A stretch of DNA of 64,000 bases from Ascidia mentula (taxonomy: Eukaryota; Chordata; Ascidiacea; Phlebobranchia; Ascidiidae), in contig OX387199.1 in the NCBI GenBank assembly GCA_947561715.1, positions 21,085,001-21,149,000 of the forward strand. Reading direction: 5' to 3'. Each line of letters opens with the position of its first letter. The stretch's first letter is position 1. The position numbers and the translations under genes were made by a program. This document shows positions 1-64,000 of the stretch, piece by piece. The notes beneath the pieces are model-generated. The model saw only the letters and a list, made by a program, of their open reading frames with translations. It had not been told where the DNA came from and did no database searches.

Positions 1-364
1 AATGTTTTCTTCAACGTAACTTTTATATATATTTTTTACAGCTCAGGGATTTGAACCCAGGTTTCCAAGACACGTTTTTTTTTCTTTTTATAAAGGTCGC
101 GCGTTTGACCGATCTTGTTCTGTTGGTAGGGTCAAATGATTTCTGAAAGATGTTACCGTCACTTAACAATTCGCAACGGAGAACGGGGTTTTAATTAACG
201 TTGCGTGTACTTTAGAAATATACAAAAGATGCGTCCACGTAAACGCACAGCGAAAATGCAAAGAAAAAGCTAAATTATTATGTGTGAATATGAAAATTAA
301 AACAACTATCTCCCAAAGTTTGTCGGTGATCGTGAAGTCTTTTTCTTTGTTTCTCTTATTCTCG
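1..364. other. 3' flank of LCCL/fibrinogen gene, no gene seen
   Basis: This is the region downstream of the minus-strand stop at 365-367. No exon is supported. Around 46-58 there is a tRNA T-arm/B-box-like string on the minus strand (GGGTTCAAATCCC) followed by an A-rich stretch. It resembles the tRNA-derived insertion at 51.66 kb, but no target duplication is evident, so it may be an old fragment. Confidence 0.4.
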
Positions 365-3925
<3,561 letters not shown>

Positions 3926-3931
3926 CGCAGG

Positions 3932-5240
3932 GAAGTGTTACCCAACACTTTGCAGGACGAAGAAATTGATGTTGTGTCACAGGATTAAATATTATCCTCC
4001 TACGTTTTTAATTACTTTTTAAAATCTGTCGTTTAAACAGTGTCTGTATGCCAAATATTTTGACACACTGAGCTGGTCTCGAAAAACACGCAACGTAAAA
4101 CAAGTACAATACGTATGAACAATTCACAGAACATTGGCATCATTTTTTTTTGTTTTGGAGAAAAGGCAGTCACTTACATTAGTGATGGACTGGACGGTAG
4201 ATTTCGAAACTACAACTTGAAACTTAATTTTTAGAAAACAACAACACGTTCACCAAGTTATAACGAGTATAGCTTTTCTGGACGTAGAACGCGTCTTTTC
4301 CACCCTTTCTAGACTTGATTTTAGAACAATCGATCTCACTGAATCTACCATGTTTAATCGCTGTTTACTAGACGGGTATTCCAATCACCCAGCAACGATT
4401 TTCAAAAAGTATTTTGCACGGAGACGCAAAAAAGACTTCGAATGCGATTCAGACTTCCATAGTAGTGTAGAGAACCTTAACTCCATAGTCTTGCGATCGC
4501 TCTTTCCCACAAGAACATGGTCAGCGACATAATCAACCCAGCTAAGGACTGGAAAAATAGTTTAGAACCCGCATTATACGCGCAATCCACTCAAGCGTAA
4601 TATATGGTCGACGAGCTTCGTGAGCGCAACGAAACTAACAGAATAATAGAAAACCCTGAACCCACACACCGTGGTAGTGTATAATCGTCCACCCACTCAC
4701 TCCCGCTTACGCATAAGGCACAGTGTAGTGCACTGTGTTGAAGAAAAATCCAGTTGTTTCGCGTTCTTGCGGACATCGTGCTGTTTGCAGAAACTATAAA
4801 CTATTTTTTGGGAAACAGTAAGTCTATGGGCGTACCAACATGTCATTTGTCTTGTCTTCTTTCTATGACTTTACCTTTATCTCACGAATCTCAAATTAAA
4901 ATGATAAATCAACGCAACATGGGTAATACTGCGCAATGTAGAAGAATCGCATAACCCACAAGCATATGACTTGCTTCCTGTACGTCACACCATGCGATAC
5001 GTTTTTTTTCCATGTAATTAAGAATCGATTTTGCAACACAGCATTGTGACACCTTTCCACAAATTTACTTCCTGTGTAATTCACAATTTTTGATGGATTT
5101 CGGTCAAAACACTATTTGGTAAATATTACTGTCGTGTTCATTGCTCGGTAATGTTTTTCATGTAATTAATGCAGTTATCATGTAAATCTAACTTCAAATA
5201 CATGAGCTTAAATAATGTAAAATACTATTTAATGGCTGCT
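3932..5240. repeat. Duplicated 5'-flank block, copy 1
   Basis: The upstream flank of the LCCL/fibrinogen gene matches 11.8-13.47 kb along its length. Shared landmarks in the same order are the string ttgcaggacgaagaaattga, the string gacgtagaacgcgtctttt, the 'agacgggtattcc' segment, and the 'tgacttgcttcctgta' segment. It probably includes the promoter of the gene starting at 3925. No exon is supported. Confidence 0.8.
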
Positions 5241-5985
5241 CTTTACGGAACTTTGTTTTCCATTCATATTTTTACTGCGTTACCTTATAATGACAATAAA
5301 AAATGATCGGCTTGTTAGGAAAATTTAACACTATACAACATCAGAACAAAGTTATATTGCTACGGGGAAAAAATAAACGCTTTGACTTCCTTTATGCAGA
5401 TATTCTTGTTTGTCTTTTTTACGATTAAGAATGGACGTTTATTGCATTAAGCTATTGCAACACAATTAATTGTCAACAACATACGGTGACGCGACATCGA
5501 GTTTTCTGGTAACGAATATCACAGAATAGAACATAATGACAAAATACAGCGAAAAACTTGCAAAAAGAGCCATCGCGGAGGAAGCAGTTTAGGCTGTAAC
5601 ACTGTCTGGTGCATCTACCACGTCATATTAGAGAACAGTTCCCAGTATTATGGTTCTATTTTTTGTCACGTAATTGCTTTTTCCCGACATCAATATGTCA
5701 CAATTAGCTACGGGCGCTTCCCAGACTCAACTCGTTTAGAACGGACGAACATTCATCATTCATACTAACTGACAATAAGTAGCGTCTCGTCTACCTCAAT
5801 GAGACGTTCGACACCAATCTTTTATAAACCTTTAACACCAAAGTCACTTTTAAATTAGTCTTCCTATTCCCCAAACCCAATTGACTGCAATCTCTCTGAC
5901 TATATATTCCCTCTGGTCAGACGCAGAGAAACTGTCAAAAACATTGTTTTTTAATAGATTGCCCGCTCACATCAGAATGATATTG
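5241..5985. other. Intergenic stretch, nothing recognised
   Basis: AT-rich sequence with only short open frames and no recognised protein similarity. Part of it could be the left end of the adjacent retroelement, but I found no terminal repeat that would prove it. Confidence 0.3.
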
Positions 5986-5989
5986 GCAC

Positions 5990-8110
5990 CCGATTATTGC
6001 TGATCACATAACGTTGAACAGTGATCCAGGTAAGTTTCAGCCAGACAAAGTGGTCAAACAACACGCAGGTGCTTCGGACGCGAGAAACATTATGGCCAAC
6101 ACCCAAATGGTCATAAATGACAATATGGAAAGGCGTCTAAGTGATCGAAGAACTGCAGACCTTGAAAACGATTCAAATCGTTACGTCTGTCACCCTATGG
6201 TTTCTAGCGCCAAGAGGGCAAAATGGCGGGTACTACAGGTCTCGTAATTTCGCAGAGCGCAGCAGTAATTATAGGCACCCTCCTAGCCGAGATTATAACG
6301 CTTGACCACGCCCGAGGACGTGTTATTGCCACAGCAGGTATGGGTCGCATGCAACTACTCCGCCCTGTTCATTCATCGTCAAAAAAACGGGCAAAGTCCT
6401 CTCAATAAGGTAAACAACGTACATTGGGTACGAAACACATTCACGTACTTTCACCATTTTTGATAGAAATCACAAGCTGAATTTCTTTGTAGAAACTGCA
6501 GGGCCACAGACTAATTCCCCGTAATTTAGCGGGTGAATTTTGTCCCAGTTTTCCTGTAAAAATGAAGTGCGCGTTGGGAAACGAATTACAATCATACGGG
6601 GAAGAAAAGTTATCTTTCAACTTTAATGCTGGACATTCCTCGTTTGTGACGTGGATTCTTGTACAACAATTTTTTGAGTAATTTTAAGTTTTTGACTGAT
6701 GTAAACCACAAACGCTTGTTGCGCCGCGTAAAGGCGATGGGTAAAACTACTCAATCGCTGTACGGATAATAGTCCTGTCAAACAGACAGACCAGGTCATG
6801 TTCAGTCGTGGAAATGTTATTATCGTAGAAAACACAGCACACGATACCAGTTTAGATATTGATCGATATCGAAACATTTTGACGCAGTTTTTCGCTATCA
6901 CGCAACAGATTTCAGGTGATCGACTCACAAAACAAAACGTGATGCACAGAATAGAGACATCCGGGCGACCTGTGTCGTGTCGTAAGAAGGTTGTCGCCGA
7001 AGACGCTACATGTCGCCAGAGAGCATTTCGCTAAACCAGAAAAACAAGGTATTGTTCTCCCTTCTTGTAGTCCTTGGACTTTTCCCTTGCATGTTGTCCC
7101 GAAAAACGATAGAACCCTTCGTTTGTGGGAGATTATAGACAGCTAGACTTAAAACTGTTTCCAAAAACGATTCGTATCCATTGCCTTACTCGGGCGATTT
7201 TTCCACACAATTCGCGTGGAAAAACCGTGTTTAGTTCCGTGGATTTGCTCTCAGCATATTATCAAATTCCTGTTCGTCCCGATTCCAACCCTAAAACTGC
7301 GGTAACTACGCCTTTTGGAAGCTTTGAGTTTTACCGACTATCTTTTGGCCTAACATGCGCTGGCCAGTCGTTCCAAAAGTACGTCAACCATGTACCAAGT
7401 AGTTACGAGGAATTTTGTTTTGCTAATATTGATGACTTGTTAGTTGCAAGTGTAGATGCAGAAGAACATGAGCGACATCTCAGACACTTATTTAAGAGAT
7501 TATCGGTTTATGAAAACGCATCTTGGCAAAAGTGAGTTGGACTTCCTTGGTCAGGTTTAAAGCCTCTTAAAGATAGGGTAGATATTGTTGGCAACTTTTT
7601 GGGATTTTTTACTTTTGCAGGCGATTTATACCTCATGCGTCAGACACCCTACGTCATCTGAATGTAATCTTAGGTAACGAATCAAAGAATAGCAAAAAGA
7701 TGTTAGAATGGAAGCCTGAGGCTGAGGATATTAAAAATAAGTTCAGTGACCAGGTCTTTCTTAGGTAACGAATCTAAGAATAGAAAAGTATGTTAGAATG
7801 AATACCCGAGGCAGCCAAGGCATCTGGGGATATTAAAAAGAAATTTGGTGACCAGGTCCTTCTTCATTATCCACAGATCAATGGCAAGTTCTCGTAGGTT
7901 TGAATTTTAATGTTGTCTCAGATCATTTACCTTTAGTTGAGGCTTTCCGCTCAATGAAGAGCTATTTCATCACGAGGCAAAACCGTCACATGGATTATAT
8001 TGCCCAGTATACAAGCTATGTTGAATTCCCGAGTGGTTTTCAAATGTAGGTCTTTCCCGAATCGATGTAAATGCAATTTCCCCCAGCTGACAGCATATTT
8101 TCGTTGAATG
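5990..8110 (+). mobile_element. Ty3/gypsy-type LTR retroelement, broken fossil
   Basis: The parts recognised in order are a gag-like segment near 6.0-6.25 kb, a pre-RT linker near 6.8-7.1 kb, a reverse-transcriptase core at about 7.15-7.53 kb (FSSVDLLSAYYQIPV, TPFGSFEFYRLSFGL, ANIDDLLVAS in the place of the YxDD box), and an RNase H-like segment near 7.9-8.05 kb (SDHLPLVEAF, then RHMDYIAQYTS). Flanking LTRs were not identified, so the limits are approximate. The copy is clearly inactive, with several breaks, and looks old. Confidence 0.85.
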
Positions 8111-8559
8111 ATTTAGCTCAGTATCAGCAAGCTAGAGACTTTCAAAAAAAATTTGCACGACTTATATGGTTCTTTGGAGCTAACATAAAGATATGCGGAT
8201 GAATTATGAATCACTTATATATTAACTTAAATCCGTAGGTTACGCCTCAAAAATAATTACTTATCTTTTGCAAAGCGAAAATGCTTCAATAATTACACAT
8301 TGACGCGTTAAATAAACCCGCAACGGTTTGTCTTTTTGCTCACCTGTCGTGTTTTTGTAAAGGTTATGCATGGTGTTACAAATCATAAATACTTTGACTT
8401 ACCACGAAAATATCCTGTCCTGGTAAAGCTTTATTATTACGTGAATAAGCTCGAATAGGTCGAAACACTGGCCATCTGTCTGCAGCTCAAATATACAATC
8501 AAAATCCGTTTGTTGCACTTGTTCACTTGTTGTGCTTCTGTACAGTACAAAACTAGCAA

Positions 8560-9760
8560 AGCAGCTTCACACTGATTTTCATTCCAACACATAAGACCCC
8601 CACCATCATAGCGACGTTTCTCGACATTTCGGTTGTTATGCAGCAGCCTTCATCAGGAGGTATGAAATGTAAATCAAGCAATGTGGACAATGTTGTGGCA
8701 CATAAACAAAGAAAAAATGATTTGATCAGCTGTATCTCAGAAACCTGTGGCCGTTTTAAGCTACTTTTTTCGCCACAAATTTCTAAAATTAGATGATTTC
8801 AAATTTTCATCCCACATGCACTTGCAGTGTAAAAGACTGTTTGTTTAAAATCTCTATCAAAAGTTGTGCATTAAGTTATACGACTATATTGCCTCATGAA
8901 GGTAAATCGTAAGTTGGTTTTTGTCTAACAGAATTTATCACAGATAAAACGTCCCAGCGCCACCACATGGCAATATTTACAAAAAGATTGTGTTTTAGGA
9001 GCAAAATCTGAAGCAGAAACTTGAAACTGAAGTACAAACTTCCATTGATATTTACAGAAGCATAATGGATGAGGTGGGTGAATGACGATTTTCAAAAGTA
9101 TTTTAAACGGGGAGGCAAAGAATTTCGAATGATGTCGCAAGAGGAAGAACTACTCGTACTTTGTTGCCACATTTAGCGACCGATGACGCAAGATACCTGC
9201 CATTTCTCCTTACTGTCACTAATTCATTTGCAATTCATCTAGTTAAATAGCGTCATATAAGAAGGTGGCACTGCAGTGATGTATTTTTAGCATTGCGCCA
9301 ATGTATCACAACATTATGTATTTCGTTTTTCGCCGCATTCAACTTCTTGTTCACTGCCTTCACATAGATTTTAGTGATAAGAAATGTTAGTTTCTGTTGT
9401 AACATGTGCTTTTCCTCTGATTAAGACTCCCAGAGGCAAACACGAAGTAACTCTTTTACGGAGTTGCGCCTTTCTTTAATGCATATACAGTGCATAATTT
9501 GCGTCCTACGCAATCATAAAATTAACAGAATGCACTTTAATATTAACTAGCTCAGAACCAAAAGAGGTACAACAGCCACGACATTATTCTCTGCTTCAAT
9601 ATGACGGGGATCGTGTGCTTCCTCGTTCAAGGACTCAGTGACATAACTTGAAGTTGATTTGGTAGTGTTGTCATATCTTTAACCTCAACTTTGTGGTGAC
9701 TATATCTGACGTTTTTAACACTTCTTAACAAAATTTATTGCGAAAAATGCCTCAGTGGTT
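8560..9760. repeat. Patch of dispersed repeats (retroelement tail plus foldback-element pieces)
   Basis: At 8610-8660 the string atttcggttgttatgcagca closely matches 33.68-33.71 kb. At 8720-8840 there is a copy of the element arm carrying 'gatcagctgt.tctcagaaacc' and ending in a gcac/tgcaa motif, also seen at 29.54-29.68 and 30.61-30.74 kb. At 9540-9620 and 9690-9760 pieces match the interior of the same element near 30.48 and 31.0 kb. The patch is fragmented and no coding capacity is seen. Confidence 0.55.
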
Positions 9761-10584
9761 GATTGCAAAAATGAACTTGAACAATAACTGATAAAATACC
9801 GCATTGTTGAACCAGGTTATGAACTTTGCAAATGTCGAAATTTAATTACTTATCTTCTGCCGGGAGATGACTACATCTAGTCTGTGTCAGCAATTTGGTA
9901 ACACAGACTCTGTTGAGAAATCGCCATTTCTGTGCTTGTACCGTAACAGACAATTTGCACAATGCGTGAACAAACATTGCATTAGGTCAGAAACACGAGT
10001 TGTAGTGTTTTTTCTATGTTCTTTTAGGAAGACCTCTTCAGAACACGATCCTAATTATCACACTGAGAGCAAGAGCGTATACTTTAACCTTCTCTAACCT
10101 AAATATTTTACACAACTCCAATACCAAAGCAAATCTGTTAAATTCTAACCATAATAAATCCAACACAAAAGGATTTTTTCAGAAACCATTGATTCTTTAA
10201 AAAAAATGAAAATCTTTAACACAAAGCTCTACACTGCAGTTAAACAAAGCACAAGTGCTGATGATAGATGAACTGTTGTCTTGTTTTAATGACTAGTTTG
10301 TGCTGTGCTCGGTTGTGACCCAACGTACCTTCTTCCTCGCCCCAAATCAATTACTGATGAAAAGAGTGATTGACAATTAAACTGACGTTGCCGTTACGTT
10401 AAAATTAAGATTTCAGTGAGAATTTAGAAATAAAATAGCGCACTGAAGCTAATCGTCAATCACACTTTGTGAGTTATTTGGATACTTAACAAGTCGGTCT
10501 GATTTCTGTTGTCTAAATGACATATTGATATTTCTTCCATCCAAAACGTTTTAGCACTTTAACGCAATACGCATTCTGTGTGCA

Positions 10585-10990
10585 GCCACCTTTAAGTCAT
10601 GTTTGCCGTCGGTGAAAAAGGGAACTAATATTGTGATGCCGTAGATCGTAAACGCTGTAATTGAGGCGTGAAGGTATTTGGTGGAGGCGTTCTGGGCTAT
10701 ATGGGCCGTTGGAAATTGCTGAAACTAAATCTAAATGCGTTTTGCTCTGAAACCCCTGCTTGTCGTTTAAAGCACACAAAGTAACTTGCGACATAATTAT
10801 GCACTTCTTACGTTTTGACATTTCTTGATTTGAATGAAGTTTGTAAGTTTTTAATCCTGGTAAAGTGTCGATAAAATATGAGTTTTTGTTATCCCGACAT
10901 GAACAACCCAATTATGGCCAGTCTTCAGCAACCCTCGATTAGTGGCCAGATACAGTACACAATTAAACTTTACAGGGTCCGAAAGCGAGA
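10585..10990. repeat. Dispersed repeat family member ('gccgtcggtgaaaaaggga')
   Basis: This stretch shares gccgtcggtgaaaaagggaa, then 'gaggcgtgaaggtatttggtggaggc' in pieces, with 38.33-38.72, 39.35-39.54, 50.50-50.58 and 51.03-51.24 kb. It is non-coding in all copies. The family type is unknown; no clear terminal inverted repeat or A-tail was found. Confidence 0.7.
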
Positions 10991-11582
10991 GGCTGGGCTA
11001 ACCCCGAGAGAAGCCAACTTCTTGCATCCGTACAACAACGCCTAGCCTGATTTTTATTTTCATATATGATTATTTATTTAGGTAATCTCGTCGTTTTGGA
11101 ACTAACTAATTGCCACGATATTGCATTATATTATCAGAAAATGGTATAGTGAAACAATTTAACAACATTATAGACAAAAATGATGCATACAACCACACTC
11201 GGTTCAATATTGTTAATATAAGCCATGCGTTATGTTGTTAAACGCTAATTTAGTTATGTAATCTCATGGTCATTAGTGATAACAAACACAATGTGTAAAT
11301 AAATCATATGAGCAAGATAAACACAGTCAATTAATGTTGCCTATTTCTCATTAAAAAAATATACGTGCCACACCTAACTGTCAAAAGGACCTCGCATATC
11401 GTAAATAATGTGGGCAAACCAATTTACTAACTTTCAGTTATGTCAACTACAACAAGTATATATGTCAGAAGAGCAGTACATTTTAAATTGCAATATGCCC
11501 GGCAGCAACAGGAGTTTCGTAAATTAAAATAGCGTGTTTCGAAAGGGTCGACAAACAAGTGTACATTAAATTATTAAAATAC

Positions 11583-11669
11583 TTTATCAATCGTATCTAA
11601 CGATTGTTGGCCTACAAGAGCAAATGCAAAGAGCGTGGGCACAAATCCAACAATAATCTTCTTTGTCAT
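11583..11669 (-). pseudogene. Relic first exon of an LCCL/fibrinogen paralogue (signal peptide only)
   Basis: The minus strand from 11669 reads MTKKIIVGFVPTLFAFALVGQ, close to the signal-peptide exon at 3925-3853 (MTKKVIAAFLLTFFARGLAGQ). The position where the functional exon has its GT splice donor reads GA here. None of the later LCCL, EGF or fibrinogen exons is visible between about 8.1 and 11.5 kb. The matching 5' flank follows at 11.8-13.5 kb. This is a partial duplicate that kept the exon but probably lost function. Confidence 0.75.
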
Positions 11670-11814
11670 CTTCCAATAAATTATTTAATTAATATCTATA
11701 TTAACGCTATTAAGGAAAAACATAACAAAATAAATAGTCGTAGCTGTACTTATTTGTTTAGTGTTCACCTCAATCCCAATGAATATCACATTGCTTTGGC
11801 ATTACCAAGTGTTG

Positions 11815-13475
11815 GTGCCCATACTTTGCAGGACGAAGAAATTGACGTTGTGTCACAGGATTGGGATCTTGCTACGTTCTCAATTCTTTTTTGAAAGTTT
11901 AAACAGTGTGTGTATGCCAAATAAATGGCACAGTCACGAAAAAACGCAGCGTAAACAGATACAACACACATAAACAATTCACAGAATATTGACATCATTT
12001 TTATATATTTTGAAGAAAAGACAATCACATGCATAAGTGATGGACTGAACAGTACATTTTAAAGAACAACTTGAAACTTTCTAAAAAAAACAACACGTCC
12101 ACCAAGGTATAACGGTTATACCTGTGGACGTAGAACGCGTCTTTTGCCACCCTTTATAGACTTGATTTTAAGACAATCGTTCACAATAAAACTACCATCG
12201 ACGTTTTCTAGACGGGTATTCCCATCCAACCAACAGTTTTCCAAAGTATTTTGCACTTCTTCTTATGTGATTCAGACTTTCATGGTAGTCTAGAGAAGCT
12301 TAAGTCCAAAATCTTGCGATCACGCTTCCGCAAGAAGCGACTTGATCAACGTTTAGACCTCGCATAATGCGCAATCCACACAAGCGTAGGGCGACGAGTT
12401 TCGTGAGCGCAAGCAAACTAACAGAATAATAAAAAACCCTGAATCCACACACCACAAGAGTGAATAATCGTCCACCCACTTTCGCTCGCTTACTCGCAAA
12501 GCACGGTGTAATGCACTGTGTGGAGAGAAAATCAGCTTATTCACGTCCTTGCGGACATCGTGCTGTTTGCAAAAACTATGGGAATCACAAGTCATACCAA
12601 CATTTTATACTTCTTGTCTTCTTTCTATGACGTGACGTTTACGTCACGGATCTTAATTTAAAATTACCGAATCATTCGTGAAAACTCGAGTCGAAATCAC
12701 AATCCAATTCTAAGGAAAAACTTTACCCAATCATTGAATTTACAACAAGCGACAAAAAATCCGGTTATGACGTTTCTTATCTAGTGGTAAATTGCACCTG
12801 TCGAAGGTTTGTCCTGCGTAAGATCCTTCGCTGAAATGCGACCAAAACCCACCTTTTCCTCCATGAGTCTAAAAAATGGCAACGCCCATAGGCGTGAGCG
12901 GTAGTTTACGTTATCAGTAATTACATGTCCTATAACTTCAAGCAACAAAAAAATGCTCAACTAATTCACTGATTACTGTAATTAATCACAATCACTAGTG
13001 CTTAACATACAAATGCTCAACAAATCACATAATAAATCACAATCACAAAACATTGTTAATAGTCCGTGCAACTATTACTGTTACAACGCATAGTTAGTAA
13101 ATTAATAGACGTCGAAGATTAAAAATGGTGGGTAGTGTTGCGTTCTCCATGTGGAAGAATCACAACACCCACAAACATGTGACTTGCTTCCTGTACGACA
13201 CACAATTCGAAGCGATTTACTCCATGCAATAAACAACCGTATTTGCAACACAATAATGTCATATCCGTCCACAAGTTCCAACCCCATGTAATTTGCTGCA
13301 AAAAATATTATTGGATTTGGATCTAAACACTAAAATATTAATTGGTAAACATCAGTGTCGCGTTAATTGCTCGCTGATGTTTTTGATGTAACCTATTTAT
13401 TATGGAAATGTAACGCAAAACAAATTAATTTAAATAATATACACTTTACTAGGCGCCCTTTACATAGCTTTTCTA
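11815..13475. repeat. Duplicated 5'-flank block, copy 2
   Basis: Collinear with 3.93-5.24 kb; see that entry for shared landmarks. It is somewhat longer, so indels separate the copies. The last 370 bases (13.1-13.47 kb) occur a third time at 13.57-13.96 kb. Confidence 0.8.
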
Positions 13476-13564
13476 TTTAAATTTTTAACTGCGGTATATT
13501 TTCAGTTATACTGTTTTAATTTTACACCAAACATTTATGGTTTGTTTGCAATAACCCTATTGTT

Positions 13565-13965
13565 GGTGATAAGTACAAGACGTCGAAGAATAAAAATCGT
13601 GGGTAGTGTTGCGTTCTCCATGTGGAAGAATCAAACCACTCACATTCATGTGGCTTGCTTCCTGTAGGTCACACCATGCGAACCGATTTACTCCATGCAA
13701 TAAGCAACAGTGTTTGCTACACAGTATTGACAACTGTCTTCGAGACTACTAAGTATTCAATTTGCTTAAGTATTCAATTTGCTTGTTATAATTAAATTTA
13801 CAAGTTTTTTTATTGGATTTGGGTCAAAACACCTGAATTTTATTTGGTAAATATCAGTGTCGTGTTCATTTCACGGTAATGTTTTTGATGTAATTAATGT
13901 ACTTATCATGGAAATCCAACACCAAATACATGAGCTTTAATAATATACAATTTATTGTGTAAATC
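13565..13965. repeat. Third copy of the distal part of the flank block
   Basis: Shares 'gacgtcgaaga.taaaaat.gtgggtagtgttgcgttctcc' (in pieces) and 'tggtaaa.atcagtgtcg.gtt' with 13.11-13.40 kb, and the second motif with 5.12 kb. It is a local tandem duplication of about 450 bp. Confidence 0.75.
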
Positions 13966-14735
13966 GTCTTTCTCCATGCAAATAATATTCGACAGACCGC
14001 AACCAAAAGAAGGTGGCAGAATATATTTCCCTCTGCCGATAGTTTTTATTCCATGAGTTGATTGCATGGAATGTTTCCGACATCATAACATCATACTTAC
14101 AAGTAAACGATCATCAAGCAACACGATAAGTTTATGTATGCCGTACCCTATGGTACCCATCGTTAAATTACCTGATTTCATCCCCATTATGTTTCAACTT
14201 CATCATATTTCATCTCATACGATGCACGCCACAAAAGCACCAAAATTTTTTCTCTAATTCGAAAGAAAGCAAAATAAAGTGGGGAAGTCACTGGAAGCAA
14301 GGGGAATCATTTTAATGTCCAAAATGATTCTACCCAAGTTGATATCAAGCGTTCCAACACTCACAAATAATAAGAGTGTCCATGTGTTGGATGACGTGTG
14401 ACGTGGACGACGAGTCCGACCAACTCATCACGTGACTCATACTATGGTACATAAAATGATGACACATAAAATGCAACCGAAAAGCATTACTAACAAGGAA
14501 ACAACAAAACAAAGTGCGTACACGAACTAAATTTCACGTATTTTTATTCTTTAGTTTCGACAGCACAGATCTGGTGTCAAATATGTTACTTTGATATATC
14601 AACTTTGTGTTCGAATTACTTTGCCATCTCACACTAAATTGGATTCTGCACGCAGAAGGGGCCGTGAAGTCAAAAACAAGAGTAGTTTACGAAAATTAAT
14701 GTGAATGCAAATTTTATTTACAGAGCGGTTTCTGC
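13966..14735. other. Intergenic and 3' flank of the receptor locus
   Basis: No gene is supported. A 63-residue plus-strand open frame at 14066-14257 has no recognisable family features. The stretch next to 14735 is the putative 3' untranslated region of the minus-strand receptor. Confidence 0.3.
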
Positions 14736-16255
14736 TTAAACCACATGTAAATTTTCTCGGTTAGTAACCACAACCACATTTTCCTGTGGCTCTTCCTGTG
14801 GTGGAAGCCTTAAAACGGCCTTTAAGCCATCCCAGACTTTATCATAAAGCAGCTTCGGGGCGTTGGAGTAGATGAGGGGATTTAGAGAGCTGTTGATGGG
14901 GAGCAGGATAATTGCTGACACAGCGTATATCACTGGTGGCATAGGGACTCCACTGAAGTTTACAAATGCCATAATGGAAATTGGAACCCAGCAGAGAAAA
15001 TCGGTAATTATCAGTCGGAGGATTTTCTTTTGCATATCTGCCCAAACAAACCACATTAATGGTACAATATATCTGCAAATACGAGTGTTCGTACTTTTGT
15101 TTTGTGTTTCCGCCCTTTCATTTCTAGGTGTCTTGTTCACTTGCCTGGCACTGGCAGTTGACTTCTTGTATATCCAAAAATACGTTATTGCCACGAACAT
15201 AAAGGCCAGGAAGCTAAGAGTAATGATGGCGATTGAATATCCCCATGCCTTATCCTTGGTTGTTACATACAGTTTGCTGATGCAAACACTGCTGCTGCTG
15301 TAATATCTACATACAAACAATTTTGTGGCGATAAAATTGAAGATTTCTCGCGAATAAAAACGAACCCCAAATATCCAGAAATATCAAATAGCTCTGTGTA
15401 ATTGTAATCCTCAAGAATATCCATAAAATCCATCCAGGAATTAGCATCATTCACTCGCATGAGGGCAGTGTTGAGTTCTTGGGAATCGTTGCTTGTGAAG
15501 TTGTGTTGGAAAGTTACAAATCGCTCCATGAAGTTATTCATACCTGTATACGCAACGCTATAGAGTGATTCGAAACTGGTATCACCACCAACGACAATTT
15601 CTTACTAGAAAAGTCGACTGCTACATTGTCGAAAAATGGATTCTCATTCATCCAAGCTTTGGTTTCAAACAAATGTTGAAGTTGAGTTGTGAGTGGAATA
15701 AAAGCAATTGTAAACGAGAATGCCCAGGAGAGGATAATGGAAATGATGACAGTTTTCAATTCCGGTTTCAAGGATGCATCGAATGGCTGAAACACAAGAA
15801 AACATTGATATTTATTGCATTCCCATCCGACTTAAAATTGTCCCCTCTTCTCTACCCAGCTGTTACAAAATTGAGCAAAACTGCGTAATTTCAACTATTG
15901 TGGGGTTTGCTAAGCTTTTAGTTTAACATGTGAGGCTGAGAATCTAGCTATAGTTGTGGCAGTAATAAAAGATTTCCGGAGAGAAAGTTGTCATAAAATT
16001 TTTGGGAGGCCCGGCACCGGTTTAACGAAGTTGGCAATGGCTTACTTAACCAAATACAACTGTTTCACTTACATTTTTCACAGCATAAAGTCGGAATATG
16101 GTCAACAGAACCATAGTAAACACCGATGTTTCGCTTGAAAGCAAAACCAATACCCCCATTGCGGTGCAACTTCCGCTTGATCTCCGGATAAGGTCATTGG
16201 CAGACAAATTTCCGGAGTATCTGACATCAGCGGCGCCCAGCATTATTTGGCATAA
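14736..16255 (-). pseudogene. Seven-transmembrane part (TM3-TM7) of an LDLa-type GPCR, TM1-TM2 not found
   Basis: Exon ~16255-16073 holds the TM3 region (GAADVRYSG, GVLVLLSSETSVFTMVLL, FRLYAV). Exon 15786-15544 holds TM4 (KTVIISIILSWAFSFTIAFI). A following segment to about 15362 forms a long extracellular loop 2. A 58-bp intron (about 15361-15304) leads to the last exon with TM5 (GYSIAIITLSFLAFMFVAIT), TM6 (DFLCWVPISIMAFVNF) and TM7 with NSSLNPLIYS, stop at 14736. The TM6/TM7 sequence resembles the relaxin-receptor/GRL101 branch of leucine-rich-repeat and LDLa receptors. The stretch before GAADVRYSG has no splice acceptor and an in-frame stop, and only about 110 bases separate it from the last ectodomain exon. 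The exon for TM1-TM2 therefore seems to be missing. A frame change at about 15541-15544 needs a very short intron or is a frameshift. Confidence 0.7.
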
Positions 16256-16365
16256 AAATCAGGTTTCGAAATGATTGTTTGATATTTAATTAGCTGGCAG
16301 ACTTACAAAAATCTTTTAGAAAAAAATCTTTACAAAAAACACTTAATTTGTTAACATGTGTTTAC

Positions 16366-19300
16366 CGTCTCCTTCCTAACGAACAATGGTTGTTTGTTTT
16401 CGCAATAAAACCTTCCGTCATTTGTGCAGTTTATTTCGTCACTTTGATCATCGCAGTTAATTGTGAGATCACAAACATCCGATGCGTTGACAGAAATCTA
16501 AATTTTATGAATGATATAAACTTGTACAAGTTATTATTAAAGCATGTATTTACCTGACGTTTTTTGACATCAATGTGAATAAATAATAGGTATTGTGGGC
16601 AACAAAACAAAATTGTCAATAGATAATGGCAAAGAAAATAAAAATAAACAAATCTTTTTAGCTATAAGTAGCAATCGATTAGTTTTTATTAAAATACTAG
16701 AACAGTAGTTAGAAACTACAAATGTTGTCAGCAACGGATATTTTTACTTTGATTCCGTGCAACGCTTTTTGTGAATGTGTCGACAAGAAATAACTTTACT
16801 TTGGCTCCATTTAACGTTGGGCAGTAGAATCTTCCTTCCTTTGTGCACAATTCTTCTGGATATTCGTCACTTTCATCGAAGCAATCGATGAAACCGTCGC
16901 ATACTTTGGACATAGGAATATTGAGAAATCCGTCTTTTGTGCCGCAGTGTTTCCGATGTTTGCAAAGTTGAGAATCTTCATCATGGGCGAATCCTCGACG
17001 TGTGTCAGGAGTGTAGATCTGACCACCGCAATCCCGCCTCCCATCGCACAGTAGTTTGTTGTCGAACCTCTTCCACAACCTCCTCCAGTAACCCTGTGTA
17101 AAACACATCACGTGGTTCCTGGTATGTTTTTGAGCGAACGATTTGTTGCTCATGCTGGAAATATTACTTTGTTATTATTTTAAACGAAATTTTTTTTATT
17201 AGTTATTGTAAGGCTTGTCAGGATTCCGTGGTTGTTACATGAGGTTTCGTTAACAACGCCGACTGATGCTCTGCTTCTGTCATTCTTTCGTGCTGGAAAT
17301 TAAGTACATTCTACTGCCTGCTGGATGTGTGTGTTTGAATGTTTTCACTTGTTGTATGTTTGTTGTTTTTAGAATACTGATGATGTTGTAAGTACGAACT
17401 ATATGTTTTCTCACAATTACGTGTTTTTGATGATTGCGCTATGGGTCAGTCCTAGTAATCACGTTTCCAACCTCATATATTTTCTTTACCCTAAACTTAA
17501 AGGCTTTACTAATCAAAACTTCAGCATAGATTACACAGTAAAGATGTTAAAAAGATCAACTAATTAAAATCACAATCGAAATAAAAATGAAAGTTCAGAA
17601 TAAGTAAAACAGATAGAGATGGTTTGTGATGCTCAAAATTTCTATAGAAATCGCGAAACTCTGTACCGCATTTACTCGAATGCAAGCGCACGTAAATGTT
17701 AAAGGCAAAACTTAGGTGCCCTGCAACAATAATTGTCAACAAATCTGTCGTTTAAAATAGTCAGGTACGCTGATAACTGTGTTCGATAAAACGTATTGGT
17801 ACGGCAGACCGAGTTACAGGTAAATTTCATTGAAACTCAGAGCCGCAGCCAAAATATCGGCGTGACATTAAATAATATACGCCACCCACGAATGTATACC
17901 TCACAAACGGTAAAACTTGCTAATGAGTAAATACGGTACTCATAGATGTACCCTCTGATTTACGACCTAAATAAAATAACTGTGTTTTTGACGCATTTTT
18001 GTTGTGAGCCGCAAAAATTATGCGGGCAAAACTTTGACCGCCCCAGGCCTAAAAGTGTTGTGCATTGAATCATTTGACAAATACGCTGGAATATTTGTGC
18101 TTTTCGTTTAGACATTTTTTCATATTAACTGACTTTCGTCTAAACAATATAAGTTATGCATTCTCACTTACGTAACACTCCCACCTCCCCTGAATGTAGT
18201 TGGTTGTTGTTGTTGTTGTTGAGCAGTCATTCTTCACTTCCTCATCAACACTACAAATATTTGAATGTTTCGCGTTTATCTTATGACTAAATATTCCAAT
18301 TGAGTGCAGATGGGTTTTACTCTAAACAAAAGTTTTTAAAACCTATATATGGGAATTTTACTCAGGACTCGGAATTCTGCAACACCTGCGTGTTCTCCAC
18401 TGAAGCAAAACAACTCACACTGGTTCTGTTACTACAACTTGTCCCACCCAGTGCTGTTGTTCCTTTGCTTCTAACGAAAAGTAACAAAGTTTTTAATCAT
18501 CCAGGCCAGATGGTTAAAAACTGGGGACATTACTACAACGGTCAGCCGCTTCCAGGTTATCGTATGTAACCATCAACTCCCTGTAATAACATGTTGTATC
18601 ATTCAAGCTGACGAAGCAATATCACGTGTCGCAGGCATTACTGTCAACATGGAATTCTATTTACGTGACTTTCTGCCCAAATTGTGGCTGCATTCTTAAT
18701 CCTGCAACTCCTTAGCCCCATGCCTTACTCGTTAAGATATGCACTCTTGATACAAACGGCAAGCGCGATAAAGTGCCTTATGACTAACAAGTCCTCACAA
18801 TTTACCTCGGGAATTCCCTACATGTCGATAAAACGTAATTTATTGTGGCAGTTGTTGACCCCTTGACATGTATTGCTTGTGTCGGTTGCGCAACACGAAG
18901 TTCCCACTAATTAAATGTTGATTTTTGCAACGCCAAGATTAAACAAATCTCTCTTTACTTACTAATGAAATTTGCCACACTCGATTTTCCCAGATTGACA
19001 AAAACATTCGTTACTTTTATCAGGGCAATCAATGACGTCATCACATACACTTGACCTTGAGATGATCATGGGGTCGTTTGTACATTGGAAACATAACCGA
19101 TGATTAAATGTGTGAGAACTACGAACATCCCTGTAGAAAAACATATTCCATGTCTTGTACTATATATTTATTAATTCGTAATACCACGACAGAATTAACC
19201 GACAAATATATCAAAATACAAAGATAACGCATATGTTCAAAAATGTTTTTACCTGACATCTCCATTCTCCGAGGTGTAACACAAATCAGATTTATCATCA

Positions 19301-20710
19301 CAATCGCCAATGCCGTCCCATAGAAACATCTGCGGAAGATTGCAATTCCTGCCATTCCGAACACATTTGAATCCATGTCCATTATTCCAGTGTTGGAAAG
19401 CTGGACAGTCATTGCAAGGATCGCCATCACAAACAGTCGAACGTTTCCAACAAGCTGATTTCGGACACTGGAAGTGGGAGGGGCAGCTAAAGTCACAGAG
19501 GCTTTTGTTCACACATTGGATTATTCCTTTGCAAAACTCCTTTACTCTTAGAGCGCATACTTTGTTTCCGTTGTAGTCATACTTGTTGTCGCAACTGTAA
19601 CAAAAGTAATGTATTACGTCATATAACAATAGTTTCGCGAGATTTGTGTTTGTAAATGTTTAAACATAAAGAGCCGTCAAAGCTAATAATCTGTAAATGT
19701 TGTAGGTTTGGTTTAAATAAATCACATTAATGTCAAACTATTCCTTTCAAGTACTTTCACCTCATGTAAGGACTGGTGAAGTTTTCAGGATAAGTGGAAA
19801 AGTTGGCCGGTTTTTCATCACTTCCGTCCATGCAATGGGTGTAACCATCACAAAACTAATCAGGCCACACCTCCCTCCCATCATCGCAAGTGAAATCTGC
19901 ACAAAACACATGAACGTAAATCGATTTGAAATCATTCGCTAACATTTATAAACCCAAGTAAATGATATTTAAATTCTAACTTTAGCGAAAAACTTAATAA
20001 AACGAGTGGGCTGTTTCAAACAACTTTTGTGTTTTAGGTTTTCGTCTAGCGTCTATAGAAATAAAGTTATAGACGGTTAAACTCGGTGACAGTAATTAGC
20101 AACACACCTGTAATTATTGCTATATGAGCGCGGCAAGTAAAGGTTAAAACCCGGGAGCTTTCCTTGCATCCCCAATACAAAGTGGAATAACAACAAATAT
20201 CGCTAGCTGAAGTGCGTCTGCAACCTGTGTTCGTTGTTGCGTGAATAAAACGTGGGAAATTCCTAAATTGTTTTTTTTATGTAAATGAATATTCTGTTCT
20301 TCCTACACGAACCGATAACAAATGCCTTAAGGATCGGAGGAAATTCCTGGTTTAAAGCTGGTGGATTTTGCCCTCGTTCGCCATACTGTCCGTGTGCATA
20401 GAAATTCTCGTGCAAAATTTATTTGATTTTACTGGTAGAGATCAGTGCCGCAGTCCAAAGCTGCAGGATTCTAAGTGTTTTCACCCGAACCTCTTTTAAT
20501 AGATTAAGAGAGATTACCATTGGGTAACCTCTAAACGGTAGTTTATTAAAAACTCATGTAACAACAAAATGCCTACTTCTAGCTGAAGTGAGTGAGATCA
20601 GGATTCCAGCAACAACTACCTTCAACCAATACCTGATAAAACACAAAGAGTTTATATCTTACATTGTCATGTTTCTATATTGTCTTTGGTCCCACAAACC
20701 TTGCTTCCAT
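16366..20710 (-). pseudogene. LDLa-repeat ectodomain exons of the same receptor, with an internal stop
   Basis: Exons in consistent phase are 20710-20700, 20632-20577, 19896-19761, 19594-19253, 19130-18963, 17154-16800 and 16497-16366. The first two encode a signal peptide (MEARYWLKVVVAGILISL). The rest encode cysteine-rich LDL-receptor class A modules with CDGxxxCxDxSDE signatures: FCDGYTHCMDGSDE, VCDDVIDCPDKSNEC, VCDGFIDCFDESDE and VCDLTINCDDQSDEINC. In family terms LDLa modules bind calcium and ligand, as in relaxin receptors and GRL101. In the third exon the chained frame reads a TAG at 19858-19856, in the middle of the first LDLa module. With the missing TM1-TM2 exon this suggests a recently disabled receptor, unless the stop is a sequencing or haplotype variant. 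No leucine-rich repeats were seen. Confidence 0.7.
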
Positions 20711-21020
20711 GTTTAGTCTGAAGTCAACAAGGCGAATCCAACCCTGTCTCAAATCCTCCCGCTGATCAACCAACAATTTCACACCAAATGTTTTTAATTT
20801 GCGTAATTATTCACAAAACCAGCTTTCTTTATAAACCATATCTTAAAGGGACATTTTGTCTCAAAAACAATTAATAAGGAATCCTGCATTTTATTTTACT
20901 CTCGTACCTGCTCGAACCCTAACTAATAAAATATTCTAACCCTACATCAAAAATATTTGTCAATCCCACCAATGCTTTTCGGAAATGATTTAAAACCACT
21001 TTCTCTACGTAAGCAATCTT

Positions 21021-24000
21021 CCAACTTTAGGGTTTGGATGCGATTTCCAAAATATAAATCTCGGCAGCAACCAAAAATAGACAGACATTTTTATACAAAT
21101 AATATGGATTTTTTTTACCGCCTGACATTTATAACTGGCATTTCCTAATTCATTTTCTTCCCCACGTCTGTTCAACATCCTGGCAAATTTAGACGTCGTT
21201 GTCTCAAAGGATTATCAGATGCATTAAAAATTCACAATCATTACCAAGGTTGAAAAGGTTTTCCTCATCATTTGTCAATTAAAGGATTTTTATGTTGGAA
21301 AAACGAATATTGTAATGGTGAAGCCCACATCGCTCGTATGCCAGAATGTTGTAATATTGACACATTGGACGCACGCATCAAACACTGCTAAAAACATTCT
21401 TGTTCTATCCAACAACTCTGAAACGCCATAATTTAAAAGGGAAAGTTTCCGATTGAAGTCAGCTGGTCAACTGGAAAATTAAACGGGTCGACATCGGAAA
21501 CGTTCTGTTTTCAAATTATAATTAAAAGACCATGTCCCGTATAGGGCGGGATTCCAGCAAAATTAAGGAATCAAAGGCAAGCAATGATTATGATGCGTGC
21601 CATGCTTGACACTAAAAGTTATCTGTGAGTTGTTTATGTTTAAAACTTAGCCAATTACAAACGGACAACTTAGACATAGGGATTCAGTGTTAATTTTTAT
21701 GGTCTCACTCATCACCAAACTTTATGAATTTTCTTGTTTGTCACGATTAAACGTGTGTTGGGTGGAAATCACGCATTGAATGATTATGAGTAAATAAAGG
21801 ATGAGATAGTCGCAGAATGTAAGGTAATGGTGTTGACTTCTTCCTTTCGACAAGGATGCATTCTAATATGTCTACGTCTTGTCAGTATTACAACATATCC
21901 CAAATATAGTACATGTCGGTTGGCGAAAGATTTACGTGAAGCTGGTAAAACACTTACCATCTCATACCCCTGTCTCTTGCACAACAGTCAAAGGATCATT
22001 TAGTACAAATCACGACAAACCCAACAACGCATTTATATGTATATGTTATATAGGAACATGTTCATTCAAAGGAAAATGGGAAAGAAGCAACCATCCACGT
22101 GACGATACAAGCGTGCCAATGTTTTCCATTCCCTTTTTTTCTGGTGTTTTTCTTACGTTTTTCTTGAGTTTTTAGAGTTTATGCGTTTGATGCTTTATTA
22201 TTGAGATAACTGTGAGGAAGAGTTACCGGATGCTAGTTGAAACGTCGGTTTTAATCAACATTTCAGAAATCTTAGTGCCAGAAGAGCAAATTCCCATTGA
22301 TTCCAAATTAGGGTTTGGATATGATTTCCAAAATCTCGACAGCAACCAAACATAGACAGACATTTTTATACAAATGACATGGATTTCTTATACCGCCTGA
22401 CATATATAACTGGCATTTCCTATTCCATTTTCTTGCCCACGTCTGGTCAACATCCTGGCAAATTTAGACGTCGTTGTGTCAAAGGATTATCAGATGCATT
22501 AAAAATTCACAATCATTACCAAGGTTGAAAAGGTTTTCCTCATCATCTGTCAATTTAAGGATTTTTATGTTGGAAAACCGAATATTTTAATGGTGAAGTC
22601 CACCTCGCTCGTATGCCAGAATGTTGTAATATTGACACATTGAACGCACGCATCAAACACTGCTAAAAACACTCGTGTTCTATCCAACAACGCTGAAACG
22701 CCATAATTTAATAGGGAAAGTTTCCGATTGAAGTCAGCTGGTCAACTGGAAAATTAAACGGGTCGACATCGGAAACGTTCTGTTTTCAATTATCAACTTC
22801 CTATCCTAATAAATTGGTGTCGGTAATTGAAAGACCATGTTCAGTAGAGGGCGGGATTTCAGCAAAATTAAGGAATCAAAGGCAAGCAATGATTATGATG
22901 CGTGCCATGCTTGACACTAAAGGTTATCTGTGAGTTGTTTATGTTTAAAACTTAGCCAATTACAAACGGACAACTTAGACATAGGGATTCAGTGTTAATT
23001 TTTATGGTCTCACTCATCACCAAACTTTATGAATTTTCTTGTTCGTCACGATTAATCGTGTGTTGGGTAGAACTCGCGCATTGAATGATTATGAGTAAAT
23101 AAAGGATGAGATAGTCGCAGAATGTAAGGTAATGGTGTTGACTTCTTCCCTTCGACAAGGATGCATTCTAATATGTCTACGTCTTGTCAGTATTACAACA
23201 TATCCCAAATATAGTACATGTCGGTTGGCGAAAGATTTACGTGAAGCTGGTAAAACACTTACCATCTCATACCCCTGTCTCTTGCACAACAGTCAAAGGA
23301 TCATTTAGTACAAATCACGACAAACCCAACAACGCATTTATATGTATATGTTATATAGGAACATGTTCATTCAAAGGAAAATGGGAAAGAAGCAACCATC
23401 CACGTGACGATACAAGCGGTGTCAATGTTATCCATTCCCTTTTTTTCTTGTGTTTTTCTTACGGTTTTCTTGAGTTCTTAGAGTTTATGCGTTTGATGCT
23501 TTATTATTGAGATAACTGTGAGGAAGAGTTACCGGATGCTAGTTGAAACGCCGGTTTTAATAAACATTTTAGAAATCTTAGTGCCAGAAGAGCAAATTCC
23601 AATTGATTCCAAATTAGGGTTTGGATATGATTTCCAAAATCTCGACAGCAACCAAACATAGACAGACATTTTTATACAAATGACATGGATTTCTTTTACT
23701 GCCTGACATATATAACTGGCATTTCCTGATCCATTTTCTTACCACGGCTGGTCAACATCCTGGCAAAGACGTCGTTTTGTCAAAGGATTATTAGATGCAT
23801 CAAAAATTCACAATCATTACCAACGTTGAAAAGGTTTTCCTCATCATCTGTCAATTTAAGGATTTTTATGTTTGTCAGTTGAAGGATTTTTATGTTGAAA
23901 AAACGAATATTTTAATGGTGAAGCCCACCTTGCTCGTATGCCACAATGTTGTAATATTGACACATTGGACGCACGCATCAAACACTGCTAAAAACACTCG

Positions 24001-24442
24001 TGTTTTATCCAACAACTCTGAAACACAATAATTTAAAAGGAAAAGTTTCCGATTAAAGTCAGCTCGTCAACTGGAAAATTTAGCGGGTCGACATCGGAAA
24101 CGTTCTGTTTTCAAATTATCAACTTCCTATCCCAATAAATTGGCGTCGGTGATTGAAAGACCATGTTCAGTAGAGGGCGGGATTCTAGCATAATTAAGGT
24201 ATCAATCTTGAAGACAAGCAATAATAACGATGCGTGCCATGCGTGACACTAAAAGTTATCTGTGAGTTGGTTATGTTTAAAACTTAGCCAATTACGAGCG
24301 GACAACTTAGACATAGGGATTCAGTGTTAACTTTTATGGTCTCACGCATCACCAAACTTTTTGAATTTTCTTTTCTTGTTCGTCACGATTAAACGTGTGT
24401 TGGGTATAGGAACTCGCGCATGGAATGATTATGAGTAAATAA
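21021..24442. repeat. Tandem array, about 2.6 copies of a 1.3-kb unit
   Basis: Unit starts are near 21021, 22303 and 23609 ('ccaa..tagggtttggat'). The first two periods are 1282 and 1306 bp, and the third copy stops at 24442. Long stretches are almost identical; for example 21879-22110 and 23184-23415 give the same open frame on both strands. The 66-78-residue open frames have no recognisable family and occur on both strands, so I do not call them genes. The array lies upstream of the receptor start at 20710, between it and the relic LDLa exons. Confidence 0.9.
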
Positions 24443-24539
24443 AGCAATGATAAATATGTTCCATGATCCAAACTGAGCAGCGTCGAGTTTGGCACAATTC
24501 ACGTGGGATTCCAGACTCGATTACCGTTGGTTTTATCAG

Positions 24540-25095
24540 TGTCCATGCCATTTGTCCCTTGTGCAGTTATTTCGTCACTTTAATCATCGCAGTTGATTGT
24601 GAGGTCACAAACATTCGATTCGTTGACATTCGTTGACTGTTACAAAATCTGTCGGAACTAAAACTGTCTTTCTGGTCAATTGTGCGCAAAAGATTCTAAA
24701 AAACGATATCTATTTGCCTGTTATAGTTAAAATACAGCTTTGAAGTGATTTAAAATCGTAGTTAACTATTGCAATTAACGTCTCTTTAACTTTTTTTGGA
24801 AAAAAATTACTTTAACTTAGTTCCGTGTAATGCTCTTTTGATTGGGGAATACAAGTCTGTCCTTTGTGTAGCAGCGTATCCGATGATGGCAAAGTTAAGA
24901 ATCTTCGTCGCGGCCGAAATATTGATGTGTATCAAGATGTTTGAACCAACGACTGCAATGCTGCCTCCCATCGCACAGTAGTTTGTTGTCGAAACTCAAC
25001 GTCCCCCACCACCACCCATCCTGTGCAAAACACATCACGTGGTTCCTGGTATATTTTTGTGCGAACGATATATTTCTCTTGCTGGAAGAAATATT
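24540..25095 (-). pseudogene. Relic LDLa exons, duplicate of the 16.4-17.15 kb exons
   Basis: About 25085-24900 reads SFAQKYTRNHVMCFAQD and then FDNKLLCDGRQHC, matching the exon at 17154-16800 (SFAQKHTRNHVMCFTQG, FDNKLLCDGRRDC). About 24625-24545 matches the exon at 16497-16366 but has a stop inside the CDDQSDE-equivalent motif. Frame continuity within the first piece is also lost after GRDEDS. It is the remains of a second copy of the receptor ectodomain. Confidence 0.75.
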
Positions 25096-25099
25096 TTTA

Positions 25100-26120
25100 T
25101 CAGTTATTGTAAGGTTTCTAAGGATTTGGTGGTTGTCTGTTACATGACATTTATCATAATGAACCTCGACATTACTCATCTAATTTTTGCTCTTTTCCAA
25201 ACGAACTGTTCAAATATTTTGATATTTCTAAAAGGTTAAGGGTAAAACGCTGTGCTTTAAATTTAAGCGGGCGAATGTTGTTTGACATAATACGCATATC
25301 GCAGCTTATGACATAACACGCAAATCATATTCATAACCGATAATGAATATCCTTTTATTTAATTATGGAACCGTTAATTAGGTCAGCCTATGAACTTTTA
25401 CGTGTAAAAAGTGGTTCCGCTACCTCGTAAGGTGGCCGAGTAACCCGCGTCCAAAATTTTGTTAACTGGCGATTGCTTTTGTTATCTAGCTTCCGTCTGG
25501 TTCTGTTGCTGCCAGGCATATTGTAATTTAATATTCTGTTCTTCTGGCACATTAAAACATCATTGTATGGCGAGGTTGTGACGAGAGACACACGCAATTT
25601 CGAAACGAACTATTTTTATAAATACATCAAACACGAAAGAAAGTAACGTTTAAATATGTATACTCTTTCAACAGTTTATGCTCTTTTGCACCTCAAACAC
25701 ATTCCAATTATTATTTGAATTATAATAGTTAATGTCCCACGACAATTTTTTTTTCATTTTGTTGTTGCGTTTAAAAGAAAACACGTTTGAAAGTGATGTG
25801 GATAGAATAAAGATCAGAGGTATATTGCAAAATTCAACATGTGTTTTAGTTTCTAGGACATTATAGACAAACTAAATTCTTTGTATTTCGAATCCACTTC
25901 GTATTAAATGGAAACCCGAGAGCAACATTTGTTGATTCTGCTGGTGTGTTTTTTCCTTAACTTGCGAAAACTTCTGAAATCTTAACCGTCAACCAGTATC
26001 TAATAGAACAGCAAGCAGCAAACTTTGAAAGTTAAAACAAGGTCGCACAACACGAATTCACAGAAGCTTGCTCTTTAATACAGAAAATTTTTGTTTCGTA
26101 CTTGTGATTTTGTATTAAAA
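25100..26120. other. Intergenic, nothing recognised
   Basis: AT-rich, with short open frames only. The segment around 25.50-25.56 kb (gccaggcatattgtaattta) is an inverted near-match of 11.46-11.52 kb, so it contains a dispersed repeat fragment. Confidence 0.35.
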
Positions 26121-26129
26121 GATTGCTTC

Positions 26130-26530
26130 GGTTTATTTAAAGCCTTTAAGGTAAGCGTTTCCGAGCAATTCAACTCTTAGATTGATAGACTCTCAACAAT
26201 GGACGTCGCGTTGGTTGTCAATTGACTTATTCGCTCCTGCAAGGACGAGGTCATCCAATATAAACTCACGACCAACACAACATAAACATTTCAAATCCTA
26301 CAGACATTTCACATCTTTGTTCAATTTGTTGAGATTCCGTAATCTACCGTTAAAACTACCAACTGGTTCAAACAACCCTGCATCCAACCAAGAGCATATT
26401 TTTAGGTTACGCAACTTCTCGAAAGTCCATTACTTATTTGTATTCAACACAAAATTAACTGACAACGAACCAAAAAATATACAACTGATACGAAACACAC
26501 ATGTATCACTAGCGGGTGATTAAAGAAACT
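26130..26530 (-). pseudogene. Relic copy of the helical-domain exon of the gene at 56.8-57.7 kb
   Basis: The minus strand reads LNKLNKDVKCL, then DLKCLCCVGREFILDDLVLA, against SLNKDVKTLAETECLYFVG and RVEFMLGDLIKAEA in the intact exon, with further similarity downstream (INL.VELLGN against LSILAQCHELLGD). It contains stops and covers only part of the exon. It lies just downstream of the first GTPase gene. The 113-residue plus-strand open frame across this stretch is a shadow. Confidence 0.75.
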
Positions 26531-26774
26531 TCAAGCAGATCGAACAACAATGTATACAGAATTCATTGGGTGAGCGGATGCAACACAAATAAAAAGATCA
26601 AGATAACCGGCTATTATATACATAATACGACCCGACCATATTACTTTAACACAATGCAACATGCAAGGTAAATAATAAACATTTCAATTTTATTTTAAGT
26701 AATGCTCCATACAGATATTCTTTGCGAAAAAACTTTTTCTCGTTCCTAAAAATGTTGGTATGTTTAATATTTTT

Positions 26775-29700
26775 CTATTTGGGTCCAGTAGTTTTTTGAT
26801 TGAAGTATTCGTCCAACGATAACTTTGATGATCTGATTTTTACTGCAACCCCCGTTGAAAACCCGACAACACCACCTAACCCTGCACCAACGCCAGTCCC
26901 AATAACCCGGCCCGTATCACCAAATTTTTTTCCAATCGCTGCCCCAATATCAGCCCCCTTTATTGCTGCATTTACACCATAGTTTGCACCGCTTATAAGA
27001 ACTCTTAGAAATATAGATTTGTTGTGTTCGTTGTATTTCTTCACTTTCTCGTAAAAGTCCTCGACTTCTTTGTTGAACTTCTCAACAAACTTATCATTTA
27101 TGAGTGAAGATTCTGTTGTGAACACTGCGGATAATTGATCTTTTCCCATTTTCATGCGTCTAAGATGTTCTTCTTCTAAAGCCGCTGGTTTCACATATTT
27201 TCCCTCACACAACTACAAATAAAAAAAAATTAAAAACTTTCCTATTTGCATTTTTATGACCGGACATCCGCTATGAGAATGACTCTACAATTTGACATTT
27301 GCGTCGTTTTAATGCAAAGCTGTTTTTTAATATAAGTTTCCTTTATGTCTTGTCCATATGAATGTGGTCTTGCGTTTGTCAGTGGTATTAAAACTTTCTG
27401 TTCCATTCCCCAAAAATAGAACTCAAAACCCAGCTTCGCCGGTCATCCAAATAAAATGAGGATGGAAGTTAAAATTAAGTCAAAAACGAACATATTTTTC
27501 AGCAGATCGTGCCACTGGGCCTTGATAAACGTTCATTAGCATCCGCTGTAGGCTTATCCTGGTTTCAAAAAAAACACTTACGTCCTTTATTGATCCCATG
27601 TAAATGCCAATTTGTCTCTGCAGCTCAACATCATATTTTTCCTTCAACTTTTTCTGCGTTTTGAAATACATTTGATAACAAACCACTAGAGTGCATTTGC
27701 TTCGACATGACTGTTTTTATGTACGGGTTATTTGTGTTACTCACAAGGAATGTAACCAAAAAGTTCTATGTCATCCCTATGTTCTTGGCTATGTATGATT
27801 TGCCGAACTTGTGTTGAGATTAAGTGGTAGGCAATATATTGATAATAAAAGGTATACGGTTACAAACTTGCTGTACAGTGTAATTAACCCTTTACTCGAA
27901 GCAAAAAAAACGTTCAGTGCCCTTTCAAAAGTGCTAAACGTGTTGGGGGATCCATCCACCAACATACTTACAACCGAAATAGAATTACCGAGAGCAATTT
28001 TTGATGTATGAAATTTAATGTAACCTTTTTTAATTTATAGGACAATAAAGTTATTTTTCAGGAACCATCATATGAAATAAAAACAAGCGCTACTGTTTTC
28101 GCATATTTACTGAAAATATAATCTATGTATGATTTTGTTACACTTGCCTTGCGTTCTTGGTTCATTTTCTGAACTACTTCATAGTATTTTTTTATGCCTT
28201 CCTGCAATTCAAGTTGTATAGAATTGTAATCGTCGAACAAATCTCCTGCAGAAAGTTTTCCGAATTCTTTCATTGCAAGTGAGTTGTTATTTGAATGAAC
28301 TTCACGTAATGAGTCTCGCGTCATACACTTCGCCATATTCTAGTAATAATTTGTTTTTGTTTTGTTAACATCAAACTGCTTACAAAATAGGTTTCATGGC
28401 GTATTTACCTCGTCCATTCTTTGTTGATATCTGCGGTATATTTCTGACTTTTTCTTTCGAAATTCTCGAATCGTTTGTTCCTAAATTTAGTTAAATACAA
28501 AAAGGTTAGAAGCATTTAAAAAAAAGATAACTGCTAGCAGGGCAGGGAATTATAAACAAAAATTCACAAAGAAAAATTCGCACCTTCCCACCCCCTTAAA
28601 TTTCTTCTTTGGGCGCTTATAGTTCGATCATTATTGATCCTGTCTTGTTATACCAACAAATTATAAAAATTGCCAATTTTTAATCAACCTTAAATTCTTT
28701 GTTTCTCATTTCAATACGAGTAAGTTCCTTCTTGATCATTGTTTTAAATTGTTTGTCCTTGAGTTCCATTCCAGTTAGAGCATCCCTTGCATACTTTTTG
28801 CTGGTTTTATGATGTTGTTTCAGAGTTTCCGGTGTTTTGTAACCGGTGCCACATACCTTCAAACATTACACATACTAGTAAGATACCTTTATTTATTTGT
28901 GTTGAAGATATTAAAAATTAAATTTTGTGTCTAACCATATCCATATTTTGTCTATAACGTTGCTTTGCTGCATGCAGAGCATCACATATTTTCTTTTGCT
29001 CCATCCTCAGCTTATTTAAAAGACAAAAGTAATTTTATTTCATCCGCACTAATAAAGAGATATATTTTATTTAGTGCGCTAACTTGATGGTATATTTTTT
29101 TATTTTCTTCAATTTTTGTTTGGAGGATTTCGCGTTCCATGTTAATCCATTTTGTGTTGTTGTCAGCATTTAATTCATCAAACTTTGAGACTGCTTTTCT
29201 TTTTGCACATTCGTGGGCTTCATCAAGAAGATCACCATTGAGCAACTCTTTGTTCCATTTCTGTGACAAAATTAAGAAGTGTTTCATGTTTGATTGCGAC
29301 ACAGAACAATTGATTATGTTTTACTTTAATTTTGTTTTTCGCGTTGACTTACCTCGTTCATAAATTCTCTGTAAATCTCAAGGGAAATTTGTGCTTCAGT
29401 TTCAAGCTTTAGTTTCAGTGTTTCCTAAAACACAATCATTGCAAAATTTATGTTCATGTTGTGATCAGTTGTTGACCCCCGCGTTGTTGGCTAGTGCCGC
29501 TAAAACTTGTTCGAGATGAGCTATCCTTACAGTTTACATTTTAAAGTGCATGTGACACGGAAAAATAAAACATATTAATGAATACACTAAAAGATGGTCA
29601 TAATTTTTAAACATGTTTGACGAAAAATGTGGCTTGATATGGCGACTTGGTTTCTGAGATACAGCTGATCAAAGTCGCGTTTAAAAGGTTGCGAACGAAA

Positions 29701-32700
29701 TGGTGCGGAAACGAGATTATTGTTCCGTGACATCATAGAAGGCGCTTTAGTCGTGCGAGTACTGGCAGCAATGAAAACATTGTAAAACTGGTTTAGCATA
29801 TAAGCAAAAAAAGCCATAATAATTGAGAGCGAAAGGTACTTGGAAATCAGTGTGCCCGCTAGTGTAAAAGCTAGCACAGTGTCACTTCAAAAGCTGCACT
29901 GGTGAGACCTTATAGGTCGAAACAGTGTGTACACCATGCAGCTGGTTTAATATAGTTTTGCATTATACTGGACACAACAAGTGAACAAGTGAAACAAACG
30001 GATTTTGATGTTAATATAAGTTGAAGACAGATGACCGCTGTGTCGGCCTATCAAGTCTTATAGAGTTGGGTAATAATAAAACAATTACTGGGTCAGGTGG
30101 TTCTTGTGGTTAATGTACATATGACACGGCCATGACAACTTTGCGTAAAACTAAAGGCACATCTACAACAAACATATATCCAAAGTTTTTCAGTTCTACG
30201 TCAACTAAAAAATGTAGAAAACTGCACGAAAAGTAGCGGCGACCAAAAATCGTAAACCTTGTGCGCTGAGGAGAAAAGGAGGCGCTTGCGTTGAAAAAAT
30301 GCAATGTTTAGATAGGAGAAGGCGCCTTTTTTTGCAGATATCGAATAGTTTCAAACATAGGAGAATCCACAGATTACGTTACTGAAAGGTCAGGACAGGG
30401 TTTTGCTTCACACAAAAATATGTCATTGTGACGTCACAAACCAAAGGCTTATTTGTCCCTAATTAACGGAAGACCATAGGGTATAGCAGAAACGACATTA
30501 CTCTGTACTTCGATAAGACGGGAATGGTGCGTTTCTTTCATTACATGACGCCATTGACATTACATGACGCCATTTTGGGTGGGATGTCATGACGCCAAAG
30601 TGCGACTTTGATCAGCTGTTTCTCAGAAACCAGTCGCCGTATCAACCTACGTTTTTCGCCAAAAATGTTTTAAAGTTATGAACATCTCTTAGTTTGATTA
30701 TTAACATGTTTTATTTTTACGTGTCATATGCACTTTAAAGCTTTTATGATCGCCAACGTGATGCATGAACTTTTGTAAACACGACAGACACAAACCGTCA
30801 ATTAAGCATTGCCGTTTTGTTCACTCACAGCAAAAGATGTAAGTAATTGAACTTTGAGGCTGCCAAACACCGCCGAGAAAACCCGACCAAATTAGCTGAT
30901 TATGCAACACAGTTTATATTGCCACTTTTTGCCTGGCAGTACCGTTGCCTACGCGTTCGCTTCATAAATGATTTGATCAACTAGGCACAATCAACCATTA
31001 ATGCATTTTTCGCAATATAGTTCGTAACTGGAAATGTTGAAAACATCAAATTAAAGTTAACACAAAGGTGAGATTAAAGTTATGACATCATACCCAAAAC
31101 AACGTCTTGTAATGTCACTGAACAAAGAAACGCACCAACCCCGTCTTATCGAAGTACGAGTAATGTCGTTTCTGTTACACCCTATGGTCTTTCGAAAATC
31201 ATGGACAAATAAGCCTTTGGTTTGTGACGTCACAGTGACATATATTTGTATTATGTAATACCATGTCCAGACCTATTAAGTGACGAAATTTTTGGATTCT
31301 CCTGTGTTTGAAACTATTCGATATCTGCAATATAAGGCGCCTTCTCCTATGCAAACAATGCATTGTGTGATGTCCTTTTCTCCTCAGCGCAAAAGGTTTA
31401 CGATTCTTGGTCGCCGCTACCTTTCGTGCAGTTTTTTACATTTTTTAGTTGACGGAGAACCGAAAAATTTTGGATGTATGCTTGTTGTAGATGAACCTTT
31501 AGTTTTACGCAAAGTTGCCATCACCGTGTCATATGCACTTTAAACTGTGACTTATTGATGCAAACTGAACAAAATGTCACCTGTGTAACAACAATACTTA
31601 CAATATTTTTTGCGTTTTCTTCCCTAAAATGTTCACGCAGTTTAGTCAACAAATTTTCTAATTGTCTTGCGGGTTTAATCTCAGGTTCATGGGGCAGATT
31701 TTGTGTAGAAACCTCGTAAGATTGAATCGTTTCTTCTCGACATCCTTTTTCAATCTCTTCAAGCTGAGTCACTTCTAAACACTGTTCATTGACAACCTGA
31801 ATATTAAAGGTTTTTATCTTATTTCCCACTTTCAGTTATAATGGAATCCTTATTTCTTGTTAGATTTCTTTGTAAGAAATTAATTTTTGCACCATATCTG
31901 TCATCCTTTTTTAACTTTTTCGGTCGCGATGACCAATTGCTAAGAATTTTGCGACACACAGTGAATACAGAGCATGATATTTTTTTTTCTAAATATGAAA
32001 AAAAAAAACTTTTGTATATTTTGGTGCCGACTAATTTCCCTCTAGTGGGAAATATCCCATCGATAAAAAAGCGATAAAAAGCATTTGGGATCACTGTTTG
32101 CCAAACAAAATGAAGGTAAATTAAAAACTCTTACTTTCTGCATTTCCACTTTGTACTTTTCTTTGGCTTCCCTCACAGCTTCGTTAACAGTCATTTTCCA
32201 ATGTTTCTTTAAACCAAGTTTGTATATTAATTTTTTTAAGGTAATAAGTTTAATACTAAAAAATTACTTTGACTTGCATCTTAGATTATTATATGTAAGA
32301 TCCTAAATTCGGCACAATATTGTCAAGTTTACCCTAAGAAAGCTTAGCTGAATACCAGGTGAAAGTCGGTAAATGTTTTGTTAACTTAATCAACATAAAA
32401 TTACAGATAGTTACATAGTTTCCACAAACCAGATTAGTTTTGTTAATTTTTTTGAACACCGCAAACTCCAAGTCCACGTATTCACGCAAATGTTTCCTGT
32501 ACTTCGCAAGAAACTCAGCGTCACCAAGATGTGGTTCGCTATCAAAGTTTTTCAGAACTTCTGCTTTTAAGCTTTTATGTTTCTCTTTAAAGGCTGTTTT
32601 GTTGTGACATCGGTCATTACAAAACTACAAAGAACGCATAAGGAAGTAACTGTTTTAGCAACTTAATAAAAAATTCAAATTACCTTGTTCATTTTTTGTT

Positions 32701-35700
32701 TATAGCTATTTGAGCATTCTAAACTGGCTTGTAAAGCTATGTTTTCTGCTTGCGCCTGAACAACAAAATGTAAAAATATTTTTTGATTAAAAAAATATAA
32801 AACAAGAATGTGACAGGAGAGGGAAAACTAGAATTCACTACAGTTATCACCCAAGGAAAGTATACGAGATTTTATATTGTTTGTAAGGTTGTTACGTTTT
32901 GGATTTTCACATTTTGCATGTCAATAAGTGTCTGACGTCTAAATCCAAAAGAAAACTTACTGAGCAAGCAACAAACTACGTTTATTTGTTTAATGAATAA
33001 ATATTAAATCACATAAAATTGTGTAAATTCTCTTTTACTATGTGGTTTCATGCAATTAAAGTTATTACCTGTGCTATCGCCTTAACATCAGGCATTTTCC
33101 CAATGCTCAGTGCTTTAAAGTAAGACAAGCTTAAATTAATAAGATCAGTTCCTGTAACTGGATTGCCGTTAACTTTCTTTGTTATGACTTTTTTCCTTGA
33201 AAATATGCTTTTTACCAGTAGGTCGAGGCTGTCAATAAACTCATTTCTAAGATCTGCATCATTTGAAGAAAACAATTGTTTAAAAACCACGAGTTACTTA
33301 TTACTAATATGTTATAAAAATTTGAATATTTTTTTTCTAAACTTGCAAATGCTACCTTTTAACTGAAGGTGACTTCCTTGCTTTACTTTTCTTTCAGTAA
33401 CATTAAATCCTGGATGTGGCATCAAACAACAAGAGATGTTTTCAAAAGCACCAAGCAAACCCTTCCGAACTGATTCAATTTCTGGTTGTTCTGAAGTGGT
33501 TTCCAAAATTTTCTGAAGATATTTCACACCACCATCGAAATTACATTTGTAATCTGTGAATCCCCAATCACGAACAAGAAACATCAAGTGCTTGAAATAG
33601 AATTGACATTGGGTAAATTCTAAAGGATGAAACTAATTACTCTACAAAGGCTTTTCTGGCGTAATTTCATTACATCATCGTTTCGGTTGCTATGCAGCAG
33701 CCTACATCATGATGTAGAAACGTGAATGTGCAGAATAACACAACGTCGAGGCGCACCAACTGAGAAAAACGTTAGAATGGAAAAACAAAAGAAAAACGAT
33801 ATGGAATGGCAGGGCGGACACATCAGCACTACAATTATCGGCAACCACGGGTTACCATAGTGTTTGATGTACACGAGGTGCAGGGGCAGAATTGCCTGGC
33901 AAGTGTCGATACACTGGGGGAACTGGAAATGCTGTACGCCCCTCGTGGGTGCATGTGTACATTAGAGATGTGACCAAACGCAAAGAAAAATCGACTCTCT
34001 CTTACCATGCGGCCAAAAAGGGACATATGGTGGATTTTAAAAATACCGTGATTTTGGATCACGAATCTGACAGGTACAAGAGATGTTTTTGGAGTAGTTG
34101 AATATAAAGCTTCTTCACTGAATGACAAAAAATAAATCCTGTTTCCGCCGGCTTACCGACACTTGCTATAGGCAATTTCGCCCTTGAACCTCTTGCACTA
34201 CAAAAACAATGATAACCGTGGTTGCCGATAATTTTAGTGCAGATGTGTTCGTCCCGCCATATCGTTCTTCATTTCTTCTTTTTTATGTTCTAACGTTTTT
34301 CTCAGCTTGTCCGCCTCGAGATTATCTACTTTATTCTGTACAGATGTAATTGATTATTGCCAGAAGATCGTTTTTATGCAGAATGGCACAAAAAAGTTAA
34401 ATTACCTGAAACGAAGTTGTGATGTTTTTCGGTTTGATCCTGTCAGTTTCATTCCATTCATAGATCGTCTGTATGGGGACATTCACAAACTTTTCTGCCT
34501 GGTGCCATTTTTTTTCGAGATAAGCCATCCAATCAGCACTCTTTGAGTATTGCGTAAATAGCTTTGAAAATATTGGTTTTTTAACCCATAAACCCATGAG
34601 TTTATTGTGATGATTGAATTGCTTAATTTATTTGTGTTATCGTCACTTTGACTTACATAAAGATGTTGTAAATTGTCCCCTTGTGTTTGATTGGACACAT
34701 TATAGATTTGAAGCGAGCTCATCAAAGTGCTGAATGCAAATATGAAAGAACAACCTTTCACTGTGTCTTGGTGATCAAAAGACCCTTGAGAATCCATAAG
34801 AAATAAAGCAACCTATAAACATATTGCATATGTTTATGCTGCAAAAACGTTCATATCATTTAACAATTGCACACAACGCAAATCTTTTTATTACTTTTGT
34901 TTGTGGTGTATCAATGAAAAATGGCTCATCCCAAATCCAAATTCCTTGTGTGTGTCTCTCGTTACCACCTCGCCATGAAAATCCTTCAACCAATTCATCT
35001 TCTTTGGATTCGAGCCACGAATCCGACTGTTGTGAACGACAGCAAAAAAGTTATTCGGTTTCGAATTAGACGATATCTTCTTCAAGTTTGTTAAATATTA
35101 TTATAATGTGTTGTGCACTGTACTTTCAATTTCGGTCAAGAAAAAACAGCTTTGCTTAGTGCATAAATAATTTCCATGCCTTGTTATTTCTCTCCGCCCA
35201 CAAAAATCTCAGGAAGAAGTTCAACATGAAGGATTTTCCACCCCTGAAAGCTCCAGCAATTGAATAGATTGCAACCGGTGTGTTGGCCACATCTGGTTGG
35301 CCAAATATTCGTTCAAGTTTATCAGCATCGATTTCATAAATGTTTTCTTGTTGTGAAACTGCCTGTAGTATTTGTACAGCTTTGTGTGACTGAACAGTAC
35401 AAGTGGGCTCTAAAAATATGTTTCTTGGGAAAATAATGTATATGACGGGCTAAATTTTTCAAACCATAGGTTCAAAAAGCGTCGGATGTATTGATTTCTT
35501 ATATTTTTATGCGGTACAAGGCCAACTTAAAAAAAATGTTTCTTTAGCTCTAGAGCATTATCAATTAAACAAATCTGCTCCTAAACGAATGCAGTTATTT
35601 TTAAGGGGTGAATTCAGTTTACCTGAAGAAGAGTCAGTTGAAGTTGGAGGTCCAGCTATTTCAGATGTGTCATGCCTTGTTCGAAGATCTTTGTATTTTT

Positions 35701-35833
35701 TATCAGAAATACAATCTTCATTAGAATAGTCGTTTAATTTCACTTTGACGTAATATATGCAATAACACTTACCATGGTAAGTATCATCCCCTTCATCACT
35801 CTCAAAACAGTTGGAATGATCTGTAAACTCCAT
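26775..35833 (-). CDS. Atlastin/GBP-like GTPase with six tandem middle-domain units and a glycine-zipper tail (paralogue A)
   Basis: Twenty exons chain in phase without stops to 1024 aa: 35833-35773, 35742-35623, 35409-35180, 35026-34895, 34812-34657, 34561-34406, 33590-33356, 33253-33069, 32755-32684, 32624-32430, 32206-32135, 31796-31602, 29424-29353, 29260-29084, 29010-28936, 28856-28689, 28480-28409, 28339-28148, 27653-27582 and 27212-26775. The GTPase motifs are P-loop GAFRGGKS (113-120), switch-I Thr163 in [13 protein letters not shown] (188-191) and the GBP/atlastin RD motif in FLVRDW (292-293). From residue 426 come six units, each a short helix ending YxxxM(N/D/Q)(E/K/M) plus a longer helical segment. 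This is the atlastin middle-domain pattern, normally present once. The tail (about 960-1005) is Gly/Ala-rich ([18 protein letters not shown]). Introns 3 and 18 start with GC. An upstream in-frame Met lies at 35935. AATAAA occurs at 26694-26689. The likely role, from the family, is GTP-driven membrane tethering or remodelling. Confidence 0.88.
29536..31545. mobile_element. Nested inverted-repeat (MITE-like) elements in intron 12 of paralogue A
   Basis: The left end at 29536 (aaagtgcatgtgacacgg) and the right end near 31545 (gtgtcatatgcactttaaa) are inverted. Inside, 30112-30739 is a second copy in the opposite orientation with its own inverted ends. The two arms of the family are arm a (gatcagctgt with tctcagaaacc) and arm b ('tgacaactttgcgtaaaact'). 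No transposase is seen. Related pieces occur at 8.7, 43.1 and 44.9-45.6 kb. It sits at the point where paralogue A has two helical units more than paralogue B. Confidence 0.75.
33760..34305. mobile_element. Foldback insertion with about 165-bp inverted arms, in intron 6 of paralogue A
   Basis: The arms 33760-33925 and 34140-34305 are inverted copies, with outer ends ctgagaaaaacgtta and taacgtttttctcag. The interior plus strand (about 33.93-34.10 kb) reads [11 protein letters not shown], then [13 protein letters not shown] and [11 protein letters not shown]. This resembles the C-terminal part of GIY-YIG-type endonuclease regions in Penelope-like retroelements. It looks like a captured or truncated retroelement tail. 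No complete enzyme is present. Confidence 0.6.
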
Positions 35834-35839
35834 GCTGCA

Positions 35840-37570
35840 AAATGTAACAAAATATGTAAAAAATGTTAATGATCTCACCGTAAAATTTTTCCCTATTAAA
35901 TGCTTGAACCTTTTTGTAAACGACAAAAATGGCATAATCAGGCTGTAATAAGTTGAAGAAAAGAATTTACGCTAAAAATTAATGAAGTCCAGTACAGTAA
36001 GTTTGTTGACTTCCACTGCCCAATAAACGAAATGCTAGGATGCGTCCAGCCAAAATCGCTTCCTTGCTATGATTAACCACAAATGCATGTAAACGCAATG
36101 ACGTCGCTAACAGGCGCTAGAAATTTGTGTGTTTATAAACACTTTCAACGATATACAGAACAACCCAATCTAGAATCTGCTGATCCAGAGCTTCGGATAA
36201 ACCGAATCTGCGTCAAAAACTGACTGGCTCAACTTTTTGTAGCAACGACTGTCACAACTCTTTGATTGCAAAAGCAGTTGGCTCTGTTGATCTCTGTGTT
36301 AATATCCTTTACTGTTGCAAAACTCTTACCGACCTTTATTCTTCCACACAAACTTTATTGCCTGCAACCCAGACAGCCAAACACCGCGAGAAAAATGTAA
36401 TTGTGTGTGCTCGGTTTAAAAATTAACTTTCAACTTTAACATTCTCGTAAACGCTTGCATCGTTGAATCGCATGCGTGTGTGTTTGATATTTTATGGGTA
36501 AACGTGCGTCACTAACAAACAGAAATGTTTGTGAACAATGCGGATTGTTGTGGCTTGCCAGTAGGTATCTGAAAAACTCTTTAAACGGATTCTGCGATAA
36601 ATGCTTGTGATTTGATAAATATTATTTCCCTGATACGTCTTGCAACCTTTCAGAAGTTATATTTTGAACATGCATTCTCGGTTTTGTGATGACAATTCAA
36701 ACTGCAATAAATCACTAAATAAAGTACCAGACACATTTCATGAATTCCTTTTTGTTTATTTAAAGTAAATAAACACCATACACAAAGTTTTGTCATTTTC
36801 TTCCTTGTGTTGGGACCAAACGCGCACAACAGTCATTAAAATATTGCAGTGTGGAATAATCTAACCAAAATAACAAAACGATTATTACAATGTGTGTTGC
36901 TTTCTGATATGTGTAATTAACTCCTCGTTTTTCCGGGCAGCTTCTCGCCAACCACCTAAGGTTCCAAGCTGTGCGGTTCTCGTCAGTTTATTGCCTCGTT
37001 GACGGCGTAATTGTACGGGAAACGATAAAATTACGAGTTATATTGTGAAAAAGAGCCATGAAAAAGGGCCCGTTTTTCTGTGGCAGTGTGAGTGCCTTTT
37101 TCTTTTTGTAGATCACATAAACTTATAGTGAAACCTAGCATTTACGACAAAAATCCCTTAATTTTGAGGAAACAATGGTGTTCGTGGGTCCCTTTTGGTA
37201 TTCATGCCCCTTAGTCTGGCATGGGTCCAGGTGCGCTGCTCAACGGTTACTAGCTGCAGACACTTGGTCTCATCAGTGCAGCTGTTGACTGTGGCACTGT
37301 GCTAGCTTCTACACTATCAAGCACACAAATTTCCACTTTGTGGTACTTTCCCGGTAAAAGAACATCATTAAACAGGGAATGGAATTATCAGAGGAAAATA
37401 TTAAACCCCGCTCAGACCATGTATGGCTCTACCAGGGAAAGGTTGTCAATCCTGTCGTAAAGCTTTGTAGCACGTTTGCACATTATGCTATGTTACGCGT
37501 TACAACATGGGTTCGATATTTGCTGTGACAGGTCCACAACATGCTTTTCTAACCATTAAATTTTAAAGCA
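35840..37570. other. 5' flank of paralogue A, no gene seen
   Basis: The first exon of paralogue A ends upstream here, and a longer in-frame N-terminus to 35935 is possible. Otherwise I see no exon, recognised repeat or RNA gene. It should contain the promoter, but no clear motif was identified. Confidence 0.35.
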
Positions 37571-37769
37571 GGTTAATTTAATAAACGCATGTTGACGTTT
37601 TTGGAATTGCTATTAAAAGGCTTTCAAACCACGCGCAATGACACCATTTAAAGCAACAATTAACTACGTTAATACAAGTTTTACGAGCAAGCAAACATTC
37701 CCGTGGGGCAATGCATTGCTTCCATGACATGTTGTATAAATACCAATTGCCTGATAACTTATTCAACGT

Positions 37770-38300
37770 TGTGTTTGGCAGTGTCGATTTACAGATGAAT
37801 CCAATTAACATGTTTGACAGTTGCCATCTGTATGCAGCTCACAGTGTTCATATTATTGGCCTCATGCTTATTTTTACCACTAAACGTTGGATGACACTAC
37901 AATTAGGTTTAGCTATAGAGTAAACTGCGAATTTGAAATGTTCTGTAAAAGCATAAGCAGAGGGTGCTAAATCCATTGTCTTCTAAATACTTTGTTCTAC
38001 CAAAGTCTTTCAACACATCTGCTTTTCTGCTTTTCTGCTTTTCTGCTTTTAATGTTTTTTGTTAAGTTGGCTGTGACGTATGTGTTCACAAAACTACTGG
38101 AATAGGAGGAAGCCGATTAATATTTAAAATAATTCATTTCCACATATCGCTAATACGACCACTGGAAAAGTTATTTCGTTGTTTTTGTGAGGATGTCCTC
38201 AATGGAACCATCCAAGGCCGCAGTGCATATGTCAATATATTTTATAGGAAACCAAACACTCGTGACACGTCGTAAAGTAACAAATGATCGTTGCGTGTTT
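37770..38300. repeat. Spacer repeat, copy 1 (matches 40.15-40.53 kb)
   Basis: Shared landmarks are 'gtgtcgatttacagatgaatccaa', ttttaccactaaacgttgga, and 'cgtaaagtaacaaatgatcgttgcgtgtttt' in pieces. A third, shorter match is at 52.22-52.40 kb. Non-coding. Confidence 0.75.
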
Positions 38301-38329
38301 TAACAACATTGCAACACAAGTCAAAATGA

Positions 38330-38720
38330 CAAACGCCGTCGGTGAAAAAGGGAACTAACGTTGTGATGACGTAGGTCGTGAACGCTGTAATTGATACGTG
38401 AAGGTATTTGGCAGAGGCGTTGTGGGTTACATGGGCCGTTAAAAATTGTTAAAACAAAATCTAATTTGCTTTTGGCTCTGAAGACCCCTGCTTGGCGTTC
38501 TAAGCACACAAAGTAACTTGCGACATAACTATTTTTGCACGGCTTACGTTTTAACATTACTTGATCTAAATAAAGTTAGTAAATTTTTATTCCTGGTAGT
38601 GTAGATGAAATATGAGGTTGTGGAGTTTGTGCTATCCAGACATAAAAAAAAACAATTATGGCCAGTCTTTAGCAAGCTTCGATTAGTGGCACGATGTAAT
38701 ACACCTTAAATACATCTGTA
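38330..38720. repeat. Second member of the 'gccgtcggtgaaaaaggga' repeat family
   Basis: Near full-length match to 10.59-10.99 kb over the same features: cgccgtcggtgaaaaaggga, 'gatgacgtaggtcgtgaacgctg', and 'aacaattatggccagtctt'. It supports a roughly 400-bp element. Confidence 0.75.
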
Positions 38721-38867
38721 AACATAGGAATAGTCGATCTGTGCAGACGAGACGTACGATGCATATTTTTTTTCCTGTTCTTACGAGACGTACAATTATA
38801 CCAATTTGGGGCTTTCTTTTCTAGTATGCTACGCTTGCTTCATTTCCGGTTTATTATTAATGCCCTA

Positions 38868-38942
38868 AACATGTGGATTGAAACAAGCCTTAAACACGTG
38901 GATTGAAATAAGCCTTAAACATGTGGATTGAAACAAGCCCTA
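38868..38942. repeat. Short tandem repeat, three units of about 25-30 bp
   Basis: Three units of aaacatgtggattgaaacaa (with g/t variants) follow each other. A simpler repeat of 'cttttctgctttt' lies at 38016-38050. Confidence 0.8.
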
Positions 38943-39199
38943 ATTAGGAATTTTTTTACTGTAATTTTTAAAGTTATAGAACGACTGTAAACTTTTCGTT
39001 AAAATTCGTTAAAATTCGAGTAGCTGATACAACGCAACTAAGTCGAACAGGTAATTGGTCAAGACACTGTATTGTTTAAATTCACTTGCTTCGGTTGAAA
39101 AGTGTTGTACTAACACCCTGTTTTGAAGGTACATAGGACACATTTATTCTCTCAACATCTTTGACACAATTTTGAAAATTTGATATTTCCAAACAAATT

Positions 39200-40540
39200 T
39201 AGCAAAACGTGTTTTTATTTGGTTCGGTTTCCTGACCCCTTCAAGGAAATGGAAATTCAATTAATCCTAACCCTTTAATCAAAGAAATCAAGGATATGAA
39301 ACGCCAAACCAATGAATTGCACAACATTGCGACACAAGTCACCATGAAAAACGCCGTCGGTGAAAAAGGGAATGTTGTGATGACGTAAATCGTGCGAACG
39401 CTGTAGTTGAGGCGTGGAGGTAATTGGTGGAAGCATTGTGGGTTCATGCGCTGTTGCAAAAACTCTGAAACCGCCTGGTTGGCATTGAAGGCACATAAAG
39501 CAAGTTCTTACAACGGCTTCGACTAAAGGTTTTCATAGACAGAAATCACTGTGATTACCGCCAATATGTGCAACATATTTACCGCAATATAGAGCTACAA
39601 AGACGAAAAATCGTGGCTAACGCTGCGAACATGACAGAACAGAAGAATCACACCACCATGCTTCCTGTTATGTTACATCACTTGATTCGCTTCAACACGC
39701 ATATTGCTTGCGGTGTTACATTTTAATCCAATGCGCCAAACATGTGGTTCGATACAAGCCTTATTGTCCTATGTACGTCGTGGTAAGTACATGAATTTAT
39801 CTCATCCTGACTGGTAGCAGAGTTCACGTTAAAAGTAGCTTAGTTGCACAGCAAGTGGCAAAAAAGTTCTGTATCCATATACGCTTGCACAGGTCTGCCC
39901 AACATGTTTTTGACATTTTTCTTATAGGGATATTGTTTTAAGTGTCGCATTGGATTAAATGATAATCTGAATACTATACTTGCGATGAATCAAGTATTCG
40001 ATGCATTTAAGCATGGACTTGAATGCGATCATTCTAGGTTATCAGGGAACATTCTTTTGTAATCAATTTGCAACAAAAGTAAAGTGTTACTAATAAACTC
40101 AGTGTGGGATATGGGTGTTCTTGTGGTGACAATCTATTCTAATTGACAGGAGTGTCGATTTACAGATGAATCCAATGTTCAGCCATTCTTAAACATAACT
40201 CGTTTAGGTTTATGCTTATTTTTACCACTAAACGTTGGATGACACTACCATTATTAGACTAAGAAGTAAAGTTACAAAACATATATGTTTTGCAAAAGCA
40301 TAAGTAGAGGGTGATAAGTTTATTGTCTGCAAAATGCGTTGTTCTACTGAAGTCTTTCAACCCTTCTGACTTGACTAATACGACCGCCGGAAAATACATT
40401 TTGTTGTATTAGTGAGGACTTCTCAGTGGAACCAACCAAGGCCGCAGTGCATATGTCAATATATTTTCTAGGAAAGCAAACACTCGTGACATGTCGTAAA
40501 GTAACAAATGATCGTTGCGTGTTTTCGTGTGCTGTTCCGA
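39200..40540. repeat. Duplicated spacer block, copy 1 (matches 50.87-52.40 kb)
   Basis: Collinear landmarks shared with 50.87-52.40 kb are ggttcggtttcctgacccct, the 'gccgtcggtgaaaaaggga' repeat, the string gattcgcttcaacacgcata, and 'ttagttgcacagcaagtggca'. It lies between paralogue A and the 3' end of paralogue B. Short plus-strand open frames at 40.43-40.75 kb have no recognised family. Confidence 0.8.
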
Positions 40541-41744
40541 AGAATCGATGGTCGCTACACTCAAACGCAAAGAAAGCAGAGATCCTTCTTTTAATTCAGT
40601 ATTGCTACCAGGGTTAGTTCATCAATCCGTAAATCTGGCTAAATGTTCACAAGGCGAGACATCAAGGGCGTATATTCAAGCGGAACTGCGAGATAACACA
40701 AAGTTGTCTGCCATCTCCAACTTGGTAAACGTCCAGGTTGCCCTGCACTAACGATGTATACCGCCAGGCTGGACCCGCGTGTTTATGGCCCTCTTGTATG
40801 TAATGGCCAGGACTTACAAGATGGATTGTGGTTTTCAGTGTTAATCGTTTTTTATCAAATTACATTCTCGATAAAAATTTTCCAAAAAAATATAAATTAT
40901 TTGTATGAACTGAGAAAGGTACTGTGGCGAAAATGACACACGGTACTAATTCCTTTCTTGTTTTCTTCTTTGATGGTCTGAGTTGTTTATTTAAAGCACT
41001 CCTTATTACATATATGCACACAACACTTTAGCGGTTCGAGGTTTTTCGGCTTTAGTAGTGAGCCGTTATTGCATAGTCCGGGCCTTGTCTGAATTAGGGT
41101 TGCAGCGTTGCGGAGCCGATAAAATTCCTTAACTGTACGAAAAGGATCCCAATGTTTTTAAAGCACGACCCAAAAGCACACCTCTCGACTTTTTACCGAA
41201 AACTGTATCGCGTATTACATTTTACATTCCTTCCATTTAATTTTGAAAAAATTAACCAAGCAGGCGTCAATTATATTCATGTCTGCAACACTTAAATGCA
41301 GTTATCCAATGATATTATGCAGCCAATGTATTTATTTGCAATTAGCAATACAATAAGCAAACACTAATGTAAATTGCTTCATGAATATAAACTCTACAAA
41401 CACAACACACTAATTCGAATAAAAATAATTTACGCTTGGAAACTAAACATAAGCCATTGCAGTTAAGGTAGATTTAATCAAATTCGTGTGGCTCCTGTGT
41501 TCAATTAGGCGGTTAACTTGACAGCTATAAATTGCGATACACATTCACTGATGCATGGATCAATATAACAAAACTTTCATCAATTTCCATACAAAAGCAA
41601 AATAACATTGTGCCAAACAGCAACACGTATTTTTAAGCCAAAGTAGAATAGTTTATTACAGCAAATACAAGCATTCTGCATAATATCCGATAATAATCAT
41701 GTAAAGTTTTCCAAAGGTAAAAATGATCGGTATGTTAATGTCTC

Positions 41745-42737
41745 TCATGGGGCATCGGTGGTGTCCGGATTGACAACATCGGTGAACGGCAACTTTGGTG
41801 AATTAAGTTCTTCTACAATCCCCATTGCAAACCCGCCAATAGCTCCTCCCACAGTACCAATACCAGCCCCAATAACCCCGGCTTGAACGCCAAGAGCACC
41901 CCCAATTATTGCTCCCAACTCAGCTCCCTTTACTGCTCCTTCTGCCCCTCCCTTCAGAGCGCTTATAAGAACTCTTACAAATATAAGTCTGTTATGTTCG
42001 TTGTATTCCTTCACTTTCTCGTAAAATTCCTCGACTTCGTTGTTGTATCTCTCCACAAACTCATCTTTAATGGGCGAAAATTCTTCTGTGAACTCTGCAG
42101 ATATTTTTTCCTTTCCTTCCATTGTTAGTCTGGTGTGTTCTTCTTCTAGAACAGACGGTTTCACATATTTCCCATCGCATAACTATGAATAAAAAACACT
42201 ATAAAAAGACTGTTTCCTTGTTTTTTTCAGAGTCCAGCCCTCTATCCTTGGATTCTATCAGCGACACCAATATCCTATTTTGGTATTAAGTAAATATTGT
42301 GAAACTACCAAGTAACAAATTGAAGTCAGCTGATTTATTGACAAAAAAAAGAATCTATTTGAATAAGAAACTCCAGGCGAAATCGATTTTTCAATATTGT
42401 TAATAAATCAGCTGACTTCAATTTGAAACTTCTGTTAGTTTCACAAAATTGACTTAACACTATAAAAACTTGTTTTTTCTGCATATTTTTAGAGAAATAC
42501 CATCTTCAAATATTTCCATTGAGAAATTCTCATTTTCGTTGCAAATGTGTCATTAAAAAAAAGAAAACCTAAGCGAACAATTTTAAAGAGAAGCAATAGC
42601 AACCACGGTGACAATAAAATATACATTTGGACCAAATAGAATAAACGGAATGTGCAAAAACTCACATCTTTCATTGTTCTCAAGTAGATGCCGATTTGAT
42701 TCTGTAAATGTGGTTCATTTCTTTCCTTCTGGATTAT
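41745..42737 (-). CDS. Second, alternative pair of terminal exons of paralogue B
   Basis: Exons 42737-42666 (72 nt; NEPHLQNQIGIYLRTMKD) and 42182-41745 (438 nt with stop; starts LCDGKYVKPSVLEEEHTRL, ends FTDVVNPDTTDAP) have the same lengths, phases and splice sites as the proximal pair 44888-44817 and 44604-44167, and as the last two exons of paralogue A. Both copies are open. They could replace the proximal pair by alternative 3' splicing, giving a tail with VGGAIGGFAMGIVEEL instead of VGGAIGGFVMGVVDEL. A canonical AATAAA lies downstream at 41657-41652; at the equivalent place after the proximal copy it reads CATAAA. They could also be an unused duplicate, but the intact frame argues for selection or recent origin. 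Confidence 0.75.
42200..42457. mobile_element. Small foldback insertion in the distal copy's intron
   Basis: Inverted arms lie at 42299-42342 and 42399-42444 (aaattgaagtcagctgattt and its complement). The larger inserted segment is flanked by 'acactataaaaa' copies at about 42199 and 42457, looking like a target duplication. The proximal copy at 44.61-44.66 kb lacks it, which gives the empty site. Non-autonomous, no coding. Confidence 0.7.
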
Positions 42738-43194
42738 CTGTGTAAAATATCGAGTGTAGTCAACGCTTAACTCTAAGCAACAATCTTCAGACAAGTTGCA
42801 TGTCAGATTTGTATCGACTTATAGGAAAAACTTAAAGTGATGTGTCCAGAAAAACTAGAATAATTTAGAATAATCTTTCAGAAATTTCGGGCGAAAAAGT
42901 ATTTGAAACGGAATACGGAAACTTCATGCGAAACAAAAGTCAGTGTGAAACTGCTCAGAAATTTTTGCATTGGATTTTAATTGTTTATTTGAGTTGCAGA
43001 CAGATTGCTACTGTTCTGACATATTATGTCTTATTGACTTACAAAGTAAAAAACTGTAACAGGGGCAGGGTGTTTTTGTGGTCAAAGCCTTTATGATAGT
43101 TTTGAAGTGCATATGACACGGTCATGACAACTTTGGTACATCTACCACAACAAACATCTTCCAAAAGTATTTCAAAGTAAGAAAAGTAAAGTGG

Positions 43195-44930
43195 TTGCTG
43201 CTCTACCGTTAGGTTTGCCGGTAAGCGATCTATACCGCCAGACTGGGCCCGCGCGTTTATGGCGCTTTTATATGCAATTAGCAGGACTTAAAACCGTGGT
43301 TTTCAGTGTTAATCTTTTCAATCAAACTACAATCTCAGCCAAATTTTCAAGCTTTGTAAAATGGTTTTCATGAACTGAGCAAGGTACTGATGCGAAAATG
43401 ACAGATGGCACTAATGCATTTCTTTAGGTATTCTATGATTATCTGTGTTGTTTATTTAAAGCATTCCTTACATATATGCGCACAACACATTAGTGGTTTG
43501 AGGTATTTTGGATTTATTGGTGAGCCGTTATTGCAGAGTCCGGGCCTTATCTGAATTGGGGAGGCTTCTTGAGGAGCCGTAATAATTCCGTAACTGTACG
43601 AAAAGGATCGCAATGTTTTTAAAGCAAGACCCAAAAGCAAAACTGTATCGCGTATTACATTTTGCATTCCTTCCATTCAATTTTGAAGAAATTAACCAAG
43701 CAGGCGCCAATCGTAATCATGTCTGGAAAACTTAAATGCAGTTTTACAATGATATTATGCAGCCAATGCATTTTATTTACAAAGTGCGAACACTACTTAT
43801 GTACACTGCTTTAAATATAAACTCTACAAACACAACACACTAATTCGATTTAAAAATTCAATTTTTGCGCTTGGAAACCATTTTAAACATAAGCTATTGC
43901 TGTTAAGGTAGATTTAATCAAGTTCGTGTGGCTCCTGTGTTCAATTAGGTGATTAACTTGACAGCTATAAATTGCGATACATTTTCACTGATGCATGGAT
44001 CTATACAACAAAACTTTTAAAAATTTCCATACAAAATCAAAATAACATTGTGGCAAACAGCAACACGTATTTTTAAGCCAAAGTAAAATAGTTTATGACA
44101 GCAAATACAAGCATTCTGCATAATATCCGATAATAATCATGTAAAGTTTTGGTATGTTAATGTCTCTCATGGGGCATCGGTAGTGTCTGGATTGACAAAA
44201 TCGGTAAACGGCAACTTTGGTGAATTAAGTTCATCTACAACCCCCATTACAAACCCGCCAATAGCTCCTCCCACAGTACCAATACCAGCCCCAATAACTC
44301 CGCCCTTGCCGCCAAAAGCACCCCCAATTGTGGCCCCCAACTCAGCCCCCTTTGCTGCACCTTCTGCCCCTCCCTTCACACCGCTTTTACGAACTCTTAC
44401 AAATATGAATCTGTTGTGTTCGTTGTATTTCTTCACTTTCGCGTAAAAGTCCTCGACTTCGTTGTTGAATCTCTCAACAAACTCATTTTTTATGAGGGAA
44501 AATTCTTCTGTGAACTCTGCACATATTTTATCTTTTCCTTCCGTTATAAGTCTGGTGTGTTCTTCTTTTAGAACTGGCGGTTTCACATATTTCCCATCAC
44601 AAAACTATGAATAAAAGACATCATAAAAAATCTTGTCTTTCGGCATATTTTTGGTGCGGTACAATTTTTAAATATTTCTATAGGGAAATTCCCTTTTTCC
44701 GTTGCGATTGTGTCATTTAGAAGAAGAAATCCGAAACGAACAATAGCAACCATGGTGCCATTTAACGATATATCCGGACCCACATGTAAAAAAAAAACGG
44801 AAAATGCAAAACTTACATTTTTCATTGATCTCAAGTAGATACTAATTTGATTCTGCAAATGTGGTTCGTTTACTTCTGTCTGTTTGTTCTGAAAAATAAC
44901 AAGTGTAGTTAGCACTTTATGTCACACAAA
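43195..44930. repeat. Duplicated 3'-end block of paralogue B, proximal copy
   Basis: See the distal copy at 40.75-42.84 kb. Matching landmarks include the flank 'tggtgagccgttattgcagagtcc', 'gtgtggctcctgtgttcaattagg', and both terminal exons. Confidence 0.85.
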
Positions 44931-47900
44931 ATAATTAAACGTATGACATGATGATAACTTTTAACAATTTTTAACGAAAAATGTAGTTTTAAAACGCTAC
45001 AGATTTTTGAGTTACAGCTGATTAAAGTTACGTTTAAATCGTTGCGTACGATATCGTACAAAAGCAAGATCATTATTTCGTGACGTCATAGAGCGCTTTA
45101 GTCGTGCGAGAGCAGCGAGCCTTACGCATAGGAAGTAGTTTTGCATCAAACAGGAGCGCTTAAACAGGACAAGCGAACAATTGAAGTAAACGGATTTTGA
45201 TTGCTTATTTGCGCTGCAAATGGTCACTGTTTCGACCTATTGAAGTACAGAGTAAAGTCGATGCTGCTGTATCTTTTGGATTTCCGTAATCAACGACAAA
45301 TCCCAAAGATTTTGGTTTATGTCGTCACAGTGACGCATTTTTGAGTGATGTCACAACTTGCCATGACCTTTGATTTACCGTAATTTGGTGGTTCTTATAT
45401 ATTTTTTGAACTATCGGGTATATTCAGTATGTGTACTTTTCCAATATGAACAAGGCATTTTTGACGCAAATCATTTCTATGACGTCAAAGTCGCTAGCAG
45501 AGAAAAATATTTACGATTGCTCGCCGCTTTTCTCTCTATTGTGTTGACGTAGAAGCGAAAAACTAGAAATATGTTTGTTGTAGATGTACATTTAGTTTTA
45601 CACAAAGTTGCCATGGCCGTGTGGCATGTATTTTAATTTTGTCCTACAACTCCTTGTCACATTATTATTATTAACTAAACGTCGTCGATCATCAGTTTTC
45701 ACGTGAATTAACTGTAAATAAAAACTTACATATCCTATGTAAATTTAAACTTGCCTTGGTCTGCAAATTTTCTTTCTTAAGTGTCTTATAATGAAACTTT
45801 ATCATATTCTCCAATGCATCTCGCAGAGATTCGTGTTCGACATCAAAACCTGTCTGGTCAAGCTTTTCAAATTCTTCCATTGCAAGCAATTCGTTTTTTG
45901 AATGAACTTCATATAATATGGCTTGCGTCATACACTTTTTCTTTTCCTGAAAATATTTTTTTTGCGTTTAAATTTAAACGCATTGTAGAAGTAAAAACAC
46001 AACAAGCGTAGTTACATTTTGAATTCTTTGTTTGTAGTTGTCAAAAATTTTAAAAATTTCGCTTCGTAGGGTTCTTTGTTTCTACAGAAAGATTTAAAAA
46101 CAAGAAGTGTATACAACAGGGCACATTTATTTGCAACATTTTTTTAAAATATTTTTTAAATGTATTCTATAAACATCACCACGTTGAAAAGCATTCAGCT
46201 GGGTGAAAAATAGCTTTTAGGTACAAAATTTGAAGTAAATTACTTTGAATAGATAAAGGTAACAAGCAAAGTTAGCTCATAGCACTCATGATGAGCACAG
46301 TTGTGTTTAAATGGATTGCTTGGCATTGAAGCTTTGCCTTTTTTGTTTCTTATTCAATTGTATACAACCTGGAAAATAAAACTGAACGTGGTTTTACACT
46401 GACTTACGAGACTCTTCTCGTTTTCTTCTTGGAATTGTTCGCGCAGCTCATCCAACAAATCTTTTAACTCTCTGTCCAGTTTAATATCAAGGTCAGTTGG
46501 AAGGTTTAGTATCAATTCATTGTAGGATTTGAAAGCCTTGTTTCGACATTTTTTCTCAATTTCTGCAAACTGATCTTCTTCTACAAATTGTCCATTCATC
46601 GCCTATAAGTTAAATTAGTAAATGCTTTCTGTCACCAAACAACTAAAATAATTTAAACTTTTAAAATATTTCTGATTTACTCCCAAATAAAATTAAAATT
46701 CATTAAACAAAAAACATTACTTCATGCATTTCCTTTTTGTAGTGTTCTTCGGCTTCGCTTATACCTTCGTAAACAGTCGTTTTCCAACGTTGCTTTATTA
46801 AATAAATTGATTATTTTTAGCTCTACTTGAAAATAGCTTTAGAAAAAAAAATTACGTCTAAACATTACAAATAACTTTCACACCAACAAACAGGTTAAGC
46901 TATTGTTAAAATCACAACAAGCAGTCATATAGTAGGTTGCACGCACCAAATTAGTTTTGTTAATTTGTGTGAACACAACAAACTCCAAGTCTATGTTATC
47001 ATTCAATTGTTTTCGGTACTTGGCTAGAAACTCAGCGTCGCCAAAATTTGGTTGGGTATCAAAGTACTCCAGAGCTTCTGTTTTTAAGCTTTCATGTTTA
47101 TTGGCAAAGACAGGTTGGCTGTAGCATCGTTTATCACAGAACTGCGGAAAATTTTGAGATTTAAGTCATTTACTTTTTAAAAATTTTTGTAATTTTTCTA
47201 CTCATACCTCGTTCATTTGTTTTTTATAGTTTTTCATGCATTCTTGTATGGCGTTTAGAGCATTGTTTTCTGCTGATGCCTTAGTAAATCATGATAAGCT
47301 TTTTATATAAAGGAAAAAAAAATTAAAAATTAAAAAAAAAACTTTTTTTGGAAACAACGTTCAGTTTCGCTTGCAACGTAAATTAGTCCTGAAGAAATTT
47401 TACCTGAGCTATGGTAGAAACTTTGGGCATTTTCCCATCGTTAAGTGCATTAAAGTAAGACAAGCTTAAATCAATAAGCTCATTTCCTGTAATCATTTTG
47501 CCGATAGATTTTTTAATCACAACTTTTTCATGGGCAAAAAGTTTTTTCACAAGTATTTTGACCGTGTCAAGAAACTCAGGTCTGACATCTGGAATATATA
47601 ACAAAAAAATAATCTCGAAAGCCTCATAGAAGATTATTATTTCACTGTGGAGAATTTTTAACAGCTTTCCAAAGACTGAAAACTTCACCTTCTATTTGAA
47701 GTTGACTTCCTTCATCCTCATCTCTTTCAGCAACATTTTCTCCTGGATATTTGATCAAAAAACAAGAGATGTTTTCAAAAGCATCACGCAAGCCCTTCCG
47801 AACTGATTCAACTTCTGAGTTTTTTGGAGTGGATTTGAGGACTTTTTGAAGATATTTTTCGCCACCATCGATATCACACTTGTATTTTTTGTCACCCCAG

Positions 47901-49361
47901 TCACGAACAAGAAACATTAAGTCCTTGAAATAAAATTGAAATTAATTATAATGTAGAGACTAATGTGGTAAATAAATTATTGCTGAATATTTCTCATCGT
48001 TTTCATGTAAACTGACACGAAAAAGTTTAGTAACCTGAAATGAAGTTGCGGAGCTTTCCGGTTTGTTCATATCAGTTTTTCTCCATTCATTAAAAGTCTG
48101 TCTTGGGGCCGAGACTAACTTTATTGGGTCCGAAACTAACTTTGTCAGGCTGTATAACTTTTCAACATAATTCATCCAATGAGCGCTTGTTGCGTATTGT
48201 GTAAATAGCTGTTAAAATAGTGGTGGTTACGTACTTATCTCACTTAATATCGCCATTGTGGCTAACCTGAAGATGTTGTAAGTCGTTTCCTCCAATTTGT
48301 TTGGACACATTATAGATTTGAACCGAGCTCATCAAAGTGCTAAGTGCAAATATGAAGGAACAGCCTTGCACTGAGTCTTGGTTATCAAAAGATCCTTGGG
48401 AGTCCATGAGAAATAAAGCAACCTAAAAATAAATGTATGTATTTAGGCTGCAAAAGAGCATGTACTGTTGCAAAACTACGAATATTCCAATTTGGCTCTC
48501 AACCGGGGTAGCGTGGCATCATGCGGCAACGTTTTAATGTTTTGCGGTACTGTTGTGTAAGTGCACCAATTTTTTAAGACCATGTTCCGATAGGTGTAAA
48601 GCGAAGTCAAGTACATGTTTGGTTTCTATTTATCACGATTTTCATTTACCAGCATCACTTGATCACAAACGCAGTTGATGAAAGACACAACAAATAATAC
48701 AAATGCTCGTTGGGTCGCTATTGGGTGTCACAAAGGATTTGCAAGCTCATATTATACAGTTATTAAACGCCCCAAGGCACAACTTGAAAGCATTGCAACA
48801 AGTGTAAAGCATTATAAATCATCATATTTTATCATTACTTTTGTGTTTGAAATATCAAAGAAAAATGGTTCATCCCAAATCCAAATTCCTTGTGTGTGTC
48901 CCTCGTTACCACCTCGCCACGGAAATCCTGCCACCAGTTCATCTTCTTTGGAATCAAGCCACGAATCCGACTGTTAGAAACGACATTTAAAACGGTTACC
49001 ACTACTTTTTGATCTATTTTTACTTTATTATTTTTTTCCGCCCACAGATAACGGAGGAAGAAATTCAACATTAGTGATTTTCCACCCCTGAAAGTTCCAG
49101 CAATTGAATAGATTGCAACCGGTGTGTTGACCACATTTGGATGTCCAAATATTCGTTCAAGTTCATGATCATCGATTTCGTAAATGTTGTTTTGTTGAGA
49201 ACTCGGCCGAACTATTTGTATAGCTTTGTGTTGTTGTCCAGTACCGCTGCATTCTTGAAAAACAAACATATTCTTGAAATAACTGAAAGAGTTTTTGCTT
49301 CATTGGGGTTAACTTACTATGTCACAGAATTTAGTTACTTACCCCCCACAAAGGACGACAT
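44167..49361 (-). CDS. Atlastin/GBP-like GTPase with four tandem middle-domain units and a glycine-zipper tail (paralogue B)
   Basis: Fifteen exons chain in phase without stops to 810 aa: 49361-49343, 49253-49024, 48970-48839, 48422-48267, 48208-48035, 47923-47689, 47588-47404, 47279-47208, 47141-46947, 46792-46721, 46602-46408, 46081-46016, 45946-45755, 44888-44817 and 44604-44167. The GTPase motifs are GTFRGGKS (59-66), switch-I Thr109 in [13 protein letters not shown] (134-137) and the RD of FLVRDW (244-245). Four helical units follow from residue 378; units 1 and 2 have exactly the exon sizes of paralogue A (72+195). The last exon ends with the Gly-rich segment IGAGIGTVGGAIGG at about 765-778. 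Exon 5 has 18 nt more than A, an apparent tandem repeat (KLVSDPIKLVSAP). Intron 13 starts with GC, as at the equivalent place in A. The N-terminus is shorter than in A. The likely role, from the family, is GTP-dependent membrane tethering or remodelling; the tail may insert into or oligomerise at membranes. Confidence 0.88.
44900..45645. mobile_element. Inverted-repeat (MITE-like) element in intron 13 of paralogue B
   Basis: Arm a at 44.94-45.09 kb (gagttacagctgattaaagt) and inverted arm b at 45.58-45.64 kb (cacaaagttgccatggccgt) match the element family of 29.5-31.5 kb. It is about 0.7 kb and has no transposase. A further arm-b fragment (gcatatgacacggtcatgac) is at 43.10 kb. Confidence 0.65.
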
Positions 49362-49379
49362 TTCAACAGAAACAGACAC

Positions 49380-50865
49380 AGATATTCCCTATAAATATTG
49401 CTACTTATTACAAGGAAGATAAGTTTTCAAAGATTTTCTAGGAAAACAACCCAAGTTATAGTTAGTTATTCTGACAAAAACATCCTGGAGTAAAATACTC
49501 CAAGAAACATGTCGTAGTATTTCAATATTCTCAGACTTTTTCATTTCAATAGTTGACTACCATGCAATGGATTATAACCGTGCAAAGTTAAAACAACAGT
49601 TTTGGAACTGTTTATGCGCACAGCGGTAGACTTTGGTTCCCACTGTGCTGCGCAACCAAGCGTAAATATGTACGATTACGGATTGTGTGTAAAGTGCCTA
49701 TTAACGGATAGTTCGGATCAAAAATTCGTTTTGTTACATACGTAATCTGTCGGTCCGTTTTCAGATGCGATTTAAGCAAGTTAACGCAATACGCATTCAG
49801 TGTACAGCCACCTAAGTCGAGTTTGTCGGTGATTTAAAAAGCCGCGGAATATCGTGACCTTCTCGGTGCCAAATGAACTACTGAAGGTCACTTATCGTAG
49901 AGGGGTTGATAGACTCTCGTACTTCCCCAAACCTCTAAGCGCTGTTCGTACTGCGTTTATATGCGGGTAGATGTTGCATTCAAATGCAGGTTGACTACAT
50001 AGGAAAGTCATCGAAAACATTAAGATCAAAATCATGTGATGGCTCCGATAGTCACTGGTGCTATGTTTATGCAACGTTACGCATGCAAGTACCTTCCCCA
50101 AACCACACACAAACCAGAGAGAAGCTATTAAACTTAAACTCAAAAAGTAGACAGTGCGCCCTTTCATATCTGTGCAACGTTATTCAGACACTTTCTTTTT
50201 CTAATTTTATTAGGAATTTTTGCAAAATATTTTGAATATTCTTGGAACATTTTACAGTCTTGTCATCGACATTTTAAAACTAACCCATGATACTGAATGG
50301 AAAACTACACTTACTATATTTGAAAAACCTAAGTTTCAGTTCACAAAATTCTAATATACGCTTGCTTTCATGCAAGCTTGTACAACTCTACACCATCGCA
50401 AACAATTGTTTAATAATTCTTCGAACCCTAAACGTTAAATAGTTGAATCTCAGGCGTGCGAAAAGAATTGCACAACATTGCGAAACAAGTCAATGTGACA
50501 AATGCCGTCGGTAAAAAAGGGAACTAATGTTGTGATGGCGTTGGTCGTGGAGTGAATACAACGCTATAATTGAGGCGTGACAGTCTTCAAACCGAACTAG
50601 TAAATATTTGTACAGTGATTTTTAAAGTTTTATTTGGGATTTTGCATAGAGTGGCTGTACACTTTGGATTCGTTAAAAGCCCTGAATGCTGGTATCCCGT
50701 TGAGCAAACAGCTAATACAACAAGTCGTACAGGTTTGGTCAAGACACGGTTAAATACTCTTGCTTCGGTTAAAAAATGTTGTACACAACACCCCGTGTCG
50801 AAGGTACATAGAAAACAGGGAACTCCTCCACCATATTAACACAATTTTGAAAATTTGACATTTTT
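49380..50865. repeat. 5' flank of paralogue B with repeat fragments
   Basis: 49.84-49.91 kb (atcgtgaccttctcggtgcc, then 'cttatcgtagaggggt') matches 55.62-55.68 kb. 50.46-50.58 kb is a partial 'gccgtcggt(g/a)aaaaaggga' repeat. No exon is supported. The stretch next to 49361 should hold the promoter of paralogue B. Confidence 0.55.
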
Positions 50866-50869
50866 AGCA

Positions 50870-52400
50870 AAATTTTTTTTAGTTTGTTCGGTTTCCTGAC
50901 CCCATCCACTCTCGTCCTGCTGGAAATGGGAATTCAATTTATCCTAACCCTTTGATAAATGAAATCAGGTATTTGAAACACCAAACCGAGGAATTGCACA
51001 ACATTGCGACTCAAGTCAATGTGACCAATATCGTCGGTGAAAAAGGGAACTAATGTTCTGATGGCGTTGGTCGTGGAGTGAATACAACGCTATAATTGAG
51101 GCGTGAAGGTATTTGGTGGAGGCATTGAGGGTCATATGGGCCGTTGCAAAACTGTGAAACAGCCTGGTTGGCATTGAAGGCACATAATGTACGTTCTCAC
51201 ACAGTCTTCGATCAAAGCTTTTCAAAGACAGTTATTGTTGTATTCGATAGAAGCATCAAGCAATAGCACGTACAAATTAAGACTGTCCATTGGGTAATAC
51301 AACCGTGGTTTTATAGGGAATGCGGCTAATCACATTCCTATGCAATCAACGTTGGAATGTTCACAGGGTGCGAAATCATACGATACAGGGTACAAGAAAT
51401 GTTACACTTAAATGATCACAACAGTTATCTCTGTGATTATCGCCAATGTGTGCAACACACATTTACCACAATGCGTCACTCATAGGACGATAAAGAAGCC
51501 ACCATGCTCCTGTTATGTTACACTACTCGATTCGCTTCAACACACATATTGCTTGCGGTGTTACATTTTATTCCAATGCGCCAAACATGCGGTTCGACAC
51601 TAGCCTTATTTTGTCCTATGTACGCCGTGTTAAGTATATAAATATCTCGTCTTTACTTTTTTTTTTATTTGACCACACCGGGATTTGAACCCAAGACATC
51701 CTATCTCGTCTTTACTGTTAGCTGAGTTCAGGTGGAAGGAGCTCAGTTGCACAGCAAGTGGCAGAAAAGATCTGTTACCATATACGCTTGCACAGGTCAG
51801 TTGTTCACATGTTTGCCAAGAGAATGTTTTCAAGTTTACTACGGTAAATGATAATCTGAATATTATAATGTGACGGAACAAGTTTTCGACGCATTTAAGC
51901 ATGGACTAGAATGCGATCAACAGGGCCGATTCAGAAGCACCAGTGTTTTAAACGTTAAAAAGTAAAATATAATTTGAATTAGTTCGTACAACAGCTGTAA
52001 CCAATAAATACTAACTGCCTTTTGATTTCCATGGCGTGTTTATTTGTCTTCTTTGAGTAAGGTAATGCGTAAACTTACATTTGCATTCGTTGGTTTGTAG
52101 AATTCTATGTTTTTCAGGGAAAATTCTTCTGTGTTAAACTTGCAAACGCAACAAAAGTAAATTGTTGCCACTAAATTTAGTGTTGCATGTGGGTGTTCTT
52201 GTGTTGACAAACTATTCTAATTACGAGGAGTTTCAGTTTGCATATAAATCCAATTAACATGTTCAGTCATTATTCAACATAACGCGTTTAGGTCGAAACA
52301 GTAGCCATCTGTGTGTAGCTCACAAAGTTCATGTTATTGGCTTCATGCCTATTTTTACCACTAAACGTTGGATGACACTACCATTAGGTTCAGACTAAGA
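50870..52400. repeat. Duplicated spacer block, copy 2 (matches 39.20-40.54 kb)
   Basis: Same order of landmarks as copy 1: ttcggtttcctgacccc, the 'gtcggtgaaaaagggaacta' repeat, 'attgcttgcggtgttacattt', 'tagttgcacagcaagtggca', and 'ccactaaacgttggatgacac' near the end. It carries one extra insertion at 51.66-51.70 kb. Confidence 0.8.
51643..51716 (-). mobile_element. 44-bp tRNA-3'-half retroposon with 15-bp target duplications
   Basis: Direct repeats of tatctcgtctttact at 51643-51657 and 51702-51716 flank a 44-bp insert. Read on the minus strand, the insert is a tRNA T-arm (GGGTTCAAATCCC), an acceptor-like GGTGTGGTCA and then an A-rich tail. The paralogous spacer block lacks the insert near 39.80 kb, giving an empty site. 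It is a 5'-truncated tRNA-derived SINE or a retroposed tRNA 3' half, presumably moved by a LINE. Confidence 0.8.
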
Positions 52401-52867
52401 AGTTTTCTTGAAATAACCGAAAACCTAAATTTAACAGTTTTTGCCAAAACGGGTACAGATATTCCTCATAAATAATGCTACTTATTACAAGAAAGATAAT
52501 TTTTGGAGGTTCCCCAGCAGAACAACCCAAGTAATAGTTAGTTATTCTTCAGCAAGGCACAAAATTTTTACAGAAAATTACCTTTCCTGGGATAAAATAC
52601 CCCCTCTAATTATTTCGCAATCCAGGAGATAGACCATTCGCGCCTTTTCCAACTGATCATGTTATAAGCTCTTGTCAAAACGTTTCAAATAAATAAAACA
52701 TGTCAATGTTTTCAACAGTATGGGCCATTCTCTTTGTTTCAGAACTATGAGCAAATCTGTTAATGGAGTTCCTGTTTTAAATCATATTAAAAAGCGTTTA
52801 ATGGTTCAACCTCACCTTAGACTGTTAATTTTATCATACACCGTAAACAGGGTTGAATAGTGGGAGA

Positions 52868-55251
52868 AACGAAGCGGATTAATTGCCTTTTTCGCCGCGT
52901 TTTTCTTTTGCTGCTGATGCGTAGACTCGTGGAGTTATTTGAACTTTGCAACTGAATAAAGCTGTGCAACGCTTTAGTTGCACAGTTAAATATTTATATG
53001 CCCGCTGCCGTACGCACAGGTTTGGCTGAAAAAAATTTTCCTTGTGCTCGCAGTTTAGCGCAACAGGCGGATGCTCTGCTTTTGGCTAGCAGAAAAGACG
53101 AGGAATATGCAGTATTAAAGGTGCGACGCTCGGGGTTTAGTCCCACTTCACTACCACAAGTAAGAAACTCTCGATAATTCTGCTTTTACCACCGTCGTTT
53201 CGGTAAAAACGCACGTCAGTGTTGTCCTCCATGTGCGTTTCGGGGAAACGAGCAAGCCGACCGTCTTTAGCTGCTGCGACGGCGAGCAGAACGAGCAGCC
53301 TCTTTTTTTTAATGGACCGCATGTCTGGGCGTAATTTTCTTGTCGACACGGGGGCGAAAATCACTGTTTCCCACCGACTCGCTTTGAGCGCCACACAAAC
53401 AGGCCCGGCAAAAACCTTGTTGCTGCGAACGGCAGCAGTATTCGAACGTACGGCTCACGTTTGATCTCGCTAAATTTGCCCGCTGGGAAGTTTAAATGGA
53501 ATTTTGTTTTGGCGGATGTCTCCAGGCCGTTGCTCGGCGCCGACTTTTTAAGAGCACATTCTTTGTTAGTTGATCTTCAACGACAGCGTTTGGCCAGCGC
53601 ACAAACGTTTGCTAGTGTTCCTATTCGAAAAGCCGGGACCTCAGTTCAACGCATAATTGCTCTTACCGCAGACAAGAGTGATTACGCGCGTGTGCTGGCC
53701 GCATTTCACGCAGTTACAGCGCCTCTCTTCTGAATTGCTCCCCAGGCACGGAGTGTAGCATTTCATGACAACAAGTGGACCTCCAGTTCACGCGCGTGCT
53801 CGGCGCCTTCGCATGCCATTTGGGTTAAAGTTCAAGCATACCGCACGGCTGTGACAAATCTCAAGTTGCAAGACATACGGTATGGTATTTCCGAAGACAC
53901 CAGCCTCTGTCTCACGCCCCATCGTACCCATTCTTGGCAGCGGAAAATTTTTGAAATTGTGCATAGTTTGTCGCATCCATCTATTCGAGCCACCCGCCAG
54001 CTAGTTGCTTCCAAATTCGTGTGGCATGGGATGAAACAACAGGTTGGACTATGGACACGCAACTGCATACCATGTCAAAAATCGAAAATCCAACAACATG
54101 TACGTTCACCGCTCGAAAACTACCCGCCTCCACTTGCTCATTTTGTTCATGTCAATGTGGAAATAGTTGGTCCACATCCGTCTTCACAGGGCAATACATA
54201 TTTGTTGACAATGGTCGACCGCTTTACAAGATGGCCGGAAGCGGTTCCTCTTCCTGATGCTACCACGCCAACGTGTGTCAGAGCATTTGTTTACCACTGG
54301 GTGTCGCGTTTTGGTGTACCTTTGGACATTTCCTCCGACCGTGGTCCACCATTCACGTCTGATTTATGGACATCTTTTAATAGGTTTCTTGGTATCAAGC
54401 TTCATCGCACGACGGCTTATCATGCCCAGTCAAATGGTTTGGTCGAACGTTTCCATCGCCACTTGAAGAGTGCCCTTATGGCCAGTCTCACCGACAACAG
54501 TTGGACGGACGCGCTTCCCTGGGTTCTGCTTGGAATCCGCACCACTCCAGTAGAAGATCTCGGGACATCGTCTGCTGAGCTCGTTTGCGGTTCACCGTTG
54601 ACTGTGCCTGGCGATTTTATTGGTTCAACACCCGACCGTCCCCGCGTCAACTTTAGCCGGCTTTGAGGTTGGCTGTTGGAAGGTTCCTGCCGACACCAAT
54701 GTCGCGTCACTCACATCCGCATGAAAATGTTCCAAAGTCATTAGACACAAGCGCTTACGTTTTCTTGCGCACAGACAAACATCGCCCGCCTTTGACTCCT
54801 CCGTATGAAGGGCCATACCGGGTCATAGCAAGAACAAACAAAACGTTTACACTGGATTTTGGTGGACGCCAACAGACAGTTTCTGTTGACCGTTTAAAGC
54901 TGCCCATGTCGACCTGGTTCAAACGGCTCAACCACCGCGTCGAGGAAGGCCTTGCAAACAGAGTCGAGTTCCATCCAGCTGGCAAACACCATTATCACCA
55001 GACTCAATTCAACGCACGCGCTCTGGTCGCATTACTCGCCCTCCGGCCCGTTTTTGTGTGTAAATGTTGTTGTCCGCTTCTGGCGGGAGGTTATGTTGCG
55101 CTCACTTTACCGCATTTTAACGAAGCGGATTAATTTCCTTTTTCGCCGCGTTTCTCTTTTGCTGCTGATGCGTAGACTCGTGAAGTCATTCTGAACTTTG
55201 CAACTGAATAATTCTGTGCAACGCTTTAGTTGCACAGTTAAATATTTATAT
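52868..55251 (+). mobile_element. Ty3/gypsy-type LTR retroelement with short terminal repeats, broken fossil
   Basis: Direct terminal repeats of about 132 bp lie at 52868-52999 and 55119-55251 (shared string ctgctgatgcgtagactcgt). They differ at roughly 5% of positions by eye, so the insertion is moderately old. Parts seen are a protease-like segment at about 53.3-53.5 kb (NFLVDTGAKITV), an integrase at about 53.85-54.65 kb with an HHCC-type zinc-binding part (HSLSHPSIRATRQLV, CIPCQKSK) and a DDE core (ISSDRGPPFTSDLW, HAQSNGLVERFHRHLKS), and an integrase C-terminal part at about 54.76-54.95 kb (YEGPYRVIARTNKTFTLDF). Reverse transcriptase and RNase H are not among the visible parts. The copy is broken, with few to several breaks, and less decayed than the one at 6-8 kb. 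Confidence 0.9.
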
Positions 55252-56818
55252 TGTTATTTTTTTACCAAAGTAATCACCTTTTTGGTGCATCTGTAGTTGT
55301 CCTGGAAATGGGAATTAATTTGGCTGCGTGGGAGTTTAGCCAACAGAAAAAAATTTACAGAGACCTGTATCCATGCCACAATACGTATGACCACTTAAAC
55401 CAAAGTACCTCAAAATAGGTCAAAGTATAAATTGCTCCGTCCAAATGAAAATAACTGACTGCTTACTTTTTGATGCCCTGTTGTTTGAAGCTGCTACAAA
55501 CTGGTTAGAACGACAAACACTGCACAGATTTCCTGGTCTGTTAAACCCATCAGTAAATTGGTCACATTAGTCATGTTTGTCGGTGCTTCGAAAAGTTGCG
55601 GAATAATGAAATACACAATATATAATCGTGACCTTCTCGGTGCCAAATGTACTACTAAAGCTTACTTATCGTAGAGGGGTGCCCAAAATTTTCAAGAGAT
55701 TGTAAGCCGTGTGAGCCATTTTATTTGCGCAAGCTAGAATAATTCTTATACTCGTAAAAAACATGTTTGTGTGTATGCAGCATTGTTTCATGTAACCAAA
55801 TGCTACAAGAAAAAAAAATTTTGGGCGCATCGTATCAAAATTTTGTTGACTGCGTCTCCGGTTCTCGAAAGTTTGGAATCTTAATTGACGGCATTTGGAT
55901 ATCATGATGTTATATAGTGATGTGTCTAACCAGCGCATATAACTTGCTTAAATAAAACTGGTAGTCCTAAAAATAAAGGCCAACCGTTTTGTCGTATTTA
56001 TGTCGCAGACCGCACAAAATTATAATGCGGGCCATAGTTTGACTTAGGATCGGTAGAAGCAAACATTTACCAACATGTCGAAACCGCTTTGTTTACTCCA
56101 ATGAACTTTCCTTACTCACAGGAACCAACTACCGACATACGACGTGTACGTGATATTTTGGTTTGTCAGCGAACTAATCTATAGTTTGAGCATAGCCAAA
56201 TTGTTTGCAACCACAATTTTCATTAACGTACTCGACCACTTCGCGATGGAAGATATATAGTGCAAATTTGGTCAATTATAATGAAATCTCCCTTTTGCGC
56301 AAAAACACATGTTTAGTGATCGATTGTTAACTCGACACAGATTCAAGCATTTTGTTTTTTCCACACACTACCAAGCACCATTTTATGTGAAATGAGGCTA
56401 GAAGCCATGTCAATGGCTGTTTTTCTTCCAGCGCCCGTCGTTATTGCCAAACGACGTGATTTTGATCAGTCAACTCTCATGTATTCACTTTGGTAACTGG
56501 GCAGCAGGATAAACGACCTTCACCGACCATCATTGCACCTCCCTTCGAGCCTTGGGAAAAGATAACTTACACTGATTCTTGGTGTCTAAATGATTGTATC
56601 CATTTTATTAATCATAATATCAATCAAGATCACTGAAAAACACGAAACACTATTGAAATTACGAAATATATAAATTCAGCACCAACATACAAAAATCATA
56701 ACACCCGTTTTCAGGTAATTGCTAATATCCTGAACTATGAATGTATTATTTATAATTTGTTGTTTACAAAAAGATTTCTGCCATGTTTTCATATCAGAGA
56801 TTTTCATAACAACAAGGC
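55252..56818. other. Intergenic, one repeat fragment
   Basis: 55.59-55.68 kb matches 49.84-49.91 kb. Otherwise no exon, RNA gene or known repeat is recognised. The right end is the 3' flank of the adaptor-like gene whose stop codon is at 56819-56821. Confidence 0.35.
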
Positions 56819-59800
56819 TTATAACCAAACAGTTTCATATGGGTCTGTGCTAGCGGACAACCCAACTTGCAACGACTGCAATTTATCATTGCAAATTTTC
56901 TCCAAGTGAGGTTTTTCAACAGCTGATTTATCGACACATCTTTGGTACAATTCTATTGCTTTGTTGAAATTCCTTTCTGCTTTCTTACGGAGGGATTCGT
57001 CGGTGAGATTGCATGGCATATTGTAAATATCATTATAGACAACCTCGGGATCCTCGACTGCGGGTTCACAAAATTTACCTCGTATCATTTTGGTATGAAC
57101 ATCCCCGAGCAATTCATGACATTGTGCCAGAATTGAGAGATTCTCAACCCAAAATGGGGGGTCTGTTGTAATTGTCGCCAACGTCGCTTCTGCTTTGATG
57201 AGGTCACCCAACATAAACTCAACGCGACCAACAAAATACAAACACTCGGTTTCCGCAAGTGTTTTCACGTCTTTGTTCAGCGAGGCGACCATTTCCAATC
57301 TACTGGTGGATCTTGTCATAAATGGCAGGATTATGGAGCTAGGTATTTTACTCATATTTACGTTCCCGAACATGCATTCTGCCAAAACTGCTAATTCTTT
57401 TAAACACTCCCGCATTCCAATAACGACAGTTTCTCGGTTATTCAACTTCTCAAAGCATTTTACTGTCACCATGAAAAAAATGGCCGCATCTGCATATTTT
57501 TCGTTTGCTCGCTCCTGCACTGAAAACTCAAACAAGTTCTGACAGGTTTGTTCTGTCACCTGAAACTCCTCCTTCGGTTCTTCGTACTTGTCGTGTTCTT
57601 CTTTAGACTTGCATATTTTTCTCGCCATGTAAGAGGTGTATTTTTCCGTGTCTTTGTGGTTTATCTTTTTTAGGCTGTTTTTTGCTAGACCTCGGACTTT
57701 CAGTAGTTGCGAGAGTGAAGTGTACAAGCTGAAATCTGTAACATAAATTGCATTTATATATATATATTGAATGTAATAAATGAAAGTCGTTTTGTCTAAC
57801 AATCATATTAGTATCGTACCTCTTTCTTTAAAAAAGTAGTCCAGTCGTTTTTTGTAATTGCTACTTTGGTAGGTCACGCTTAGCATAGCTGTAAAGTAAC
57901 AAAAATTTAATTTGTAGGTCGCACCCGTTCTGATTGTAAAAATAAACAGAGACGTTTATTACATAAACCATTAAATGTGCCACGTGATACAGCTGGTAAC
58001 GAATACACTTGGTGTACCTTTGTATGCAGGTTTGTCAGTCATTTTCTTCTGGGCTACGTGATCATAAACCGCTTCTCCAACTCTGGGTGGCTTTGGTGCT
58101 TTTTCCTCTTCAAAAAAACAACAAGCGATTATTTTTCAAGCACTTGCCAAACATGTTTGCATTTTTCTCACCGCTAACTGGCATTGGCGAAGCGTTTGTT
58201 TTGTTGCCCAGCATCCTGAAAAAGAAAAAAAATATGCTAGGTTTTTTTCAAATTTTCAAAAATCTACATAGGCGTTTAAATTCAACATTGAATGAGCAGT
58301 GGTGAGTAAAGGTGTAAGTACGCAAAATAATTGTATATGAAAAAGCCAAAGTGTAAATGCCTATTACAACAAGAAAAAACAATTTCTCCCGTTTTGATAA
58401 TTTGTTTGAATACAGTCATACACCTTGAGAGTCATACACCTGCCTCGGTTTGGGTGGAATTGGCGGAGGTAGGTCTCTTGAATTTCCTGAAACTCCTGTG
58501 AACAGTGGTCTTCTTGTTCTCTTGTCAGTATCACCCACTAAAAGTAAAAACAAGCAATTGATGGGCGTAAGTGTATCTAGTTTGTTTTGCGGAATACACT
58601 AAACAAATAAACTGAACAAAGTTTGCATTGGAGTAAATTATTATTAACAATGCAGTAACCTAGCTAGTTGTTTTTGCACATCTTACTTTCAAATACTTTT
58701 CTTTTCTGTGCAACGCTTCCCTCAAAGATGTCATAGTGTTCAAATCTTTGTACGTTGGACTTATTTCCCGGAGTGACTTTCATTTCAATGTAACCGGGAG
58801 GAGTGCGTTTGCCCATTTCTGCAAGAAAAATAATCAGAAACTAGTCTTACAATTCTAAAAGAAAAGTTATCGTTATCATGCAGCTATCACAAGAAATAGA
58901 AAAAGCTGCACTATTGACTGCACACGATCAGGCAACCATGAAACGTACTTCTAGTAGTTTTCTCATCTGGAAGCATATCCGTCTCATTTTCTTCTTTTTT
59001 AAAACGAGGGAGGCCTTTGTCCGTGGAAGTTGTCGGTAAATTTGGTTGTAGAAGAGCATCTATGAAACAGAATTTCCTGGTGTTAATCGTACTTCCTGTG
59101 TAGTACACAGGGTTCGGCAGACAAAGTAAAAATGGTTGCGATTGAAAAAATCGTTTCCAAAACCGTTTCGCCGAAACGAATTTTGTTTTGAAACTACAAA
59201 ATTGTTTCCGAGTAATTTTTAATTTTTTTTCTCTTAACAATTTTTGTAACAAATTTGTTACGGCATGTTCGTAACGATTTTCTGAACACTAGATAGTGAC
59301 AAAGAGCATTTTTTTCAAAATCGTTATGCTCATTTGTGTTAATCGTATTTCCTGTGTAGTACACAGGTTGTTAAACAAAGGTGTGATGACGTTGAAACTC
59401 AAGAAAAATTTTGTCATACCTGGGAAAGTTGCTGATACTGCCGTTTCAATTAGTACTTGACGAATGTTTCATCGCAATTAACACGCTGGCTGTTTTCTGT
59501 TTTGTTTGGTTTTTGTCAGGTTTTGAGTAAAAGAAAGAGCTTTGAATTCAATGTTAGTGAAAATTTACGCTCAGACTAAAATTATCACAGGTTTTTGTTT
59601 TTCATATACGCTCCATTGAAAATCTGCGCTCATCTTTTTATTGCAATTAACAGCAGTTTGACATATTTTTTTAAATCAGTTCTACTTGCAAACAGATTGT
59701 ATTGCTCTATTAGATTAATCTGAAATGTGTAATATAATTCCACAGGGTATTTTACCACTTTTATCCTCCCAAGATTCTTCTTGCTCATGGGCTTCGTCAC

Positions 59801-62800
59801 AAGCACTTTCGTCAAAATCAGAAAAACCTTAAAAACATGATAATCAATGTGAAGAATAACAAAGTGTCGAAATTAACCACAATATGCTTCCAGAACTGTA
59901 TAAAAAATTCGTGTTAGGATCACTAACCAGGAATTTACGCAAAATTCTGAGAACAAGAAGACTGTCCCATACTGCAGAAAACATTTAAAAAAAGAAAACA
60001 GGTAGCATGTAATTTGACCCAGTATCTTTGTGCTCACAATTTAAAATAATTATGGTGTAACGTGGATTGAATATATGTCTTAATGTTGCAAATAAATGTA
60101 GGTGTACTACAAAAGTTTTATAAGGAAACTGGTGCTATATTTACTATTCCAAGTGTCCTCATCGCTACCAAAGCCGTCGGTGGTGGAAGAGACCGATATT
60201 TTCTGGGTGTCCCGCGATGGTAAGAAATGTGTCGTTTCTATTGCAAAAGTAATTGTCGTGGATATAACAGTCGGTAATTTACGAAACTAATAGACTTCTA
60301 AGTTATTGTTCAGTACTACTTGTAAATATTAAAATAGTAATTTTCAAAAAAAAGAATCATTTGACTATGTTAATACCCCCGACAGGTGTACTGCCGTCAG
60401 TTGTCACTTTTTCATCGTTTTTTGTCGCTTCGCCTGAGATATTAACAGATGGTTAGAAAGCGGTCAGGAAATAATATGATGTGAGAATTATTCTCACGTG
60501 ATGCTGTTAGTCACGGATTGTCGGCATGAATTGTCATGTGATTTACATATTACAAAATTGCATGGGATCAGGCAGAGGATGATGTCAACCGCAAATATTC
60601 ATTGGATGACAATGGTTTATCATAGGATAAAGATAGTCACAAACTTACAGTATGAAGTGCAATTCTCTCAAAAGTTTTGCTATGCAATTTGCGAACTAAC
60701 TTTATGATTTACCTTTAAGTTTTGTTGCGCCCTTTCGCACAGTTTCGGTAATTGTCTGTTTTATTTTCTGTGATCAAAAATGCAAGAGCTGAAATGGTGT
60801 TTGTTTGTTCGCAATTACTAGTTTTCAACTTGCCTGTAAGTTTTTCCGGACTGCAGGTATTGGACGAACAAAATTCCGTGACCTAACAAAAAAAATTTGC
60901 GAATTTGTCGCAGGAATTTTTTTTTCTTTTTGCAAAGTAATTTATTGGACGCATACATATACCAACCGTTATTCTGTCGTGTGTGTTTTATGTAATTGGT
61001 TATACCCCTATAGAGTCGTTCATTTTTTTTTAAGTATCTATGCAACTTTGTTTGAATCATTTTGAAGGAAAAGGCTTACAGCATATTAAAGGTTTATAAC
61101 TGGTGGTAAAACACACATCTATTTTTTTTCGTTGTTCAGCGATACATGGTTTTTAATTTATAAATGTACAGATACTGTATAATTGTTTGAACAATAACCT
61201 TTTTGGTTAGTTCTACTGATACTTTATTGTTACTTACGTGTTAATTGGGAACAAGCTATCCACCGGAGTGCTCTTACCTAAAAAAATGCTTTTCTTGCTC
61301 GTCGTTTGTACAAGGAATTTTTCGAAAAGCTTCCCAACAAATTTATACTTTAAATAAAAAAATCTTAAACAACAACTGAAAAAATGAAGATTGTGATGTG
61401 CTCTGCAGGACAGGATTTTGACCATACTGAGTTACAATTGGATTTGGTGAACCAAAAAATATTACCGCATCATTTCTTTAAACGAGGCCATTTTTTTCCT
61501 CGCTTTTGATTTGTAGTATTTCCAGGAAACTACTTTTTCACAACTAGTGCTAAAACCGTATCTTTGCAAATAAAAAGTCGCCAGTTCATGTCCCAAGAAT
61601 ACAAACGTGCAACAATGGTACAATGGACTTTTATAATAGACTTTAATAACACAATAGAAAATATTTTATGCTATACAAAGTATTTGGAACCACAAAACCA
61701 TGTAAATCATAGTTATTTTGCTCATGCTGCTGCATGTAGTTGATGCAACGTTACATATTTGTCTGAATGTTACCTTCAGCAAACACTTCAACTCAGACTT
61801 GGGTAAACACTTATGTGTCTGTTAGCCCCGTCCAAAGGTTCGTTTGATCAAAGTAAATGTCACGCAACTTTACCGAGAGTGACTTGCAGCTTTGTTGCGC
61901 AAAACAATGTTTGCTGCTCGTTTTGTCTCATTTCAGTTCATATTCCAGATTTAAAATAAAGATCTTTTATTTCACTTACCTGTTGGCGTTTTTGTTACGT
62001 CTGTAGCATCTCGTATAACATCGGAGCTGTTCTCTACGCAATTACAGACAAGATAAAAACATCTTTAAACTGTAGAGTGCGAGTAAAATATATTTATATA
62101 CGAATAGGGAAACAAATAAATTTTAAGTCTGAGTAAACACTTATTTGCATACTAGCCCAGTCCAAAGGTTCGTTTAATCAAAGTAAATGTCATGCAATTT
62201 TACCGAGAGTGACTTGCAGCTTTGCTGCGCAAAACAATGTTTGCTGCTCATTTTGTCTTGTCACAGAAAAATAACATTTGCAATGCATTAACACAAAATA
62301 ACATTTGCAATGCATTAACACAAAATAACGTTTGCAACGCATTGCAAATGCATGAATTATATCAATCTGATCTTTCAAAACTATATTTACCGCCAGTAAA
62401 CGGGGAAACTCAATTTAAGCCACATGGTCATTTTAATTGATATTTCAGTAATTTCAGATTTAGATTAAACCTTTCTTGTCGCTTACCTTCTGGCGTTTTC
62501 GTTACGTCTTTGGCATCTCGTATATTTGAGCTGTTCTCAATATAATATATTTATATACGAATAGGGAAACAAACAAACTTTAAGTCCCAGTTTTTTCATA
62601 CCTTGAAAAGGTTTTCCGAAATCCACCTCAACCAAGCGTTAAAAGTTTGCGAACATAAACCCACAGGGTATACTTAGAGAATGAATGTTGTTTATATGAC
62701 TGTCAAAGACAACGAAACGGGTTTCTGCAAAAGGAAACTCAACATCGTACCTTCCGTTACTTCGTCATCGACAGTGACGTAGACGTTTCTAGAAAACAAA

Positions 62801-64000
62801 ATGAAAGAATTAATGTTTGGAGAAAATATGAGGAATAATAATTCATAAATGTTCGTTTATTTTTCTCCTCTTTCTGCTTAGATGAGTTTCGCAATGAGAG
62901 GGAAAGTTATCTACACTTACGTTTGATTTGTTGTCGGGTCGGCGTCGGACTCGATTGAATCAGAAATAGCGAAGAAAATATGAATATGGTAAAAATTGGT
63001 TTTAGTTTAAGTGAAGCAAATAAATTTGTCATATTATTTGTTCAACCAAGGTCACTTTTTCTCGAGCTTTCAACGTTTTAAAGCTTATGCGCGCATGGTT
63101 TGTTTTAAGAAAAAAATATGATTACAGCAATTAAAACTAAAGCCCAATCTTGTACGTGGAAATTTCTGAATTTTTAACTTCTTGTCTGTGCTGGTTTGCC
63201 TTAAGAATAAAAACGTGCGACTATCAAATCAATGTCAGTACAAAATTTGTGGGAGCGCCAAGCCAAGTTAAAAATTCTCTAGCTCGTACCAAGCCTTTAC
63301 GTCAGTCAGTATCAACTTCGGCCAACACTTCAACTGGGGCTTAAATAAACACTTATGTGCTTGTTAGCTCACGCCACAAGTTCGTTTTCATCTAAATAAA
63401 GTCTAAAATTTACTGACAGCAAGGATTTTCGGAATCCACCAGCTTTGAATCCTCTGGCTTGTCGTGTGTATAATCCTTCCCTGAAGGTTCTTGAAAATAA
63501 TTTAGGCAAAAACATTCGTTAAAAGCGTACATGCAGGAAAACAAAGGATTGCAAGATTACCAGACTGAACAACCTCTATCAGTCAAAAGACAGTTTGTTC
63601 TTGAAGATGTTAGTCTTGATGTGTGCTATTGATGCTAATCACTACGATTATTCTTGTTGTTGTTTTTAGAATACTGAGGATGCCGCATAGGCGAAATATA
63701 TATATTCAAAAATAACATCTTGATGGGCTGATTAAGTAGAAGTCTAGGCCAGTCCTAGTTATCACTTTTTGTTCTTGAAATATTCGTTCACCAGCAGTTG
63801 GAAAATGGCCAACATTATTTTTCGGACTTTCCAACATCATTTTAGTAATAAGAAAAAAACGCATACCCATTGAAACCACTGGTTGTTCATCTAATGGAGG
63901 CCAACTTGCATCAGGTTTAATTGGCAAATCCGGTGTTGAGAGGCCTTCATGAACTTTGCAGACCGCCTTGCTTATGTTAATCAGGCTCTGCTGTTTTAAC
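56819..64000 (-). CDS. Adaptor-like protein: Pro/Tyr-rich linker plus C-terminal helical (TPR-like) domain; 5' end outside the window
   Basis: The well-supported chain, all phase 1, is 60433-60377, then exons 59827-59756, 59059-58949, 58818-58687, 58537-58424, 58107-58018, 57888-57820 and 57735-56819. Further candidate exons upstream are 62960-62925, 62790-62748, 62541-62487, 62036-61980, about 63475-63420 and >64000-63867 (ends DEQPVVSMG). The linker has an SH3-ligand-like stretch DLPPPIPPKPRQ and tyrosines in SH2-type settings: GYIEMK (YxxM), AVYDHV and NVYVTVDDE. The last exon encodes about 304 residues, rich in paired helices with TPR-like A..Y/F..A spacing (KYADAAIFFMVTVKCFEKL; AERNFNKAIELYQRCVD). 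I do not recognise the family. From these features I infer a cytoplasmic docking protein downstream of tyrosine kinases. Exon choice upstream of 60.4 kb is uncertain. Confidence 0.7.
61790..62580. repeat. Tandem duplication containing a small exon of the adaptor-like gene
   Basis: 61.79-62.12 and 62.13-62.58 kb are direct copies (agtccaaaggttcgttt and accgagagtgacttgcagct, then the exon). The duplicated exons read NSSDVIRDATDVTKTP (62036-61980) and NSSNIRDAKDVTKTP (62541-62487). The second copy holds an extra tandem repeat. A shorter third fragment is at 63.31-63.37 kb. Confidence 0.8.
62266..62345. repeat. Three-unit tandem repeat, about 27 bp
   Basis: Units of aaaataacatttgcaatgca plus ttaacac, the last with 'cgtttgcaacgcattgc', are inserted in the second copy of the exon-bearing duplication. 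Intronic. Confidence 0.8.

Follow-up and report, generated by a model that had tools for sequence, protein, structure and literature searches.

Two neighbouring genes of Ascidia mentula probably encode large GTPases derived from atlastin, in which the three-helix bundle following the GTPase head has been amplified into a stalk and the membrane hairpin replaced by a glycine-zipper tail, the whole acting as a GTP-driven tether, coat or fusion device. The odds of this complete reading are about even (roughly 0.5), and its functional part is the conditional one. At the level of sequence, the comparisons below establish the gene structure, the atlastin ancestry, the relation of the repeated units to the atlastin bundle, unit numbers of 4, 6 and 16, the recurrence of the tail and dN/dS ratios below 1.

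Structure of the two genes

Both genes, as predicted from the genome sequence, lie on the minus strand of the window, the whole 64,000-nt stretch of Ascidia mentula DNA that was analysed. Gene 1 (35833-26775) has 20 exons and encodes 1015 aa in the preferred model; the start of exon 2 is uncertain, and other choices of this exon give 1006 or 984 aa. Gene 2 (49361-44167) has 15 exons and encodes 810 aa. As had been claimed from a first inspection of the letters, both genes chain without stops, gene 2 is 810 aa long, and six short-plus-long exon pairs in gene 1 and four in gene 2 are recovered; the 1024 aa proposed for the other product was not borne out. Every exon of both models is open and in phase with an AG acceptor, and all the pairs are phase 0-0. 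The features, all on the minus strand, are as follows.

33069..35833, -, gene 1 start codon and GTPase (LG) domain, exons 1-8 (gene model; atlastin-1 match; Pfam GBP E 4.1e-54)
32430..32755, -, gene 1 unit 1, three-helix bundle, short exon 32755-32684 and long exon 32624-32430 (model; 112.6 bits)
31602..32206, -, gene 1 unit 2, 32206-32135 and 31796-31602 (model; 22.0 bits)
29084..29424, -, gene 1 unit 3, 29424-29353 and 29260-29084 (model; 18.7 bits)
28689..29010, -, gene 1 unit 4, 29010-28936 and 28856-28689 (model; 26.0 bits)
28148..28480, -, gene 1 unit 5 with GC donor, 28480-28409 and 28339-28148 (model; 17.7 bits)
26775..27653, -, gene 1 unit 6, 27653-27582 and last exon 27212-26775, which also carries the Gly-zipper tail and stop (model; 19.4 bits)
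26832..27020, -, gene 1 Gly-zipper segment, residues 65-127 of the last exon, predicted helical hairpin of low confidence (GxxxG test, structure model)
47404..49361, -, gene 2 start codon and GTPase (LG) domain, exons 1-7 (gene model; Pfam GBP E 7.4e-54)
46947..47279, -, gene 2 unit 1, 47279-47208 and 47141-46947 (model; 123.6 bits)
46408..46792, -, gene 2 unit 2, 46792-46721 and 46602-46408 (model; 17.1 bits)
45755..46081, -, gene 2 unit 3 with GC donor, the weakest unit, 46081-46016 and 45946-45755 (11.8 bits; reached by 3 of 2000 shuffles)
44167..44888, -, gene 2 unit 4, 44888-44817 and last exon 44604-44167 with Gly-zipper tail and stop (model; 26.3 bits)
44224..44412, -, gene 2 Gly-zipper segment, predicted helical hairpin of low confidence (GxxxG test, structure model)
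41745..42737, -, duplicate terminal pair downstream of gene 2, 42737-42666 and 42182-41745 (24.1 bits)

The acceptor is AG in all 33 introns of the two models, and the donors are GT in 30 and GC in three. One GC donor (GCATGG) follows exon 3 of gene 1, and because of it gene 1 could be damaged. The other two (GCAAGT), one in each gene, come after the long exon of the penultimate unit, where three paralogues have the same donor. The last exon of the duplicate terminal pair is 89% identical to that of gene 2 (dN/dS 0.40), and a gene 2 model ending in it is likewise 810 aa long; the pair is possibly a set of alternative last exons of gene 2, or a remnant.

The GTPase head

The motifs expected of the head are present in both genes, namely the P-loop (GAFRGGKS and GTFRGGKS), the switch-I threonine (RHTQG and GHTQG), DSQG and LVRDW, so that each retains an atlastin-type GTPase in which the P-loop, switch-I Thr, D[ST]QG and RD motifs are intact. 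In a sequence search the head matched human atlastin-1 with an E value of 2.8e-75 and GBP1 with one of 4e-11, and sequence similarity thus shows the GTPase domain to be of atlastin ancestry. To call the proteins a distinct GTPase class, as in the original prediction, is too strong; they form a branch derived from atlastin.

The GBPs (GBP1, GBP5) belong to the same superfamily branch and also form a clustered family, whereas the heads in the window are far nearer atlastin. The Pfam GBP_C model (PF02841) is matched over part of its length, the best stretch covering profile positions 2-117 of 297 and running from the last part of the GTPase region into the first unit; with a second stretch counted in each gene, the score is 18.9 bits for gene 1, below the cut-off, and 45 bits for gene 2, above it. 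An ordinary GBP was rejected on these two grounds, the nearness of the head to atlastin-1 and the partial GBP_C match. The two products end in TTGPK and TTDAP and, unlike GBPs, lack a CaaX box. Among the 20 head matches listed from the sequence search, none bears the name Sey1p, and a Sey1-type origin is without sequence support among them.

The repeated units and the atlastin bundle

Atlastin, the metazoan ER fusion GTPase (ATL1-3, Drosophila ATL), shares with the proteins in the window the GTPase domain, LVRDW, the P-loop arginine, the first three-helix bundle and the length of the short bundle exon, but it has one bundle where 4, 6 or 16 are found here. The short exon is 72 nt long in eight of the ten pairs, the exceptions being unit 4 of gene 1 (75) and unit 3 of gene 2 (66), and in the ordinary atlastin of the same genome the short exon of the bundle is likewise 72 nt and phase 0. 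Eleven window units (six from gene 1, four from gene 2 and the duplicate terminal pair) were scored with a three-helix-bundle profile trained without window sequences, with 2000 shuffles per unit and reversed controls. All eleven scored between 11.8 and 123.6 bits, against 0.1-3.6 for reversed sequences, and in ten of them the real score exceeded every shuffle. A profile built from first-position and C67 units (C67 being the locus of a sister array described below) found atlastin three-helix bundles at E 9.4e-12 over positions 2-87 of 89, and one built from all 11 window units found atlastin-3 at E 4.8e-13 and GBP5 at E 1.9e-4. The bundle-profile scores and the common 72-nt exon thus bear out the proposal that the middle domain is multiplied in units related to the atlastin bundle. 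The alternative of one ordinary GBP stalk unlike the atlastin middle domain is one that the sequence profiles go against, as the units resemble the atlastin bundle.

Within genes 1 and 2 the units are divergent. In profile-profile comparisons of units, 7 of 28 pairs (r2-r5, r2-r6, r2-c67, r3-r6, r4-r5, r5-r6, r5-c67) did not rise above the highest of ten column shuffles. All six pairs among units 2-5 had a probability of <1%. Values above 50% were confined to comparisons of first-position units with C67 units and of either kind with the atlastin-1 bundle. Unit 2, the only later unit tried alone against solved structures, gave nothing relevant. Units 2-3 of gene 2 have a sub-threshold Pfam match to the unrelated Cmi2 C-terminal model (E 4.1e-4; 21 bits, cut-off 27).

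Stalks with more than one bundle already exist elsewhere. Sey1p and RHD3, the yeast and plant ER fusion GTPases, have a stalk that is longer than that of atlastin and contains several helix bundles; the bundles in the window differ from these in being tandem duplicates of the atlastin exon pair. The GBP middle domain is described, in an excerpt of a review, as two three-helix bundles with a common helix (PMC9005921). No multi-bundle atlastin appeared among the listed titles and abstract openings of the open-access literature on atlastins and GBPs, multi-bundle or tunicate ones included.

The glycine-zipper tail

In place of the transmembrane hairpin of atlastin, the last exon carries a Gly/Ala segment directly after YNEHN[KR]xIF[LV]R, at the position foreseen in the original prediction, and an ordinary two-segment hydrophobic hairpin is absent from both genes. 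About 20 residues lie between the zipper and the C terminus. Tail statistics, for GxxxG and hydropathy, cover 14 tails. The excess of GxxxG is significant at p <= 0.0045 in 13 of them and reaches 0.051 in the remaining one; taken with the unit scores against shuffles, this makes chance an unlikely cause of the sequence pattern.

Hydropathy makes the tail a borderline candidate for a membrane segment. The best 19-residue Kyte-Doolittle mean, 2.29 for the hairpin of the ordinary atlastin, is 1.61 for gene 2 and 1.47 for gene 1; it is >=1.6 in 9 of the 14 tails, and the second segment stays <1.5 in all 14. Both tail models contain two long helices, at low confidence (mean pLDDT 54 and 61). A fold search with the low-confidence gene 1 tail model returned 107 matches at E <= 10 and none at 0.001. 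Like the glycine-zipper 2TM hairpin proteins (SlyB, TraT, C19orf12), the tail repeats GxxxG in a two-helix segment, a similarity that is sub-threshold (E 0.0055-0.13) and may be compositional. Glycine-zipper models gave no match above curated cut-offs where such exist, the best relevant E values being 0.016 in the window and 0.0055 for C19orf12 with a C67 tail. Equally weak tail matches were to the unrelated DUF6861, DUF6911, MtrG, DUF1269, a bacteriocin model and a P22 ejection protein, and further weak unrelated ones were to an amidase, an antibody fragment and others.

A soluble protein resembling GBPs would account for part of this evidence. The Gly-rich tail would then serve for oligomerisation by helix packing, and the long helical stalk, without any insertion into the membrane, would form coats or filaments on the surfaces of pathogens or vacuoles in a GTP-dependent way, like that of GBPs. 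The first tail helix of genes 1 and 2 carries charged residues and only one segment lies near the usual membrane threshold, the family is expanded and clustered, and GBP_C is above its cut-off in gene 2. A silkworm member of the atlastin family, BmAtlastin-n (770 aa), is moreover described as a paralogue without transmembrane segments and with a coiled-coil middle domain, antiviral on overexpression, in an excerpt that describes neither tandem bundles nor a Gly-zipper tail (PMC4926086). Against this stand the strongly hydrophobic tails of the two many-unit C67 genes (KD 2.29), the location of the tail exactly at the atlastin membrane-hairpin position, and some of the weak similarities to membrane glycine-zipper families, which those to unrelated families equal. 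The soluble coat is an unlikely explanation, though the strongest of the competing ones.

Paralogues, family size and selection

A motif and splice-site search located a paralogue at C67:22.21 Mb with 15 intact pairs and a terminal one, which makes 16 bundles. All 30 of its internal exons are open with AG/GT sites, the short exons 72 nt and the long ones 189 nt, and the 15 pairs are 79-97% alike. A second 6-unit gene has the same unit order, with five of its six long exons found. The paralogues and the C67 array rule out a single-gene artefact. Some paralogues are fragmentary or arranged differently.

A tail census of the genome gave 36 places that reach the Gly-rich part, the three in the window included, from 42 matches less five that fall short of that part and one split match; an alternative count of 40 still includes four of those five. 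Stops occur in 4 of the 36. The ordinary atlastin transmembrane hairpin has one match in the genome (C67:11378997-11379233). Given a sister gene with sixteen copies in the same genome, the two genes appear to belong to a large and little-known GTPase family whose stalks differ in length.

For gene 2 against three paralogues, dN/dS is 0.13 in two GTPase exons and 0.41-0.57 in three long exons, and among the C67 units it is 0.44. These values are from equal-length pairs only, exon 6 of gene 2 against the three paralogues (out of register, 35% identity) being excluded. Such values, below 1 in concatenated comparisons, disfavour the idea that fragments of an expanded GBP/atlastin family were joined by prediction without any functional long product. 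That idea draws on the fragments and stop-containing copies of the cluster, on degenerate long-exon-like pieces in the window (~37938-38061 and ~40285-40368) and on the GC donor at exon 3 of gene 1. It is very improbable, for the exons of both models are open, in phase and with AG acceptors, the unit order is kept in paralogues and all 15 pairs of the C67 gene are intact.

The regular exon structure is also consistent with a splice-selectable library of modules, in which the pairs are not all included together and one locus, in the manner of a Dscam-type array, yields stalks of varied length or with a selected bundle. In the window and the C67 array both ends of a pair are phase 0, so that the frame is kept whichever pairs are joined; exon lengths there are near-constant, the C67 pairs are closely alike, and a terminal pair is duplicated downstream of gene 2. 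However, mutually exclusive exon arrays normally duplicate single exons and not pairs, and the units of genes 1 and 2 are divergent and fixed in order in the paralogues, suggesting a set position for each within a single protein. Such a library is rather improbable.

Proposed origin and mechanism

In the preferred reading, that of atlastin-derived GTPases with an amplified stalk, the phase-0/phase-0 exon pair for the ancestral atlastin bundle would have been duplicated in tandem and the transmembrane-hairpin exon swapped for a glycine-zipper helical-hairpin exon. Two GTPase heads would dimerise on GTP binding, and the bundles would form a rod, so that their number would set the distance from head to tail. 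The tail would insert in, or pack on, a membrane and may oligomerise through its GxxxG faces. The protein could then tether, coat or fuse membranes, the paired heads perhaps bridging membranes or particles. As the family expansion is large and clustered, a GBP-like role in cell-autonomous immunity seems the likeliest, with organelle tethering ranked next.

A bolder and unlikely version is a modular rod system of dozens of GTPases with a common head and zipper anchor and varying bundle number (4, 6 and 16 seen). With each bundle encoded by a phase-0 pair of exons, a single locus might also vary its stalk by splicing. If this holds, the number of modules would fix the working distance of a membrane tether or an immune coat.

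Significance

Studies of how atlastin converts GTP into fusion centre on the way its one bundle moves relative to the head. Nature's own series, in which similar heads carry 4, 6 and 16 bundles, would test whether a bundle serves as lever, spacer or dimer lock. The excerpted review asks whether, in invertebrates that lack GBPs, atlastins have assumed the defence that GBPs provide elsewhere (PMC9005921), and an expanded family derived from atlastin would bear on whether such a replacement took place.

Gene models in the window

Gene 1 and gene 2, tandem atlastin-like GTPase genes with six and four units respectively, were rebuilt from the minus strand, with the exon ends picked by hand and then checked by script. 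Each unit is a short exon followed by a long exon downstream of the GTPase head and is read as a three-helix bundle.

49361-44167, minus strand: gene 2, 15 exons, 810 aa
35833-26775, minus strand: gene 1, 20 exons, 1015 aa (preferred model)

Two alternative choices of exon 2 give gene 1 products of 1006 or 984 aa, so that none of the three models yields the 1024 aa of the original prediction. The acceptor is AG in all 33 introns of the two models, and the donor is GT in 30 and GC in three. Two of the GC donors occupy an equivalent site, 3' of the penultimate unit's long exon, one in each gene, and since three paralogues have it too, this GC donor is conserved. The GC donor after exon 3 of gene 1 is possibly a defect.

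An inverted-repeat element of ~2 kb (29540-31543), with arms 83-91% complementary, lies within an intron of gene 1 and has the look of a MITE or other DNA transposon; a relative is found within an intron of gene 2 (45233-45636). Elsewhere in the window, inspection by eye gave open frames on the plus strand resembling retroelement reverse transcriptase and integrase (7113-7532 and 53734-54663), minus-strand pieces resembling a GPCR that carries LDL-receptor type A modules (14739-19659), and a minus-strand open frame of 327 aa with a helical look, possibly TPR-like (56822-57802).

Origin of the head and of the repeated units

The product of gene 1 matches human atlastin-1 with E 2.8e-75 (query 48-234 and 273-502), in an alignment that spans the GTPase domain and runs through the first exon pair, and another atlastin (3x1d) with E 1e-73; the match to GBP1 reaches only E 4e-11. 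The Pfam GBP/atlastin GTPase family is found in both products (E 4.1e-54 in gene 1, 7.4e-54 in gene 2). In both genes the best stretch of the Pfam GBP C-terminal model spans the last part of the GTPase region together with unit 1; it is below cut-off in gene 1 and above it in gene 2. By these sequence matches, therefore, the head is that of atlastin.

The same genome has an ordinary atlastin gene, near 11.38 Mb on C67, a genome sequence that also holds paralogues. Its bundle opens with a 72-base exon, preceded by AG, followed by GT and phase 0 at both ends, and continues in a phase-0 exon. In the window the short exon is in phase 0 in all ten units and 72 bases long in eight, and because of this shared short exon the window pairs are read as the bundle exon pair of the ordinary atlastin, multiplied. 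The second bundle exon is broken further on in the ordinary gene, whereas it is uninterrupted in the window genes.

Unit profiles agree with the multiplied middle domain originally proposed. A profile of first-position and C67 units (eight rows, one of them a composite made by eye) matched atlastin bundles among solved structures with E 9.4e-12, the match spanning positions 2-87 of 89, and a second profile, built from all 11 window units (the ten plus a second copy of the last exon pair of gene 2, at 42737-42666 and 42182-41745), matched atlastin-3 with E 4.8e-13 and GBP5 with E 1.9e-4. A third profile, trained on 11 sequences other than window units (paralogues, C67 units and two atlastins), scored the 11 window units at 11.8 to 123.6 bits, against 0.1 to 3.6 for the reversed sequences; none of 2000 shuffles reached the real score in ten of them, and 3 of 2000 did so for unit 3 of gene 2. 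A profile test on 15 later-position units from the window and paralogues agrees with this: between 0 and 2 of 4000 shuffles reached the real score, and the reversed sequences scored no higher than 3.8 bits. Against the relationship, unit 2 alone gave no relevant match among solved structures, and in profile-profile comparison 7 of 28 unit pairs scored no higher than the best of ten shuffles; each of the six pairings within units 2-5 had a probability below 1%. The middle units are accordingly diverged, their kinship resting on profile scores and exon structure.

Copies and arrays in the genome

With a long exon as query, 75 matching places were found in the genome, including two regular series on C67. 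In the first (C67:22211155-22224699), a motif and splice-site search located 15 pairs (C67:22213473-22223396) behind a GTPase head, at a spacing of ~640-750 bases. In each pair the short exon has 72 bases and the long exon 189, and all these exons are open and flanked by AG and GT. The array closes with a 16th short exon, followed by a terminal exon that encodes the Gly-zipper tail, a Gly-rich segment where atlastin has its transmembrane hairpin. Units 2-15 have a mean identity of 90% and a dN/dS of 0.44, and the introns inside pairs (62-63 bases) are 79% identical. By eye, the long exons fall into two types, with a change from one to the other at 12 of 14 steps. Thirteen of the 15 introns inside pairs have no in-frame stop and would therefore keep the frame open if retained. 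The head of this 16-bundle paralogue (C67:22211155-22211800) has motifs, GASRTGKS and DTEG, that are more GBP-like than those of the window genes. In the neighbouring series (C67:22232417-22249285) the long-exon matches also number 15, of which one contains a stop, and the tail is 98% identical to that of the first.

In the window's cluster, four paralogues keep one order after the GTPase exons: units 1 and 2, then a unit of the unit 5 type, then the tail. One of the four has only part of the unit 5 match and one has a stop in its tail; one lacks the first GTPase exon and has another GTPase exon 5.5 kb away. A second six-unit gene (C52:20968637-20974503) has units 1, 2, 3 and 4, the fifth short exon and the tail; its fifth long exon was not found. 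Three more copies are, over the part covered, incomplete or otherwise arranged and have no tail match:

21.047 Mb: units 1 and 2 only
21.153 Mb: unit 1, a unit-1-like one and unit 2
21.197 Mb: a unit-1-like one and unit 2

At 22 of the 27 long-exon or tail places tested, the two best upstream candidates included a suitable short exon flanked by splice sites. A GBP-type GTPase model gave at least 154 exon places in the genome, a figure that does not stand for a number of genes. Between gene 1 and gene 2, degenerate minus-strand pieces resembling long bundle exons by eye (37938-38061 and 40285-40368) sit inside a region duplicated at about 2.2-2.3 kb spacing and are possibly remnants of more copies.

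Between gene 2 and three paralogues, dN/dS is 0.13 in each case for two concatenated GTPase exons and 0.53, 0.41 and 0.57 for three long exons. It is 0.77 for the long exons of one paralogue pair and also for two long exons of gene 1 and the six-unit paralogue; values for single exons, which have few changes, go up to 1.5. Gene conversion is suggested by a GTPase exon whose sequence is the same in gene 2 and two paralogues.

The Gly-zipper tail

The last exon of gene 2 as query matched 42 places in the genome, of which 36, including the window's three, extend into the Gly-rich part; four of the 36 carry stops. The ordinary atlastin hairpin as query matched one place. GxxxG exceeds shuffled expectation in 13 of 14 tails read (p <= 0.0045; 0.051 in the other). 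Their best 19-residue hydropathy ranges from 0.81 to 2.29, the ordinary hairpin having 2.29, and reaches the membrane-segment threshold of 1.6 in nine; in none of the 14 does the second segment reach 1.5. AlphaFold2 models of two tails (three sequences each; mean pLDDT 54 and 61) both predict a pair of long helices joined by a sharp turn (64-95/99-126 and 65-97/99-127); in the second model, pLDDT per ten-residue block is 56-76 over the hairpin. Matches to Gly-zipper 2TM (E 0.016), to TraT and SlyB (E 0.05-0.13) and, for a C67 tail, to C19orf12 (E 0.0055), whose Gly-zipper helices are predicted to be membrane-spanning (PMC4470416), were all below threshold, and unrelated families matched the tails equally weakly in those searches.

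Novelty and possible function

Sey1p has a long stalk of bundles, and two-bundle stalks are already known in GBPs. No multi-bundle atlastin was reported among the matches listed from the open-access literature. Immune GTPase families show similar expansion and clustering, and the window's family is like them in both. An atlastin paralogue of silkworm that has no membrane segments is antiviral, and the same paper states that no GBPs were found in Ciona (PMC4926086); whether atlastins replace GBP defence where GBPs are absent is a question raised in a review (PMC9005921). An immune role, to which the expansion, the silkworm paralogue and this question may point, is a lead and not a test.

The evidence reaches as far as the architecture, and the later steps of the mechanism are inference. 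Atlastin consists of a GTPase, a three-helix bundle, two transmembrane segments and an amphipathic helix, and acts in a GTP-dependent manner between opposing membranes (PMC12312388). By analogy with that review, GTP would make the heads pair, the bundles would build a rod, and the zipper hairpin would anchor or oligomerise the protein; the reach would thus be set by the number of bundles.
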